From: Aureococcus anophagefferens
Lineage: Eukaryota; Sar; Pelagophyceae; Pelagomonadales; Pelagomonadaceae
Length of the DNA stretch: 64,000 nt
Assembly (NCBI RefSeq): GCF_000186865.1
Contig: NW_008705568.1
Location: 397,513 to 461,512 of the forward strand
Direction: 5' to 3'
How positions within the stretch are numbered: the stretch's first letter is position 1; each line of letters opens with the position of its first letter. This document shows positions 1-64,000 of this stretch, one piece after another. Under the pieces are notes generated by a model. That model was not told the DNA's origin, ran no database searches, and saw nothing but the letters and a program-made list of their open reading frames with translations. The translations under genes and the position numbers were made by a program.

Positions 1-123
1 CGCGAGGCGCGCGCGGTGTCGACGGCCGCGGCGTGGCTCGAGATGAGACGGGCGCAGGACGCGGACGCGAGAAGACCGATGCGGCGCGCCGTAGGCGCAG
101 CGTCTCCTATTATTAGAATGTAG
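1..123 (+). CDS. possible 3' end of a gene entering from the left
   Basis: The first frame is open from base 1 to a TAG at 121-123 and encodes about 40 residues, Arg- and Ala-rich, ending SPIIRM. It could be the last exon of a gene that starts left of the window. In DNA this GC-rich a 40-codon open stretch is weak evidence. No domain is visible. Confidence 0.3.
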   Translation, partial: REARAVSTAAAWLEMRRAQDADARRPMRRAVGAASPIIRM

Positions 124-325
124 AAGTGACGCCTAGGCGCGTCCGCGCGTGTTCCCCCGGCCAGGGCAGAGCGTGGGCAGGGATCGAGAGGCGTCGGTAG
201 AGTTGCTCTTGTGGATATTCTCACGCACGGCGACACGCGCAAAAGTCGCTCGCAAACGACGCATAAAGTCGGCCGGACGGGGGAACCAAGCCCTCGCATA
301 AACGCTCCTAAAACAACCAGCTCCC

Positions 326-856
326 ATGTCCTTCGCCGCCCAGAGAGAGAGAAAACCTCGCCGAGACGTCGACAAGCATGCGAACACGTCCCTCGCCGCC
401 CTCCGCCGACAGCTCCGCAACCGGACAGACCAATCCTTCGACCGGGCCCTCGACGACCGGCGCGCCCTCGTCCGCGCGCGCGCGGGCGCGCGGCGGCTTC
501 CGCCGGCGGACGTCCTCGCGAAGCTCGAGCGCCTCTCGTCGCGCGTCGGCGACGCCGTGGTTAGGAACGCCTTCGTCGCCTGGCGCCGCGAGGCCGTCGC
601 CCCGCGCCGCGCCCTCGCCGTCGCGCTCCTCGACCTCGTGCTCCGTCGCCGCGACCGCGCGCGGCGCCGCGTCGCGTGGCGGCGCCTCCGGCTTCGCGCC
701 GTCGAGGCGCGGCTCCAGGGCGTCGTCGCCCTGGCGCTCTCGAACCGCGCGCTCCTCGCGCGCCGCGGCGTGGTCCAGCGCGTCCTCGTCGGCGTCGCGC
801 CGCGCGCGCTCCGGCGGCGCTTCGACGCGTGGCGCGGCATGAGACTCATTCGCTAA
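326..856 (+). CDS. small basic protein with Trp-Arg helix repeats, unknown function
   Basis: A 176-residue protein from the first ATG. It is very rich in Arg, Ala and Leu and almost entirely helical by composition. Three short segments repeat a pattern around Ala-Trp-Arg (AFVAWRREA, VAWRRLRLRA, FDAWRGM). That pattern recalls the centrin-binding helices of Sfi1-like proteins, but three weak repeats are not enough to assign the family. The stop lies only 43 bases from the stop of the next gene on the opposite strand, so the two 3' untranslated regions must overlap. I do not recognise a specific function. Confidence 0.5.
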   Translation: MSFAAQRERKPRRDVDKHANTSLAALRRQLRNRTDQSFDRALDDRRALVRARAGARRLPPADVLAKLERLSSRVGDAVVRNAFVAWRREAVAPRRALAVALLDLVLRRRDRARRRVAWRRLRLRAVEARLQGVVALALSNRALLARRGVVQRVLVGVAPRALRRRFDAWRGMRLIR

Positions 857-899
857 ATCGTTGGGGCTGTCCCCCTCTCGAGTCGTCGGGAGCTACACC

Positions 900-2961
900 T
901 CACAAATCCTTACCAGCGTCGTCGTCCGTGCGGCCGCGGCGCGCCCGGGTGGCCGCCTCCGCGCGGCCCTTCGCGGACCTCGCGTAGGCCGGGCTGCCCC
1001 GCGCGTCGTCCGGGGCGCCGTAGATCCAGACGCGCTTCGCCTCGCGCGAGAGGAGCTTGAACTCGGGCGTCTGGGCGCCGTAGTGGCGGCGGAAGCGCGT
1101 GACGTTGCGGCCGCACGTCTCGAGGTAGGGCTCGCCCGTGGCGGAGACGGCGACGCAGCCGAAGACGTCGACCTTGAGGCCCGGGCCGTCCCAGACCGTC
1201 GCGCGCTGGGACCGGGGCCCGGCGAGGTCGCAGACGGCCGTGCCCAGCGAGGTGGACCGCGACGCGGCACTGTCGAGGCACTGGTCCGTGTTCCAGACCT
1301 TGAGACCGGCGCAGCACTCGCCCTCGTCGTTCCGGTTCGACCGGTGCCACCAGACGAGACTGTTGCGCCGCCGCTCGAAGACGTCCTTGCACGCGAGCAG
1401 CCGCACCGTGTCCCTGGGCTTCGCCGCGGAGCCCCACGTCCGGCCCGCGAGCCCGAGGCAGAGGCCCGACGCCTCGTGGCGGAGCTGGAACGTCTTGGCC
1501 GGCAGCACGCCGCCGTCGCGGTAGACGTACTTGAAGCGCCGCAGGTACCACTCGAAGGACGCCGCGGGGGCGCCGTCGTTGCACGTCGCCATGCGCGACT
1601 CGATGGCCGTCGCGTTGACGCCGTTGTGCGGCTCCCAGGGCTTGTTGCTCGCCTTGAATTGGACGAAGGGGTCGAAGCCTGTGTGGAAATCAACCACTGG
1701 TTTGGGGGGTCCCCACCAAACTTCAGAACTGTCTAGCTCCGTCAAATCGATGTCGATTCGGCTGATTTTTGGACGAATCGATTGCTCTCGTCGAGTTCTC
1801 GACTTGCGTCGAAACTTTTAAAATACGCTCACATTGAAGTTGGATTGAAGATTTGAATTCCACACAGGTCGAAGCTGAGGAGCTTCGCGCCGTACCAGCC
1901 GCCCATGTGGGCCTTGCCCGCGCGCGCGATGTTCGTCGCCTTGGCATTCGGGGGCACGCGGTACTTGGACCGCGTCGCGGGCTTGGCCGCGTCGCGCCAC
2001 ATGTGCGCGACGTACGACCGGGTCGCGGACACGATCTCGCCGCCGCAGCGCCAGATCCGCAGCGACTGGTCGATGTTCTCGCCGCCCCAGCCGCGCATGG
2101 CGTCGTCGTAGCCGCCCGTCTCTTTCCACCAGCGCCGGCTCATCGCCAGCAGCCCGCCGGACATGACCTGCGCCGAAATCGACCGGTGCGCGGGCGGACT
2201 CTCTCTCTCGGTCGACCCGAAGCCGATTCGGCTGATTCTTCGACGAATCGATTGCTCTCATAGAAGAGATCGTGTCGAACACATTGAAGTCGGATCTCCA
2301 CGCGGGACGTGACCGGCACGAACTCCGTGTCGTCCTTGGTCCACTTGAACTCGCCGTCGAACGTCAAATAGCACTTGCTCATGCCCTCGGTGCCGGGCGG
2401 CGGCCGGCCGAACTCCGTCCACGTGTCGACGTCCAGATTGGTGATCGTCGGCACGACGACGCGCTTGTAGTTCTTCTCGACGTGGGACACGAAGGGGACC
2501 CAGTAGTCGGGCGCCTGCGCGGTCGAAGCGCTCGCGATCGAAGCGCTCGCGCGCGGTCGAAACGACGCCGTTTCGGCTGAATTCTGGACGAGTCGTGTGC
2601 TCTCGGCGCGTTCTCATCGAATGTGCGTCGAAACCGTTCGCATACGTGATTTTCGACGCTGGCCGCGCGCGGGTTTCACGTGGCAGTCGAAGAAGACGAC
2701 GATGCCGCCGCGCGCGGCGTCCGCGCCCGTCTTCTTCGCCCCGATGAGCCCCCGGGGCTCGTCGTGCGTGAAGAAGCGGACCTTGTAGGTGTCCGCGGCG
2801 GCGAAGCGCTCGAGGGGCGGGTCCGACGCGTCGTCGACGATGATGATCTCCTCGAGGCGCTCGGCCGGAGTCATCTCCCAGACGCTCTTCGCCGTCCGCT
2901 CCATGAACGCGTACTCGTAGGCGCAGGGCAAAACGACGCTCAGCGTGAGGAGGGCGACCAT
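900..2961 (-). CDS. polypeptide N-acetylgalactosaminyltransferase (GT27) with C-terminal lectin-like domain
   Basis: Four exons on the minus strand: 2961-2671, 2514-2314, 2167-1876 and 1678-900 (520 residues, lengths sum to a multiple of three). The enzyme would start mucin-type O-glycosylation by moving GalNAc from UDP-GalNAc to Ser/Thr in the Golgi. Visible signs are the GT2-like start (SVVLPCAYEY), a DxH metal motif as D92-C-H94, the acceptor-site block WGGENID followed by RIWRCGG, the stretch SFEWYLRRF near the lectin junction, and a ricin-type lectin-like tail with LRHEASGLCLGL. This lectin module binds sugar and is normal for the family. The N-terminal membrane anchor usual for GalNAc-transferases is absent from this start; an upstream exon or a missed start could supply it. 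All three introns are family-B introner copies. Confidence 0.85.
1679..1867 (-). mobile_element. introner element, family B copy 1 (intron 3 of the GalNAc-transferase)
   Basis: 189 bp with terminal inverted repeats CTGTGTGGAA / TTCCACACAG. On the gene strand it is flanked by a perfect 8-bp duplication GCTTCGAC (1868-1875 and 1671-1678). The intron is 1875 to 1679, a GC-AG intron of phase 1; the donor GC is the first two bases of the duplication and the acceptor AG is the element end. Confidence 0.93.
2168..2305 (-). mobile_element. introner element, family B copy 2, shortened (intron 2 of the GalNAc-transferase)
   Basis: 138 bp, about 50 bp shorter than intact copies, but it keeps the family core and a GCGCAG end. 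Target duplication GTCACGTC / GTCATGTC matches at 7 of 8. GT donor, phase 0; intron 2313 to 2168. Splicing joins VPVMSGGLLAMSRR, which fits the family exactly. Confidence 0.88.
2515..2662 (-). mobile_element. introner element, family B copy 3, diverged (intron 1 of the GalNAc-transferase)
   Basis: The most decayed of the three copies in this gene. It keeps a CTGCGC end and a core close to CGTCCAAAAATCAGCCGAA. The duplication has faded to 6 of 8 (GCGCGCGG / GCGCCCGA). GC donor, phase 0; intron 2670 to 2515. Confidence 0.75.
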
Positions 2962-3140
2962 CGCGCCGAGGTCCGGCTGTCTCAGTCGCCCGCGTGCCCG
3001 CCCGCACGGCTTTTGCCTTGAGCAGTTTTGAGCGAGCAAAATTTCTTGCCACAGACTTGCACTGACAAAAACCTACAGCAACGCGCCGCCGCACCGTCAA
3101 CGCCCCCCCTCGAGCCGCGCCGTCAACGCCCCGGAACACG

Positions 3141-3389
3141 ATGCCTTCGTGGGAAGACGTTTGGAAGTCCGTCGGCAAGACGTCGGTCTTCATGCTCTTC
3201 TTCGTGTACCACAAGTACTTTAAGTCTTCCGACGGCGACGCGGAGGGGGAGTCGTCGTCGTGGAGCATGCCCAATCTCCCGCCGGAGCTCCTCGGCTTCC
3301 TCGCGGCCGTCCTCGCCCTCGGCGGCTTTCGGGTTTTGCGCGGGAACGTCGTTCGCGAGCGCGCGGCCGCGGCGGCGAAGGCCGCTTGA
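3141..3389 (+). CDS. small membrane protein, unknown
   Basis: 82 residues from ATG. A hydrophobic stretch near residues 14-26 (TSVFMLFFVYHKY) and a stronger one near 50-67 (LLGFLAAVLALGGF) suggest one or two membrane segments around an acidic, Ser-rich loop. It is divergent from the GalNAc-transferase, with 179 bases between start codons; that gap is visibly less GC-rich than the genes and probably holds both promoters. No family recognised. Confidence 0.55.
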   Translation: MPSWEDVWKSVGKTSVFMLFFVYHKYFKSSDGDAEGESSSWSMPNLPPELLGFLAAVLALGGFRVLRGNVVRERAAAAAKAA

Positions 3390-3658
3390 CCGCGCGAGGC
3401 GAGGAGGCTCGACGGGAGCGCCGCTGGGGGGACGTCTGCGTCAAAGACGACGACAACGCGAAAGCGGGAATAAGGACATACATACGACTGCTTCGCGTCT
3501 GGCTCCGCCTCCGCGTCGCCGCCGCGCCGTCGGGCGAGCGCTCCGCAATCAAGCTCCTCCTCCGCACTCGCATCGCGAGAGAACAAACGAGGTCTCGAAA
3601 AAAAAAGCACGCTAGCTCGAGAGAACAAAAAGGGGGCCCGTTACTCGGCGACGAAACA

Positions 3659-4747
3659 CTAGCTCGTCGCGGCGGAGAACTCCTCCGCGTCGCCGTCGAC
3701 CGCGGCGAGGCGCGGCGTCACGTGCGAGAGCGCGCCGGCGACGCAGTTCCAGACCGTCGTCTGGAAGGACGGCGCGATGCTCGCCTTGGACGCCGCGTAG
3801 GCCGACGCGACGAGCGACGCGAGCGAGAGCGCGGCGGCTGGAGCGACGACGCCCCAGGCGTCGCGGCGCCGGGGCTCGTCGCCGTCGACGTCGTCGTCGT
3901 CGTCGTCCGGCAGGTCGTCGAAGCGGACGCCGTGGACGCCCGCGAGCGCCGCGAGGGACCCGAGCGCCGCCGCGACCGTCGCGCCCAACGCGGCGTTCGC
4001 GGCGCCGCGGCGGCAGAGGTCGCGCGCGCGCGGCGACGCCGCGAGCTGGGCCGCCGCGGCGGCCGACGCCGCGCCCGCGGCGAGGGCGAGGCGCGACGCG
4101 GGCAGGTTCCGGCGGAGCGTGCGGTGCGCGCGGCGGCCGAAGATCTTCACGAGCATCGGCCACGGGTTGAAGCTCCGCATGAACGTGGCGACGTCCGTCG
4201 TCGTCGCGGCGCCGGGCCGCCGGTGCCGCGGGGCGGCGGACGGCGTCCGCGAAGGCCGCCGGGGCGGCGGCTCGACGGGCCGCCAGACGAGCGCGCTGTG
4301 GAGCGGCGGCGCGACCCGTAAAAGCCCCGGCGTCGTGACCCAGTCCCTGACCCGCGGCGGCAGCTCCTCGACGAAGGCCGCCTTCTCCTCGGCGTCGAGG
4401 GCCCCGAGGGCCGACGCGCAGTGGATGAAGACGCCGAGCCAGTGCTGGAAGTCGACGACGCGCATGGCGGCCTCCGCGGCGTCGAGCGGCGTCGACTCCA
4501 GGACCCAGTCGCGCCAGTCCGGCGGCAGGAACGCGATGGGCCCGCCGCGGGCGCGCACGAGGAGCGCGCAGCGGTGACCGACGAGGCCGACGCCCAATAG
4601 TACAAGGCAGAGCGGCCGGCACAGGGGCGTCGCCGCCGCGAGCTGGAGGGCCTCGCAGAGGCCCAACAGGAGGACGCCCAGCGCACCGAGGAGCGCGGGG
4701 TAGTGGAGCACGCCCACGGAGGACTCGTGCGCGGGGTGCTTGCCCAT
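3659..4747 (-). CDS. multi-pass membrane protein, unknown
   Basis: 362 residues from the ATG at 4747 (MGKHPAHESS). Two or three hydrophobic helices lie in the first 80 residues. A middle region carries WRDWVLES and FQHWLGVFIH, followed by a basic Pro/Arg-rich linker. Ala-rich hydrophobic segments then flank a run of Asp (DDLPDDDDDDVDGDEP). It reads as a membrane protein with a cytosolic acidic loop. I do not recognise the family. The codon usage resembles its neighbours. Confidence 0.6.
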   Translation of the reverse strand: MGKHPAHESSVGVLHYPALLGALGVLLLGLCEALQLAAATPLCRPLCLVLLGVGLVGHRCALLVRARGGPIAFLPPDWRDWVLESTPLDAAEAAMRVVDFQHWLGVFIHCASALGALDAEEKAAFVEELPPRVRDWVTTPGLLRVAPPLHSALVWRPVEPPPRRPSRTPSAAPRHRRPGAATTTDVATFMRSFNPWPMLVKIFGRRAHRTLRRNLPASRLALAAGAASAAAAAQLAASPRARDLCRRGAANAALGATVAAALGSLAALAGVHGVRFDDLPDDDDDDVDGDEPRRRDAWGVVAPAAALSLASLVASAYAASKASIAPSFQTTVWNCVAGALSHVTPRLAAVDGDAEEFSAATS

Positions 4748-5018
4748 GGTCGCGCGTGCGGGCGGCGCGGACGGCGGCGACGGCTGTGGTGACGCTGAAC
4801 GTCGGCCGGAGAGCGTCGCCGCTCTCCGAGGCCGCACCTCCAGGCTCGACCGACGCGTACGGCGCCGCCAGGCTCGCCCGACGCGTGCGGCGCCTCGCGC
4901 TCGCGGCCAGCAACGCTAAAAGCACACACTCGCAGTCGTGCCACACCATCACACCACCGCCGCCGTCGTCGCTACGCAACAAACCAAGCTCGCAGGCCCA
5001 ACACACGACGATAGTAGT

Positions 5019-5564
5019 ATGCCGCTGACGATCACGCACGAGGGCGTGGCCTACGACCTCGACGACGTGGACCTGCAGTGGACGCTGGAGGAGTGCCGCG
5101 GCGCGCTCGCGGACGCGAGCGGGTCGCTGCGCATCCTCGACGACGGCGAGTGGAAGCTGCGGCGCGACGGCGAGACCGTCGAGGGCGAGCGCCTGACGCT
5201 CGCCGCGCTCGGCGTCGGCCTGCGCGACGCGCTCGAACTGGTCCGCGTCGACGGCGGCAACCGGCCGCCCCGGGCCGCGGCGAAGCCGCTCGCGCCGGCG
5301 CCGGACGCGAAAAAAATCACCTGCCGCTTCGACGCGGTCATCGACCTCGACGACGCGCCGCGGACGCTCCCCTACCAGGGCCTGCGCTCGCGGCTCCGCG
5401 CGGACGCGGCGAACCGCGAGCTCGCCGCGATCCCCGAGGAGCGGCGGCACGACGCGCTCCGCGCGGTCTACGGCGCGGTCAACGACATGCTCGACGCCGA
5501 CGCCACGGACCGGTCGCTCACGGTCGGCGACGTCGACGTCACCGTCCTCATCGTCGACGACTAG
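5019..5564 (+). CDS. hypothetical protein, 181 residues
   Basis: The ATG at 5019 (MPLTITHEG) is preferred over an upstream in-frame extension because that extension looks like untranslated leader. The first 75 residues have a beta-rich pattern (LTITHEGVAYDLDD, then GSLRILDDGEWKL and GERLTLAALGVG) that could be a ubiquitin-like or small beta fold; this is only an impression. The rest is charged and mostly helical and ends TVLIVDD. No motif identifies a function. Confidence 0.6.
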   Translation: MPLTITHEGVAYDLDDVDLQWTLEECRGALADASGSLRILDDGEWKLRRDGETVEGERLTLAALGVGLRDALELVRVDGGNRPPRAAAKPLAPAPDAKKITCRFDAVIDLDDAPRTLPYQGLRSRLRADAANRELAAIPEERRHDALRAVYGAVNDMLDADATDRSLTVGDVDVTVLIVDD

Positions 5565-5651
5565 AGGGGGGGGTGCGTAAAATTACGGCCCAAAGTTGCA
5601 GTGCAAAGTGCGCTGCATCATTGCCTCGGGCGCAGCGGCAGCAGCCCCACG

Positions 5652-8202
5652 ATGGATGCGAGGCGGGCGTTCCTCGCCACGGCCGTCGCGTGTGCAGCAG
5701 CCCAGCGCTGGTGCGATGCGAACCTCTTCGCGCCGCCGCGGCCGGCGATCGAGCTGCCCATGGAGCTGGCCCACGCCGGCGGCGTCGCAACGCAGACCGT
5801 CTTCGAGGTGCGCCGCGGCGACCGCATCGACGACGCGTCGCTCGCGTTCGCGCACGCGTGGCGCCTCGGCGACGCGCAGCTCGAGCGGTTACGCAAGGCC
5901 GCCCACGACGCCGTCAAAACCGGCGCCGTCGTGCCGTCCGCGGTCGCGGTCGTCAGCGACGACGGCCGCCACGCCGCGTGGGCGGCCGCCGGCGGCGCCG
6001 TCGTCGCGCTCCTGCGGCGCGGCGCGGACCCGCCGGCGGCCTCGGACTGCGCCGCCGCCGCGAGCGCCGGCGCCGCGGGCTTCGGCTTCGTCGACGCGAA
6101 CGACGGCCTCGGAGGCGCGCTACGAGACGCCGCGGCCGCGGCGCCGCCGGGCGCCGCGGTCGTCGTTTTAGCGGAGGCGCCGGACCCGCCGGCGCCGTCG
6201 CTCCAGGCGTGCCTCGCGGCCCACGCGCGCGCGGGCTACGCGCGCGGCGACCCCGGCGGCGCGCTCGTCTTGGCCGCGCCGTCGCCGAACGGCGGCGGCG
6301 ACGCCGCGCTCGTCTTCCCGCGGGAGCTCCTCGACCGCTGGTGGGCGCCCGTCGCGGCCGCGCCCTGGGCCACCGAACCGGCACCGTCGGACGTCGAGGC
6401 GGCGCTCTTCGCCGCGGCGGCCCATCGCGAAGGCGCGTTCCTGCGGGCCTGGGCCTGCGTGGAAATCACCCGCTGGTTTGGGACGTCCCGACCAAACTTC
6501 TCTAGCTCGGTCACATCGACGTCGATTCGGCTGATTTTTGGACGAATCGATGGCTCTCGTCGAGTCCTCGAAGCACGGCCGAAGAGTTCGGCTTCAACTA
6601 CGCGCACATCGAAGTCGGGTGGAAGATTTGAGTTCCGCGCAGGCCTGGGCCCTCGTCGCGGCCGCCGTCGCGGACGAGCGACCGCGGGAGGCAGGGCAGC
6701 AAAAGGGTGATTCAACGTCGCTTCAACGTGAGTGTTCCGCGCGCGCGCGTTCCGAAAAAAGCATCCACGCTTCGAGGCCGTTCCGAGAGATGATCGCTCG
6801 TCCAAAAATCAGCCAAAACGAGTGGAAAACGGCCGAGATATGAGCCTTTGAAGTTGGGAATTTCGCACCCTTTTGCTGCCCAGGCGGGAGGACGCCGTCG
6901 ACGAAGGCGAGGCGGGCCCGCTCGCCGTCGACTGCGGCGGGCCCTGCCCCGGGTTCGTCGTCGTCGTCTACCAGCAGGGCCCGTCGGACACGTCGACGTC
7001 GGGCACGTTCGCGGATATATCGGCGGCGGTCGTCGCGGGCCTCCGCGGCCTCGGCCTCGCGGCGCGCGCGGAGACCTGCGTCGCGCTCACGGACGGCTGC
7101 CGCTTCGCCCTCGACGGCGAGCAGGAGGTCGCCCTCGGCGCGCACAACCTCCAGGCCTACGTCGACGTCGACGCGGACGCGCCCGTCGTTTTAGGGCCGC
7201 GGCGGCCGCTCTTCTACGACGAGGCCGCGGTCCTCTACAACTTCGAGTACGTGCCGCCCGACGACCTGGAGACCCTCGCGGCGGGCATGGCACAACTCCA
7301 GAACGGCGCCCGCGGCGACGGCGGCCTCACGAACGCGGCCGGTTCCTTCCAGGGCAGCACAAAAGAGCGAAATTCCAAAGGCTCCGATCTCGGCCATGTT
7401 CCACTCGTTTCGGCTGATGTTTGGACGAGCGATCATCTCTCGGAGCGCTCTCGAAGCGTGGATGTGTTTTCCGGAACGCGCGCGCGCGGAACACTCACGT
7501 TGAAGCGACGTTGAATCTCTCTTGTCCCGCCCAGGTTCCTTCGCGACGGCCGCGACGCTCGAGGTGCTCCGGCGCGCGAACACCGTCTGGGACTACAGCG
7601 CGTCCAACGTCCCGAGCCTCGCCGCCCTCGGCATCTCGGCGACGCACGTGCCCCTCGGCGACGCGCCGCCCTGGCGCATACGCCCGGCGCTCGCGGCCGC
7701 GGTGTCGGCGAACGCCTCGTCGTCGCTCCCCGTGCTCTTCTACGGGACGCTCACGCGGCACCGCGCGGCGACGCTCGCGGCGATCCGGGCGGGCCCCAAC
7801 GGCCAGCCCGTGGTCCACGCCAACGCGGCGACGGACGGCACCTTCGGCGCGGCGCTCGACGCGCAGATCGCCGCCGCGGACGTCGTGCTCAACCTCCGCG
7901 CGTTCGGCGACCGCGACGACGAGTGGAAGATGCCGCGCCTCGCCAAGCTCTTCGCGAACCGCAAGTTCGTCATCTCCGAGGGGACGTGCGACCCGGGGGG
8001 GCAGTGCGAGGCCTACGCGGGCGGCCTCGTCTTCGCGGAGCGCCGCGACCTCAAGGCCGCGGTCGCCTACTACCGCGACCGGCCGGCGGAGCGCGCGGCC
8101 ATCGCCGACCGCGGCCACGCCCTCTTCGCGACCCGGTCCATGGCCACCGTCCTCCGCGGGCCCGTCCAGGCGCTCCTCGACGGCCGCCGCGGCGTAACTT
8201 GA
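5652..8202 (+). CDS. secretory-pathway glycosyltransferase-like protein, four exons
   Basis: Exons 5652-6446, 6643-6683, 6884-7341 and 7535-8202 give 653 residues with the frame kept throughout. The start MDARRAFLATAVACAAAQ looks like a signal peptide. The C-terminal half carries a pattern seen in CgeB/COG4641-like glycosyltransferases: a VLYNFEYVP block, then VWDYSASNVPSL, a VPLG turn, VLFYGTLTRHRAATL, a VVLNLRAFG strand and KFVISEG near the donor-sugar site. The N-terminal 260 residues are not recognised. Function is therefore probably transfer of a sugar in the ER or Golgi, with acceptor unknown. All three introns are introner copies (one B, two A), and the second exon is only 41 nt, trapped between two insertions. 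Confidence 0.75.
6455..6642 (+). mobile_element. introner element, family B copy 4
   Basis: 188 bp, ends CTGCGTGGAA / TTCCGCGCAG, inserted antisense to the gene. Perfect duplication GCCTGGGC (6447-6454 and 6643-6650). GC-AG intron 6447-6642, phase 0. Splicing rebuilds EGAFLRAWALVAAAV. Confidence 0.95.
6692..6883 (+). mobile_element. introner element, family A copy 1
   Basis: 192 bp, ends CAGGGCAGCAAAAGGGTG / CACCCTTTTGCTGCCCAG, sense orientation. Perfect duplication GCGGGAGG (6684-6691 and 6884-6891). GC-AG intron 6684-6883, phase 2. It lies 41 nt downstream of the preceding introner intron. Confidence 0.96.
7350..7534 (+). mobile_element. introner element, family A copy 2
   Basis: 185 bp, inverted relative to copy 1 yet spliced in the same host gene. 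Perfect duplication GTTCCTTC (7342-7349 and 7535-7542). GT-AG intron 7342-7534, phase 1; splicing rebuilds NAAGSFATAATLEVL. It shows that both element orientations give a usable acceptor. Confidence 0.95.
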
Positions 8203-8266
8203 AGAGCACTGTGCATTTGTTTAGGCAGAGCGCGCTATGGAGATGTGCCCTCATGGGTAGCAGAGC

Positions 8267-10177
8267 ATGGACGTCGCCGAGGCGCCGGCCGCCGAGGAGT
8301 CGCTGCTCGCGCGCCTCGTCGCCGCCGTCGACATCCGCGGCGTCGGCAGCCTCACGCGCGCGGAGCTCGGCGAAGCCGCGCGGCTCCGCGGGCCTTCATC
8401 CAAAAACCTCGACCTCGCCGCGGCGGGCCCCGAGCCCTACGCGCTCGCCGACGCCGCGCGCCTCCTGCGGCCCCTCGGCTGGGAGGCGGCGCGCCTCGAA
8501 GAAGACGTCGCGAAGGTCGAACGGTCCGCGGCGGTCTTCCGGTCCCTCGACGCGAGCCAGAGCGGCTTCCTGGAGCTCAAGGAGCTGCGGGCCGCGCTGA
8601 CGGCGCAGGCGGGCCACGCGCTCCGGCTCGCGGGCCTCGTGTCGACGCTCGACAGCGCGCGCAACGGCAAGGTGTCCTGGCTCGAGTTCCTCGCCGGCGT
8701 GACCTCGGAGCGCTTCGGCGAACGGTTCGCGTCCTTCCGCGACTGGGCGCTGGAGACGGCGCCGCTCCACATCTTCAGCGACATCGACATCGACGTCGGC
8801 GTCGGCGACGAGGCTTTGAAGGAGCTGAGTTTTCTGGAAAGGCTGCCCTGCTACGTCGTGCAGGCCACGTTCCGGAAACAAGCGCGGCGCAAGGTGCGCC
8901 CCGGCGACGCGCGCGAGAGCGACGCGCCCGCGACGGCGCGGGACCTCGCGGCCATCGACGCGAGCGTCCGGCGGGCCCTCCTCTTCGGCGTGTGTTGCGG
9001 CGTCGGGGCCGCCCTGCTCGTCGCGTACCTCACCCCGTACTCGCTCGGCGCGCGGCGCCGCGCGCATCTGTTGCTGCTGCGCCTCGCGGCGTCGCTCGTC
9101 GTCTCCGGCGTCGAGGTGCTGCTCATCTACGCCTGCTGCGTCGACGTCGCGTGCGCGATCGCGCGCCGCTGCCGCCTCCGGCTCTGGCCGCTGGACTTTG
9201 AGCGCGCGCTGACGACGGCGGCGCTCGCGCGCGCGGCGCTGGAGATCCCCCACCCCGTGCGGCCCTGCCTGGGCATCGACCCCATGCGCCACCTCAGCGG
9301 CCTGCGGCTCTACGCGGTCCAGCTCCTCTACGCGGGGAAGCGGGGCATCTCGCTGTTCCTGCTGAAGCTGCTCCTGAAGAAGGTCGTGGCGCGCGTCTTC
9401 CTCAAGGGCCTCGGGGACCGCGCGGGGCTGGACCTCGCGCTCGTCGTCGCCGTGAACGCGCTCTGGAACCTGCTCATGGTCGCGGGCTGCGTCCGGTCGG
9501 CCAAGGTCTGCTGCTTCGGCCTGCCGGCGGCGACGGGCGCGATCCACGCGGCCATCGACCGCCGCGAGACGAGGGCGCGGACGCCGCTGGATCTGGCGAC
9601 GAAGGAGCTCGCGCTGCGGGCCGCGGCCGCGGCCGCGGTGCCGCGGGGGACCGTCGTCTTCCACCCGAACCACTTCTTCGCGCTCCAGTACCTCGAGCGG
9701 CTGCTGGCGGACGACGCCCTCGTGGCCTTCGCGGCGAAACGGCCGCCGGAGCTCGTGGACGACGGCGCGTCGCGCGGCGCGCGGGACCACGCGCGGCTCG
9801 CGGTCATGGAGCTCGACGACGAGAACCGCTTCTTCGCGGGTCTCGCCGCCGCGGAGCCGGCGAGCGCGGACCTCGCCCTGGAGCTCTTCGCGGCGATGCT
9901 CGTGCTGGACGGCCGCGTCGCCCGGGGCACGCGCGGCGGCAACGCGCGGCGCATGGGCCGGGTCCTCGAGGTCGCGGGCCGGCACGTTCCGCGGAACGAC
10001 GTCGCGCGGGCCCTGCGCCACTGCGTCGCCGTCTTCACGTCGGGCCTGGGGCTGTGCGCCCGCGACCTCGTCCTCGCCGCGGGCGCCGACGCGGCGGGCC
10101 TACCCAGGTGCGAGGCGGCCGAGCCGCGGACCGCGGACGCGCTCCTGGGCTACCTCGCCGTGGACTACTGCTGCTAA
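8267..10177 (+). CDS. EF-hand multi-pass membrane protein
   Basis: 636 residues, uninterrupted. An EF-hand at about 93-121 has a canonical loop (DASQSGFLELKE), followed by a second, weaker one (DSARNGKVSWLE). Downstream are several hydrophobic helices, among them ALLFGVCCGVGAALLVAYL, a second near VVSGVEVLLIYACC and one near LALVVAVNALWNLLMVAG, between basic and Cys-containing loops. The last 180 residues are soluble, helical and contain LELFAAMLVLDG. A calcium-sensing membrane protein fits; channel, transporter or scaffold role cannot be told. It converges on the TPR gene with only 8 bases between stop codons. Confidence 0.75.
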   Translation: MDVAEAPAAEESLLARLVAAVDIRGVGSLTRAELGEAARLRGPSSKNLDLAAAGPEPYALADAARLLRPLGWEAARLEEDVAKVERSAAVFRSLDASQSGFLELKELRAALTAQAGHALRLAGLVSTLDSARNGKVSWLEFLAGVTSERFGERFASFRDWALETAPLHIFSDIDIDVGVGDEALKELSFLERLPCYVVQATFRKQARRKVRPGDARESDAPATARDLAAIDASVRRALLFGVCCGVGAALLVAYLTPYSLGARRRAHLLLLRLAASLVVSGVEVLLIYACCVDVACAIARRCRLRLWPLDFERALTTAALARAALEIPHPVRPCLGIDPMRHLSGLRLYAVQLLYAGKRGISLFLLKLLLKKVVARVFLKGLGDRAGLDLALVVAVNALWNLLMVAGCVRSAKVCCFGLPAATGAIHAAIDRRETRARTPLDLATKELALRAAAAAAVPRGTVVFHPNHFFALQYLERLLADDALVAFAAKRPPELVDDGASRGARDHARLAVMELDDENRFFAGLAAAEPASADLALELFAAMLVLDGRVARGTRGGNARRMGRVLEVAGRHVPRNDVARALRHCVAVFTSGLGLCARDLVLAAGADAAGLPRCEAAEPRTADALLGYLAVDYCC

Positions 10178-10185
10178 AAAACAAA

Positions 10186-11085
10186 CTAGTCGTCGTTACA
10201 GGCGCAGAACACGATGCCGCAGGTGAAGGTGCCGTGCTGGCGCTCGCGCTTCCACTTGTCGCACTCGCCGGCGAGGAACTCGATGAGCTTCGCCTGGCGG
10301 TTCGCGTAGACGCCGCGGTCGACGTCGACGGGCGCGCCGTGCTCGACGAGCTTGACGTCGCGCCGCAACAACTCGAGGCACTCGTCGACGGCGATGATGC
10401 GCGCGTCCGTGTCGTCGGCGGCGATGGTCGGCGCGCGGTCGCTGCGCCCGTGGCCGAAGACGCGCCGCTTCAGGACCTCCGCGCCGCCCGCGTAGGCCCG
10501 GGCGAGGTAGGGGTCCGCGCGCCGCGCCTCGCGAAACAACCGCTCGGCCTCGTCGTAGTCGCCGAGGCGCAGCTCCAGGGTCGCGAGCTCCGCCGCGTCG
10601 CCCGCGTCGCCGCGCGCGACGAGCTTCTCGAGGGCTCGCACCGCGCCGCCGCGGTCGCCGAGCTGCGCGTAGGCCTCGCTGCGGTTCCGGCAGTGGCGCC
10701 GCACCGCCGCGCCGTCGGCCTGGAGCGCCGCGGCGAAGAGGTCCTCGGCGCCCCGGGCGTCGCCGCCGTTGTCGGCGACGACGGACCGGCTGCACTTGAG
10801 CGACGCGAAGAGGTCGAGCTGCTGCGGGGTCTTGGGCCGCCCGACCTGCTTCAGCGCGGCCTCGAGGTCCCGCGCGGCGCCGGCGAGGTCGCCGAGGTCG
10901 TTCTTGACGCGCGCGACGAGGTGCAGCGTCGCCGGCGTCGGGTGCTTCCCGAGCTTCGACACGAGGAGGGGCAGCAGCTCCTCGGGGTCGCCGCAGAGGG
11001 GCGTCTTCTTGCCGCTCTGGAAGAGCATGCCGTCGAGGGCCAGGAGCTGCTTCGAGGGCGGCGCCTTGGCGACGAGGGCCGACAT
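10186..11085 (-). CDS. tetratricopeptide-repeat (TPR) protein
   Basis: 299 residues from the ATG at 11085. The middle carries TPR-type helix pairs, for example NRSEAYAQLGDRGGAVRALEKL and LATLELRLGDYDEAERLFREA, with the spacing and small/large residue pattern of the family. A weaker copy lies around LVARVKNDLGDLAGAARDLEAAL. The C-terminus has CGIVFCACNDD. TPRs form a protein-binding solenoid, so this is probably an adaptor or co-chaperone-type protein; no partner can be named. Single exon. Confidence 0.75.
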   Translation of the reverse strand: MSALVAKAPPSKQLLALDGMLFQSGKKTPLCGDPEELLPLLVSKLGKHPTPATLHLVARVKNDLGDLAGAARDLEAALKQVGRPKTPQQLDLFASLKCSRSVVADNGGDARGAEDLFAAALQADGAAVRRHCRNRSEAYAQLGDRGGAVRALEKLVARGDAGDAAELATLELRLGDYDEAERLFREARRADPYLARAYAGGAEVLKRRVFGHGRSDRAPTIAADDTDARIIAVDECLELLRRDVKLVEHGAPVDVDRGVYANRQAKLIEFLAGECDKWKRERQHGTFTCGIVFCACNDD

Positions 11086-11523
11086 GCTGAACGGGCTGCC
11101 CGGGTGCCCAGACGCTCCGGGCTAACAGGCTGCCCAGACTTCTCCGGCGGCACCACCGGCGCGGCGAGATACAGCATCCACCTTGCGAGGCTTGCGTGGC
11201 TCCATTTAAATCGTCAGAGGCGCTGATCGTATCCTCGGAAGAAACTGTGGGCGCACTGCTTGAGGCCGCCGCGGCCGCCGCGCGCGCCGACAAACCCGGC
11301 GGCGGCCGACGCGCCCGCACCCACCCGAAACCAAAGGACACTCCCAAAGGGCCCGCTTAATTGGCGGGGGACAGCTATGCGCAGAGGGGGGAGCGTGCGG
11401 CCGGGCCCCCGGGTTCTTTCGTCCCGGGGGGCCGGAGAGACGCGCGGCGCTTCCGAGGCGGAAGCGGCGCGCTATGGACAGAATGGTATGGACAGGTGTG
11501 GTGTGCGTCGTCGACGCATCGCT
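11086..11523. other. intergenic, 438 bases
   Basis: This lies between the start of the TPR gene and the end of the next minus-strand gene. It holds two loosely repeated segments rich in GGCTGCCC and GCCCAGAC (about 11091-11150) and a short duplicated TATGGACAG-type stretch near 11473-11494. No convincing gene on either strand; it presumably includes the TPR gene promoter. Confidence 0.5.
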
Positions 11524-12117
11524 TCAGCAGGCGGCGGCGCGGCCCGCCTTCTTCGAGAGCGCCTTGCCCTTGCAGCGGAGCGCGGAGGCCGACCGGCGGT
11601 TCCGGCGGGCGAAGTCGCGGCGCGCGGCGACGGCGGCCTCGAGCTCCTCGTCGGAGCTCAGCACGCCGTGGCGGTCCTTGACGAGCTCCGCGCGGCGCTG
11701 CGCGCGCTTGATGGCGCGCTCGGCCTCGCGGTCCGCGCGGAGCTTCGCCGCGCGCGTGTCGCGCGCCGTCGCGGCCGCGCCGCCGCCGCGGACGGCGAAG
11801 TCGCCGGCGAAGCCGCGGAGCGCCGCGTCGACCCAGGAGAGGGACCGCTCCACGAGGCGGCTCACGACGCCGTGGTCCATGAACTCCCACTCCTCGAGCG
11901 AATCGCGGTCGTCGCAGTACGAGAGGCCGTCGTCGAACGCGGACGCCTCCTCGCCGGCGTCGACGAGAGAGAAATCGCTCAGGGAGTCGCTGTCGTCGTC
12001 GGCCGGGGCGCAACCGTGGGGAGTCGGGCCGCAACCGTGGGGCGCCCGGCCCGACCCGCGGCGCCGGTTGCGGCGCGCGCGGGGCTCCTGCCACGCGTTC
12101 TCCTCCTCGACGCTCAT
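11524..12117 (-). CDS. hypothetical charged protein, 197 residues
   Basis: ATG at 12117 (MSVEEENAWQEPRARR). The N-terminus is basic and contains a repeated CGPTPHGC/PHGCA segment. An acidic Ser-rich region follows (DDDSDSLSDFSLVD), then a helix with Trp (DSLEEWEFMDHGVVSRLVERSLSWVD split over two parts), then a long basic helix. The C-terminus is very basic (RRNRRSASALRCKGKALSKK). It looks like a nuclear or RNA-associated protein, but no family is recognised. A CT-dinucleotide run lies upstream near 12307-12320. Confidence 0.55.
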   Translation of the reverse strand: MSVEEENAWQEPRARRNRRRGSGRAPHGCGPTPHGCAPADDDSDSLSDFSLVDAGEEASAFDDGLSYCDDRDSLEEWEFMDHGVVSRLVERSLSWVDAALRGFAGDFAVRGGGAAATARDTRAAKLRADREAERAIKRAQRRAELVKDRHGVLSSDEELEAAVAARRDFARRNRRSASALRCKGKALSKKAGRAAAC

Positions 12118-12374
12118 GCTTCCGGGGTTTTGCGGCGGGTGAGCGGGGAAGGGTGGTGGTAGGTGTTGTTGCGGCTCTCTAGGAGCTGCTGAACAATGCA
12201 CTGGTTGCGCTGACAAAAAACGCCGGTGACAGCGTGCGCCGACGTTGAGTGAGTCCGCGTGTTCGGCAGATTTTTTTTGCCATTGCATTGCAGGGTGTTG
12301 CACTTCTCTCTCTCTCTCGGGCCGCGGGGTCGCTCGGACCGGGACGCCTGAAGCTAACCGCGCGAAAAACAACA

Positions 12375-15300
12375 TTAGGACCCGCTGTTCAGCAGGCCGC
12401 CCATGGCGAACGAGTAGACGGAGATCTCGACGCTGCCCAGGGACCCCTTCTTGAAGAGGAACCGCTGGGGCCGCATGTTGATGCCGAACTCGGAGCACAG
12501 GTGCTCGATGCCCTCGCGCTCGCGCTCCTCGCAGGGGACGACGGCGAGCCAGGTCCGCGCGAGCAGCCGCTCCGTGCCGCCGTGGCCCTCGGGCCGCTCG
12601 AAGTTGACGACGCACTTGCCGAGGAGCGAGTCGTTGAGGTAGTCGTTCTTCGAGAAGAGGAAGAGCGTCGCGCGCGGCGCCTCGCCGTCCTCGAAGGCGA
12701 AGGTCAGGTCCTTGTTCCACACGGGGTTCAGCGTCGACCGCACGGGCGCCGTGACGGACTCCGCGCCGCCGTACTGGCAGACGACGTAGGGGTTCACGGA
12801 GCCGTACTCCGCCGCGTGCCCGCCGCCGAAGATCTTCCGCGCGCGGTGCACCGAGACGACGACCTTGCGGTCCGCGGCGTCGGGCACGCCCGGCGCGACG
12901 TCGACGGCCCGCGGGCGGCCGAGCGCGCGGCCGTCGTCGGACTCGCCGTCGCTCGGCGGCTCCTCGGTGCACGCGAGCGCGAAGCAGCCCGTCGCGCCGA
13001 CGACCTCGTTCTCGACAAAGTCGATGGCGATCTGGCGGTCGCGGCGCTTCTTCTTCGACGACTCGCGCCGGTGCGGGCTCCGCGCCTGCTTCTCCGGGTC
13101 GAAGAGCTGGATGACCTTCAAATCGTCGTCGTCGCCGCCGCTCCGGCGCCGCGGCTCCGGCGGCGACGCGCGCCGCGGCGGCGTCGCCGCGTAGGCCGGC
13201 GGCACGGCCTGCTCCGGCACGGTCGCGCCCGGCGGCGGCGGCGCGAGGAAGGGGATGCCGTCGGGCGGCGGGTCGCTGTCCGTGCCCACGGACCGGTGGC
13301 TCACCTGCGACGCGGACGCGGCCGGCGACGTGAGGCGACTCGTCTCCGACGGGCTGCTGCCGTCGTCGCGCTCGTCGCTCGACGACGCCGGCCGCGCCTT
13401 CTGGTGGTCCATCATGATCTTGTAGGCGAGGGACGCCGACTTGACCGTGGCCGGGCAGAGGCCCGCCTCGTCGACGACCGCGGCCGGCGACGCGAGCGGC
13501 GGCGGCGGCGGCGGCGGCGGCTCGTCGCTCTCCTCCGCCGCGGTTTCCCCATTGTCCGCGTCCGCCGCGGCGTCCTCCTCCGCCGGGACCTCGTCGTCGT
13601 CGTCGAAGGCCGGCGCCGCAATGGGCTCCGGCGGCGACGACGACGCGCGCCGGTCCTCGAGCGCCTCCTCCGTCTCGCGCAGGCGCCGCCGCAACGAATC
13701 TAGTTCCGCCTCGAGGTGCTGCTCGCGCTCCGACGTCGCCCAGGCGGACGACACGCGGCTCAGCACGCTCAGCTCGCTGTGCTCGTCGCCTAGTAAACTC
13801 CGCGGGCTCGCCGCGGCCGGCGGCGGCGGCGGCCGGTCGCTCAGGAGCGGCGGCGGCCGGTCGTTCAGCAGCCCGAGGACGACTTCGTCCTCGTCGATGG
13901 ACGAGCTCAAAGCCCGGCGCGTCTCCGGCGCGCAGTGCTCCAGCGCGCGCCGCTCCGCGTCCCGCAATTCCCCCAGGTACGCCTGGAGCAGCCGCCGCTC
14001 GTTGCGCTCGCCGCACATGGCGAAGATGGCGTCCGTCGCCTTCTGCTTCTCCGACAGGTGCTCGCCGTCGAGGTGGATCGTCCGCATGCGCGCGGCGAAC
14101 TTGAAGCTGGACAGCGTCTCGGGCGCCGTCGCGAACGCCGGGGACGCCGCGAAGACGAAGAGCACGCGCGCGCCGGGCCCGCCGATGACGTCCTGCATCA
14201 AAAACGTGAGCTTCGAGTTCCGGTAGGGCACGTGGCTCCGCTTCTTGTCGATGGCCTCGAAGACGTCGCCCAAAGCGCTCAGCGACCGGTTGATGCACGC
14301 GGCCTCCTTGAGCACCTGCGTGGAAATCAAATCTTCGAGCCGACTTCAATGTGAGCGTATGCGACAATTTCGACGCGCGATTTTCAGCCGTGCTTTGAGA
14401 GCTTGACGAGAGCGATCGATGTGTCCAAAAATCAGCCGAATCGACTTCGATGTGACCGAGCTCGAGAGGTTTGAAGCGAATAGCCCAACCAGTTGTTGAT
14501 TTCGGCACGATTCAGCACCTCGCCGGACGCGCCGCTCTTCGCGACGCGCTCGGACCCCGCGAGGTCCACCAACCACAGCCGCCCGCCGCCCGCGGCCTCG
14601 ACGATGACGACGACGTGGGACCGCGAGGACGTCGCGTTCAGCAACGTCGACGACGTCGCGCGGCGCCGGTTGCCCGCGTCGAAGACGCGCAAGAAGTGGG
14701 CCATGTCGCCGATGCCGACCTTGGACACGTCCGGCGCGTGGGCGCCGCCGCCGTCGGGCTTGAGGCGCACGCTGAGCTTCGTCTTCTCGTGCATGGGCGT
14801 CGACTGCGTCCTCCGGAGCGGCGCGGTGCCGGAGCCGCGGCGCTGCGCTATTGTCGCGCGGCGCTCCGGCGCGGCCGACGCCCGGCGCTGGGGCCGCTTC
14901 GGCGGGAGGCCGCCGCCGACCTCGTCGAGCAGGTCGTAGACCTCCTCGTTGTGCACCTCGAGCATGGACACGCGGAGCGCCGCGTCCTCCGAGGCGTCGC
15001 GCTTCAGCGACGCGAGCAGCACCTCCACGGACTGGAAGGCGATGCCGAGCTTCGGCGTCTCGCCGTCCAGATCGCCGACGACCGTGTAGGTCTTGCCGCC
15101 GCCCGTGGCGCCGTAGGCGAAGACCGACGCGGAGCAGCCCCGGAGGACCGCGTCCGCGAGATTTTCGATGGACTCGAAGACCTCGTCCTGGGTCGTCTTC
15201 GCGTCCCAGACGTCGTCGAACTCGAAGGCCCGCTCCTTGAAGGGCAGGCCCTGGCCCTCGCAGTCGACGACGACCGTGTGGCCCTTGCCCGCCCGTTTCA

Positions 15301-17451
15301 CGAACGCCGCGGACGTCCGCGCCTTCGGGTTCAGCTTCGCGGCGACCTCCGGCGGCGGGCCCCGCGACGCGTCCGTCGGAATCAGCGGCCGGATGCGGCA
15401 GACGACCTGGATGCTGCCCAACGCCGCCTGGATTCGAGAAAACCGCTCCCACGCGACCAACCTTTGCCGCTGGCACGCGAGCGGCAGGTCCGCCGTCGGC
15501 TCGCCGTTCTCCCCCAAAAAGCCCTCGTGGGCGCCGTTGGCCGCGGACCGGCCGCCGAGCTTCTCCACGTCCTCGAGCTTCGCCTGGGCCTCCTCGATGG
15601 AGTCCACGATGTTCGGCGACTCCGCGGCCGCGCCGCGCTGGAGCTCCTGGTAGGCGGCCTTCCGCGCCTGGAGCTGCTCGACGTCCAGCGCCGACTCCAC
15701 GGCGGGCCGGCCGAAGGGCGCCGCCCGGAAGGCCGCGGCGCGCGCGTGGGCGATCTCCGCGAGCTGGTCGCAGACGGGCGACGCGGCGTCGACCGGCGCG
15801 TGGACGATGCAGTACGCGAAGGCCTGGGCCCCCCAGCGGTTCGCGTGGGCGCTCAGGTGCCGCGGCAGCACGTCGAGGCCGTGGGCGACGTGCTCGAACC
15901 AGAGGTCGCCGTCGACGTCCAGCAGATCCACGGAGCTCAGCGACGCGCAGACGAGCCGCAGCTCGCCGACGACCGCGTCGCCTGGGCAGCACAAGGGTGA
16001 TTCAACGTCGCTTCAACGTGAGTGTTCCGCGCGCGCCCGTTCCGGAAAAAGCATCCACGCTTCGAGTCCGTTCCGAGAGATGATCGCTCGTCCAAAAATC
16101 AGCCGAAACGAGGGGAAAACGGCCGAGATATGAGGCTTTGAAGTTTGGAATTTCGCTCTCTTGTCCTGCCCTGGGCGTCGCCCTCGCTCACGCGGAGCCG
16201 CGCGGCCACGAGCGTGCCGCTCGCGGCGCCCCGCGCCAGCGCGTCGCGCGCGACGGCGTCCGCGGCGCCCTCGTCGCTAACCGGGATCGCCTCCCAGGGC
16301 GTCCGCCGCGGCGACCCCGACGCGTCGGCCTGGACCTCGACGGCCACCGAGAACACGAGGGGCCGCAGCCGCCGCGACCCGCGGCAGGCCAGCGCGTCGA
16401 CCTCCGCGGCGATGGCCTCCAGCGCGCACCAGAACAGGCCGTCGTCGGCGAAGATCGTCGCCTCGGCCGTCGCCGCGTCCTCCGCGTAGGCTAAAATGGA
16501 CCCGGAGAAGCCGTGGACCGGCGCGACGAAGGCACTTCCAAAACGCTCCGAGACGGCGTCGTTGCCCGCGCCCGCGTCCCACATCAGCGCGACGTCGCCG
16601 ACCTCGACGCCGCCGATGGCCAGCGCCGTCTCGTGCACGGCCTTGACCAACCCGAGCTCGGGCGCCGCGGCCTGCGCGAAGGGCCGCCTTAAACTCTCCA
16701 GGGGCGCCGCCGCCGCCGGCCGCGACCGGTAGAGCCGGCAGCAGAGCAGCGGCCGCTGGTCCAGCAGCGCGCAGCGGAACGCGAGGTCCGCGGACAGGAG
16801 CCGCTGCCGCCGGCACCGCATGCGGAGCTCGCGCGCGGCGTTGCGGTGGCTCAGGTCCGTCGACATGACGCTCTCCGTGTCCTCGGACCGCGCCCGCGAC
16901 CGCACGCTCAACGCCCGCGGCTTGCCCGCGGGCTGCGGCGCGTCCTGGAGCGCGAGCGACGCCTCGACGACCTCGATCTTCTTCGCGAGCGCGCGCGTCG
17001 CGACCATGCCCTCGCGGTTCGACTCGACGCAGGAGAACAATCGTTTCCGCTCGCTGTGGGAGAAGTGGGCCATGCCCGGGCCCAGCACCGTCGCCAGGCC
17101 GCGCCAGAACTCCGCGTAGCTCACGAGCGTGCCGTCGCCGTGCTTGCCCCACTCGCGCACGAGCGCGGCGCCCGCGACGTCGCGCCGCCGCATGGCCTCG
17201 ACGAGCCGCGCCCAGCACAGGCGCGCGACCTTGTCCTCGCCGCCGCTCGACGACGCCGAGCCGCGGCCGGAGCTGTAGAAGATCGACGGCTTCCGCCGCG
17301 GCGCCGCCGCCGCGCGCGGCGCGGCCGCGGCCATGGGCGTCGAGCTCCGCCGCGGCGGCGGCGGCGGCCGGCCCAGGGTCGCCGACTCGAAGAAGAAGGG
17401 CGCGTCGTCCGGCGTCCGCAGGCCGCCCAGGGACCCCCGCTCGACGGCCAT
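12375..17451 (-). CDS. kinesin with internal motor and C-terminal C2 domain
   Basis: Exons 17451-16182, 15981-14519 and 14315-12375, 1557 residues with the frame kept. The motor starts near residue 620 with VCRIRPLIP. The P-loop is ATGGGKT (K720; most kinesins have GQTGSGKT), switch I is NATSSRSH, switch II is LVDLAGSE and the motor ends near INRSLSALGDVFEAI. After a Pro- and acid-rich linker with coiled-coil potential, a C2 domain lies around 1400-1500 (VVVSVHRARKIFGG, then NPYVVCQYG and LNPVWNKDLTF). The first 600 residues are unassigned. It probably moves membrane cargo on microtubules, with C2 binding lipid or a partner; that role is inferred. Both introns are introner copies, one inside the motor. 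Confidence 0.9.
14316..14510 (-). mobile_element. introner element, family B copy 5 (kinesin intron 2)
   Basis: 195 bp, inserted antisense to the kinesin. On the gene strand the acceptor end is TTTCCACGCAG; the other end has drifted (TCGTGCCGAAATC). Duplication GTGCTGAA / GTGCTCAA, 7 of 8. GT donor, intron 14518 to 14316, phase 0. Splicing rebuilds SGEVLKEAACINRSL in the motor. Confidence 0.9.
15982..16173 (-). mobile_element. introner element, family A copy 3 (kinesin intron 1)
   Basis: 192 bp, antisense to the kinesin. Duplication on the gene strand GCGACGCC / GCGACGCG, 7 of 8. GC-AG intron 16181 to 15982, phase 1. Ends match the family-A inverted repeat. Confidence 0.93.
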
Positions 17452-17773
17452 GAAGCAAGGGCTGCCCGGCGGAGGCCGCCCGGCGGAGGCTACGCGCGAG
17501 CGCCGCCCGCCGCCGCGCGCCGAGGCCGCGCCGCCGGCCCGGGACGCTCCGCGCCGCCGCTCCCGGGGCCCGCCGCGGGACGACGACCAGGCCCGCCCCG
17601 GCCCGGTCTATCACGCACAAAGCCCTGCCCGGCACTGTAAAATGGTGCAAGGTGGGTTTCTCGAACTGCAACTTGAGACACAACAAAATCCGCGGGCCCA
17701 CCTCCCCTCCCCGGACGGACGCAGTCGAGCGCGCGTCCCCTTCAATCACTAGTCCAACTAAAGAAGGGGGCCC
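17452..17773. other. intergenic, 322 bases
   Basis: This lies upstream of the kinesin start and downstream of the dienoyl-CoA reductase, both on the minus strand. It should contain the kinesin promoter and the reductase 3' end. I see no further gene, repeat or clear motif. Confidence 0.5.
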
Positions 17774-20053
17774 TTAGGCCGAGTTGCGCCCCATGGCGTC
17801 GCGGAGCATCTTGAGGGCCGACGCCTGCCAGCCGACGGGCATCTCGAGGACGGCGCCCGGCTCGGCGGTCTCGATGGCCCCCGCGAGGCGGTAGCCCTGG
17901 TCGATGGCGCGCTTCGCGTCGAGCTCGCCGGCCTTCTGCGCGCCGCCGATGAGGAAGGCGTCGACGTCCGTCTCGTCGTACAGGTCGTTGACGGAGACCT
18001 GGCCCGCGCAGAGGACGACGTCCGTGACGTCGAGCACGCGCGGCTCGCCGTCGACCTTGACGTGGAAGCCGTCGTCCTCGACGGACACGTACTCGCAGCC
18101 CCGGACGAACTCGACGCCGCGCTGGCGGAGCGCCGCGCGGTGGATCCAGCCCGTCGTCTTGCCCAGGCCGGCGCCCAGCGCCGACTTCTTGCGCTGGAGG
18201 AGGTGCACCGTCCGCGCCGGCGGCGCCGCCGTCTTCGGCGCGAGACCGGAACCGTTCGACCGCGCGCCGCTCCGGTCGATGCCCCACTCGGCGCAGAAGG
18301 CGTCCAGTTCGCCCTCGCTCTCGGGCTCGTGGTGCGCGTCGTGCGTGAGGAATTCCGACACGTCGAAGCCGATGCCGCCGCCGCCGACGACGGCGACGCG
18401 GTCGCCGAGTTTGGCGCCGCCCTCCTTGAGCACGTCGACGTAGCCGTGGACCGTCACGTTTTTCGACGATCGCAGGTGCGGCAGCTCGCGGGGCTTGACG
18501 CCCGTCGCGACGACGACCTTGTCGAAGGTTTTTAGAGCGTCCGCGTCCGCGGTCGTGTTCAACCGCACGTCGACGGCGTGCTTCTCGAGCTGGCTCTCGA
18601 AGTAGCGCAGCGTCTCCCAGAACTCCTGCTTGCCCGGCACGCGCGCCGCGAGGTTGAACTGGCCGCCGACGCGGTCCGACGCCTCGAACAAGGTCACCGC
18701 GTGGCCCCGCTCGCCCAACGCCGACGCGCACGACAGGCCCGCGGGCCCCGCGCCGACGACCGCGACGCGCTGCGGCGCCGGCGCCTGTTCCAGATTCAGC
18801 AGCGTCTCGTGGCCCGCCCGCGGGTTCACGAGGCAGGACACGGGCACGAGCTTGAACGTGTGGTCGAGGCACGCCTGGTTGCAGCCGATGCACGTGTTCG
18901 TCTCCGCCTCCGCGCCCTCCCAGGCCTTGCGCACGATGTTTTCGTCCGCCAGGAACGGCCGCGCGAGGGACACGAGGTCCGCGTCGCCGCGCGCCAAAAT
19001 CCGCTCCGCCGTCGCCGCGTCGTTGATGCGGTTCGTCGCGCAGAGCAACGGGTGGGCCGCCTTGGCGTCTAACGCGTCTTTGACGTTTCGCGTCGCGAAG
19101 GCGAAGGCGCCCCGGGGCACGCAGGTCGCGATCGTCGGCACGCGCGCCTCGTGCCAGCCGATGCCCGTGTTGATGATATCGACGCCCGCGGCGTGGAGCG
19201 CCGCCGAGAGCTCCACGGACTCGTCGAAGGATAGGCCGTTCTCGACCAGTTCCAGCATCGACACGCGGAAGATGACGGCAAAGTCCTCGACGCCCACGGC
19301 CGCGCGCACGGCCTTCATGATCTCGAGAGCCAGGCGCGAGCGGTTCTCGAAGGAGCCGCCCCAGTCGTCGTCGCGGACGTTCGTCCGGGGCGCCAGGAAC
19401 TCGTTGATGAAGTAGCCCTCGGAGCCCATGATCTCCACGCCATCATACCCGCAGCTCTTCGCGAGCTCGGCGCAGCGGGCGAAGTCGTCGATGGTCCGCC
19501 GGATGTCCTTGTCGGATAGCGCCCGCGGCGTGATGACGTTGATGGGCGCTTTCTTCTTCGACGGCGCGACGGCCATGGGGTGGTACGCGTAGCGGCCCGC
19601 GTGCAATATCTGCATGGCGATCAACCCGCCGGCGTCGTGGACGGCCTCCGTGACGCAGGCGTGCTGCGCCGCCTCCTTGGCCGTGGACATCTTGCCCGCC
19701 ATGGGCAGGACCCAGCCCTCGCGGTTCGGGGCCACTCCGCCGGTGACGATGATGCCCGCGCCGCCCGCCGCGCGCTCCCCGTAGAAGGCGGCCATGCGGC
19801 CCAGGCCGCCGTCGGCGTCGTGGTGCTCCTCGAGGCCCGTGTGCATGGAGCCCATGAGCGTCCGGTTGCGGAGCGTGAGCCCGCAGGGGAGCGTCAGCGG
19901 CGCGAAGAGGTGGGGGTAGGTGCCGTGCGGGTGGTCGTCGCTCGACGAGCAGTAGGGCAGCTCCGGCCGCTGCTCGACGGCGGAGAAGGCGCGGAGCTGG
20001 CGGCGGCGCGACAGGCCCGCGCGGGCGGCGCGCAAAGTCGAGGCCATACTCAT
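17774..20053 (-). CDS. fadH: 2,4-dienoyl-CoA reductase (FadH-like, Old Yellow Enzyme plus FAD/NAD domains)
   Basis: 759 residues, single exon. The enzyme reduces 2,4-dienoyl-CoA with NADPH during beta-oxidation of unsaturated fatty acids. Domains in order: a basic, Ser/Ala-rich leader suggesting an organelle; a flavin TIM barrel (YPHLFAPLTL, HAGRYAYHP); a 4Fe-4S site with spacing C-x2-C-x3-C-x11-C (CIGCNQAC and a fourth Cys); an FAD Rossmann motif VVGAGPAGLSCASALG; and a second nucleotide motif VVGGGGIGFDVSEF. Length is longer than the bacterial enzyme (about 670), mostly because of the leader and an insertion near the second nucleotide site. The start could also be the ATG at 20047. A related NADH:flavin oxidoreductase is the alternative name. 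Confidence 0.9.
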   Translation of the reverse strand: MSMASTLRAARAGLSRRRQLRAFSAVEQRPELPYCSSSDDHPHGTYPHLFAPLTLPCGLTLRNRTLMGSMHTGLEEHHDADGGLGRMAAFYGERAAGGAGIIVTGGVAPNREGWVLPMAGKMSTAKEAAQHACVTEAVHDAGGLIAMQILHAGRYAYHPMAVAPSKKKAPINVITPRALSDKDIRRTIDDFARCAELAKSCGYDGVEIMGSEGYFINEFLAPRTNVRDDDWGGSFENRSRLALEIMKAVRAAVGVEDFAVIFRVSMLELVENGLSFDESVELSAALHAAGVDIINTGIGWHEARVPTIATCVPRGAFAFATRNVKDALDAKAAHPLLCATNRINDAATAERILARGDADLVSLARPFLADENIVRKAWEGAEAETNTCIGCNQACLDHTFKLVPVSCLVNPRAGHETLLNLEQAPAPQRVAVVGAGPAGLSCASALGERGHAVTLFEASDRVGGQFNLAARVPGKQEFWETLRYFESQLEKHAVDVRLNTTADADALKTFDKVVVATGVKPRELPHLRSSKNVTVHGYVDVLKEGGAKLGDRVAVVGGGGIGFDVSEFLTHDAHHEPESEGELDAFCAEWGIDRSGARSNGSGLAPKTAAPPARTVHLLQRKKSALGAGLGKTTGWIHRAALRQRGVEFVRGCEYVSVEDDGFHVKVDGEPRVLDVTDVVLCAGQVSVNDLYDETDVDAFLIGGAQKAGELDAKRAIDQGYRLAGAIETAEPGAVLEMPVGWQASALKMLRDAMGRNSA

Positions 20054-20112
20054 CTACGTGCTCTCGCTCAGTGGCAGAATCGAGGAAGGCGGCAACGCAA
20101 AACATTGCCCCG
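20054..20112. promoter_or_regulatory. compact divergent promoter region
   Basis: Only 59 bases separate the start codons of the dienoyl-CoA reductase (minus) and the coiled-coil gene (plus). Both transcripts must start in or across this gap, so it is probably a shared bidirectional promoter. No TATA box is evident. Confidence 0.4.
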
Positions 20113-20979
20113 ATGATGAAGTCGTTGAGTTTGGAGGCAGCCCCGATGCGCGAGACGTCTCGAGCTGCCCCCATGCGCCGCCCGCCTCTGCAGGCGGTCA
20201 CGAATCGGCAGGCGCAGGTCGCCCCGCCGGTGACCAAGCCGTCGGTGGCTCGAGCCCGCGTCGACCAGGATTGCGAGCTCGTGGGCGAAAACCGCCGGCT
20301 GCGATCGCTCCTGGCGGACGCGGCGGCGCGCGCCGAGGCCGACAGGGCGCGCGCCGCGGCCGACGAGCAGGAGCAGAAGCGCCTGACGGCCCTCCTGGCC
20401 GAGAAGGCGGCGCAGGCGACCGAGACGCGGCGGCTCCACCGCGTCGAACTCCAGGCGGAGGCGGCGGAGAAGCGCCGGCTCCGCGCGGAGCTCGCCGCGG
20501 AGACGGCGGAGCGGAACAAGCTGCGGGCCGGCTGCGCGGAGCTCGCGGAGCTGCTCGCCGCGGCGCTGGAGCGCGCGCGCGCGGCGTCGCGCATCGTCGA
20601 CGCGGAGCGCGACGCCCGGCAGGAGACCGTGGACGCCGCGCGCGGCCGCGCCGAGGCGCTCGAGTTCGAGGTCGCGGCGCTCGAGAGCCGCGAGGCCGCG
20701 CTGCGGGCGCAGCTGGCCGAGGCGCTCCGCGGTCGCGAGGCCGCGCTGCGCGCGAAGCTCCTGGCCGCGCGACGCGCCCCCGCGAACGACGCCGCGCGAA
20801 CCGACGCCGCGCTCGCGCGGAAGAACGCGGCGCTCGCCGCGGCCCTCGCGGCGAAGACCGCGAAGCTCGCGGACCTCCAGGCCGTCGTCGGCCGCTTCTA
20901 CAAGAAGCGCACAAAAGCAGAAGCGCCACACGTAAAGTTTAGAGGAGGGACATGGACGAGAAGGGCGCGACGGACGTGA
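20113..20979 (+). CDS. coiled-coil protein, unknown
   Basis: 288 residues from the first ATG in frame (MMKSLSLEAAPM); the open frame upstream has only a GTG. After a Pro-containing head, residues 65-270 are a nearly continuous coiled coil dominated by Ala, Glu, Arg and Leu (for example RLRAELAAETAERNKLRAG). The last 41 nt overlap, antisense, the end of the BAHD acyltransferase coding sequence. A filament or centrosomal role is possible; nothing is diagnostic. Confidence 0.6.
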   Translation: MMKSLSLEAAPMRETSRAAPMRRPPLQAVTNRQAQVAPPVTKPSVARARVDQDCELVGENRRLRSLLADAAARAEADRARAAADEQEQKRLTALLAEKAAQATETRRLHRVELQAEAAEKRRLRAELAAETAERNKLRAGCAELAELLAAALERARAASRIVDAERDARQETVDAARGRAEALEFEVAALESREAALRAQLAEALRGREAALRAKLLAARRAPANDAARTDAALARKNAALAAALAAKTAKLADLQAVVGRFYKKRTKAEAPHVKFRGGTWTRRARRT

Positions 20980-22405
20980 GGCCGTTCTCCGCGATGGAGC
21001 GGAGCTTGTTCCGGAGGACCGGGTGCAGCGCTCTCGCGGTCTCCGCGAGCTTCCGCAGCAGCGCCGCGGCCTCGTCGACGTCGCCGTTGGGCACCGTGAA
21101 GGCGACGTCGAGCGACCCGGCCGCCGCGCCGGGCCGCAACGCGCAGAAGGACACGACCGGGCTCGCCGCGGACCGCGCGGACGCGGCCGCCGCGCGCTCG
21201 CGCCAGTAGGGCAGCCCGAGGCAGGCGAGGGCCGGCGCCGTGTCCGAGAAGGCGACGGCGGCCTCGTCGTAGCACGCGAAGTCGTGGAAGAGCACGGCCG
21301 GCGTGTCCAGGTCGCTCTTGGCCCGGTCCGCGTCGAACGCGTCCCAAAAGCCGTCCTTCGTCAGCGCGTCCCGCGCGGCGCGCGCCGCCGCGGCGTGGGC
21401 CGCCGGCGCCCCCGCGTCGTCGAAGGTGTGCATGGGCCCGACGGGCCGCGCGTAGGCCGACGAGCAGAACGCGTCGCGCGCGTCCTCGTCGGCGAACGCC
21501 CGGACGTCGAACGCGCAGTGCGGGTGGAGCACGTCGACGGCGCCCCCGCAGAGCAGGCCCACGAGCAACGTCGCGTGGGCGACGACGGCGTCGGACCGCG
21601 CCACGGCCGCGCCCGTCCGCGTGTGCGCGTCCCGCACCAAGACGTCGAGCTCGTCGCCGCTCAGCGAAAAGGCCGCGAGCGCCTTCATGGCGAAGGACGG
21701 CCGCGTGAGCGCGTTGCCCGCGGCGTTCAAGACGGGGTCGAACAAGGCGTAGGACGCCGTGCTCGGCGCCCGCGCGAGGCGGCTCCGCGGGACCAAGTTC
21801 CGGCCCGCGCTCGTCCGCCGGGGCGCGCCGCGGCCCGCGTCCGCGTCGGACCAGGCCCGGGCCAGCAGGTCGATGAAGCAGCCCGCGTCGCAGAGCACGT
21901 GGGCCCAGGACGCGGCGACGCAGAACGTCGTCCCGTCGAGGAACCGCGAGACCTTGACCCGGAGCAGGGGCTCGCCGTCGAAGAGCTCGGAGGCGTCGAC
22001 GAGATCGAAGAAGGCGTCCGCCGCGCCGACGCGCTGCGCCTCGAGGTGCGAGTCCACGGGCGCGTCGCCCGTGGTGAACCCGGCGCCCTGGTTGCCGCAC
22101 CAGACGCCCCAGCGGTCGCCGAGCTTCTCGAGGCGCCCGGCCGCCTCGGGGAACGCGTCGAGAACCTTCTCGAGCGCGTCGCGCACGCGGCCCTCGAAGC
22201 GGCTCCCGCGCTCCACGTCCCTGTAGAACCAGGCGAACTCCACGGTCCGCATCCTCGTCTTCCACGACTCGACGAGCGGGTGGGCCACGAAGAGCTCCTG
22301 GTCGCCGCAGATGACCAGCTTGTTCGTCGCGTCGCGCCGCCCGCAGACCAGGTCCCACTCCGACACGCGGATGCCGTACTCGCTCATGCAGCTGCACCAG
22401 GCCAT
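20939..22405 (-). CDS. BAHD-type acyltransferase
   Basis: 488 residues from the ATG at 22405 (482 from that at 22387). The family moves an acyl group from acyl-CoA to an alcohol or amine. The catalytic HxxxD is present as H169-VLC-D173 in ASWAHVLCDAG, about one third into the protein as expected. The usual C-terminal DFGWG motif is not seen, which is common outside land plants. N-terminal LVICGDQELFVAHPLVES fits the family start. Substrate unknown. The 3' end overlaps the coiled-coil gene by 41 nt on the opposite strand. Confidence 0.8.
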   Translation of the reverse strand: MAWCSCMSEYGIRVSEWDLVCGRRDATNKLVICGDQELFVAHPLVESWKTRMRTVEFAWFYRDVERGSRFEGRVRDALEKVLDAFPEAAGRLEKLGDRWGVWCGNQGAGFTTGDAPVDSHLEAQRVGAADAFFDLVDASELFDGEPLLRVKVSRFLDGTTFCVAASWAHVLCDAGCFIDLLARAWSDADAGRGAPRRTSAGRNLVPRSRLARAPSTASYALFDPVLNAAGNALTRPSFAMKALAAFSLSGDELDVLVRDAHTRTGAAVARSDAVVAHATLLVGLLCGGAVDVLHPHCAFDVRAFADEDARDAFCSSAYARPVGPMHTFDDAGAPAAHAAAARAARDALTKDGFWDAFDADRAKSDLDTPAVLFHDFACYDEAAVAFSDTAPALACLGLPYWRERAAAASARSAASPVVSFCALRPGAAAGSLDVAFTVPNGDVDEAAALLRKLAETARALHPVLRNKLRSIAENGLTSVAPFSSMSLL

Positions 22406-22530
22406 CCTGGTGCTCGGGGGGCCGGCGGAACGCAGCCCTTCACACGTTCCTCCCGGACATGCTTCGTGTACGGAGGGCAAGGTCGGCCTCGCGGCACGAT
22501 CAACGAGAAATCGATAAGCCGCCCGCCCCC

Positions 22531-25097
22531 CTAGGAGTAGCGCGCGTTGGCGCTGTGCGCTGTCGCGTCGCGGTGGGTGGGCGAGGGCGTGAAGCCCGGC
22601 GAGTGCTGGAGGGACGTGAGGGGCGGCGAGGCCGTGAACTGGACCTGGTTCGGGAGGCCCGGCGTGTGGCCGAGGAACTGGTTCGGCGTGCCGAGCGTCG
22701 CGCTCTTGAGGACGACGTCGGGCGAGCCGTTCGTGCGGGGCATGACGACCTTGCGGCTCGGCAGACCCTCGTTGAAGCGGTGCACCGTGTCGTGCGGGTC
22801 GTAGCCCGGCGGGTACGTGCCGTCGAGCCGCTGGTCCTCCGCGGGCCACTCTCGGCCCCGCAGCGGCGCGCCGCGGCCCTTGTCGCTCGCCGTGCGCGGC
22901 CGGCGGAACGCGTCCGGGTGGGCGCCCGTCGGGCCGAACTGCGCGGCGACGCGCGGGTCGCTCAGCGCGCCGCCGCCCGACGCGGACCGCAGCAGCGTCA
23001 GCTCGGGCCCGCCGCCGCCGCCGCCGCGCCGGTTCGCCGACGCGCTCTTGGGCCGCACGACGGCGCGGCCGCGGCCCGTCGGCGCGCCGCCGCGCGCGAG
23101 GCGCCGCTCGACCTCGACCTTCTCGAGCGACGGCGTCGACGGCCGCCGCGGGCTGCCCGGCCGGTGGCACGAGAGGCAGATCTCGACGCCGTCGCGGAGC
23201 GTGTAGCCCTCGCGCGCGCGCGCGCCGAGCGCGCCGGGGAAGCGCGCGCTGAAGGACCGCTTCTGCGTCACGGCCATGGCGCCGTCGCCCGCCATCTGCG
23301 ACTGGAGCTGGCGGAGCTCGAGGCGGAGCCGCGCGAGCGCGAGCTTGTCGGCCTTGAGTTCCAAGGCGTCCCAGAGCGCCCCGCTGTCGGCGCCGTCCGT
23401 CGCCGGCTCCGCGGGCGCGTCGTCCTTGTCGTCCTTTTCGTCCGTGCCCTTGGCCGCGGCGCCCTTGGCCAGCAGCGACGCGAGCTTCGCGGCCTCGATG
23501 GACGCACGGCGCGCGGCCTCGGCCTTCTCCTCCATCTCCAACGCCTTCTTGGCCTCCTCCTCGGCCAACTTCGCGCGCGCGGCGTCCTCCTCGGCCCTGC
23601 GGGCCTCGTCCTCCAGCTTCCTGCGCTCCGCGTCCTCCTCCGCGAGCTTGCGCGCGTCGACCTCGGCGTCGAGCTGCGCGCGCAGCGCCGCGGCGGTCTC
23701 CGCGACGTCGGCGACGCGCTTCTCCAGCGCCGCCTCGAGGGCCTGGAGCGCCTCGCGCCAGGACGACGCGGCCGCGGCTTTTTCTTTAGCTTCCCGAGCC
23801 AGGGTCAGCGCCTCCGCGGCGTCCGCGGCGATTTTCAGTAAAGACGGCGCGACGTCGAAGGTCGTCTTCCCGTGGGCGATCCACAGGTCCCGCGACCGCA
23901 GGCACATCTCCACGTCGAGCGCCGCGACGACGACGGCGGCGATCAAACGCGCCATCTCGCCCGAGGACCGCGCCATGCCGCTCGATAATTTGGCCCGCCG
24001 GTGCTCCTCGCCGTCCGCGGTGTCGTGCGCCTCGCCCGCGGCCCCGGGCACGAAGTAGTCGAGGCCCAGATCGACGCCCGCGGCCGCCGCGGCGCCGCTC
24101 GACGACACGTAGTCCGCGACGCTCTCGGCCGTCAGCGCGGCCTTGGCGCCCTCGGCGATGGCCTCGAGGAAGGTCCGGTGCTTCGCGGCCTGCTTGTCGT
24201 CGCGCTCCTGGTGCGACTTCTTCAGCAGCTCGCCGACCATGAACGTGCCGCGCCGCTGGGGCTTCGACGCGTCGTCGCTGGCCTGGTCCATGTGGCCCAT
24301 GGCCACGTAGGCGTTCCGCGCCTTCGTCGCCTCCGTGGCCAATTTCTCCACGCAGGTCTGGAGCGCGTCCGTCGTCGGGAAGGGCGCGTCGTCGAGCGAC
24401 GGCCGCGCGTCGCCGGCCGCGGGCTGCAGCATGGCCGCGCACTGGAGGAGCAGGCGCGACTCGCGGCGCGAGTCCTCGACGGTGGCCGCGTAGCGCGCCG
24501 CCGTGACGCGCTCGAGATCGCCGACGCGCTGCTCGATGCGCGACGCCTTCTCCTCGGCGCGCTGCGCGCGCTCCTGCGCGGCCATGAGCTTCTCCGCGAC
24601 GGTCTCGCCGGCCTTGACCTTCTTGGACATGTCGCCCTTGTGCGCGAGGCTCACCCGCATCTTCGCGAAGCGGATCGCCGCCTTCCAGCGCCGCTTCGCG
24701 CGCCGCGTCTTCTCCTTCTTGAGGCGCATCTCCGCCAATCGATTCATCATCTTCTTCGAGGAGCGCTGGACGACGAGGGTCTTGCGCAGGCTGAAGGCCG
24801 CGACGGCCGGGTTCGCCGGCACGGCCGCGAGGGCCGCCTCCTCCTCCTCGAGCTCGCGCTGGAGCTCCGCCTCCTCCTCGGCCGCGCGGCGCTCGTCCTC
24901 GAGCTCCTGCGCGCGCATCTCGCGCATGATCTCCGCCTTCATCTTCGCCGCGAGCAGGTCGCTGCAGTTGACCTCCTTCTCCTTCTCCTGCTTCTTGTGC
25001 TTCTTCTTCTCCTTCTTCTTGGGCTTCTCGACGACGACGACGGGCTCGGGCTCCGGCTCGGGCTCGGGCTCGGGCTCGGGCTCCGGCTCCGGCTCGA

Positions 25098-25131
<34 letters not shown>

Positions 25132-25148
25132 CGGCTCCGGTTCGGGCT

Positions 25149-25179
<31 letters not shown>

Positions 25180-25989
25180 CGGTTCCGGCGCGGGCGCGGG
25201 CGCGGGCTCCTCGACCTCGACGGCCGTCTCCGGCTCCTCCTCGACGCGCTTCCCCTTGACGATCTTCACGGCCTTGCCGAAGCCCGACCGGAGCTGGTTG
25301 ACGCCCGCGACGCTGTGTTTCGGCTTCTTCGCCTCCTCCGGCTCGGGCTCGGGCTCGGGCTCGACCTCGACGACGGGCTCGGGCTCCGGCTCGGGCTCGG
25401 GCTCCGGCTCGGGCTCGGGCTCCTCCTCGTAGTAGGAGTCGTCGTCGTCGTCGTCGTCGTCGCTCACCTGCTCCTCGACGCCCGTGACGGCGAAGGCCAG
25501 GTTCCGCTCGCGGTTCTCGAGGTCGTCGTACTTCTCCTTGAGCTTGTCGAGCTCGTGCATCGCGTGGGCGACCTTCTTCGCCGCCTCGGCCTGGACGTCG
25601 GCGACGCGCTTCTCCATGGCGTCGGAGAGCTTGTGCAGCTCTTCCTTGCGCTTCGCCTCGAGCTCCCGGTCCCTCTGAGCGCGCGCGTCGCGCTCCGCGG
25701 CGATCGCGGCGTCGACGGCCCGGTTCAGCACGTCGCCGGTGACGGACGCGTCCGGGTCCACGGCCTTGGACGCGTCGGCCCGCTGCTTGTCGAGGTCGGC
25801 GCGGAGCCGCTCCGCCTCCTCGCGGTAGTGCGCGGAGTGCTTCTCGAGCTTGCCGAGGCGGTGCAGCAGCGTGTCGAACCACGTGAACAGGACGTTGCCG
25901 TCGGGCATGTCGCCGAGCGTCGACGTCGTCTCCGCGCCGGCGGAGCGCGCCGACAGGGGCTCGTTCTCCAGGTCGTCGTCCATGGCCAT
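22531..25989 (-). CDS. large coiled-coil protein with (Glu-Pro)n tracts, unknown
   Basis: 1152 residues from the ATG at 25989 ([11 protein letters not shown]). Order: an N-terminal coiled coil (about 25-160), an Asp run, two low-complexity Glu-Pro regions (about 190-225 and 260-320) separated by a basic segment, a Lys-rich stretch ([13 protein letters not shown]), further coiled coil to about 880, and a Pro/Arg/Ser-rich tail with a short Cys/His segment ([11 protein letters not shown]). The middle basic helix contains [18 protein letters not shown]. It resembles structural proteins of the cytoskeleton or flagellum, but no homologous domain is recognised. Confidence 0.7.
25041..25210. repeat. 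hexanucleotide repeat (GGCTCS)n coding for Glu-Pro
   Basis: Imperfect tandem GGCTCG and GGCTCC units, antisense to the codons for Glu-Pro. Such tracts change length by slippage, so allele variation in the protein is likely. It is broken by short GACGACGACG segments that encode Val. Confidence 0.85.
25338..25422. repeat. second hexanucleotide repeat in the same gene
   Basis: The same GGCTCS unit as the tract at 25041-25210, about 130 bases away, also encoding Glu-Pro. It is followed by (TCG)n coding for an Asp run near 25438-25462. Confidence 0.85.
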
Positions 25990-26134
25990 GGCGGGGCTGC
26001 CCCTAGGCGCCGCGGGGCATGCCCGTCGTTGGCTTTGTCGAGCGCCGCCCCCTTCAATAACTTCGTCAAGGTGAGGATCGGGCCGCCGACGCTGCCGTGC
26101 TCGCTCGAAACGAAACAAGGGGATATAAATCTAG

Positions 26135-26756
26135 ATGGGGTGGCAGGCGAAACGCGAGGTCCTCGTACTACTCGGGGCCGCCGCTAGCGTTTTCTTTCTT
26201 CTTCCACGCCGCAGCGCGCGGGCTGAGTGCAACGATGGCGGGTCGCGCGGCGCGGCGCGGCTGCGGAACCCTTCGACGGGGCGGGGCAGCGAATTTGGGC
26301 TGCTGAGATCATTGCGTTGGCTCGCGAGCGCGACGGTTGTTCGGCGGCGGGACGAGAGGGCGGCGGTGTGAGTCGAGTGTGCGATATTTTCTTGTCCTTA
26401 GAGGTTGGAGGCGCCCTATGGGTACCCGCGGGGGGCTCGAAACCTTCAGGACACACTTTTCCCACGATCTCAGAGCCTGCGCAGCCCCGGCGCCGACGGT
26501 GTCGCAACACAGTTTCTCGGGCAGCGTGCGGGCATTCGAGGTCGAGAACTTTTCGTGTCCTGAGATGCTCGAGCCCATCCATAGGTACCAACGAAGGGCT
26601 CTGCAGCGCCAGCAGACGGTCCACGACCATCATCATCGCGAACACGTCCAAGAGCTGCCCCAAAACCCCCTTCCTCGCGTGGCGCCAAACCGGACACGGT
26701 GCCCTCCAGCGCGCCTCGGTTTCCTTCCACCGGACCCGAACCGCCCGGACGCGTAA
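26135..26756 (+). CDS. tentative small secreted protein with a 34-nt intron
   Basis: An ATG at 26135 opens a frame that begins like a signal peptide (REVLVLLGAAASVFFLLP). At 26368 there is a strong donor GTGAGT and at 26382-26401 a pyrimidine-rich stretch ending TTAG; joining 26135-26367 to 26402-26756 gives 195 codons plus stop in one frame. ATATAAAT lies 10 bases before the ATG. The sequence is less GC-rich than any neighbour and the predicted protein has no recognisable domain, so it may be a decayed gene or not a gene. A 34-nt intron would be unusually short. Unspliced, the frame stops at 26371. Confidence 0.25.
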
Positions 26757-26970
26757 GTCTTGTCGCGGGCGCCTTCGCGGGGGAGCGAATACCGCTGCGG
26801 TCCGTCTGGGGCCGCGTCGACGACGGCGGCGTCGAAAAGTCCCCGGCCAAAAGTCGTCAACATTGCCCCAAAACGATGGGTTGCAGTACGAGGAGCTCGC
26901 GCAACATAATCTCGTTGAGCTGCCACCCCATACTATTTATTACCCCTTGAACGAAACGGCGCGCTCCACG

Positions 26971-28995
26971 ATGATGCGCCCCGACGTCGGGCAGGCGCGT
27001 CCGACGCGGCTGGCGAAGCCCGACGAGGCGCGGCCGCCGTCGCCGGTCAAGGGCGGCCTCAAGCCGACGATCCCGAAGCAGGGCCGCAAGTCGGCGACGG
27101 GCTACGCGCGCCTGGCCCCCCAGAAGAAGCGCAAGACCTACCGGCCCTTCATCCCCGGCGGGCGCAAGTCGCTGCTCACGGAGCCCCAGCTCAAGGCCAT
27201 CGAGAGCCGCGAGCAGGAGGACAAGGTGCGCCAGTCCATGTACGAGTCGAAGAAGGTGCGGAGCACGCTCGCTTTATGCCTCCTCGGCGAGGCGGCGACG
27301 TCCGTCGAGAGGGGCCTCTGGGGCGCCATGGGCTACGACGAGCGCATCGAGGTCGTCGACAAGGTGCTCCTGGCGTCGCGCAAAGCGGCGGCGGAGCGGG
27401 CCAAGGCCACGAGCGAGCTGCTGCCCGCGCGGCCGGCGAACCTGCGGAGCACGCGCGTCATGAAGCACCAGCGCGCGGAGCTGGCGGAGCGGGAGCGCGC
27501 CGCGGGCAAGATGCAGCGCCTCTTCCAGAAGCGCCAGGCGGAGCACGAGAAACGCCGCCGCGAGAAGGAGTCGCGCCTCGCGGAGCAGCGGCGCCTCGAG
27601 GCGGAGCTCGGCGCGTCCGAGCAGCAAAAGTACTACCACGCGGACCTGAAGCACGCCCTCGTGCGCCGCCAGGAGGGCGAGCTCGCCTTCGTGCGCCGCC
27701 GCCACGAGACCGAGCTCCAGGACTCGGCCATGAAGCTCGCGCACGTCTCCAAGACGCTCGAGGCGCACGCTATACTCGAGGCCGACGTCGCGGGCGACGT
27801 CGCGGCGGCCGAGGCGGCGGCGGCGGAGGTCGCGGAGGACGCCGCGGCGGCGATGCGGGCGAGGATCGCGGCCGTCGCCGCGGGCGCGGCGGCGACGCCC
27901 GCGGGGGCCTTCGGCGCGGTCGTGTCCGCGCGGCCGGAGGCGGCGGCGGCGCCCGGCGACCGCGGCGCGGCCCAGGCGCCGCCGGCGCGCGCGCCGCCGC
28001 GGCCCGCCTCCGCGCCGCCGCCGCGGCGCGGCGACCGCGTCGCGGCGCTCGGCGCCGCCGGCGCGGCGACCGTCGGCCGCCCGGGAGCGGTGGGGGGAGC
28101 GACCGGCGCGCACGCCGGTTCCAAAAAGGACCCGCACCACGTCGCGCACGCGAAGCGCATGCACAAGTACTACCACCGGGCCCATGGCAAGAAGGTCGAC
28201 CGCCACAAGGGCGAGTACGCGGACCTCATGGCCAAGCACCGCGACGAGCACGCGCGGCGCGAAAAACGCGTCGCCCGCAAGTTCCACCGCCACCTCGACA
28301 AGGCCCTCGCGGAGCGCCACGCCATCCAGCGCGGCGCCTACGCCGAGCGCCACGCCGACGACATTCGGGTCGCCGCGGAGACGACCGCGCGCCTGCACGC
28401 GGCGCACGACCCCGAGGGCGCCGAGGACGCGTCGCGCGCCGCGCACCGCATGCAGTCCAACCTCCTGAAGATCAAGCACGAGCTCGAGCTCGACGCGCTG
28501 CACCTCAAGCACCAGGAGCAGATGGAGTTGTTGGTGGAGCGGAAGGAGGAGAAGAAGGAGGCCGCGCGGAAGGCCAAACGGGACGCGGAGCTCCGGCGGC
28601 AGACGATGCGGGCGGAGCAGCGCCGCTCCTTCGGCGTCAAGGCCGAGTCGAGCCGCTCCGTCAAGGGCGTGCGGCGGCCCGACGCGGTCCAGGCGTCGAG
28701 CCTCCGGGTCCAGGCCGCGCGCGACCTCGCGATGGACGAGGCCGCGGCCAAGGTCCAGCACGTCTACCGCCGCCGGTCGTCCATCGCGACGTCGCTGGAG
28801 CGCCGGGCGTCGCTCAAGCCCGCCGAGACCCAGCGCGTGCTCCAGCAGGTCGACGAGCTCGCGGAGGACGTCGACGTCTTCGTCAACGTCGAGGTCGCGG
28901 AGCGCGACGAGGCCGTCCGCAAGCTCCAGAACGCCATGAAGCGCCGCGCCACGCGCAAGGAGGAGCAGCTGAGGCGCCAGCTGGGGGGGTTGTAG
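26971..28995 (+). CDS. basic coiled-coil protein with IQ-like motifs
   Basis: 674 residues from MMRPDVGQARP. A basic Pro-rich head (KGGLKPTIPKQGRK, YRPFIPGGRKSLLTEPQL) precedes long charged helices (residues about 95-280), an Ala/Pro-rich hinge, then a His/Lys-rich helical half (HVAHAKRMHKYYHRAHGKK). Near the C-terminus AAAKVQHVYRRRSS and RKLQNAMKRRATRK look like degenerate IQ motifs, which bind calmodulin. It is plausibly a cytoskeletal or flagellar protein; that is inference. Confidence 0.7.
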   Translation: MMRPDVGQARPTRLAKPDEARPPSPVKGGLKPTIPKQGRKSATGYARLAPQKKRKTYRPFIPGGRKSLLTEPQLKAIESREQEDKVRQSMYESKKVRSTLALCLLGEAATSVERGLWGAMGYDERIEVVDKVLLASRKAAAERAKATSELLPARPANLRSTRVMKHQRAELAERERAAGKMQRLFQKRQAEHEKRRREKESRLAEQRRLEAELGASEQQKYYHADLKHALVRRQEGELAFVRRRHETELQDSAMKLAHVSKTLEAHAILEADVAGDVAAAEAAAAEVAEDAAAAMRARIAAVAAGAAATPAGAFGAVVSARPEAAAAPGDRGAAQAPPARAPPRPASAPPPRRGDRVAALGAAGAATVGRPGAVGGATGAHAGSKKDPHHVAHAKRMHKYYHRAHGKKVDRHKGEYADLMAKHRDEHARREKRVARKFHRHLDKALAERHAIQRGAYAERHADDIRVAAETTARLHAAHDPEGAEDASRAAHRMQSNLLKIKHELELDALHLKHQEQMELLVERKEEKKEAARKAKRDAELRRQTMRAEQRRSFGVKAESSRSVKGVRRPDAVQASSLRVQAARDLAMDEAAAKVQHVYRRRSSIATSLERRASLKPAETQRVLQQVDELAEDVDVFVNVEVAERDEAVRKLQNAMKRRATRKEEQLRRQLGGL

Positions 28996-29610
28996 ACGTT
29001 GAGGGGGTTTGGTAAGGCTCTTGGGACCTCGTCGTTCAGCATGAAGGAGGCCTTTAGTCCTCCGCTCTCCGGACCTCGTCGTTCAACCCCGTGGCCGTCG
29101 ACTTCAACACTGGCCTCGTGTCCCCAGCAAACGCCAGGAATAGCTCAATCACGAGCTCGTGTCCACGCTCGCGCGCGCCCGCGTGGTCAAATTTGGGGAT
29201 CGTTGGGGCCGGGAACGTTTCCGGGGCGCTCCCCGTCGCGTGCGCACTCGATGGGCGAAAGAGCGCGACGTTTGGCCGCGAAAAACGGGAGAAAAGCGAG
29301 GCGAAGAGAGGGAGAACAGATCTGACTCGACGACGTCCCGCGTCGCCGCCTGGGCCGCGCCGCGGCACCTCGCGGCGCGCGGGCGCGCGCGGGGGGGCAT
29401 GGGGCATCGGCTCCCGTCGACGGGGCGCGCGCGAATCGACGAATCGACGAAGCGGCCCGACAACACGGCTCGACGAACTGATTTGTAGGTTTCTCGACGA
29501 GCTCGGCCACCTCACAAGGCGATCACCCGCCCCAAAGCAAGCGACACCGCATCGGCGTCGCCCCCCCGTTCTCCGTTAGTCCCTGAACGAGCTCTCAACT
29601 CCTCCGAACG
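28996..29610. other. intergenic, 615 bases, promoter side of the subtilase
   Basis: No convincing gene. A 15-bp direct repeat GGACCTCGTCGTTCA occurs at 29024-29038 and 29071-29085. The DNA is less GC-rich than the coding regions. The part next to 29611 should hold the subtilase promoter and leader. Confidence 0.5.
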
Positions 29611-32284
29611 ATGAACAAAGTCCTCATCGCGCTCGCGCTCGGCGCCACGCGCGCCGAGGTGGACCTGAACATGGTCAAGATGGCGGCCGACGCGCACGAG
29701 GGCCTGCTCTCGTCCCGCATCCTCTTCAAGCTCGACCCCTCGGACGTGAGCGTCAAGGCCGAGCCCGACGCCGTCGCGTCCAAGGTCGCCGACAAGATCG
29801 GCTGCGGCACGAAGCCGGCCCGCGTCTTCCGCCCCGCGGGCAAGTTCGAGGCGGCCCACAAGGCCTTCGACCTCCACCTCCACTACTCGCTCGACTGCGG
29901 CGGCCCGGAGGACGACGCGACGGCCCAGTCCATCGCGTCCTACTCCAAGTTCGAGGCCTACGTCGACGGCGAGGACCACGACGGCGTCGGCTGGATCGAG
30001 CCCGAGTACGCCGTCTCCACGTCCTGGACGCCCGACGACCCGAGCCTCGGATCCCAAGACCACTACGAGGCCATCAGCCTCTTCGAGGCCTGGGACGTCA
30101 CGACGGGCTCGCCGGACGTCGTCGTCCAGGTCCTCGACACGGGCGTCGACATGGCGCACCCCGACCTCAAGATGAACATCTGGAAGAACCCCGGCGAGAT
30201 CTGCGGCAACGGCGTCGACGACGACAACAACGGCTACGTCGACGACTGCCACGGCTACAACCACGCCGACGACACGGGCACGGACCTCGTGAGCGGCAAC
30301 TGGCACGGCAGCCACTGCGGCGGCACCATCGCCGCCGACAACAACAACGGCGTCGGCGTCGCGGGCGTCGCGGGCGGCGACGGCTCCGCCAACTCGGGCG
30401 CCAAGCTCATGATCTCCGTCGGCTTCGGCGACACGGCCGTCAAGGGCTTCGCGGAGGCGCTCACGTACGGCGCGGACATGGGCGCGCAGATCTCGTCCAA
30501 CTCCTGGGGCTACACGGGCGCGCGCGCCGCGTCCGTGACGAGTTTCGAGAGAGTTTGGCCGGGAAAACGATGGTCGCCGCGCGACCGGGGCGACGCGTTC
30601 GAGCAGGGGTTCGCCGCGTGTCGACCGCGACTCCGCCGCCCTACGCGCTCCACCCGAAATCGCGACCGACGTAGGCCCGGGCTACATCGCCCAGAACATC
30701 AAGGACGCCATCGACTACTACAACTCCAAGAAGGGCATCGTCGTCTTCGCCGCGGGCAACCAGAACTCGGCCTCGGACTACTACCCGGCCTTCTACTCCG
30801 CCACCGTCGCCGTCGCGGCGGTCACGGACGCGGGCGTCCGCGCGTCGTTCTCCAACTACGGCGACTGGATCGAGATCTCCGCGCCGGGCGTGAGCGTCTA
30901 CTCGACGCAGCTCGCCACCCAGACCGCGGCCTACGGCTACGCGTCGGGCACGTCCATGGCCTGCCCGCACGTCGCGGGCGTGCTCGCGCTCGGCCTCAGC
31001 GTCGCGCCGGACCTCTCCAAGGAGGAGCTCCTGGGCTGCCTCTACGAGACGGCCCGAAACGTCGACGGCACCAACGGCGCCTACGCCGGCAAGCTCGGCG
31101 CGGGCCTCGTCGACGCGGAGGCCTTCGTCGCGTGCGTCGGCGGAGACGCGGCGAACCCCCGGCCCACGCCCAAGCCCACGCCGACGCCCGAGAAGCCCCC
31201 CTTCGGCGAGGAGCAGAAGGGCTTCTGCGTGACGTCCGACGGCGGGGACCAGAACTGGGGCGTCGTGAAGCTCGAGGGCGGCGACTTCGAGTCCGCGGCC
31301 CAGAAGGCCAAGTGCCTCGAGATGTGCGCCAAGGTCCAGGGCGTCACGGGCTGCGAGACCATCTGGGACCAGTGGAACCGGGGCTGCTACGCGCACACGC
31401 GCGACGTCGCCCGCGGCAACGGCGTCGCGCGCCACTCCTGCTGGATCGCGGACGACGACGGCGCGGAGCCCGCGCCGCGGCCCACGCCCAAACCGACGGC
31501 CAAGCCCGTCGGCGACGACGGCCCGACGAAGACCGTCACCATCGACCTCCCGGACGTCACGGACAAGCGGTCGTCGATGCAGTCGCTCACGAACACGTGG
31601 CACCAGTGGGGGTCCGAGACGTTGACCTTCGACGGCGCCGTGCTCTCGGCGGAGATCAAGCTCAACTGGAAGGACCAGGGCTGGGGCAACAAGAAGGGCG
31701 CCGTCGGCGTCTCCAACGGCGACTGCGCCGGCTCATCGTGCGAGGCGCTCGCGTACTACCACCCCGCGCCGCGCTACTACACGAAGCAGACCATCAAGCT
31801 CGACGTCGACAAGCTCGCGATCGACGGCCCGGGCGTCCTCGTCCCCCGCTACCGCGTCGGCGGCGGCGGCGGCCACCAGATCTACATCCGCGACGCGACG
31901 CTCACCGTCGTCGTCTCCGCGGAGCCGTCGCCGACGCCCGCGCCGACGCCGCGCCCGACCGTGGAGCCACTCCACCCGGCCACGGACGTCAAGGTCAAGA
32001 TGCACGGCAAGGTCGGCGACCTCGCCATCGCGTCCTGGACCCACGCGACGACGGCCTCCCAGGTCAAGTTCCACGTCGAGTACCTCACGAACGAGGCCGA
32101 CGCGGAGTGGACGCGCGTCGACGACGGCCGCTCCTACGTCGACGAGGCCGACGGGCGCTACTACCAGGTCGTCGCGCCCCCGTGCGCGCACAAGGGCAAG
32201 GTCCGCGTCGCCTACGTCGACGCCGCGGGCGCCGCGTCCGAAGTCGCGTACTCCAACACCTTCAAGATGAAGTGCAAGAAGTGA
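29611..32284 (+). CDS. secreted subtilisin-family serine protease (S8) with C-terminal accessory domains
   Basis: Exons 29611-30517 and 30675-32284, 838 residues. The leader MNKVLIALALGATRAE is a likely signal peptide, followed by a propeptide. The S8 triad is present: Asp about 176 (VVQVLDTGVD), His about 232 (HGSHCGGT) and Ser about 395 (GTSMACPH), with the oxyanion Asn in FAAGNQN. A PTPKPTPTP linker leads to a Cys-rich PAN/Apple-like segment (CLEMCAKVQGVTGCETI), a second Pro-Thr linker, a galactose-binding-like beta domain and a fibronectin-like end. It should degrade protein outside the cell or in a vacuole. The single intron is GC-AG and not an introner copy as far as I can see. The donor position is ambiguous within GGCGCGCGCG; the one chosen gives SNSWGYTGPGYIAQ, which fits the family. 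Confidence 0.92.
30518..30674 (+). other. ordinary GC-AG intron in the subtilase
   Basis: 157 nt, phase 1, acceptor GACGTAG. The donor is GC in a GCGCGC run, so it could shift by six bases and add Ala-Arg. The interior lacks the introner core and inverted repeats; the flanks (GCGCGCGC and GCCCGGGC) match at 6 of 8, which could be chance in this composition. Confidence 0.6.
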
Positions 32285-32454
32285 CGTTCTCGCGGGCCGC
32301 GGCGAAGCCTCCGCGAGCCACGACGACCCCCGCCGCGCGACAAGGTTCCGCGCCCACGCCCCCCACGACCACGACCAAGGTACCGCGATCCCCGCCGCGC
32401 GGATAGCGCGCGAGGCGCCCGCGGTAAAGCACCCCTGCATGTTACAAACCTCCC

Positions 32455-33324
32455 TCACTTCGCCGGGCGCGCGCCGAAGATCGTCGAGCCGACGCGGACG
32501 TGCGTCGCGTCGTGCTCGATGGCCGTCTCGAAGTCGTGGGACATGCCCATGGACAGGCCGAGGCTCGCCGGTTCGACGCCGAGCGCCGCCGCCGCCGCGT
32601 CGCGGCAGTCGCGCAGGCACACGAAGTCGGGGCTCGCGTCGCCCTCCGCGCCCGAGTACTTGCCGATGCACATGAGGCCCTCGAGCTGGAGGTTCGGCGC
32701 GGCGGCCGCGAGCTTCGCGAGCGCGGGCGCGTCCGCGGGCTCGCAGCCGCCCTTGGCCTCCTCGCCCGACGTGTTCACCTGGACGAAGACCTTGAGGGGC
32801 CCCGCGCCCGGCTGGAGCTCGGGCCACGCGCCGTCGAGCTTGGCCACGAGCTTCTCGGACGACACGGTGTGCACGGCCTCGAGCCGTTTCACGCCGCAGA
32901 GCTGGCGCACCTTGTTCGACTGGAGCCGCCCGATGAAGTGCCACTTCAGATGCTCCACGCCGTCCTCCACGGCCGCGGCCTTCTCGACGAGCTCCTGCAC
33001 GTAGTTCTCGCCGAAGTCCACGTGGCCGGCCGCATGCGCCGCGGCGATCAGACTCAGCGGCTTGAGCTTGGACACGGCGAGGAGCGTCGGCGGCGCGGGC
33101 TTCGACGCGGCCGCCGCCGCGACGCGGCCCTTGACGGCCGCGAGGTTCGCGACGACGCCGTCGCGCTCCGACGCGCCCTCGACGTCGGCGTCCGTGGCCA
33201 TGGCGCTGAAGGACGCCATCGTCGACCGGAGCGCGGTGCGGCTCGTGCGGCGCGAGACGGCCGGCCGCAGCCCCTGGCACGCACGGAACAGCGCGATGGT
33301 GGACAGCAATGCGGCGAGGCGCAT
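32455..33324 (-). CDS. pyridoxal-phosphate homeostasis protein (YggS/PLPBP family)
   Basis: 289 residues. It binds PLP and buffers its level; it is not a classical enzyme. The PLP lysine is K86 in LLAVSKLKP, and GENYVQEL, WHFIGRLQSNK, VNTSGEEAKGG, GLMCIGK and SMGMSHDFETAIEHDATHVRVGSTIFG all match the family in order. A leader of about 45 residues precedes the domain (MRLAALLSTIALFRACQG then a Ser/Arg-rich stretch), compatible with signal-plus-transit targeting to the plastid. Single exon. Confidence 0.94.
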   Translation of the reverse strand: MRLAALLSTIALFRACQGLRPAVSRRTSRTALRSTMASFSAMATDADVEGASERDGVVANLAAVKGRVAAAAASKPAPPTLLAVSKLKPLSLIAAAHAAGHVDFGENYVQELVEKAAAVEDGVEHLKWHFIGRLQSNKVRQLCGVKRLEAVHTVSSEKLVAKLDGAWPELQPGAGPLKVFVQVNTSGEEAKGGCEPADAPALAKLAAAAPNLQLEGLMCIGKYSGAEGDASPDFVCLRDCRDAAAAALGVEPASLGLSMGMSHDFETAIEHDATHVRVGSTIFGARPAK

Positions 33325-33562
33325 GTAACACGCTGTCGACGACGGAGGTGGCCGCTTGGGTCCTCGAGAGCCGCGGCACCATCGATTCAACGTCGTGTCT
33401 CGCCGCCAGCGCCGTCGTCGCCCGGCGCCGCGCCCGCACCGACGCGCCCGAACGCGCCCCGAGAAGCCGCATCGATCGACCGCTGACCCGCCGGAGCGGC
33501 CGCGCCGCGAGAAGCGACACGAACGACGCCCCACACCGGGCCACCGTCGCGACTCTCGAGAC

Positions 33563-33997
33563 ATGGGCAACCTCATCCCCACGGACATCCGCGCGCGCTT
33601 CGCGCCGCCTCTGGAAACACAGATCGAGCGCCTCCCGCCCGCGGAGAAGGCCGAGTTCCTGCGCGAGCTCGGCGAGGCGCGGACGCGTCTCTCCGCCGAC
33701 GTCGCCGCAATCGACGCGGAACTCGAGCGGTGGGAGGACCAGGCGCGCGCGTCGCGCGAGGAGGCCGCGCGCCTCGAGCTGCGGCGGCGCGAGCTCGCGG
33801 CCGCGCTCGACCCGTCCGACGCCGCGAGCGCGTCGCGCGCGCGCGTCGCGGCGACGGTCGAGCGCCGCGTCGCGGCGACGGCCGGCGACCGCCGGAGCCT
33901 CCGCGAGCGGCGGGACGAGCTCGAGGTGCGCCTCGCGGCGATCAAGGACATGATCGCGGACACGGACGCCGCCGTCGACGCCGCGCAGCCGACCTAA
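33563..33997 (+). CDS. small coiled-coil protein, possible N-myristoylation site
   Basis: 144 residues from MGNLIPTDIRARF. Residues 20-130 are a charged helix (ETQIERLPPAEKAEFLREL onward). Gly2 follows the initiator Met and could be myristoylated, but Ser/Thr at position 6 is missing, so this is weak. It diverges from the PLP protein with a 238-base gap. Function unknown. Confidence 0.55.
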   Translation: MGNLIPTDIRARFAPPLETQIERLPPAEKAEFLRELGEARTRLSADVAAIDAELERWEDQARASREEAARLELRRRELAAALDPSDAASASRARVAATVERRVAATAGDRRSLRERRDELEVRLAAIKDMIADTDAAVDAAQPT

Positions 33998-34101
33998 GGG
34001 GGGGGCTGTAGCTCGTGCGTCGCCGCGAACCGCGCGGCACCGCCGGGCAAGGAGGACGGCGCCCCTCTCCGGGAGCGGGCTCCGAGCGCCCGAGCACAGC
34101 G

Positions 34102-35688
34102 CTACGTATTATGGTGCGCGTCGAGCTCCTTCTTGATGTTCTCGATGGTCGCGTTCGCGCAGGTGACGTGGCGCGGCGGCGGCGCGGGCCCCTTGTCGAG
34201 CTTCTTCTGGAGGTCGTCGAGCCAGGACGTCGGCGTCACCTCGACCTGCTTCTTCTTGGGCTCGGCGTGCCTCAAAATCTGGGGCACGGCGACGGGCGGG
34301 CCGCCGCGGCCCATCTTCGACCGGTTGTTCACGCTCCGCCGCTCGAGGTCCGACCGGCCGTTGACGGACTTGCGGCCACCCTTGGGCGTCGCGCGGCCGA
34401 GGGACTGGGACGCGCGGCGCACGGACCGCGCGACGCCGAAGACGGCGTCCGCGGGCGACGCGGTCGCGCGCGCCTGCTGCGCGTTCGTCGAGCCGCGCAT
34501 GTACGCGGAGAACTCCTTGACGGAGATGACGCCGCTGCCGTCGTCGTCCATCTCGCGGAAGATCGTGTCCAGCGCCGCGTGGGAGATCTCGTTCGACGTG
34601 ACGCCGAGCGTCCGGCGCACGGTCTTGGCGAACTCGTCGCGCGAGATGCCCGAGGATCCGTCGAGGTCGAAGATCTGGAAGCACTTGAAGTAGTTGATCT
34701 TGCCCGGGTTGACGAGCTTGTTGTTCTTGTTCGCCGCGGACGCGATGTGCTGGCCTAAAAACCAGAGGAGCAGGTGGTGGTCCGACATGTCCTTGGGGAC
34801 TTTTAGACCCTTTTTCAGCCGCCCCTCGAGCTTCGGCACGCTCGGCCCGCAGGCCAGGGGCACGGCGCTGTACTCCTGCTGCTTCGACGTCTTCGTCTGC
34901 ACGGTCTGGACCTGGGCGCGGTGCATGTCGCCGGCCTTGGACCGCTCGAGCCGCGCGAGCTCGCCCGCCGACGCGGATCGGTCCAGATGCTTCGGCGGCG
35001 GCGCGCGGAGCGCGCCCGTCGTCGCCGAGTGCTGGAGCTTCCGCGGCTTCGCGCCGACGGCGTCGGACGTCGGCGCGATGCCCTTGGCGAACATGTTGAA
35101 CTCGGCCATCGTGACGACGCCGGATTTGTCGCCGTCGATCATGTCGAAGAGAAAGCCGACGTCGTCGTCGGTCATGACCCTCTTCTTCAATTTGAGCGTC
35201 GTCCGCAGCGTCAAGATCAGCTCCTGCTTGTCCATCATGCCCGCGGCGTCGACGTCGCAGGCCTTGAACAGGCGCGCGTAGTTGACGTGCGCGCCCTTGT
35301 AGGACGCGCCGAAGCCGCTGCCGAGCGTCTCGCTCATCTTGCTCACGTGCGTCGCGAGCGCGTGGAAGAGGCGCGCGGCCCGGTCCATGCCCGGCGTCGG
35401 CGCCAGCGCGTCGAGCACCTCCTCGCTGCTCTTCTCCGTTTCGATGAGCTCCATGGCCGCGGACACGGACGCGCGCCGCGCCGCCGCGCCGTAGACGTAG
35501 CCGCCCTCCGTCGTGCCCTCGATGGCGCTCGTCTTGGCGTGCGCGGCGACGTCGGCCCAGGCCACGCGGCCGGCGCCGTCCTTGGCCGCCGCGTCCCAGG
35601 CGCCGGCGTCGAAGGCGTCGCCGGCGAAGGCGACGACCTCGTCCTTCGTCGCGGCGCCCTCGGCCTCGACGGACGCGCCGGCGCCCAT
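34102..35688 (-). CDS. four-EF-hand calcium-binding protein, possibly myristoylated
   Basis: 528 residues from MGAGASVEAEG (Gly2 and Ser6 fit an N-myristoylation signal). EF-hands occur in two pairs: DVDAAGMMDKQE and DGDKSGVVTMAE, then DLDGSSGISRDE and DDDGSGVISVKE. The second, third and fourth loops have the full set of ligands; the first is weaker. Between the pairs is a basic region that may be regulatory, and the tail is basic with SVNGRSDLERRS. A calcium-responsive membrane-associated adaptor is the best guess. Its upstream region carries a 31-bp tandem duplication. Confidence 0.8.
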   Translation of the reverse strand: MGAGASVEAEGAATKDEVVAFAGDAFDAGAWDAAAKDGAGRVAWADVAAHAKTSAIEGTTEGGYVYGAAARRASVSAAMELIETEKSSEEVLDALAPTPGMDRAARLFHALATHVSKMSETLGSGFGASYKGAHVNYARLFKACDVDAAGMMDKQELILTLRTTLKLKKRVMTDDDVGFLFDMIDGDKSGVVTMAEFNMFAKGIAPTSDAVGAKPRKLQHSATTGALRAPPPKHLDRSASAGELARLERSKAGDMHRAQVQTVQTKTSKQQEYSAVPLACGPSVPKLEGRLKKGLKVPKDMSDHHLLLWFLGQHIASAANKNNKLVNPGKINYFKCFQIFDLDGSSGISRDEFAKTVRRTLGVTSNEISHAALDTIFREMDDDGSGVISVKEFSAYMRGSTNAQQARATASPADAVFGVARSVRRASQSLGRATPKGGRKSVNGRSDLERRSVNNRSKMGRGGPPVAVPQILRHAEPKKKQVEVTPTSWLDDLQKKLDKGPAPPPRHVTCANATIENIKKELDAHHNT

Positions 35689-35696
35689 TGGCTGGT

Positions 35697-35758
35697 TCGA
35701 AGGTCTAGCGGCCGAGGCCGGCGCACATCGAAGGTCTAGCGGCCGAGGTCTGCGCGCA
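35697..35758. repeat. 31-bp tandem duplication in a divergent promoter
   Basis: Two units, 35697-35727 and 35728-35758, beginning TCGAAGGTCTAGCGGCCGAG, with a few mismatches near the end of the unit. They sit just upstream of the EF-hand gene start (minus) and upstream of the ePHD-CW gene (plus). Confidence 0.85.
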
Positions 35759-35888
35759 TCGTGCTCTCCCAGACCGACCAGACCGCGTCGAGCCGCGCTA
35801 AAATACACTTCAACTCTGTGAGTGAACCCGAGAAGCACACACATTGCCTCCACAAAGTGCCTCGGCGCCTTGCGCCGAAGCGGCCGCG

Positions 35889-37451
35889 ATGGACGACGAC
35901 GACCTCGCGTGCGCGCCGAAGCGGCGGGCGACCCGGGCCGCGTCCGGCACCAGCGGCGACGACGGCGCGCGCCTCGCCGCCGTCGTGGCGGAGCGCGACG
36001 CGGCGCGGGCCGACGCGCGGCGCCTGCGCAACGAGCTGCGCGAGGCGCGGGCGGAGATCGCGCGGCTGGCGGCGCTCGTGCCGCCGCCCCCGCCGGCCGA
36101 CGCCGACGCGCCCGCGCCGGCGCCGGCGCCCGACGCCACCTACGCCGACGGCCGCCTGAACCTGTCGGCCAACGCGACGGCGGCCGACGTGTGCGCGCTG
36201 TGCAACCGCCACGAGGGCACGCCGAGCCCCGACGCCGACGAGGGCACGCTCGAGGGCGACCTGGTCTTCCCGCCCTTCGCCGGCCCCAAGGGCCAGGCCG
36301 TCTGGGTCCACGAGCGCTGCGCGCTCTACTCGGCGGAGGTCTACGGCTCGGCGGACGACGGTTTGCACAACGTGCTCGCGGCCGTGAAGCGGGGCCGCTC
36401 GCTCAAGTGCGTGTCCTGCAAGGAGCGCGGCGCCACCGTGGGCTGCGCCGTCGCCACGTGCCGCAAGACCTTCCACCTGCGCTGCGCCGTCGCCGCGGGC
36501 GAGCTCTACGACCCCTCGGAAGCCGTCAACTTCCTCTGCAACAAGCACCGCAAGTCGGAGGAGGCGGTGCAGTGCGACCGCTGCTTCAAGTGGCGCGCCT
36601 GGCGCAAGATGGACGCCCACTCCGGGCGGCCCGCGCCGCTGCCCGAGGGCGCGTGGGTCTGCGAGGACAACGAGGACGCGGCCTTCAATTCGTGCGCCGT
36701 CGCCGCGGAGCCCGCGATGGCCGCGCCCGGGAGCGTGATGCCCGACGCGCGCGGGGCGGCGGACGCGACGCCGCCCGCCGACGCGGCCTGCGCCTTCTGC
36801 GACATGTCCGGGCGGACCGTCGACTGGGCCTGGACGTCGCCGCCGCTGTTAAGAGACGGCGAAGTCCAGTGGACGCACGACCACTGCCTCGCGCTCGCGC
36901 CCGAGGTGCGGCGCTCCGGCGGCCACGTCTTCAACGGCGTCGCGGCGCTCCGGCGCGGCCGCCACATGAAGTGCAGCGGCTGCGGGAAGCGGGGCGCGAC
37001 GGTGGGGTGCGGGCTCGCGAAGTGCAAGCACAGCTACCACGCGCCGTGCGCGGCGCTCGTCTCCGGCGGCGTCGTCGACTTCACGGGCGACGACACGGCG
37101 CCGAATTTCCACTGCGCCGAGCACAAGCGCCTGGGCACGGAGCGCTGGGCGACCTGCGACCTGTGCGGCCTCTGGCGGTCGTGGTCGGGGCCCGTGCACC
37201 CCATCACGGGCGAGCCGTTTCTGGACGGCGGCGCGACGTGCGCGTCCATGGGCTTCGGCTCCTGCAGCGCGCCCCTGGAGTCGACGGCGGACGTCGTCGA
37301 GCTCGACGACGTCGACGACGAGGAGGACCTCGCGGACGACGCGGCCGCGCCGCCGGCGTTCCTCGGCCACGCGCTCTTCTCGGCGCCGCCGCCGCCGGCG
37401 CCCGGCCACGCGCTCTTCGCGGCCCCGCCCCCGAAGCGCCCACGGACCTAG
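35889..37451 (+). CDS. chromatin reader with two ePHD-CW modules
   Basis: 520 residues, single exon. After a short coiled coil and Pro/Ala linker there are two copies of the same module. Module 1 has an extended-PHD zinc domain (VCALCNRHEG, VHERCALYSAEVY, CKERGATVGC, FHLRCA) then a CW zinc finger (QCDRCFKWRAWRKM with the later Trp and Cys). Module 2 repeats this (CAFCDMSGRTVDW, HDHCLALAPEV, CGKRGATVGCGLAKC, YHAPCA, then TCDLCGLWRSW and a final Cys). ePHD domains bind histone tails or nucleic acid; CW domains bind methylated H3K4. A nuclear histone-reading role is therefore likely. Its stop codon overlaps the stop of the next gene inside CTAG. Confidence 0.85.
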   Translation: MDDDDLACAPKRRATRAASGTSGDDGARLAAVVAERDAARADARRLRNELREARAEIARLAALVPPPPPADADAPAPAPAPDATYADGRLNLSANATAADVCALCNRHEGTPSPDADEGTLEGDLVFPPFAGPKGQAVWVHERCALYSAEVYGSADDGLHNVLAAVKRGRSLKCVSCKERGATVGCAVATCRKTFHLRCAVAAGELYDPSEAVNFLCNKHRKSEEAVQCDRCFKWRAWRKMDAHSGRPAPLPEGAWVCEDNEDAAFNSCAVAAEPAMAAPGSVMPDARGAADATPPADAACAFCDMSGRTVDWAWTSPPLLRDGEVQWTHDHCLALAPEVRRSGGHVFNGVAALRRGRHMKCSGCGKRGATVGCGLAKCKHSYHAPCAALVSGGVVDFTGDDTAPNFHCAEHKRLGTERWATCDLCGLWRSWSGPVHPITGEPFLDGGATCASMGFGSCSAPLESTADVVELDDVDDEEDLADDAAAPPAFLGHALFSAPPPPAPGHALFAAPPPKRPRT

Positions 37452-39358
37452 TTCGTCTTCTTGTCCGTCCGTTCGGCGGCGTCGGTGACGCGCAGGAGGT
37501 CCGTGACGAGGTCCCGGTTGAAGACGGCGAGGTCGAGGAAGCCGTAGCCGAGGATGGCCATGGCCGTCATGACGCCCGACATGAGGGCTCCGGCCCAGCC
37601 GGCCGTGGTCACATCCTGGCCCGTGATGAACAAACCGGGGATCTCCGCGACCTCGGGGCGGATCGCGGCCATCTTCGGCGACGCGTAGCGCTTCGTCGTC
37701 GGCGCGAGGCCGTAGGACGCGGCGCGCTTGAGGTAGTGGTCGTTCGTGAGCGACGTGCCCAGCTTCGAGAAGACGACGCGGCCCTCGCACTGGGGGAAGA
37801 GCTCGTAGAGCTTCGCGAGCATGCGCTCTTCGAAGGCCTTCTTCAGGGCGTCGTAGGCCTCGGGCCGCTTGTGCGCCGGCGAGTCGGCCCACGGGCGCCA
37901 CCACGCCTCGTTCGTCTCGGAGATGATCGAGCACGTCGCGGGCTTCGAGGCGCGCGCCGACGGGTCCTTGGCCGACGGGAACCCGACGAAGTAGGTGCCG
38001 AGGTCGCCGCGCGCGGCCGCGGCCGCGCCGTCCGGCAGCGCGCGCCACGCCTTCGCCGTCTCGCCGCTCCCGGAGACGCACCACTGGTTCTGCGACGGCA
38101 GGTCCAGCTCCGCGGCCGTCGTGTCGAAGCCCACGAAGAGCGAGAGATGGGAAATGCCCTGCTCGACGAAGTCCTCGGAGGCGGGGTTCAGAATGGCGTC
38201 GGCCCACTCGACCTCGCGCCGCGCCGCGTCGGGCAGCAGCTTCAGCGTCTGGAGGCACCCGGCCGCGGAGACGACGCCGCGCTTCGCGAGAATGACCTTG
38301 TCGTCGTCCTCGAGCTGCACGCCGACGGCGCGGCCGGCGTCGCTCAGAACGACGCGCTCGACGGCCGCGCGCATGAGGACCCTGCCGCCGTAGGCGTTCA
38401 CCGTGGCGACGAGCGCGTCCGCGATGGCCTGGGGCCCACCAACTGGCACGTAGGCGCCGCCCATGTAGTGCGACGCGACGCCCGCGTGGACGAAGAACGA
38501 CGCCTCCGAGGGCGCGAGGCCGTAGTTGCCCGCGTAGCCCGTCAGCGTGGCCACCAAATCGTCGTCGTCGATGCCGCAGTCGCCGCGGATGACCTCGTCG
38601 ACCGTCGCGCTCGCGAAGCCGTAGAACTTGCGGCAGAGCCTCGGAGCGACGAGCTTCTGGATGAATCTGGGGAACAGCTTGCCGAAGAAGTAGTTATCCG
38701 CCTCCTTGTTCGACGTCTTGCACAGCGCCACGTAGCGCCGGATGCGGCCCTCGTACGCGGGCCAGCGCTTCGCCAAATCCGCGACGAAGCGGTCCTCGCC
38801 CGCGCGCAGCGCGTGGGGCGGCAGGTCGCCGACGCGCAGGCAGTCGTAGGCGAAGCCGTCGCATTCGGATCCGAGGCGCGCCCAGGCGACGCGCCGCCGC
38901 GGCAGCGACACCATGTCCATGAGCTTGCCGTACTTCTCCGCGCGGCCGACGTAGTGCACGCCCGTGTCGAACGTGAAGCCGCCGTCGGCGAACTCGTGCA
39001 TGCACCCCCCGGCGAGGTAGTGCTGCTCGAGCACGACGACGACGTAGCCGCAGCGGCTCAGCAGCGCGGCGAGGTAGAGGCCCGAGACGCCCGAGCCGAC
39101 GACGACGTAGTCCGCGTCAGCCGGCACCTTCTTGTGGCGGAAGATCTCGCGCGTCCGCGGGGCCGTGGAGCCGTCGTCGCTCGGCTCCTTGGGGAGGAAG
39201 CCCTTGGGCGCCGCGCTCGGCCGCCGCATGGCCATGGCGTAGAGGCCGAAGACCATGCAGCCGCCGACGACGTTGGCCACGGTCCAGGCCAGGCCCATGA
39301 GGATGGCCAGCACGACGTCGTAGGCGTCCTCCGAGATCTCCACGGTGATGAGCGACAT
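37448..39358 (-). CDS. RetSat/CrtISO-like FAD oxidoreductase, membrane-anchored
   Basis: 636 residues, single exon. A single hydrophobic helix near residues 13-43 (VVLAILMGLAWTVANVVGG) anchors it. The FAD motif is YVVVGSGVSGLYLAALLSRCG followed by VVVLEQHYLAGGC, typical of all-trans-retinol 13,14-saturase and carotenoid isomerase enzymes. A second conserved block near the end is GLFITGQDVTTAGWAGALMSG. It likely isomerises or saturates a polyene such as a carotenoid or retinoid; which one cannot be told. Its stop overlaps the ePHD-CW stop by sharing CTAG at 37448-37451. Confidence 0.85.
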   Translation of the reverse strand: MSLITVEISEDAYDVVLAILMGLAWTVANVVGGCMVFGLYAMAMRRPSAAPKGFLPKEPSDDGSTAPRTREIFRHKKVPADADYVVVGSGVSGLYLAALLSRCGYVVVVLEQHYLAGGCMHEFADGGFTFDTGVHYVGRAEKYGKLMDMVSLPRRRVAWARLGSECDGFAYDCLRVGDLPPHALRAGEDRFVADLAKRWPAYEGRIRRYVALCKTSNKEADNYFFGKLFPRFIQKLVAPRLCRKFYGFASATVDEVIRGDCGIDDDDLVATLTGYAGNYGLAPSEASFFVHAGVASHYMGGAYVPVGGPQAIADALVATVNAYGGRVLMRAAVERVVLSDAGRAVGVQLEDDDKVILAKRGVVSAAGCLQTLKLLPDAARREVEWADAILNPASEDFVEQGISHLSLFVGFDTTAAELDLPSQNQWCVSGSGETAKAWRALPDGAAAAARGDLGTYFVGFPSAKDPSARASKPATCSIISETNEAWWRPWADSPAHKRPEAYDALKKAFEERMLAKLYELFPQCEGRVVFSKLGTSLTNDHYLKRAASYGLAPTTKRYASPKMAAIRPEVAEIPGLFITGQDVTTAGWAGALMSGVMTAMAILGYGFLDLAVFNRDLVTDLLRVTDAAERTDKKTN

Positions 39359-39443
39359 GTTCGGAGCGGCGATGGGGCAGCCTATCGCGTGCGACGCCGC
39401 ACGTCTCGTGGTTCGGAGCAGCGATGGGGCAGCCTATCGCGTG
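39359..39443. repeat. 33-bp direct repeat upstream of the RetSat-like gene
   Basis: Units at 39359-39391 and 39411-39443, 52 bases apart start to start, differing at one position, beginning GTTCGGAGC and containing GCGATGGGGCAGCC. They lie immediately upstream of the start codon on the minus strand, so they may be part of the promoter or leader. Confidence 0.88.
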
Positions 39444-39612
39444 TCGGAGATCGAAACCCCTAATAAGTTTCTGTCTTCTTGAACCACCACAAAACTTCAA
39501 TAGGGCAGCCCCGGCTGGCCGGGCTTGAGTTGAAAGTGGAGGATCTGGTGGGCTCTCCGGGGGATCAGCTGCCCTTGGCCCGCGCCGCCCGCGGTCGCGA
39601 CCGTCACACGCC

Positions 39613-40224
39613 ATGTTCATGTCGCCGCGCGGCCAGGTCGAGGCCCTGGCCCTCTTCTTCGGCGTGTCGGTCTGCGCCGCGCCGGGGCTCGGCAAGCTCG
39701 AGGCCGTCGGCGTCACCTTGGGCCTCGCGTGCTGCGCCGCCCTTTTCGCCCGGGCGCGCGGCGCCGCCGCGGCGCCGCCGGCCGCCGCGGTCGTGCCCGA
39801 GGTCTGGGAGCAGGCCCTCCGCGTCGAGGAAGCCCCGGCGGACTTTGCGAAATTCGCGTCCTACGAGGACAAGCCGGCCACGCCTGGCAAGGGCGACGAC
39901 GACGACGGCGAGGTCGTCGCCATCCGCGCGAGCGCCGCCGCCGTTGAGGGGGACCCCAAGGCCTTCGCGCGGCCCGTCCACGCGCTGAGCCCCGCCTTCG
40001 CGCCGCCCGCGACGCCGAGCCGCCGCGCGAGCGTCGCCGCGTCTTCGGACCTCAAGCGGCTGCTCAACGACCTGGGCCTCGCGCGCTGCGAGGACAAGCT
40101 CACGGAGTGGGGCGCCAAGACGCCCGAGGACCTCAAGTTCATCGACGACGACGACTTCGCGCAGCTCGGGCTCTCCAAGGCCCAGGGCCGCCTCCTCCAG
40201 CGGAAGGCCGCGGACGAACCATGA
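39613..40224 (+). CDS. SAM-domain membrane protein
   Basis: 203 residues. Two hydrophobic segments lie in the first 50 residues (VEALALFFGVSVCAAPG and VGVTLGLACCAALFARA). An acidic linker follows, and the last 60 residues form a sterile alpha motif (LKRLLNDLGLARCEDKL, TPEDLKFIDDDDFAQLGLS). SAM domains mediate protein-protein assembly. It converges on the large surface-protein gene. Confidence 0.75.
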   Translation: MFMSPRGQVEALALFFGVSVCAAPGLGKLEAVGVTLGLACCAALFARARGAAAAPPAAAVVPEVWEQALRVEEAPADFAKFASYEDKPATPGKGDDDDGEVVAIRASAAAVEGDPKAFARPVHALSPAFAPPATPSRRASVAASSDLKRLLNDLGLARCEDKLTEWGAKTPEDLKFIDDDDFAQLGLSKAQGRLLQRKAADEP

Positions 40225-40267
40225 TGTTCTTGTTGTAGGAGCGCCGGGAAATGCGCATCCTAATTCC

Positions 40268-43200
40268 CTAGGGGTGTCGCACCGTCGTAAGCCACCCCGG
40301 AAAAACAAGCGCGCGCGCGCTCAGAGCCGGCCGTCCGTCGAGTCGGAGTCGTCGCTGGCGTACTCGACGGCGAACATGCGGCTCATCGCGCTCATGCGCC
40401 GCGGCTGCGCGGACGGCGGCGGCGACGGCTGCGCGGGCGCGAGCGGCGGCGTCGCGAGCCCGCCGTTGACGTGGGGCGCGATCATGGCGTCGATGGCGTC
40501 GCGGCGGGGTCTGCCGCTTCTTCGGCGTCGGCGACCGGCCCGCGCCGCTGTCGCGGAGGAGCACGGCGAGCTCCTTGCGGTCGATGTGGCCGCCGCCGCT
40601 GGAACGAAGCAGCTCCGCGAAGATCTGCGTGGGAGACGCGCACGCGGAGACGTCGACGTCCATCTTGTCCGCGAGGCTCCGGCTCAGGTCCTCGACCGTC
40701 GCTGGCGTCGCGGCCATGGGCAGCGGCGCGGGCGACGCCTCGATCTCCAATTTCGACTCCTCGAGGCCCAGGAACGCGCGGTCGGCGGCGTCGTCGTCGT
40801 CGAAGGTGATGTGGGCCGCCTCGAGGCCCGGGTCCGTGAGCGTGCCGCTGTCGACCTTGTCCACGAAGGAGTTGCGCCGCGGCTTCGACCGCTTTTGGCG
40901 CTGGACGTCCGCGTGGGCCTGGAGCTTGAGCTCGAAGGCGATCTGGACGACGACGACCAGGAACAAGCCGCAGACGACGCACGTCCACTGGAACGCGCGG
41001 AGCCGGCTGTGGATCGAGTCGGCCGTGGGCACGGACGAGCACTCGTCGATGTCGAACCAGGCGCCATTCGCCGTCTCCTTCGTGACGTCCATCAAATTCG
41101 CGCGCGACATGTTCGCTTTCGCCGCGCACGCGAAATGGAACGCCATGTCGAGGTCCGACCCGTCCAGGATCCAATCCACCACATTGTCCTGGGGGCCGAC
41201 GTACTTGCCCTGAAGATGCAGCACGGACGGCCCGAGCACGATCTTCGGCGCGCCGTGCAAAACGTCGTGCAGGATGTGGTTGCCCCAGAAGTCGTCCGTG
41301 CGGAACTCGAAGACCATGGGCAGGTCCATCAGCACCTGGTCCCCCGGGTCCATCTTGAGGGACGGCACGTCGACGTAGCCGATGGGCCGCGCGTAGAAGG
41401 CGTTTTTGTAGGTCAACACGACGCGCGTCGCGTCGAACAACACCCTGAGCGCGCCCGCGTCGTCGTAGTTCACCTCCATGTGGACGCCGGCGTGCATCGT
41501 GAGGCCCCGGTCGTCCCAGGTGCCGCCCGTGTCGCCCGTCGCGTACATGTAGATGTTGTCGACGTCCACCAAATCCTTCGTCGACGACCCCTCCGCCGCG
41601 CCGCCCGCTAATGTGATAATGCCGCCGACGGCCAAGATGCCGCCGAAGACGGCGAGGAACATGTAGCCCATGGGCTCCCAGTAGGGCGCCTGGAGCGTCT
41701 TTTGTTTCGACCCGAAGTGGCGCTTCGCGCCGCAGTTGGTGCAGAACTTCTCGTGCGCGTCTTTCCCGACGTGCGGCACCTTGCAGACCTGGCACTTCCA
41801 CTCGTCGGTCTGGAGCACGTAGCGCTTGCGGCAGTTGCACCAGAAGATGGGCGTCGCGACGATGGCGATCAAAAGCGCGGCGACGTAGGTGAGGAAGGCG
41901 ACGCGCGCGAGGATCCGGTCCTTGTCGACGTCGGCGTCGTAGGTTTGCGCGTCGATGGCCGCTTGAAAATTCGTCCAGGACCCGCCGCAGGCGCCGCAGG
42001 TTCGAGCGCAGTAGCCCTCGTAGTGGCCGCCCGCGGCGAAGTCGCTCAAGCAGGCGCCCTGGGTCGCGAAGTGGCCGCAGCACGACGCGTCCGACGAAAA
42101 CTCCAAACATTCGGCGTGCGCGTCCTCCTTGAAGTTGTTGTCGATGCAGTCCGGGTCCCGCGCGAAGGCCGCCTGCTTTAAGACTTCCGCCCGGGGCTTG
42201 TTGTCGACGACGCCCCAGGCGTCGTCGAGCGCGAGGTCGTCGAGGAAGACGTCGTCGTCGTCCCAGCGCCGCGGCGGCGTCGGCGCGTCGTCGGCCGCCG
42301 TCGCGTTCGCGACGACGCAGTGGCAGCCGCCGCAGTCGCAGCCTAAATCCAACGCCGCGGCGCAGGTCTCGGGCGCGTAGTTCGCGCAGGAGAGGCCGCC
42401 GCAGACGTCGTCGCAGATGTCGTGCGAGGCGTGGCGGTCCGCGCCGTCGTACCACTCGTCGGCGCCGCCCTGGTTCGCCGTGCCGCCGTGGTCGGGCGCG
42501 TCGGCGCCCTCGTTCGCCGCGGTCGGCGGCTTCGGGAGCGTGGGCAGGAGCGACGGCAGGGGGCTTGGCATGGGGCTCGGCGCGGGGCTCGGCATCGGCG
42601 TCGGCGGTTTCGTCGGCGCGACGGACGGCGGCAGCGACGGCGCGTAGGTCGGCAGGAACGTCACCGACGGCGCCGGCGACGGCGCGTAGGTCGGGATGGC
42701 GCTGGGCAGCGGCGTCGCCGTGGGCGTCGCGGACGGCGGGTAGGTCGGCGCGGACGTCGGCGCGTACGACGGCGACTCCGTCGGCCGCGCGGTCGTCGGC
42801 GCGCCGCTCGGCGCGGCCGTCGGCGGCACGCTCGGCGGCGCCGTCGAGGGGGACACGGACGGCGCGAAGGTGGACGTCGGCGCGCCGCTCGGCGGCGCGG
42901 AGCAGCCGCAGGAGAAGCGGCAGGCCGCGTGGGCCTCGACCTTTTGCGCCGCGTCCGCGCCGTCGTAGCCGAGGGCCTCGCAGCGGGTCGCGGGGCTCTT
43001 GGCGACCCAGTCGCAGTCCTTGGACGGGTTGCCGCTCTTGGCCCAGAGCGCCGAGTTGTTGCAGAAGGTCGGCGCGTAGGACGGCGGGAAGGACGTGGGG
43101 ACGTAGGAAGGCGCCGCGGAGAACGTCGGCGCGAGCGTCGGCGCCTCGGAGCAGCCGCAGGACGCGGCGCAGGCGTGGACGGCGAGTGAACCGTCCTCGC

Positions 43201-44071
43201 CGACGCTCTCGCAGCGCGCGCCCCAGCCGCCGACCCAGCCGCAGTCCTTGGACGGCGCGCCCTTCTTGTACCAGTCGCGGACGTCGTGGCACTCGGCCGT
43301 CGGCGCGGCGCTCGGTTTGTAGCGGTGCGTCGGCGGCGTCGTAGGCGCGGCGCTGAGCGAGGGCGCCGGCGTCGGGAACGGCGCGCCGGGCACGAGGACG
43401 CAGGCGTCGGAGGCGAGGGCGCCTTCGAGCGCGTAGCCGACGTAGGAGTAGGAATACGACAGCCCCGAGACGTCGACGGTTTCCTGGACCCAGAGCGCCG
43501 CGAGGCTGATGTTCGACCCGTTGATCGGCGCGACGAAGGTCGCGTTCTGCGCGAAGGCCCGCGAGGCGCCGCACGTCGCGTTCGGAGACCACCAGCCGTC
43601 GTCGCCGTCGACGCAGCCCCCGCACGCGGCCAGACAGGCGTCGGCCGCGAGGGACCCGTCGGCGCCGACGACGGCGCAGCGCGCGTCGGGGAGGCTCGCG
43701 ACCCAGGCGCAGTCCTTGGCCGGCGCGCCGTTCTTCGCCCAGGCCGCGTCGTCCGCGCACGCGGCGGCGGGCTCGTCGGCCGCGAAGGCGCCGCCGCCGC
43801 GCGCCTCGAGGACGAAGGCGCCGCCGGCGCCGGACAGGGCCGCGGCGAGCGTCTCGCCGGGCGCGTAGGCGCCGCCGCAGGCCACGGGCGCGCCGTCGCG
43901 CAGGAAGTGGGCCGCCCGCGCCGTCGAGCGCAACGCCGCAACGCCGTCGACGATCGCGCCGGGCGCGACGGCCTCGTCGCAGCCGACCTGCGCCAGCGAC
44001 GCGCCGCCGTCGTCGGACCGCGCCGCGGGGACCGCCGACGCCGCGAGGGCCCCGACGAGGAGCGCCCGCAT
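40268..44071 (-). CDS. large secreted/membrane protein with SKDC-type Cys repeats and Pro-Thr-Ser stalk
   Basis: Open frame of 1267 residues from the ATG at 44071. A signal peptide (MRALLVGALAASAVPAARS) is followed by three copies of a 40-50 residue Cys repeat (NGAPAKDCAWVA, KGAPSKDCGWVG, SGNPSKDCDWVA, each with a downstream RC and a final CGC or CGGC). A long stalk follows (repeats like PTYAPSxAPS), then Cys-rich segments including a ShKT-like six-Cys pattern ending YCARTCGACG. A transmembrane helix, a zinc-ribbon-like CQVCKVP with CTNCG, and two more helices come next. The cytosolic tail has LLRSSGGGHIDRKELAVLL. ShKT-like modules occur in many non-toxic proteins; nothing suggests a toxin. 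Near 40490 the better-looking tail continues in another frame, ending at 40321 with DSDSTDGRL, so a one-base slip is likely. Confidence 0.75.
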   Translation of the reverse strand: MRALLVGALAASAVPAARSDDGGASLAQVGCDEAVAPGAIVDGVAALRSTARAAHFLRDGAPVACGGAYAPGETLAAALSGAGGAFVLEARGGGAFAADEPAAACADDAAWAKNGAPAKDCAWVASLPDARCAVVGADGSLAADACLAACGGCVDGDDGWWSPNATCGASRAFAQNATFVAPINGSNISLAALWVQETVDVSGLSYSYSYVGYALEGALASDACVLVPGAPFPTPAPSLSAAPTTPPTHRYKPSAAPTAECHDVRDWYKKGAPSKDCGWVGGWGARCESVGEDGSLAVHACAASCGCSEAPTLAPTFSAAPSYVPTSFPPSYAPTFCNNSALWAKSGNPSKDCDWVAKSPATRCEALGYDGADAAQKVEAHAACRFSCGCSAPPSGAPTSTFAPSVSPSTAPPSVPPTAAPSGAPTTARPTESPSYAPTSAPTYPPSATPTATPLPSAIPTYAPSPAPSVTFLPTYAPSLPPSVAPTKPPTPMPSPAPSPMPSPLPSLLPTLPKPPTAANEGADAPDHGGTANQGGADEWYDGADRHASHDICDDVCGGLSCANYAPETCAAALDLGCDCGGCHCVVANATAADDAPTPPRRWDDDDVFLDDLALDDAWGVVDNKPRAEVLKQAAFARDPDCIDNNFKEDAHAECLEFSSDASCCGHFATQGACLSDFAAGGHYEGYCARTCGACGGSWTNFQAAIDAQTYDADVDKDRILARVAFLTYVAALLIAIVATPIFWCNCRKRYVLQTDEWKCQVCKVPHVGKDAHEKFCTNCGAKRHFGSKQKTLQAPYWEPMGYMFLAVFGGILAVGGIITLAGGAAEGSSTKDLVDVDNIYMYATGDTGGTWDDRGLTMHAGVHMEVNYDDAGALRVLFDATRVVLTYKNAFYARPIGYVDVPSLKMDPGDQVLMDLPMVFEFRTDDFWGNHILHDVLHGAPKIVLGPSVLHLQGKYVGPQDNVVDWILDGSDLDMAFHFACAAKANMSRANLMDVTKETANGAWFDIDECSSVPTADSIHSRLRAFQWTCVVCGLFLVVVVQIAFELKLQAHADVQRQKRSKPRRNSFVDKVDSGTLTDPGLEAAHITFDDDDAADRAFLGLEESKLEIEASPAPLPMAATPATVEDLSRSLADKMDVDVSACASPTQIFAELLRSSGGGHIDRKELAVLLRDSGAGRSPTPKKRQTPPRRHRRHDRAPRQRRARDAAARARAAVAAAVRAAAAHERDEPHVRRRVRQRRLRLDGRPALSARALVFPGWLTTVRHP

Positions 44072-44132
44072 CGCGTCGAAGAGCGCCGCTTCGTCAAGAG
44101 AATGTTGCGTCGAGCCCCTGGAGGCGTTTCAG

Positions 44133-44903
44133 CTAAAAAAAACCATCGGATACTTGCGCGGGATGTATACCCTTCAAGATGAGCTTTTTTACCGCTCTCA
44201 GACCTCGACGGGCGGCGGCGCTGCCCGGTCGACGGCGACGTCCCGGACCGGCACCACGATCCTCGCGCGTCCGCCGCGCCGCGGTCCCGGGGCCGAGCGG
44301 ACTCGCTGCCCCCCGAGAGTGCTTGATCTTTACCTCGCAGTGGAGACGCCTACTCGTAGTCGGAGTCGTCGCCCTGCTCGGGCTCTCGTCGGCCTCGGAC
44401 TCGTCGTCGTCCTCGGGCTCGGGCGTCGCCGCGGGCGCGGGCGCGGACTCGTCGTCGTCCTCGTCGTCGTCGTCCTCGACGTCCCGCGCGGGCTCGGCGT
44501 CCGGCTCGTCGTCGGAGAGGTCCGAGTCCGGCGCGGGCGCGTCCCGCGAGACGACGCGCCGCTTCTTCTTCGGCGGCGGCGCGGCGCGCGCGGACGGGAC
44601 GATCTCGAGCACGAGCGACTCGACGACGTCGCGGAGCTCGAGGTCCTCGACGTCGCCGTCGAGCTCGCCGGACGTGAAGCGCACCTTGAAGAGCGGCGCC
44701 GGCTTGCCGTCCTCGGCGACGTAGGGGTCGTCCGCCGTCGCGGGCAGGAACCCGTAGATCGTGCCCCGGCTCTCCTCCGTCTCCGACGTCGACCGCGCGA
44801 CCTCGCGCCCGAGGAAGGCGTGGTCCGTCGTCCAGCCGTCCTCGCGCTCCGACTCCGACAGCAGCCAGGCGCCGCCGCCGGCGTTCATCACGTGGCCGGC
44901 CAT
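44133..44903 (-). CDS. acidic chromatin-type protein, C-terminus uncertain
   Basis: 256 residues in the open frame from the ATG at 44903. The N-terminal 110 residues contain FLGREVARSTSE and GTIYGFLPA, then a block PLFKVRFTSGELDGDVEDLE. That pattern is common in stramenopile nuclear proteins with small Tudor/PWWP-like beta domains. A basic patch (PPPKKKRRVV, a likely nuclear signal) and a long Asp/Glu run follow. After about 44375 the frame becomes Arg-rich, whereas an adjacent frame ends EQGDDSDYE at 44350; the acidic end looks more natural, so a one-base indel is suspected. Confidence 0.6.
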   Translation of the reverse strand: MAGHVMNAGGGAWLLSESEREDGWTTDHAFLGREVARSTSETEESRGTIYGFLPATADDPYVAEDGKPAPLFKVRFTSGELDGDVEDLELRDVVESLVLEIVPSARAAPPPKKKRRVVSRDAPAPDSDLSDDEPDAEPARDVEDDDDEDDDESAPAPAATPEPEDDDESEADESPSRATTPTTSRRLHCEVKIKHSRGAASPLGPGTAARRTREDRGAGPGRRRRPGSAAARRGLRAVKKLILKGIHPAQVSDGFF

Positions 44904-45122
44904 CGTTTCGCAGTGCGGGTTTCGACGACGGTTTCGGAGTGCGCGCGCGTCGAGATGACACAACTCGGACGGCGCGTACTCGAGCGAGAACTCGACGTCG
45001 ATCGTGCACGGAACGAGCAGTTCAACGTTTCGGGTGCAGCCTCTCTCAGTCACCTCGCAGCCCGGGGCGCGCTCCTCCCTCGCGCCGTGGACCTCCCGCG
45101 CGCGCCGTGGACCGCGGACGCC

Positions 45123-45857
45123 ATGGGGCTCGGGGACCTGAAGCTCGACGACATGATCGTCGTCGCCCTCGTCGGCTGCCTCGCCGCGACGACGCTGACC
45201 ATGAGTGTCCTCACCTTCCGGCTCCCGAACAAGGGCGCCGTGCTCGAGGAGCAGGGCTTCCAGGTCGCCCACGGCGACTTCTGCGACACGCTCTACGTGT
45301 CCCACGTGCGGCCCTTCCGCTTCGCCATCGCCAAGTACGACGGCACCTTCAGTTGCCCCTGGCCGGGCACGAACACGGCGCTCCGCGCCGCGCTCTCGCT
45401 GGGGGGCCTCGCGGCGACGGCCGGCGAGGCCTGGTTCGTCTACAAGGAGGAGCTCCCGACGGTCCACGCCCTGTCCTGGGCCTTTGGGCTCCTGGGCGCG
45501 GGCTTCCTCTCCGCGGCGACGCTCGACGCCGACGCTCTTTCTGCCGGAAACGCGTTGTGCCGCGACGGCTTCAAGGTCGACTCCGAGGGCGACGCGTACC
45601 ACCTCCTCACGGGCTTCAACAAGGACGACCTCACCTGCGAGCCCGCGCCCTTCGCCTGGCTCGTCATCGGCGACTTCTTCTGCGTCGGCCTCTTCCTCGC
45701 CGCCTGGTACCTCTTCTACAAGTACTCGGACGACGACGGCAGCCGGCACCGCACCGCGCTCCAGGACCCGTTCCTCGCGTCCCAGATGGAGGCGACCTAC
45801 GACTCGTCGCTCCCCAACGTCGACGCCGACGAGCCCGCCGGCGCGGGCATGACGTGA
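45123..45857 (+). CDS. four-helix (tetraspan) membrane protein, unknown
   Basis: 244 residues from MGLGDLKLDD. Hydrophobic segments: MIVVALVGCLAATTLTM, RAALSLGGLAATAGEAW, WAFGLLGAGFLSAATL and FAWLVIGDFFCVGLFLAAWY. Cys residues lie in the loops after helix 1 and between helices 3 and 4, as in proteins with disulfide-linked extracellular loops. The tail is acidic. Claudin/MARVEL-like topology, but no family motif. It diverges from the acidic chromatin gene with 219 bases between starts. Confidence 0.65.
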   Translation: MGLGDLKLDDMIVVALVGCLAATTLTMSVLTFRLPNKGAVLEEQGFQVAHGDFCDTLYVSHVRPFRFAIAKYDGTFSCPWPGTNTALRAALSLGGLAATAGEAWFVYKEELPTVHALSWAFGLLGAGFLSAATLDADALSAGNALCRDGFKVDSEGDAYHLLTGFNKDDLTCEPAPFAWLVIGDFFCVGLFLAAWYLFYKYSDDDGSRHRTALQDPFLASQMEATYDSSLPNVDADEPAGAGMT

Positions 45858-45968
45858 ACGCGGCGGGATTCCCGCCCTGTACAACCCGAACGCGCGACGT
45901 AAAGAGGCGCCCTGTGATCGACGAGAGTGCGCGGGTGCGCACCTCCTCGCAAGAAAGAGCACACAGAG

Positions 45969-47645
45969 TTATTGGTCGATGTCGTCGAGGCCGATGTCGC
46001 GGAGGGCCGACGTCAGGTTCATGGCGTGGACGGAGCCGGCCTTCTCGTTGTTGGAGTTGTAGCGGATGCCCGTGGCCTGGCTCTGGACGTAGGCCATGTT
46101 GAGCGCCTTCCACCGCTCGACGCCGAGCGTGCGCTTGCGGAAGTTGTCCTGGAGCGCGAGGATGGGGTGGAAGAGCATGGGGAAGCTGCGGTGGATGTTG
46201 AGGAACTCGGAGAAGTCGACGTCGCCGGAGCCGTCGCCGTCGAACTTGTCGATGAAGTCCATGTAGTTGCCCGGGAACATGGCGCCGAGGTCCTGGATCG
46301 CGGACGCGAGGCGCGCGAACTCGCGGTGGCCCACGGTGCCGCTGCGGTCCGCGTCGAAGACCTTGAAGAGCACGTGCAGGAGCTCGTTCTCGTTCAGCGT
46401 GCAGACGACGCACGCCGCCAGCAGGAGCTCGTCGAAGTTGAGCTGGTCGTCCGCGTCGAGGTCCGCCCACTCGAAGACCATGAGGTCGATGAGCACGCGG
46501 ACGAACGACGAGTCCTTGGCGCCGATGAGGTCGATGAACTCGGGCACGGAGATCTTGCCGCTGCGGTCGCTGTCGGTCCGCCGGAAGAACGACCGCAGGC
46601 TCCGGCAGTCGCCGTCGGAGAGCTTCAGCAGGCGCACGGCGGCCGCGGCGAAGCCCGCGCGCACGTGGCTCCGCGTGCGCTGGCACAGGAGCAGCGGGTG
46701 CGACGACACGTAGGCCAAGGGCGCCGCGAGGCTCCGCGACCGCGGGTCGTCCCGGATGCGCTCGTTGAGCCGCTTCGCGTTCTCCGCGTCGAAGCTCAGG
46801 GGGTCGTCGGCGATGGTCTCGGCGGCGTACTTGCGGTCCGGCGACTTCGTCGGCGTCTTCATGCATTTCTCCTCCTGGCTTCGGGGCTTCGGGGGCGCGT
46901 GCGTCTCCGTGAGGTGGGCCGCGTAGTTGTCGACGCCGGCGCGGTGGTCCGTGCGGCTCGCGAGCATCTTCCCCCGCTTCGCGCGGTAGCCCGGCGCCAC
47001 GTTCTTGCCCTTGACCTTCTCCTTCTCCCGCGCCCGCTCCGCCTCCTCGGGCGCGTTGCGCCAGGCCTCGTCCTTGGTCAGCGCGTGGTACTTGAGCCCC
47101 TGGTGCGCGTTCGACTCGTAGTTGTCCTTCTTGGGCATGAACAGCGCCTCCTCGCCCTCCTCCATCTCGACGAGCTCCATGTACTCCGCGCTCAGGTCCT
47201 TCATCTTCGACTCCGCGACCTTGGCCTCCTTCTTCTGGTGCACAAAGTCCTGGGCGCTGTCGGAGATCTTGTCTTTCTTGAAGGCCGCGGCCCGCTCCTG
47301 GGCCTTGCGGTTGTTGTGGATGCCGTGGTCGAGCGCGCCGTGGTGGCCGTGCTCGTTCGCGTGCTTGTTTTTCGAGTGGTGGTGGTGGTGCTTGCGCGAC
47401 TCGTCGCCGTCGTCTTCCTTTTTCTCGTGATGCCTATGATGGTGGTGCCTATGGCCGTCGGCGCCCTTCTCGTGGTGGTGTGAATGATGATGCTTGTGGC
47501 CGCCGTCGCCGCTGGACTTGGCCCGCACCTCGACGACCTTCGTGCCGCCCTTCTTCAAACTCTTCGTCGGCGTCTCCTTCGGCGCCGGCTTCGACTTGAC
47601 CTCGACGACCTTCGCCCCCTTGGGCTTGACCTCGATGCGGCCCAT
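45969..47645 (-). CDS. His-rich protein with four EF-hands
   Basis: 558 residues from MGRIEVKPKG. The N-terminal 150 residues include several His clusters (HKHHHSHHHEKG, HRHHHHRHHEKK, KHHHHHSKNKH) likely to bind Zn, Ni or Cu. A Lys-rich helical linker follows. The C-terminal half has EF-hands DSDRSGKISVPE, DLDADDQLNFDE, DADRSGTVGHRE and DGDGSGDVDFSE in calcineurin-B-like order. Loop two lacks the usual central Gly. A calcium sensor with a metal-binding tail is inferred. A TATATAA sequence lies about 50 bases before the ATG. Confidence 0.8.
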   Translation of the reverse strand: MGRIEVKPKGAKVVEVKSKPAPKETPTKSLKKGGTKVVEVRAKSSGDGGHKHHHSHHHEKGADGHRHHHHRHHEKKEDDGDESRKHHHHHSKNKHANEHGHHGALDHGIHNNRKAQERAAAFKKDKISDSAQDFVHQKKEAKVAESKMKDLSAEYMELVEMEEGEEALFMPKKDNYESNAHQGLKYHALTKDEAWRNAPEEAERAREKEKVKGKNVAPGYRAKRGKMLASRTDHRAGVDNYAAHLTETHAPPKPRSQEEKCMKTPTKSPDRKYAAETIADDPLSFDAENAKRLNERIRDDPRSRSLAAPLAYVSSHPLLLCQRTRSHVRAGFAAAAVRLLKLSDGDCRSLRSFFRRTDSDRSGKISVPEFIDLIGAKDSSFVRVLIDLMVFEWADLDADDQLNFDELLLAACVVCTLNENELLHVLFKVFDADRSGTVGHREFARLASAIQDLGAMFPGNYMDFIDKFDGDGSGDVDFSEFLNIHRSFPMLFHPILALQDNFRKRTLGVERWKALNMAYVQSQATGIRYNSNNEKAGSVHAMNLTSALRDIGLDDIDQ

Positions 47646-47694
47646 CCGCCCGCGCTGGGCGCTTCCGCCACACCCGGATGCGCGGCGTCGGGAG

Positions 47695-47701
47695 TTATAT
47701 A
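47695..47701 (-). promoter_or_regulatory. TATA-like box before the His-rich EF-hand gene
   Basis: Reads TATATAA on the gene strand, about 50 bases before the ATG at 47645, in DNA whose surroundings are otherwise GC-rich. Position is compatible with a core promoter; most other genes here show no such motif. Confidence 0.3.
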
Positions 47702-47867
47702 CTACAACATGTTGAGGTTTGCTAGGCGGCGGCAGCATTAGCGAGCTCTGCCACAAAGCCCTAACGGAGCGCAATCAGGCTGTGGCGCACGGCGTAGCAA
47801 TGATGAGGTTTTCAGGTTTCCAAAAGTTTGGTGGCTCGGAGCCAAAGGTCAAAATTTACCCCGCATT

Positions 47868-47888
47868 CTGGTGCCGAATCGGCACCAG
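47868..47888. repeat. perfect 10-bp inverted repeat with one-base spacer
   Basis: CTGGTGCCGA, one A, then TCGGCACCAG. It could be a binding site for a dimeric regulator or a small hairpin. It lies about 190 bases before the dioxygenase start and 220 before the EF-hand gene start on the other strand. Confidence 0.7.
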
Positions 47889-48076
47889 CGCGTTTTGGCT
47901 GTGAGCTGCATCTCAGCCGCATTGGATTTCGTCAGGGCCTTGCGCATGGATCGAGAGCTTGTTTGCTGAGGCGTAGTTAGCTCGACGCGCCACCCCATGT
48001 GCCTGTTGACGGCTTCGGTGCTCCTCGCCATCTGCACCTGGGAGAGCCTCGCCATCGCGACGGCCGTCGCGCCGCC

Positions 48077-49507
48077 ATGAGCTTCGAGCGCGACGGCTTC
48101 TGCGTCCTGCGCGGGTGGCTCCCGGCGGCGGCCGTCGACGCCCTGCGCGGAGACCTGCGCCGCGCGCGCGCGCAGCTGAAGATCACGGACGCCGCGCTCG
48201 AGGCCGCGGACCTCAACGTCGACTTCATGGGCCGCGCGTTCGGGGGCCGCCTCGGCGCCGCGTCGCCCGCGCGGCGCGAGGCCTGGGCCTACGCGACGGC
48301 GCGGCGCGCGGCGACGGGCGGCGGCGGCGACGGCGCCGCCGCCGCGGAGCGCGCCGTGCTCGGCCAGCTCGCGGCGGCGGCGGCGGAACACGCGGGCTAC
48401 GGTTCCGTGTATCTCCTGAGCGAGGTCTTCGTCGTAAAGCCCGCGGGATCAGGAACAGAATTCGCGTGGCACCGCGACGACGCGAAGCAGCTGGCGAAGC
48501 TCGGCGGCGAGGCCGCGCCGGACCGCTTCTGCTCCACGTGGGCGCCCCTCGACGCCTGCGGCGCGGCCGACGGCGGGCTGGTCTTGCGGTCGAAAGAGAC
48601 GGGAGAGGACGTTCGGGCGAGCTGCGCGCCGGGCGACGTCGTCGTCTTCGACCGCGACACGTGGCACGCGAGCGGCGCCAACGCCGGTCCCAACGACCGG
48701 CGCGTCCACTACGCCCAGTACTCCCCGCGGCCCGTCGAGTGGACGCCGCCGGCCGACGGCGCGAAGCGGCGAAGAGGCGCGCCGACGCCGCTCTGGTTCG
48801 CGGTCGCGGCGGCGCCGACGCGCGAGGCGCTCGAGGCGACGCTCGACCGGGCCAACGCGGCGCCGCCGGGCTACCGCGTCGTCCGCGGCGCCTGCGCCGC
48901 GGCGCGCTTCCCGCCGGACGAGCTCCCGGAGGTTTCGTGCCGCGTCTTCCGGTCGCCGAAGGGCGCGTTCTGCCTCGACGGCACGAAGCACCCGGACGCG
49001 CTCCTGACCCAGTCCATGGCGCGCGACGACACGCTCGCGGCGCTCATCCGCGGCGCGGGGGTTTGCGGCGAGGGAGACGCGGCCGCGGGCGTCGCCGAGT
49101 ACGCGGTGCTCGACGACCTCGACGACGCGCGCTGGGCGGCGCTCGGCCTCCCCGCGTGCCCCCTGGAACCGGCGCGGCGCCGGCGGTCCCGCCAGCTGTT
49201 TGTCTCGCGCGGGGCGACGACGACGCAGGTCCACCGCGACGCCTACGACAACGTCTACGTCTGCCTCCGCGGCGAGCGGAACTGGCGGCTCGCGCACGCG
49301 GACCACGGGCCCTACGTCGAGCGGTCGCCGGGGTCCGTGTCCGCCGCGGCCGACGGCGCGCTCCGGCGCCGCGTGGCCTTCGGCGAGGTCGCGCTCGCGC
49401 CGGGCGACGCGCTCTTCGTGCCGCGCGGCACCTGGCACGCCGTCGCCGCGGCCGACGACGGCGGCCTCAGCGCCGCCGCCGCCTGGTACCTCGACGACGG
49501 CGACTAA
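48077..49507 (+). CDS. double Fe(II)/2-oxoglutarate dioxygenase, PhyH-JmjC fusion
   Basis: 476 residues from MSFERDGFCVLRG, a classic PhyH-family start. The first half is a phytanoyl-CoA-dioxygenase-like domain with metal ligands H132, D134 (FAWHRDDAKQ) and H197 (DTWHASGAN). The second half is a cupin-8/JmjC-type domain with H386, D388 (TQVHRDAYDNVYVCLRGERNW) and H454 (PRGTWHAVA). Both sites keep the His-x-Asp...His facial triad, so both are probably active hydroxylases. Substrates are unknown; JmjC members of this type hydroxylate proteins or tRNA, PhyH members lipids and small molecules. The last residues may differ if a 45-nt intron at 49486-49530 is used. Confidence 0.85.
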   Translation: MSFERDGFCVLRGWLPAAAVDALRGDLRRARAQLKITDAALEAADLNVDFMGRAFGGRLGAASPARREAWAYATARRAATGGGGDGAAAAERAVLGQLAAAAAEHAGYGSVYLLSEVFVVKPAGSGTEFAWHRDDAKQLAKLGGEAAPDRFCSTWAPLDACGAADGGLVLRSKETGEDVRASCAPGDVVVFDRDTWHASGANAGPNDRRVHYAQYSPRPVEWTPPADGAKRRRGAPTPLWFAVAAAPTREALEATLDRANAAPPGYRVVRGACAAARFPPDELPEVSCRVFRSPKGAFCLDGTKHPDALLTQSMARDDTLAALIRGAGVCGEGDAAAGVAEYAVLDDLDDARWAALGLPACPLEPARRRRSRQLFVSRGATTTQVHRDAYDNVYVCLRGERNWRLAHADHGPYVERSPGSVSAAADGALRRRVAFGEVALAPGDALFVPRGTWHAVAAADDGGLSAAAAWYLDDGD

Positions 49508-49531
49508 GGGTGCTACTTGTGCCTTCCTAGG

Positions 49532-49690
49532 ACGTACCGCGTCGACCGCATAGACGAGCTCGCGCCGTTGCTCGCGGGCACGCGCTGCGAGGCCGCGTGC
49601 GCGCGGCTCGCGAACGCGTCGCTGCCGGGCCTCCCGCCGCCGGAGCGCAACCTCCGGCGCGTGGCCCGGGGTGGTAAGCGAGGTACTTAG
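49532..49690 (+). other. candidate alternative last exon of the dioxygenase
   Basis: An open stretch of 52 codons plus TAG (YRVDRIDELAPLLAGTRCEA start) follows a CTTCCTAG acceptor at 49530. Using the GT at 49486 joins it in frame after Ala-Ala-Trp, giving a tail of about 50 residues. The stop TAG at 49688-49690 overlaps the stop of the NOP53 gene. The implied 45-nt intron is short, though a 55-nt intron exists at 54181-54235. Confidence 0.35.
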
Positions 49691-50706
49691 TGGGTGCGCG
49701 TCTTCGACCCGAGCTTCGCGTGGCCCGCGCGGGCGATGACCTTGGCGCCGCGGTACTTGACGCGGCGCTGCTTCTTCGGCGCGGCGCGCTTCGTGGGCTT
49801 GTGGAGCGCCGCGAGGCCCGCGTGGGCCGCGGCGAGGACGGCGCCCGCGCGCAGCGCCTTGTTCGACCGGAGCGCGCCCGTGAGGTCGTCGAGCAAGGGC
49901 ACCTCGCCCGGCGCGGCCGCGGCGACGGCCGCGGCGCGCGGCGCGGGCGCCTTCTTCGCCTTGGGCGCCACGATGGCGTTCTTCGCGGCCTCCTTGCGCA
50001 GCTTCTTGAGGCCCTCGAACTCGACGTTGCGCGCCTTGGCCGCGCGCTTCTCTTTTTCCGCGAACGCCGCCATCTTTCGCCGCTTCCGCTTGTTCCGCGC
50101 GGCCTGCGTGAGCCGCGCCTTCGCCTCGTGGTGCGGGTTCGTCCCGCCGCCGGCGTCCTCATCGTCTTCATCGCTCTCTTCATCGACCTCCGGCGCGGGC
50201 GCCGCCGCGGCCTTGCGGCGCCGCTCGGCCCACCACTCGGCGTCGTCCTCGAGCTTCGCGACGCGCCGCTCCTCCGCGGCGACGGCCGCGGCGACGAGGG
50301 CCTGCTGGCTCGCGAGCGACGGGTTGTAGGACTGGCCCGCCAAAGCCGTCGCGGCCGACCGCGACGGCCGCGCCTTCGCCTTGTCCGACACCGCGTCGTC
50401 GTCGGCCCAGCAGTCGGCCAGCTGGCAGTCGGCGTCGTCCTCGAGCGCCGCGGCCGCGGGCGCCGGCGCCGCGGGGCGCGCCCGCGCGAGCTTCTTCGCG
50501 AGCTTGCGCGCGATGGCCCGCTCCGTCGGCGCCGACAGGGACCGCAGCGCCTTGGACTCGCGCCGCGGCTTCTTCGACGACGCGCCGTCGTCGACGAAGA
50601 AGAGGCTCGCGTCGCTCTGCTTCGCCGCGCTCGCCGCCGCGCCGAAGAGCGACTCGCTGAACTGCTCGCCCAGCACCGTCTCGCGCTGCTTCCGCTTCGA
50701 CGGCAT
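49687..50706 (-). CDS. NOP53: ribosome-biogenesis protein NOP53-like
   Basis: 339 residues, single exon. NOP53 (GLTSCR2/PICT1) acts in the nucleolus in 60S subunit maturation. The family signature AGQSYNPSLASQQALVAAA is present near the middle, followed by acidic (DEESDEDDED) and strongly basic segments (RNKRKRRKMAAFAEKEKR) and an end RRVKYRGAKVIARAGHAKLGSKTR. N-terminal KRKQRETVLGEQF and KKPRRESKALR are basic as expected for a nucleolar protein. It diverges from the XPA-like gene with a 191-base gap. Confidence 0.82.
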   Translation of the reverse strand: MPSKRKQRETVLGEQFSESLFGAAASAAKQSDASLFFVDDGASSKKPRRESKALRSLSAPTERAIARKLAKKLARARPAAPAPAAAALEDDADCQLADCWADDDAVSDKAKARPSRSAATALAGQSYNPSLASQQALVAAAVAAEERRVAKLEDDAEWWAERRRKAAAAPAPEVDEESDEDDEDAGGGTNPHHEAKARLTQAARNKRKRRKMAAFAEKEKRAAKARNVEFEGLKKLRKEAAKNAIVAPKAKKAPAPRAAAVAAAAPGEVPLLDDLTGALRSNKALRAGAVLAAAHAGLAALHKPTKRAAPKKQRRVKYRGAKVIARAGHAKLGSKTRTH

Positions 50707-50897
50707 GGCTGGTGCTGGTGGTGTGGGAGACGCAGGCGCGGCTCACCTCAGCTCGATCGATCGCCCGATGAGGCCTCTTTCGAGAGGAGTTGAGCCACTC
50801 GTTGACCTGCAACAAAACGCGGGGCAGCAGTCTGGGCGGCTCGCGCCAGCGCAGCGGCGCCGACCCGCGTCGTCGCGTGCAACAAGAACCAGCAGCA

Positions 50898-51644
50898 ATG
50901 GACATTGGCAGCGCCCTCTCGTCGGCGGCGTCGCGGAAGCAGCTGCGGCGCTTCGCGGCGTCGCTGGGCCTCGGCGTCGACGACGCGCTCGAAAACTTGC
51001 TGGCGCTAGAAGAGACGACGGTCGACGCGGCGCTCGACGACGTCTTCGGCGCGTCGGCGGCCGCGCCGCGCGCGGTGCTCGCCGAGTGGCGCAATAACGG
51101 CGCGCGCGCCGCCGCGGAGCCGCCGCCGCCGCCGTCGCCCGCGCGGGCCGTCGTCGCCGCGGCGGCTCCGCGGCCTCCGTCGGCCCCCGGCTGCTGCGTC
51201 GAGTGCGGCGCGAGGAGCGACTATCGCTTTCCCCTGCTGGACGCGCGGCTCTGCGAAGGCTGCGAGCGGCTGCCGCGCTACGCGCTCGTGACCGCGCGCC
51301 TCGCGACGGCGGTCCACGCGCTGCGCGAAGGCGATCTCAGGGGGCTGAGATCCCAGGACGTCGGCGGCCGGACATGCTACCTCCGGTCCGACGTCGAGGC
51401 CCTCGCGGCGACGCGCGCGACGGCCGCGGCGAAGCGACGCGACGCGAGCGACGAGTGGCGCCGCAACACGTTCAAGACCGACGGCGCCGGCAAGACGCAC
51501 AAGTGGAAGGACCTCAACACTGCTACATTTCAAAAAAAAAAGGCGAACGCGAAGCACCGCGGCCTCGACGGCGGGCCCGACGTCGACGGTGATTGCATGG
51601 ACCTCTCGGGGCTCGTGCGCTGCGGCGACGTAAGCGCCGGCTAG
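50898..51644 (+). CDS. XPA-like zinc-finger protein
   Basis: 248 residues from MDIGSALSS. A four-Cys zinc site C-x2-C-x15-C-x2-C (CVECG ... LCEGCERL) is followed by RYALVTARLATAVHALREGDLRGL. This matches the XPA order: zinc finger, then a Leu-Thr-Lys/Arg helix and a DL-rich loop that binds DNA during nucleotide-excision repair. The basic C-terminus (EWRRNTFKTDGAGKTHKWKDL) also fits DNA binding. The N-terminal helical domain is not recognised. A run of ten A at 51532-51541 within the coding sequence is prone to slippage or sequencing error. Confidence 0.6.
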   Translation: MDIGSALSSAASRKQLRRFAASLGLGVDDALENLLALEETTVDAALDDVFGASAAAPRAVLAEWRNNGARAAAEPPPPPSPARAVVAAAAPRPPSAPGCCVECGARSDYRFPLLDARLCEGCERLPRYALVTARLATAVHALREGDLRGLRSQDVGGRTCYLRSDVEALAATRATAAAKRRDASDEWRRNTFKTDGAGKTHKWKDLNTATFQKKKANAKHRGLDGGPDVDGDCMDLSGLVRCGDVSAG

Positions 51645-51885
51645 TTGCTTCGCGGGGGAGGGATCCGCGAGACGCCTCGGAAGCGGCGTCCGCGGGACGG
51701 GTCATGAGGCGAGTATGCCTCCCTCGTCGAGGCTCTTGGCTGACGCACTCGAGGCGCCAAGCGACGACACGCGTAGGCGCACCGGCGAAAACACGATTTT
51801 GCGAGGACTTCAGGTCGATCGAGGCGGCGCGACTGAGAGCGCTCGTCCCGAGGCGTCGTCCCGCGTCCACAAAACACAAAACGAG

Positions 51886-52667
51886 ATGGAACACACGCCG
51901 CGGGTCCTCGCCGTGATCATCATGGACGCCGACGGGAACCGCCTCGTCGCCAAGTACTACCCCGTGGCCGCCGGGGGCCGGACGTTCCAGGCCGGGGGCG
52001 AGACGGCCTACGAGAAGAAGCTCTTCAGGAAGACGAAGCACAACCACGCCGCCGCCGTCGACTCCGACGCGAGGCCTCCCGGCGTCGCGACGACACGAGA
52101 AACCGGGGGGGGGGGGGGGCGCGCGCGGCGCGCGCGACGCGGCGGAGTCCCGCAGGCGGTCATGCTCGACGGCTGCGTCGCCATCTTTCGCGCGCGCGGG
52201 GACACGTTCCTCTACGTCGTCGGCGCGGGCCACGAGAACGAGCTCCTGCTGGACACGGTCCTCGAGGGCCTCTTCGTCGCCCTCACGATCCTCCTCGACG
52301 GCTCGATCGAGTCGCGGTACGTCCTCTCGAATCTGGACATCGCGGCGCGCCGCGCGGGCATCGCGTCTTCGACCCGACTTCAATATGTGTGTTCGACGCG
52401 GTGCGCTCTCCGTGGAGCGCTCGACGAGAGCACACGACGTGTTCCAAAATGAGCCGGAACGCCGTCGATTCGACGGAGCTCCTCGCGCAGGTCATGCTCG
52501 CGGTCGACGAGCTCGTGGACCAGGGCAAGATCCTCGAGGTCGAGCCCAAGACCATCGCGAACCGCGTGCTCATGCGCGGCGTCGACGGCACGACGACGAT
52601 CACGGACATGTCCATCCAGGACGCCATGAAGGTCGCGCAGGAGCAGCTCATCAAGTCCATGTCGTGA
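51886..52667 (+). CDS. COPZ: coatomer subunit zeta (COPI)
   Basis: Exons 51886-52056, 52156-52341 and 52491-52667 give 177 residues, the family length. Zeta belongs to the adaptor-like F-subcomplex of COPI, which coats Golgi-to-ER vesicles. Diagnostic blocks: VLAVIIMDADGNRLVAKYY, AYEKKLFRKT, AVMLDGCVAIF, FLYVVGAGHENELLLDTVL, and VMLAVDELVDQGKILE with IANRVLMR. Intron 1 (52057-52155, GT-AG) is ordinary, 99 nt, and contains 15 consecutive G; it has no stop in frame, so retention would add 33 residues. Intron 2 (52342-52490, GC-AG) is a decayed family-B introner. The assigned donor leaves LSNLDI joined to VMLAVDE, aligning with animal zeta without a gap. Confidence 0.93.
52105..52119 (+). repeat. 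15-G homopolymer inside coatomer zeta intron 1
   Basis: Fifteen consecutive G followed by an alternating GC stretch. It could form a G-quadruplex in the pre-mRNA and is a likely site of length errors. Confidence 0.85.
52350..52490 (+). mobile_element. introner element, family B copy 6, heavily decayed (coatomer zeta intron 2)
   Basis: It keeps CTTCAATATGTGTGTTCGAC, a GAGAGCACACGACGTG segment, and TTCCAAAATGAGCCGGAACG in the place of the family core, and ends CGCGCAG. No target duplication is recognisable now. GC donor at 52342 as judged by protein alignment; phase 0; sense orientation. Confidence 0.72.
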
Positions 52668-52761
52668 GGCCTGCCTCGCGTTCCCGTCGCGCGAGCTTAG
52701 GCGTGGCGGCCTCGCGTCGCGCGACCGATGGCGCGCGGGGGGTGTTGGGCGCCCTGCCGGG

Positions 52762-54540
52762 CTAGAGGGAGACGGAGTCCGCCGCGATCTCGATCTCCGC
52801 GCGGAGGACGACGGCGTCGTTGACGCAGAAGCCGAGCGCCTCGACCTGCGTGAGGACGACGTGGGCGAGGGAGGCCGTGCCCGCGGACGTGGAGATGCGC
52901 TTCGCCTGGTCCGCCTTGGCGCCGAAGACGCGCTGGCCCTCGTGCTTCCGCGTGAGGTGGCTGCCGCCGTTCTGGTGGAGCAACGAGAGCTCGAGCGACG
53001 CGACGCGCGCGAAGGACCGGTCCGACGGCGCGTCGTAGTGGACGTAGAGCGCGACCATGCCCGGCCGCTCGCGCTTGATGCCGCCCTTGTAGAGGTCCAG
53101 GGACCAGGGCGCGCCGCCCGGCGGCCGGTAGCGCGCGCCCTGGCGGAAGCCCGACGGCAGGGCCGACCAGCGCTCGACCTTCCAGGTCACGGTGTGCGTC
53201 TGGGACCCGGACGCGTTGAGGCGCTTCGTGGACCCGGAGCGGAGCACGAGGGGCGTCCGCGCGGTCGGCGCCGGCTTGGCCGCGCGCTTCGCCGCGGGGT
53301 TCTGACTGTTCTTCCGGAGGCGGCTGAGGTAGCCGCCGCCGCCGTCGTCGGGCTCGGGCGTCACGAAGTCGACGGCGCCTGGGCAAGAAAAGGGTGCGAA
53401 ATTCCCAACTTCAAAGGCTCCGATCTCGGCCGTTTTCCACTCGTTTCGGCTGATTTTTGGACGAGCGATCATCTCTCGGAGCGCTCTCGAAGCGTGGGTG
53501 CTGTTTCCGAAACGCGCGCGCGCGGAACACTCACGTTGAAGCGACGTTGAATCACCCTTTTGCTGCCCTGGACGGCGCCGGCCTTCGTCCGCTCCTCGGA
53601 CGTCCAGCGGAGCTGGCGCTCGTGCTCGGCCCAGAGGGCCTTGTGCGCGGACGGCGCGGACGACAGGTTGTTCTCGGGGAAGCGCGTGCGGAACCAGTCG
53701 TCGAAGGTCGGCGGGTCGCGCGTGCGCGCCTCGTCGGACGCGAAGCCGCCGTTCTCGCCGACGAAGCGCTCGATCGCCGCGAAGTCCGCCTCGAGGGCCC
53801 GCGTCTTCAGCTCGTGCCACGACGGCGGGTCCGTCATGACCACGGGCTTCTTGGGCTTCGCGGGCCGCCCGGCCAGGTCGCCGGCGCTCGACGTCGCGCT
53901 CGGCGCGGGCGCCTGGCGGCCCCGCGAGTCCGCGGACGCGGCCCGCGCGGGATACGGCTGGCGGCTCGGCGCGGGCGCGGGGCTCGCGACGACGGCCGTC
54001 GACGTCGCGGCGGCGGCGGCCTTCTGGGCCTCCTGCTGGCGGCGCACGCGGCTCCCCTCGCGGCTCAGCTCCCGGATCCGCGGGCTGTCGTCGCCCCGCG
54101 CGGACCGGCGGCCGCGCGCGCGCGCGGCCTCGCGCCGCTCCTCGCGCTCCGCGGCGGGCCGCCGCTCGGCCTCGGACGGCCTACGAATGGGGATGATGAT
54201 AAGGCTCACATGCGCGAGGCGGGGGGAAGGCGCACCTCGGGCTCGCGGCGCGCTGCCGCGCCTCGCGCATGCGGAGCCAGGACTGGCGCGTCGGCTCGGG
54301 CGAGGACCCGCGCGCGCTCGGCTCGCGGCGGCCGCCGCCGTCGTCGCGGGAGCTCCGGAAGAAGGAGCCCTTGCGGGACGTGCGCTCCGCGCGGCCCCGC
54401 GGCTCCTCGGACCGGTTGAGGCCGTCGACGATGGCCGCGAAGCCGCCGTCGTCGCTGGCCTTGTCCTTCTTCTTCTCCTTGGACTTGTGCAGCGCGAGGT
54501 CGAAGCTGAACTTGCGCCGCGGTGAGAAGGACCGGAGCAT
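52762..54540 (-). CDS. MATH/TRAF-like domain protein
   Basis: Exons 54540-54236, 54180-53579 and 53378-52762, 507 residues. The N-terminal 380 residues are basic and Ser/Pro/Ala-rich with low complexity (MLRSFSPRRKFSFDLALHK, KEKKKDKASDDGG) and a conserved-looking helix (LEADFAAIERFVGENGGF, FDDWFRTRFPENNL). The C-terminal 130 residues form a MATH domain (HTVTWKVERWSALPSGF, WSLDLYKGG, MVALYVHYDA, SFARVASLELSLLHQ, LGFCVNDAVVLRAEIEI). MATH domains bind peptides, often for ubiquitin ligases. Intron 1 (54181-54235, GT-AG, 55 nt) is ordinary; intron 2 is a family-A introner. Confidence 0.85.
53379..53570 (-). mobile_element. introner element, family A copy 4 (MATH gene intron 2)
   Basis: 192 bp, sense orientation. 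Perfect duplication on the gene strand GCGCCGTC (53571-53578 and 53371-53378). GC-AG intron 53578 to 53379, phase 1. Splicing rebuilds EERTKAGAVDFVTPEP. Confidence 0.95.
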
Positions 54541-54665
54541 GGTGGTCGGCGGGGGGCGGGCCCCGGGGGAGCGGCCGCGACCGCCGCTCCTGTTGGCGCG
54601 AGGCTGCGGCCACAAGCTGCGTCGATCCACACTGAGGTAAATTTGCGATTATTTTAGACACGTTG
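54541..54665. promoter_or_regulatory. divergent promoter region, MATH and ABCG genes
   Basis: 125 bases between the start codons. The stretch next to the ABCG start is AT-richer (TAAATTTGCGATTATTTTAG) and may hold its core promoter. Confidence 0.35.
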
Positions 54666-57014
54666 ATGTTGCAGTGCCTTCGGGCAGCATCGATGGCCTT
54701 CCTCTGCGGCGGCTGGTCGGCGCGCGACGCCGTCGAGTGCGCCGACGCGCGGCCCGTCGACGCGGCGTCGATCCTCTGCGACGACGACGACCACTGGTCC
54801 GGGCGGCCCAGCGACGAGCCGTTCCGGCGGGAGCGGGCGCGGCCGCGGGCGAGCTCGGCGCGCTTCGACGTCTCGAAGCTCGCGCCCCGCGCGGAGGAGG
54901 CGCTGCCCCTGCTCCAGTGGCGCGACGTCGACGTCGACTTCAACGGCGCGCGCGCCGTCGCCGGCGTCAGCGGCGCGCTCCGGTGCGGCGGCTTCGTCAG
55001 CGTGCTCTGCAGGGCAGCAAAAGGGTGCAAAATTCCCAACTTCAAAGGCTCATATCTCGGCCGTTTTCCACTCGTTTCGGCTGATTTTTGGACGAGCGAT
55101 CATCTCTCGGAACGGCCTCGAAGCGTGGGCGCTTTTTCCGGAACGCGCGCGCGCGGAACACTCACGTTGAAGCGACGTTGAATCACCCTTTTGCTGCCCA
55201 GGTGCTCGGCCCGTCGGGCGCGGGCAAGTCGACGCTCCTGGACGTGCTCACGGGCCGGCTGCGCGCGACGCGGGGCTCGTGCCTCGTCCTCGGGCGGCGC
55301 CACTCCGCGGCGGCGTTCCGGTCCGTCGCGGCCTTCGTGCCCCAGGACGACTGCTTCCTGCCGCACCTGCGGACGTGGGAGGCGCTCTACTTCGTCGCGC
55401 GGCTCAAGCTCGCGGGCGCCGGCGTCCGCGGCGCGCTGGCCGCGACGGACGCGCTCCTGGCGACGCTGGGCCTCGCGGAGAAGCGCGCGGTCTTCGTCGG
55501 CGGCACGCTGTCCGGCGGGGTCGTCGTCCGGGGCCTCTCGGGCGGCCAGCGGCGGCGGCTTTCGTTGGCGACGGGCCTCGTCGGCGACCCGCGCGTCTTC
55601 CTCATCGACGAGCCCACGTCCGGCCTCGACGCGGCGTCGTGCCTCAAGGTCATGGGCCTTTTGCGCGAATTCGCGTTCAAGACGCGCATGGGCGTCGATG
55701 CCGGCGTCTTTTTGGCGTGGTTTCCCTCCCGGCGAGCCCCGCGCGTCGGTCCCCCGCGATCGCCCTTCACACGCAGGTGCTCTGCAGCATCCACCAGCCG
55801 CGGTCCGCGGTCTGGCTCCTGCTGGACACGGCCTACTTCCTGAGCCGGGGGCGCCTCGTCTTCGCGGGCCCGACGGCGGGCGCGGTCGACTGGTTCCGCA
55901 CGCTGGGCTACGTCGGACGGACCTTCGAGGGCAACGCGGCGGACTTCGTCCTCGACCTCACGGCCGTCGACTTCGACAAGGCCCCCGAGGTCTTCGGCAA
56001 GAAGACGATGCGCAGCGACGACGACGTCGCGCGCGCCGCGGACGCCTTCGCGGAGCGGCGGCCCGCGGAGGCCCTGATCGCGGCGCCGCCGTCCGCGGCG
56101 CCGCTGCCGCCGGCGCCGCGGCCGTCCTACGCCGTCCAGTGCCGCGTGCTCGCCTGGCGCGTCGCGCTCGGCCATCTGCGGCACCCCGGCAACTTCGCGG
56201 CGCGCGCGGTCCTGACGGTCTTATGCGGCCTGCTGTGCTGGGCCGTCTTCGGCGCGCAGGCGCCGCAGGACCTCGCGGAGCTCGAGACCGACCCGGACGC
56301 GGCCCTGAGGCACGCGACGTACCGCGGCGCCGCGTTCACGATCCCGCTCTTCGTGACGCTGATCTGCTTCGTGCCCCTGGGCTGCCTCATGTACGACCGC
56401 CAGCGCGTTTCTTCGGCGTCTCCGCGTCGACGCGTCCGCGCTTTCGGCTGATATCCGTTCCTTCACTCCCGTCTGTTCCTAGGTTCTTCATCCGCGAGCG
56501 GCGGGGGGAGCTGTATTCCTGCGCGGCCTACGCGCAGGCCTACGCGGCCGTGGAGCTGGTCTGCGTGGTCCTGATCAACTTCCCCGTCGCGGCGGTCTAC
56601 GAGATCGCCTGCGGCTTGGGCGGGACTCCGCCGGGCTACGCGGCGGCCGTCGTGCTCCTCGGCGCCATGTTCGGCCAGGTGATTCTCTGCGCCTGCGCCG
56701 TATCGCCGTCGGGCGACGTCGCCTTCGTCTTCGCCGCGGCGGTGTTCATCCACGCGTTCGTGACGTCGGGCCTGCTCGTGTCGCTGCGGACGCTCGCGCC
56801 CGCGCCCCGCGCGCTGTCGCTCCTGAGCCCGCTGCGCTTCGCCTACGACCTCGTATTGCGCGTCGAGCTCGGGCCGGCCTACGCGGCGCGCGAGGGCTAC
56901 GACGCGACCTTCGAAAGCTCCGTCGGCCGATCCTGCGGCGTCCTCGCGGCCATGTTCCTCTTCTACCACGGCGCGACCTACCTCGGCCTGCGCTTTTTGT
57001 ACCGTAAGGCCTAG
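54666..57014 (+). CDS. ABCG-type half-transporter
   Basis: Exons 54666-55001, 55202-55693, 55777-56402 and 56483-57014, 661 residues, the usual half-transporter length with nucleotide-binding domain before membrane domain. Seen: Walker A GPSGAGKST, Q-loop FVPQDDCFLP, signature LSGGQRRRLS, Walker B VFLIDEPTSGLD and H-loop CSIHQP. The membrane part has about six helices (RAVLTVLCGLLCWAVFGA to AAMFLFYHGATYLGLRF). It exports lipids or hydrophobic molecules; substrate unknown. The first intron is a family-A introner splitting the P-loop strand directly before Walker A. Introns 2 (55694-55776, GT-AG) and 3 (56403-56482, GC-AG by frame) are ordinary. The ATG at 54693 is an alternative start. Confidence 0.92.
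55010..55201 (+). mobile_element. introner element, family A copy 5 (ABCG intron 1)
   Basis: 192 bp, antisense. Duplication GTGCTCTG / GTGCTCGG, 7 of 8. GT-AG intron 55002-55201, phase 0. Splicing rebuilds FVSVLGPSGAGKST exactly at Walker A. Confidence 0.94.
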
Positions 57015-58647
57015 AGCGCCGGGAGCGAGCTCGACGACGCGGACCGCTCCGCGCCGAGGGGCTCGAGGGGCCGGAACTTGTCCCGGAGCCAGGCGACGTA
57101 GGGCCGCTCGACGTAGGCCTCGTAGCACACCGCGGCGACGCAGAGCGCGAGGACGTAGGCCGCGAAGTTCTCGCCGCCGGCCTTCGTGTCGAGGCCGACG
57201 GCGGAAAAGGCCGCGTGGAGCGGCCACTGGAAGAGGTAGATCTCGAAGGACGCGCGGCCCAGGGACCGCGGCGCGTCGTGGCGGCAGAGGGCCGCGAAGA
57301 TCGAGCCCGGCTCGCCCTCGAGGGCCGTCGCGTCGCGCGCCGCGCAGTAGAGGAAGACCGCGAAGAGCCTGTGCCGGAAACGACCAGTGGAACGCCCCGT
57401 CCAGCAAAAACTTCAAACCTCTCGAGCTCGGTCACATCGAAGTCGATTCGACCGATTTTTGGACGGATCCTTTTCTCTCGGCGAGTGCTGTTGAGACAGT
57501 GAACGGAGTACGTCGAACCCGTGCGAATACATGAAGTCGTGTCGCATATTTTTGTTTCCCGCCCGGCGAAGAGCGGCGCCAACCCGTGGTCGAAGAGCTC
57601 CTCGGCGCCCGTGCGGTAGCGGCTCCGCGGGTTCGGGGCGAACAGCACGAGCGCCGCGACGGCGAGGCAGGACGCGTCGGCCGCGGGGGCCGCGAGGCGC
57701 CAGCGCGGCCGCGCCGCCTGCGTCGCCGCGAGCTCCGCGGCGACGACGCCTGGGCAGGAAAAGAGAGATTCAAGTTCGCTTCAATCTGAGTGTTCCGCGT
57801 TCCGGAAAAAGCATCCACGCTTCGAGACCGTTCCGAGAGATGATCGCTCGTCCAAAAGTCAGCCGAAACGAGTGGAACACGGCCGAGATCGGAGCCTTTG
57901 AAGTTGGGCATGTCGCTCTCTTTTCCTGCCCCGGACGGCGCCGAGGAGGAAGTCGCAGAGCTGCGCGGGCGGCCAGAGGTACATGGCGTCGTGGACGGAC
58001 CCGAAGGGGGCGTCGCCGCGCCGCAGCAGGCCCACGGCGACGGCCGTCGGCAGCGCCGCCAGCGCGAGGCCGAGCGGCGCGAGGACCTTCGCCGGCCGCT
58101 CGTAAACCAGTCTGTCGTAGACCGCGGGGTAGAGCAACCACGACGGCGCGAGGGCGGCGACGGTCCAGGTCTGGCCGTCGGGGCACCACCGCGCGGGCGC
58201 GAGCCAGGATTCCACCAGCAGGACGCACCGGCCGACGTGGCCCGGCGCCGCGTCGCCGCCGGCGGCCGCGACCATGGCCCACGACGCGGCCATCGCGACG
58301 TACGTCGCCAGCAGCACGCGGCCGAAGCGCCGGCCGTACCATTTCTTCGCGCCGTCGCGCCACCGCGCGGCGTCGTCGCGGTGCCGCTGCAGGGCCGCGA
58401 AGGCGCCCCGCGACGCCCAGTGCGTCACGAAGCCGCTCAGCACGATAAAGTAGTCGACGGCCGCGTCGGAGCGCCAGAGCGCCTTGACGAGGGCGCCGTC
58501 GCTCGAGTGCGGCGAAAAGTGCTGGCAGACGATCCACAGCGACGCCAGGCACCGGCTCCCGCTCACGAACTCGAGGCGCGGCACGCGCGGGCGCTGCGGC
58601 TGGAAGCTGAGGGCGAGGGGCGAGTGCGGGTACATGGACCGGTACAT
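57011..58647 (-). CDS. acyltransferase-3 family membrane protein (OafA/NolL-like)
   Basis: Exons 58647-57942, 57749-57575 and 57368-57011, 412 residues. Family members transfer acetyl or other acyl groups to sugars or lipids. The N-terminal signature is present (RCLASLWIVCQHFSPH, with the catalytic-type His, then DYFIVLSGFVTHW), followed by about ten hydrophobic helices, including LATYVAMAASWAMVAAAGG, LAPLGLALAALPTAVAVG and FAAYVLALCVAAVCYEAYV. Both introns are introner copies. Its stop overlaps the ABCG stop inside CTAG at 57011-57014. Substrate unknown. Confidence 0.85.
57369..57566 (-). mobile_element. introner element, family B copy 7 (acyltransferase-3 intron 2)
   Basis: 198 bp, sense orientation. 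Perfect duplication on the gene strand GCTCTTCG (57567-57574 and 57361-57368). GC-AG intron 57574 to 57369, phase 2. Ends GGCGGGAAAC / GTTTCCGGCACAG have diverged from the family consensus. Confidence 0.93.
57750..57933 (-). mobile_element. introner element, family A copy 6 (acyltransferase-3 intron 1)
   Basis: 184 bp, antisense. Duplication GCGCCGTC / GCGTCGTC, 7 of 8. GC-AG intron 57941 to 57750, phase 1. It lacks part of the alternating GC tract found in the other family-A copies. Confidence 0.93.
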
Positions 58648-58896
58648 CGTTGGATTGTGTTTTGTTTGTTATCTGCGGCCGTGCGCGCGACGTTGCTGGC
58701 GCTCCGGCGCGGCCGATCTGCTACGGATCTGCGAGTTACGCTGTTTAGATCGATCGAGCCATCACGTCGGCGCTCTCGGCACTTCGGTTCACGATCGACT
58801 TTCAGCGAGCTCATGCTGCACCTCCACAAAATCGGCAGCCTCGCTCGAGTTCGCCGTGCTGGTTCGACGCGTCGCGCCGCGCCGGAGACGCGACCC

Positions 58897-59538
58897 ATGT
58901 TCCGGAAGCGCGGCGGCGACAGCCTCCTCCCGACGTCGGGCGCGTCGTCGGCGCCCGCGCGCGCGAAGACCCAGCTCCCCCGCGTGTCCTGCGCGACGGC
59001 GGGCACCTACGTCTGGCTCCTCGTGTCGTTGGGCGTCGTCGGCCTCGGCGTGCGGTTCCTCGGGACGCCGACGGACCTGCGGCACGTGACCTGCGGCGAC
59101 CGGTCGAGCACGTGCACGCTCGTCGTCGACACGGAGGACGACGAAAGAGTCACGCACGAGTTCCTCGGTTCCGACCTCGTCCGCGCGGAGTTGATCCGCG
59201 TGCGCCGCGGCCGCGCGGTCAACGTCAAGCACATGCGCAGGAAGCAGGTGCGCAAGCTCGGCTACTCCTACCAGCTCGTCGTCCGCCTCGACGACCAGGG
59301 CAACGAGGCGCGCCACGTCATGAGTTACGGCACGATCGGCCGCGGCAAGGCGCGCGAGCGCGTCGACGAAATCGGCGAGTACGCGACGAAGAAGCGGTCC
59401 ACGGCCCTCGACGTCAAGGAGAGCTCGGGCGTCTCCGCCGTGGGCATCCTCCTCATCATCTACGGCGCGTTCTCCCTCATCTTCTGCCTCATCCTCGGCC
59501 AGTTCGCGGAGCCGCCGCCGCCGCGGAAACGCAAGTGA
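58897..59538 (+). CDS. two-helix membrane protein, unknown
   Basis: 213 residues from MFRKRGGDSLLP; an in-frame ATG at 58813 would add 28 residues. One hydrophobic helix lies near residues 38-54 (TYVWLLVSLGVVGLGVRFL) and another near 185-202 (VGILLIIYGAFSLIFCLILG), so the domain between them faces the lumen or outside. That domain is beta-rich with two Cys (HVTCGDRSSTCTLVVDTED). The overall layout recalls bacterial proteins with a PH-like domain between two helices, but this is a weak impression. Confidence 0.6.
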   Translation: MFRKRGGDSLLPTSGASSAPARAKTQLPRVSCATAGTYVWLLVSLGVVGLGVRFLGTPTDLRHVTCGDRSSTCTLVVDTEDDERVTHEFLGSDLVRAELIRVRRGRAVNVKHMRRKQVRKLGYSYQLVVRLDDQGNEARHVMSYGTIGRGKARERVDEIGEYATKKRSTALDVKESSGVSAVGILLIIYGAFSLIFCLILGQFAEPPPPRKRK

Positions 59539-59722
59539 GCCCGCGGGGGTCCGCGCGGGTAACGTTGTTCGCCGTGGCGGGCGCGACGACGCCCGGGGCC
59601 TGAAGGCATGGAAACGTGCATGGAAACTCGAGCTCTCCCACGGCGTCAACTTGCCCTTCAGGCCCCATGGTGAACTTTGCAGGCTCGACGATGGACCATC
59701 CTGCGCAAGCCTGCGTCGAGCC

Positions 59723-62367
59723 ATGAGTCGAGCGCTGTGCAAGGCCTTCGCCGTCGCGCTGCTGGCCGGCGGCGCCAGCGCCTTCGCGCCGCCTCGCGCC
59801 GTCGCGCTGCTGGCCGGCGGCGCCGGCGCCTTCGCGCCGCCTCGCGCACGGACTCGACGACCATGCCTGCGCCGCGCCGCACCTTTTGACGACGCGCTCG
59901 CGACGGTGCAGGCCTTGCCCATCTTCGAGGTCATGGACGACATCCGCGCGAGCGTGGCGCGCGCGGGCGCCTACGTCTTTCTGGAGGCGCCGCCGGGCGC
60001 GGGCAAGACGACGACGGTGCCGCTCGCGGCGGCCGCGGAGCTCGACGAGGGCCTCGTGATCGTCGTCGAGCCGCGGCGCGTCGCCGCGCGGGCCGCGGCG
60101 CGGCGCATGGCGAAGTCGCTCGGCGAGGAGCCCGGCGGCCTCGTGGGCTACGCCATGCGCGGCGACGCGAAGCGATCGACACGGACGCGCGTCCTCGTGG
60201 TCACCGACGGCGTGCTGTTGGCCATGTGCCGCGCGGACCCGTCGCTCGCGGAGGCGACGGCCGTGATCTTCGACGAGTTCCACGAGCGCGGCGTCGACAG
60301 CGACGTCGCGCTGGCCCTGTGCCGCGAGGCGCAACGCGTGTTTCGGCCGGAGCTCCGACTCGTCGTGATGTCGGCGACGCTGCTGGGCGACGGCGCCGTC
60401 GCCGCGGGCGCGGCGGTGATCGCGAGCGCGGGCCGCGCGTTCCCCGTGGACGTGAGCTACGCGCCGCGGGGCGCGCCGCGGCTCGCGGCGCTCCTGAGCC
60501 GCCGCGGCGCGCTGGAAGACGCGGTCGTCGAGGCGACGACGGCGGCGCTCCGCGACGCGCCGGAGCGGGGCGACGTGCTGGTCTTCCTCCCGGGCGCCCG
60601 GGAAGTTAGGACTGTAGCGGCGGCGCTCCGCGACCGCCGCGGCGACGTGGACATCTGCACGCTCTACGGCGCCATGCCGTCCGAGGCCCAGGACGCGGTC
60701 GTCTTCGGGACGTCGCCGCGCCGCCGCGTCATCGTGGCGAGCCCCATCGCCGAGGCGTCGCTCACGCTGGCGGGCGTGACGGCCGTCGTCGACTCGGGGC
60801 TCCAGCGGGTCGCGACGATCGACGAGGACACGGGGCTCCGGCGCCTGACGACGCGGGCGATCTCGAAGGCGTCCGCGGCGCAGCGCGCGGGCCGGGCCGG
60901 ACGCGTCGCGCCGGGCATCTGTTCGCGTATTTATCCGGAGGGCGACTTCGCCAAGTTCGCGGACTTCGCCGAGCCCGAGATCCGCTCCGCGGACCTGTCC
61001 CGCGTCGCGCTGCTCCTCGCATCCTGGGGCTGCGCCACCGTCGACGAGATGCTCGACCTGCCGTTCGTCGACGCGCCGCCGCGCGAGCGCCTCGACCGCG
61101 GGCTCGCGGCGCTGCGGTCGCTCGGCGCGGTGGTCGACGGCGCCGCGACGTTGACCCCCTTTGGGGACGCGATCGCCGACATGCCCCTCGAGCCGCGCCT
61201 CGCCGCCGTCGTCGCCAACGCCACGGACGCCGCCGCCGCGGTGCGGGCCGCCGCGCTCCTCGACGACGACGCCCGGGGCGACGCGAACCTCCTGAAGCGG
61301 CCCGCGGACCGCGGCGCCGTCGCGCGCCTCGCGAGGCGGCTCCGCGTCGACGCGGCGGGCCCCGGCGACGACCTCGGGAGGGCGCTCGCCGTCGGCTACG
61401 CGGACCTGATCGCCCAGCGCCGCGGCGACGCGAGCTACGGCGGGTCCGTGTATCAACTCGCGAACGGGAAGACGGCGCGTCTCGACGACGCGGAGGGCCC
61501 CCCGTACGTCGTCGTCGCGGACGCGGGCACGGGCGACGACGGCCGGTGCCGCATCTACGCGTACGCGCCGCTCGACGAGGCCGCCGTGGCGGCCCTCGCG
61601 ACGACGACGCGCGAGGTCTTCGTCGTGCCCTCGAAGGGCTACGCCTGCCGGGCCCGCGACGCGACGCGCGTCGGCGCCATCGAGCTCGCGGCGGCGCCGG
61701 CGCCGCCGCCGGGGCCCGAGGAGGCGGCGGCGCTGCTGCTGTCCACGATCCGCGGGCTCGGCGGCGTCCGCAGGGCGCTCAAGGGCGACGTCGACGGCCT
61801 CCTGCGCCGCGCGCGGCTCGCGGAGCGCGCGGGCGTCGCGCTGCCGCCGCTCTTCGACGCGCTCGAATCCGGCGACGACGAGGCGCTCCTCGAGGACGCC
61901 GTGCGGCCCTACCTCGCGACGGACCTCAAGGTCGACCTGGAAGAGGTCGCGCGGCACGCGCTCGCGGCGGCCGGCGTCGATCTCGAGGCGACGTGCCCGA
62001 CGCGCATCGCCGCGCCCGACGGCACGAGCGTCCCCGTGACCTACGGCGAGGCCGGGCCGGCCGTCGACGCGAAGCTCCAGCAGTTCTTCGGGCAGCGGAC
62101 CTCGCCGACCGTCGCCGGCGCGCCCGTCGCGCTCCGGCTGCTCTCGCCGCCGGCAAGCTCCTCGGCGAGACGCGGGACCTCGCGTTCTTCTGGCGCGAGG
62201 CCTACCCGGGCGTGCGGTCGGAGATGCGCGGCCGCTACCCGAAGCACCCGTGGCCCGAGGACCCGGCCAACGCCGCGCCGACGCGGGCGACGAACAGGGC
62301 GCTCCGCGCCGCGGGCGGGGACGCGGGGGCTCCGGCGCCGAAGAAGAAGCGGCGTAAGAAGCGGTAG
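59723..62367 (+). CDS. hrpB: plastid-targeted DEAH helicase, HrpB type, with a C-terminal frameshift
   Basis: About 880 residues if one base missing near 62147 is allowed for. The leader is [17 protein letters not shown] then ASAFAPP: a signal peptide plus the ASAFAP motif that routes proteins into heterokont plastids. Helicase motifs: Walker [10 protein letters not shown], motif II DEFHER, motif III SATL, motif [10 protein letters not shown], then the HrpB-type tail. In the main frame the family block LLSP reads into PASSS and stops at 62455. One base over, it continues as [15 protein letters not shown] and [13 protein letters not shown], exactly as in bacterial HrpB, to a TAG at 62365-62367. 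The gene is thus probably of bacterial or plastid-related origin and used in plastid RNA handling (inference). Confidence 0.88.
59751..59846 (+). repeat. 48-bp tandem duplication covering the plastid cleavage motif
   Basis: Units 59751-59798 and 59799-59846 differ by one base. Each encodes 16 residues of the pattern [16 protein letters not shown]. The first copy reads ASAFAPP and the second AGAFAPP, so the targeting signal carries two possible cleavage sites. Confidence 0.93.
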
Positions 62368-62458
62368 GCGCTACTACTACTGGCACCGCCTCTCGCCCCG
62401 CCGCCTCCCGGAGCGCGGCGCGGCGTCGCGAGACGGTCAGCCAGCTTACCGCTAAAAA

Positions 62459-62575
62459 GGCGCCCCGGGGGCGCTCGGGGGAGAGGGGGGCCGCGCGGCG
62501 GCCCCGCGGGGGCGCGCGGCGCGCCGCGGGGGGCGGGGCGGGGCGAGGGGCGCGCGGCGCGCCCGCCTCCGCCGC
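62459..62575. other. extremely GC-rich intergenic tract between convergent genes
   Basis: Nearly all G and C, with runs such as GGGGGCGCTCGGGGGAGAGG, several GGGG blocks and short palindromes (GGCCGCGCGGCGGCC). It is between the HrpB 3' end and the stop of the MyTH4-FERM gene and could form stable hairpins or G-quadruplexes in either transcript. Confidence 0.6.
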
Positions 62576-62576
62576 C

Positions 62577-63798
62577 CTAGCCGTCGTCGCCCGTGGCGGC
62601 CATGATGGCGTTGATGTAGTCGAGGATGATGCCGGCCATGTCCGCGGCCTGGCTCGTGGACAGCTTGAGCTCGAAGGTCGTCTCGTCGGCCAGGTTCCAG
62701 ATGAAGAGGGAGAAGATGGACGAGGAGCCGCCCCAGCGGCAGACGTCGGCGTAGCCGAAGTGGTGGAGGACGTCGTAGGTCTCCGAGTCGAGGATGTACA
62801 TGCCGCCGTGGCCGAACGCGACGGACACGTCGCCCGGGAGCTCCGCGACGATGGGCGGCTCGTCCTTGGCGACGACGCGGTGGCAGTGGAAGAAGGATGC
62901 GCCGTAGAGGGGGTAGGCGGCGCAGGTCTTGACGAATTTCTGCTGGAGGTCCTCGATGAGCGCCTGCTGCGCGTCCTCGTCGCCCTCGGCGTCCGCGACG
63001 CCGAGCGGCGTCCGGAGCGCGACGAGCTTCCCGGCGACGCCGTCGATGGCTTCGCGGAACTTGGGCGGCACGAAGTCCAGGAGCGCCGGGTCCTCCATGG
63101 CGTCCAAATCGCCGGCGCAGCCGCTAAAGTCGTCGACCATGGCCGCGTAGAGCGAGATCGCCGCGAGCTCGAGCGCGGCGGGCTCCGATTCGGGGAAGAT
63201 CTTGCCCTCGTTGATGACCTCGTCCTCGGCCTGGAGGTAGACGAGGCGGTTGAACATGGCGTCGTCGCTGGGCCCGTTCTGCTGGGGCAGGAAGATCTTG
63301 CGCTTGTAGACGAACTTGAAGTGGCGCTTCTGCCGCGCCTTGAGCACGATGACGTCGCCCATGAAGTCCTTGTCCTGGCAGGGCTTGGGCGTGCGCTCCA
63401 GGTCCGCGTAGGGCTTGTGGCCGTCGGGGTCGTCGACGCCCTCGTCGCGGGGCAAATCATAAACGAAGATGCCGAACGTCGCCGCGCGCTCGTCCGTGAG
63501 CTCGAGGAACTGCGCGCAGATCTCCGCGACCTTGCCGCAGTTGAGGTCCGGCGTCACGGGCAGGTCCTCCGTGAGGACGACGTGGTCCACGAGGGAGATC
63601 GTCGCCAGGATCGGCGGCCGCTCCGTGTACGCGGCGATCTCGTCGACGGACGGCGCGAAGCCCGACGCGCCGGCCTCGAGCATGCCCTCGAGCGTGCGCA
63701 GGCAGTACTTGGCGTAGTTGCGGATGGCGCCCCGCTTCTCCTTCTGCACCATCAAAAAGTTGATGACGTAGTTCTCGAGCTCCGCCGTCGGCGGGAAC
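62577..63798 (-). CDS. MyTH4-FERM protein, C-terminal part (gene continues past the right edge)
   Basis: The last exon encodes about 406 residues. A MyTH4 segment (ENYVINFLMVQKEKRGAIRN, YAKYCLRTLEGML, FAPSVDEIAAYTERPPILATI) leads into a FERM domain (VAEICAQFLELTDERAATFG, HFKFVYKRKIF, NRLVYLQAEDEVINEGKI, LELAAISLYAAM, FVKTCAAYPLYGASFF, YDVLHHFGYADVCRWG). This pair forms the cargo-binding tail of some myosins and plant-type kinesins; the motor should lie to the right. The exon begins in phase 2 after a family-B introner acceptor. Confidence 0.88.
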
Positions 63799-64000
63799 CT
63801 GCGCGGAAATCGACCGCCGGTTCGGGACGTCCCGACCAAACGTTGACGTGCTCTCGCTCGGTCACATCGAAGTCGTTTCGGCCGACTTTTAGACGAATCG
63901 ACTGCTCTCGTCGAGTTCTCGAAGCAGAGCCGATGAGCTCGCGTCGAACCTGTCGAATACGCGCACATTGAAGTCGGGTTGAAGCTTCGACGTCCGCGCG
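63799..64000 (-). mobile_element. introner element, family B copy 8, runs to the window edge
   Basis: Sense orientation. The acceptor side ends TTTCCGCGCAG and is followed by GTTCCCGC (63798-63791), the expected target duplicate, predicting a GT donor just past the edge. The other inverted repeat (CGTCCGCGCG) is partly visible at 63991-64000. Confidence 0.88.

Follow-up and report, generated by a model that had tools for sequence, protein, structure and literature searches.

Introners of Aureococcus anophagefferens as putative DNA transposons that would draw their 5' splice site from the target duplication

Results

About 83% of the window, the whole 64-kb stretch of DNA that was analysed, scored as coding with a model seeded from four reading frames in which known motifs occur; an unsupervised codon model, having converged on a shadow frame, was discarded. 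The best named hits of three of the proteins are A. anophagefferens, which identifies the organism as Aureococcus. Nineteen introns were placed. A polypeptide GalNAc-transferase-like gene on the minus strand holds family A introner introns at 1679..1875 (5' GC; core antisense to the gene; 8-bp target-site duplication (TSD) GCTTCGAC, matched at 8/8 positions) and 2168..2313 (5' GT; TSD 7/8), where the join FVP|VMSGG matches relatives, and an old family A copy at 2515..2670 (5' GC) with a decayed TSD (6/8, by eye). On the plus strand, a gene of uncertain function with a sub-threshold glycosyltransferase-like match contains a family A copy at 6447..6642 (5' GC; TSD GCCTGGGC, 8/8), and family B copies lie at 6684..6883 (core antisense; 5' GC; TSD GCGGGAGG, 8/8) and 7342..7534 (core sense; 5' GT; TSD GTTCCTTC, 8/8) on the same strand. 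A kinesin gene on the minus strand is interrupted by a family A copy at 14316..14518 (5' GT; TSD 7/8), across which the motor motif GASGE|VLKEA is contiguous, and by a family B copy at 15982..16181 (5' GC; TSD 7/8). The subtilisin-like protease gene (plus strand) has a decayed and enlarged family C copy at 30518..30674 (5' GC).

Further downstream, a coatomer zeta-like gene (plus strand) has an intron of no recognised family at 52057..52155 (5' GT; end placed by hand) and an old family A copy with a decayed TSD at 52342..52490 (5' GC), where NLDI|VMLAVDEL is joined and the clathrin-adaptor domain is contiguous. On the minus strand follow a family B copy at 53379..53578 (core antisense; 5' GC; TSD GCGCCGTC, 8/8) and a 55-nt intron of no recognised family at 54181..54235 (5' GT). 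An ABC transporter gene on the plus strand carries a family B copy in its Walker A region at 55002..55201 (5' GT; TSD 7/8), whose removal restores SVLGPSGAGKS, and introns of no recognised family at 55694..55776 (5' GT) and 56403..56482 (5' GC); with the start at 56403 the frame is 661 aa long and has the expected C terminus, and starts at 56407 and 56409 fail. The acyltransferase-3 gene (minus strand) holds copies of family A at 57369..57574 (5' GC; TSD GCTCTTCG, 8/8) and family B at 57750..57941 (5' GC; TSD 7/8). Finally, a family A copy on the minus strand at 63799..64000 (listed also as 63800) is cut by the window end; its 5' end lies outside, its 3' TSD copy begins GT, and it was dropped from the TSD tally.

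Profile searches recovered eight copies of family A (~203 bp) and six of family B (~192 bp), and the 14 repeat-bearing introns of the original prediction are all in place. A core common to both families occurs 13 times in the window, with a degenerate fourteenth occurrence at 52342-52490; full introner introns here measure 200-211 nt. The TSD is matched at 8/8 or 7/8 positions in 11/11 well-preserved complete copies of the window. In the old copies at 2515 and 52342 the duplications have decayed, and these introns were placed by hand from protein motifs. Five introns had been called ordinary, which is one too many: 30518 matches family C (nhmmer E = 4e-14), and at least 15 of the 19 introns are introners. 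The two families then recognised have become four (A, B, C and D), the third having been found in a separate 200-kb sample. Families C and D are without clear inverted repeats; the family C element is 81 bp long here and ends in TAG.

After removal of the predicted introns, Pfam domains span most exon joins, in line with the rebuilt family motifs first reported, and the domains of kinesin, ABC, GT2, acyltransferase-3 and clathrin-adaptor type become whole when the introns are spliced out exactly as predicted. Of the eight complete intron-bearing genes, seven translated through. In the remaining one, the subtilase gene, the open frame of 844 aa was obtained with a 139-nt removal lacking proper borders; the intron 30518-30674 (157 nt, GC-AG) is of identical phase. 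In the coatomer gene 102 nt were removed in the translation run, and a 99-nt intron with a proper AG was placed by hand.

Similar introns thus sit at unrelated positions of genes (14 copies in eight genes and one of family C), the 8-bp duplication is matched at 7/8 or 8/8 in most of 73 sampled hits, and terminal inverted repeats, a feature not required of all introners, are present in A and B. As far as such sequence features go, these short repeats with inverted ends (A, B), 8-bp TSDs and intron positions in genes support reading the repeat-bearing introns as introners, and the earlier observation is confirmed in substance. The copies do not lie mainly outside genes: 66 of the 73 hits have clearly coding flanks, although, because ~83% of the window scored coding, this excess is by itself a modest enrichment. 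The other seven comprise two mis-delineated old copies, two neighbours holding each other's flanks and three with weak or no coding signal.

Genome-wide, left ends of family B with up to three mismatches number 1,287 and exact core 16-mers 1,291, with 0 in each control (a reversed pattern for the ends), which gives ~1,290 copies in 49 Mb. The window is richer in introners than average, with ~94 family B copies per Mb against ~26 per Mb in the genome, and with 14 A and B copies in its 64 kb, compared with 15 hits over the 150 readable kb of sample C1 (a locus duplicating part of C1, L024, was left out). C1 also contains 80-nt repeats; a tRNA check in four loci gave one tRNA-Ala prediction, in locus L015 and away from the repeat, and none in the other three.

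In relatives at 95-97% protein identity, five introner sites are read through with exactly the predicted protein, which at the protein level points to recent gain. Site 1679 has an uninterrupted reading frame in P0123 and P0124, and sites 6447, 6684 and 7342 in P0241; at site 2515 the length of CHVKP|A agrees with homologues P0126-P0128. These frames were seen as proteins only and may conceivably derive from cDNA, although P0241, whose contig measures 7.1 kb and which has an additional leader in frame, looks genomic. Named Aureococcus models of two aligned window genes have residues added or lost at introner introns.

The rule announced with the original prediction could be sharpened: the TSD starts with GY and the element ends in AG. 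In family A, GY stands at the TSD start (either orientation) in 97 of 100 among the matches listed of 163 exact ones, with 3/100 of these listed matches as exceptions, compared with 35.7% of random window 8-mers. In family B, where the unfiltered list comprises the first 100 of 127 exact matches, 99/100 of those listed fit the rule against ~20% expected. Among these 100, the CTG-type end adjoins RC in 71/71, and the other end adjoins GY in 28/29 and GA in one, whose flanks are coding on that strand. For the C and D copies, read in a fixed register, the TSD begins GY in 8/10, again with 20% expected. Positions 3-8 of the family B TSD depart little from coding background, by at most 0.11 bit (p = 0.016 for position 6, p = 0.003 for position 8 and >0.05 for the remaining positions). 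This constraint is what points to one splice site being carried by the element and the other being supplied by the target.

Eighteen introns have their 5' end within the window, and 11 are GC-AG: 10/14 introners and 1/4 others. GC-AG is not restricted to introners, as the intron at 56403 is of this type without a recognised family. With window coding DNA as the reference, GT is retained per site ~3.5 times as often as GC in the 100 family B copies listed; GA, with one copy, is ~77 times rarer than GT per site, and GG was found in none of these 100. Because every insertion draws a new coding 8-mer as donor, the surviving copies can be read as a mutational scan of the spliceosome.

The core of family B lies either way round (25 antisense and 22 sense to the gene, n = 47), and an asymmetry at the second base of the ends follows the gene strand. 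Polarity and folding were counted in 45 family B copies with a terminal AG and a length of 180-195 (folding: >=170); this filter dropped C1 166834 and C1 184199 (weak, short), L036:2222 (diverged, ends unresolved) and L029:1499, which fits on the other strand and was counted by hand as antisense, the 46th. The two ends are unlike each other in 45/45 filtered full copies. For family A, 20 copies with a terminal AG, a length of 185-206 and a score >100 were used. Pairing between the arms covers at least 10 of 18 positions in 43/45 B and 13/20 A copies. In the predicted hairpin the second-base mismatch of family B leaves the 3' AG with its A unpaired; since the last G is still mostly paired in the ensemble fold (unpaired 0.22), the AG would be only half freed. 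Family A shows a change at this position in 12 arms that are perfect elsewhere, and each time GY lies on the altered side (unambiguously the 5' side in nine, readable either way in three). A column test of family B also picked out columns 15, 17 and 180, with weaker differences that may reflect the choice of loci. That the 3' arm, as holder of the 3' splice site, is better conserved than the 5' arm was unsupported (p = 0.70 and 0.43).

Discussion

The best explanation, to which we give a probability of roughly 0.92 on sequence evidence, is that these introners are short non-autonomous DNA transposons with an 8-bp TSD that are spliced out with exact restoration of the message. An element, presumably moved by a transposase, would insert into a gene and duplicate 8 bp of target. 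The 3' splice site would come from the element, as the CAG at its end inside the inverted repeat (TAG in family C), and the 5' splice site from the TSD, whose first two bases are GC or GT; little else seems to matter. Insertions without GY, or with the AG absent or buried, would probably be purged by selection.

We tentatively propose that an introner forms its intron with next to no 5' splice signal: a hairpin would join the intron ends, any GC or GT exactly 8 nt outside it would serve as donor, and the second-base mismatch in the 5' arm, which in family A would have arisen secondarily, would expose the AG ("unzipping"). This would explain the share of GC-AG introns despite a normal U1. The strand rule suggests that RNA structure is part of how a transposon becomes splicable. 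It is also possible, if doubtful, that the strand rule of family B goes back to a pair of sister subfamilies, or to a core inverted in place between its inverted repeats, and not to selection against a buried AG. Unlike ends in 45/45 copies are the outcome expected of inversion between repeats, one clade is mostly antisense (14/16), and the half-freed AG fits this origin as well. The 12 family A arms altered at the same position, on the GY side, speak against it, and a single origin of the sense copies was rejected (AU p = 0.008; eight changes, bootstrap 7-10) on a weak tree that has no starred branch. The rejection counts against two simple sister subfamilies, yet leaves repeated inversion untouched. 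As a finding, the end polarity that tracks the gene strand looks new, with the contents of Huff 2016 known only through citing papers.

In a very unlikely alternative, the element carries both splice sites, its donor GT or GC lying four bases inside it, and each insertion adds 12 nt (8 TSD + 4) and four residues. Such an addition has been described in one introner family of an Aureococcus MAG (Gozashti 2022, legend to Fig. 2F). Families A and C do have GY four bases in (family A 20/20; 12 GT, 8 GC), and the 8/20 A copies that lack the internal GT do not refute an internal donor, since those eight have GC there. At site 2168, moreover, 4/4 aligned named Aureococcus models have extra residues (VTSR in P0121, VASR in P0122, and a longer insertion beginning VTSR in P0125 and P0131); two relatives and three distant homologues, however, are without these four residues. 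With an internal donor the TSD need not begin with GY, yet it does in 97/100 listed A and 8/10 C/D copies, and the 3' arm, which has no donor, preserves its internal GY just as well. In copy 14316 the internal GC, which is in frame, would put four residues inside the conserved kinesin motor, and in copy 30518 the internal GTs (30531, 30535) are out of frame, whereas GC at 30518 or 30524 is in frame. Gene models annotated with 12 additional nt for each introner have probably picked an incorrect internal site, an observation that looks new or useful.

Spread through RNA, by reverse splicing of excised introns into other messages and copying back, is of a kind proposed for fungal introners and would suit the position of most sampled copies in coding sequence in a splice-competent direction, but it is extremely improbable here, as 8-bp TSDs, inverted ends and cores lying both ways (25 antisense, 22 sense) point to DNA transposition and the old 5' 8-mer would travel along, when the observed 8-mer matches the new exon.

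As to the source of mobility for such a transposon, the 8-bp duplication is shared with hAT-type MITEs, and the family B ends, CAGGGC, resemble those of hAT-type MITEs; family A, unlike these, ends in CTG. The hAT profiles PF05699 and PF14372 and the KDZ profile PF18758 had no match in the genome, and the control genomes gave none either, so that the hAT search is without a positive control. The MULE profile PF10551 had no genome match, with controls positive in 3/14; intron-split copies or withheld stretches of sequence could hide one. Nothing was found for the family B end in viral contigs or for the introner core in bacterial and archaeal genomes, and a plasmid search gave no match. One exact 20-mer of the core in a phage-like viral contig (L052) was judged on reading to be chance.

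Huff, Zilberman and Roy reportedly described in 2016 introners of A. anophagefferens with one splice site carried and one co-opted. Introners as a kind, and in Aureococcus, are already known (Huff 2016; Gozashti 2022), and they are among the best natural records of intron birth. In excerpted text, Aureococcus introner introns have a length peak near 210 bp (PMC9481584) and direct repeats together with terminal inverted repeats of constant length (PMC7789003). Species, intron length and both kinds of repeat agree with the present copies, and we know of no difference in kind from the introners of Huff 2016.

The donor pattern offers a plain, testable account of the species' GC-AG share. A 2011 paper, in its excerpted parts, gives 39.6% GC-AG introns for Aureococcus, terms this an "enigma" and describes the 5' end of U1 as normal; our own search for U1 with RF00003 had zero hits in the genome, and none in the control genomes either. 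Introner donors, roughly half of them GC and with hardly any consensus beyond that, would explain the enigma, a point that looks new or useful.

For introner "family 4" of Aureococcus sp. MAG TARA_AOS_82, the excerpts of Gozashti 2022 give an 8-bp TSD and GT four bases in. Likened by description, its published interval of 77 bp is the 81-bp family C element minus four bases; it was published as adding 12 nt, whereas the present copies suggest that the message is restored exactly and that the TSD holds the 5' site. The introners of Amoebophrya, as excerpted from PMC7789003, are alike in their RNA-pairing inverted repeats, direct repeats at exon borders and unusual splice sites. They differ in being mostly non-canonical introns with no clear terminal dinucleotide signature, compared with 5' GC/GT and 3' AG here, and in direct repeats of 3-5 nt, where the duplication here is 8 bp.

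Introner families

The window (G000:C8:397513-461512) belongs to a genome of 49.05 Mb in 86 contigs with a GC content of about 0.72. The named best matches of its long single-exon helicase are from Aureococcus anophagefferens (one at 83% along 92% of the query, a second at 93% along 59%), as is the best named match of two further window proteins, and one ENA record matches the helicase at 97% across the whole query. The source is taken to be A. anophagefferens or an alga very closely related to it. A 58-nt direct repeat (81% identity) lies within GC-rich sequence at 3844-3901 and 42205-42262.

Introners, i.e. repeat-derived introns, were sampled from the window, a separate 200-kb stretch (C1 sample, L001-L020 joined; 50,046 of 200,000 bases are N, 150 kb are readable) and 29 loci of 3 kb. 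Together these gave 74 matches, 73 of them delineated, with a target site duplication (TSD) of 8 bp. The original prediction was right about the kind of these repeats: they are introners, a kind already published, and families A and B have very probably been published too. The core is recognisably common to A and B, either family's profile picking up the other's copies with E values down to 9e-12, but the ends differ: family A starts CTGTGTGG or CTGCGTGG, whereas most copies of family B start C(A/G)GGGCAGCAAAAGGGTG in gene-sense direction. One copy, L028:2648-2841, resembles the outcome of an end swap: its 5′ end is of the family A type, its 3′ end B-like (CTGGGCAGG inward). Three introners lie inside 1.1 kb at 6447-7534 of the window, two of them separated by a 41 bp exon alone.

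These two families, as originally proposed, are present, but not the only ones. After masking of A and B, an 80-nt repeat with a terminal GTAG remained in the C1 sample, most copies having 8-bp duplications. The elements measure about 81 nt, with C(A/G)GCGTC at the start and GTAG at the end. Family C is represented in the C1 sample by seven matches, of which one is incomplete (53066, 141949, 171608, 171911, 178353, 179187, 188327); the related family D has one there (172046) and one at L023:274-355. A decayed copy of family C makes up the subtilase intron at 30518, so the predicted count of 14 transposon copies among 19 introns holds for all 14 but is short, the number being at least 15. Profile searches of the genome for hAT, MULE and KDZ transposases gave no match, with a positive control for MULE alone; an autonomous copy could be hidden in the N stretches, which make up a quarter of the C1 sample.

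Donor sites and GC-AG introns

Read in gene sense, the layout is GYNNNNNN, an element with terminal CAG (TAG in family C), and again GYNNNNNN, GY being GC or GT. The first TSD begins with GC or GT in 21/21 family A copies. Genome-wide, 97 of the 100 listed family A ends (of 163 exact ones) fit GY in either orientation, with 35.7% expected by chance; of the three misfits, one starts with GA and two with neither. For family B, 99 of 100 listed ends (of 127 exact ones) fit, and the remaining one is GA; its flanks are coding on the strand implied by its ends (score 37 vs 4). With the register fixed, GY was found in 8/10 copies of C and D including the window copy (p = 8e-5 vs 20%). One C copy lies outside the rule, and one D copy has a duplication that, read by eye, is shifted by 2 nt and starts with GT all the same. 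Compared with coding 8-mers starting GY, none of the TSD positions 3-8 of family B deviates by more than 0.11 bit, with nominal significance at 6 (p 0.016) and 8 (p 0.003). Since these positions stay near the coding background, hardly any of the donor signal that DNA shows appears to lie beyond the first two TSD bases.

The 100 listed family B donors comprise 50 GC, 49 GT and 1 GA, the unambiguous family A donors 26 GC and 40 GT. In coding DNA of the window GC is 3.6 times commoner than GT (0.155 vs 0.043), and per site GT is preferred to GC as donor by a factor of about 3.5. If donors are drawn from this coding pool, about half of them will thus be GC despite the preference for GT. Micromonas RCC299 we take to be M. 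commoda. GC-AG introns were reported to make up 39.6% in A. anophagefferens and 22.2% in Micromonas pusilla but 2.7% in Micromonas RCC299, a finding termed an enigma, the 5′ end of U1 being normal (Iwata and Gotoh 2011, PMC3033335); M. pusilla was reported to have 3,566 introners and M. commoda 44 (Gozashti 2022, PMC9860276). As far as checked, the donor-site arithmetic underlying GC-AG introns is new: a search of titles and abstract starts found no paper tying the GC-AG share to donor sampling, which Huff 2016 or the 2025 introner work may state.

Strand polarity of family B

In 46 family B copies aligned by their cores, a complete switch with gene strand is confined to the second position at either end (p = 2e-13 and 6e-10); three further columns differ more weakly, which may be an effect of how the loci were picked. 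Among 100 listed ends, taken with no AG filter, those of the T type had RC, i.e. GY seen from the opposite strand, on the TSD in 71/71 (55 RC only), and the non-T ends (27 A, 1 G, 1 C) had GY in 28/29 (20 GY only). The 29th is the GA copy, in which the TSD alone reads the opposite way and the coding flank follows the strand rule. All 10 unselected full copies from the window and the C1 sample obey it. Of 100 listed exact core-left arms, 71 belong to antisense copies and 29 to the others, an excess not accounted for by arm conservation.

Paired inverted repeats were found in 43/45 folded family B introns, with arm position 2 mismatched in 45/45 copies and each other position in at most 11. In 42 copies, the predicted mean unpaired probability at the 3′ AG is 0.91 for the A and just 0.22 for the G with the actual 5′ base; with T it would be 0.007 and 0.015. 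In family A, arm position 2 is mismatched in 10/20, the highest among positions 1-15. Twelve otherwise perfect A arms lack the T (A 7, G 3, C 2), and each of them carries GY on the side of the loss, nine without ambiguity; the T used as control, four bases farther inward, was lost three times (12/15 vs control, p = 0.018). The strand rule and the losses in A arms fit selection for an accessible AG, which is not proven because T-bearing A copies, whose AG folded as paired in 10/10, are presumably spliced too. A transposon with unlike ends whose core inverts would explain the strand rule of family B too. A single clade of sense copies was rejected (AU p = 0.008; tree weakly resolved). This polarity, with its hairpin reading, is likewise new as far as checked; within the same search scope it was not found described, and introner papers may hold it.

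Probable exact splicing

An introner of an Aureococcus MAG was shown as adding 12 nt, 8 from the TSD and 4 from the element (Gozashti 2022, PMC9860276). That the donor is generally such an internal GY is very improbable, even though GY likewise lies 4 bases into the element in families A and C here and 4/4 aligned named Aureococcus models of the window GalNAc-transferase carry extra residues at one introner (VTSR in P0121, VASR in P0122, longer in P0125 and P0131). Those residues are absent from two relatives (95-97% identity) and three distant homologues. The TSD is renewed at each insertion and is yet bound to GY, whereas the internal GY is inherited and kept equally in the 3′ arm, where no donor is possible (12 GT and 8 GC in 20 family A copies, in both arms). 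In the copy at 30518, the internal GTs are out of frame and an in-frame GC lies at 30518 or 30524.

Exact splicing at the TSD agrees with the protein records of relatives: P0123 and P0124 run uninterrupted through sites 1679 and 2168, and P0241 through 6447, 6684 and 7342. At each of these five putative empty sites, which cover introners of types A, B-sense and B-antisense, the protein at the join matches the one predicted from exact splicing. The published MAG example spans 77 bp (Gozashti 2022, PMC9860276), four bases short of the 81 in the element of family C, and we infer that its 5′ site was mis-annotated; this reinterpretation is also new as far as checked. In the named models P0121, P0122, P0125, P0131, P0242 and P0243, stretches are added or missing at introners or close to them (900-2977 and 5660-8200 of the window), possibly as a result of GT-only gene prediction.
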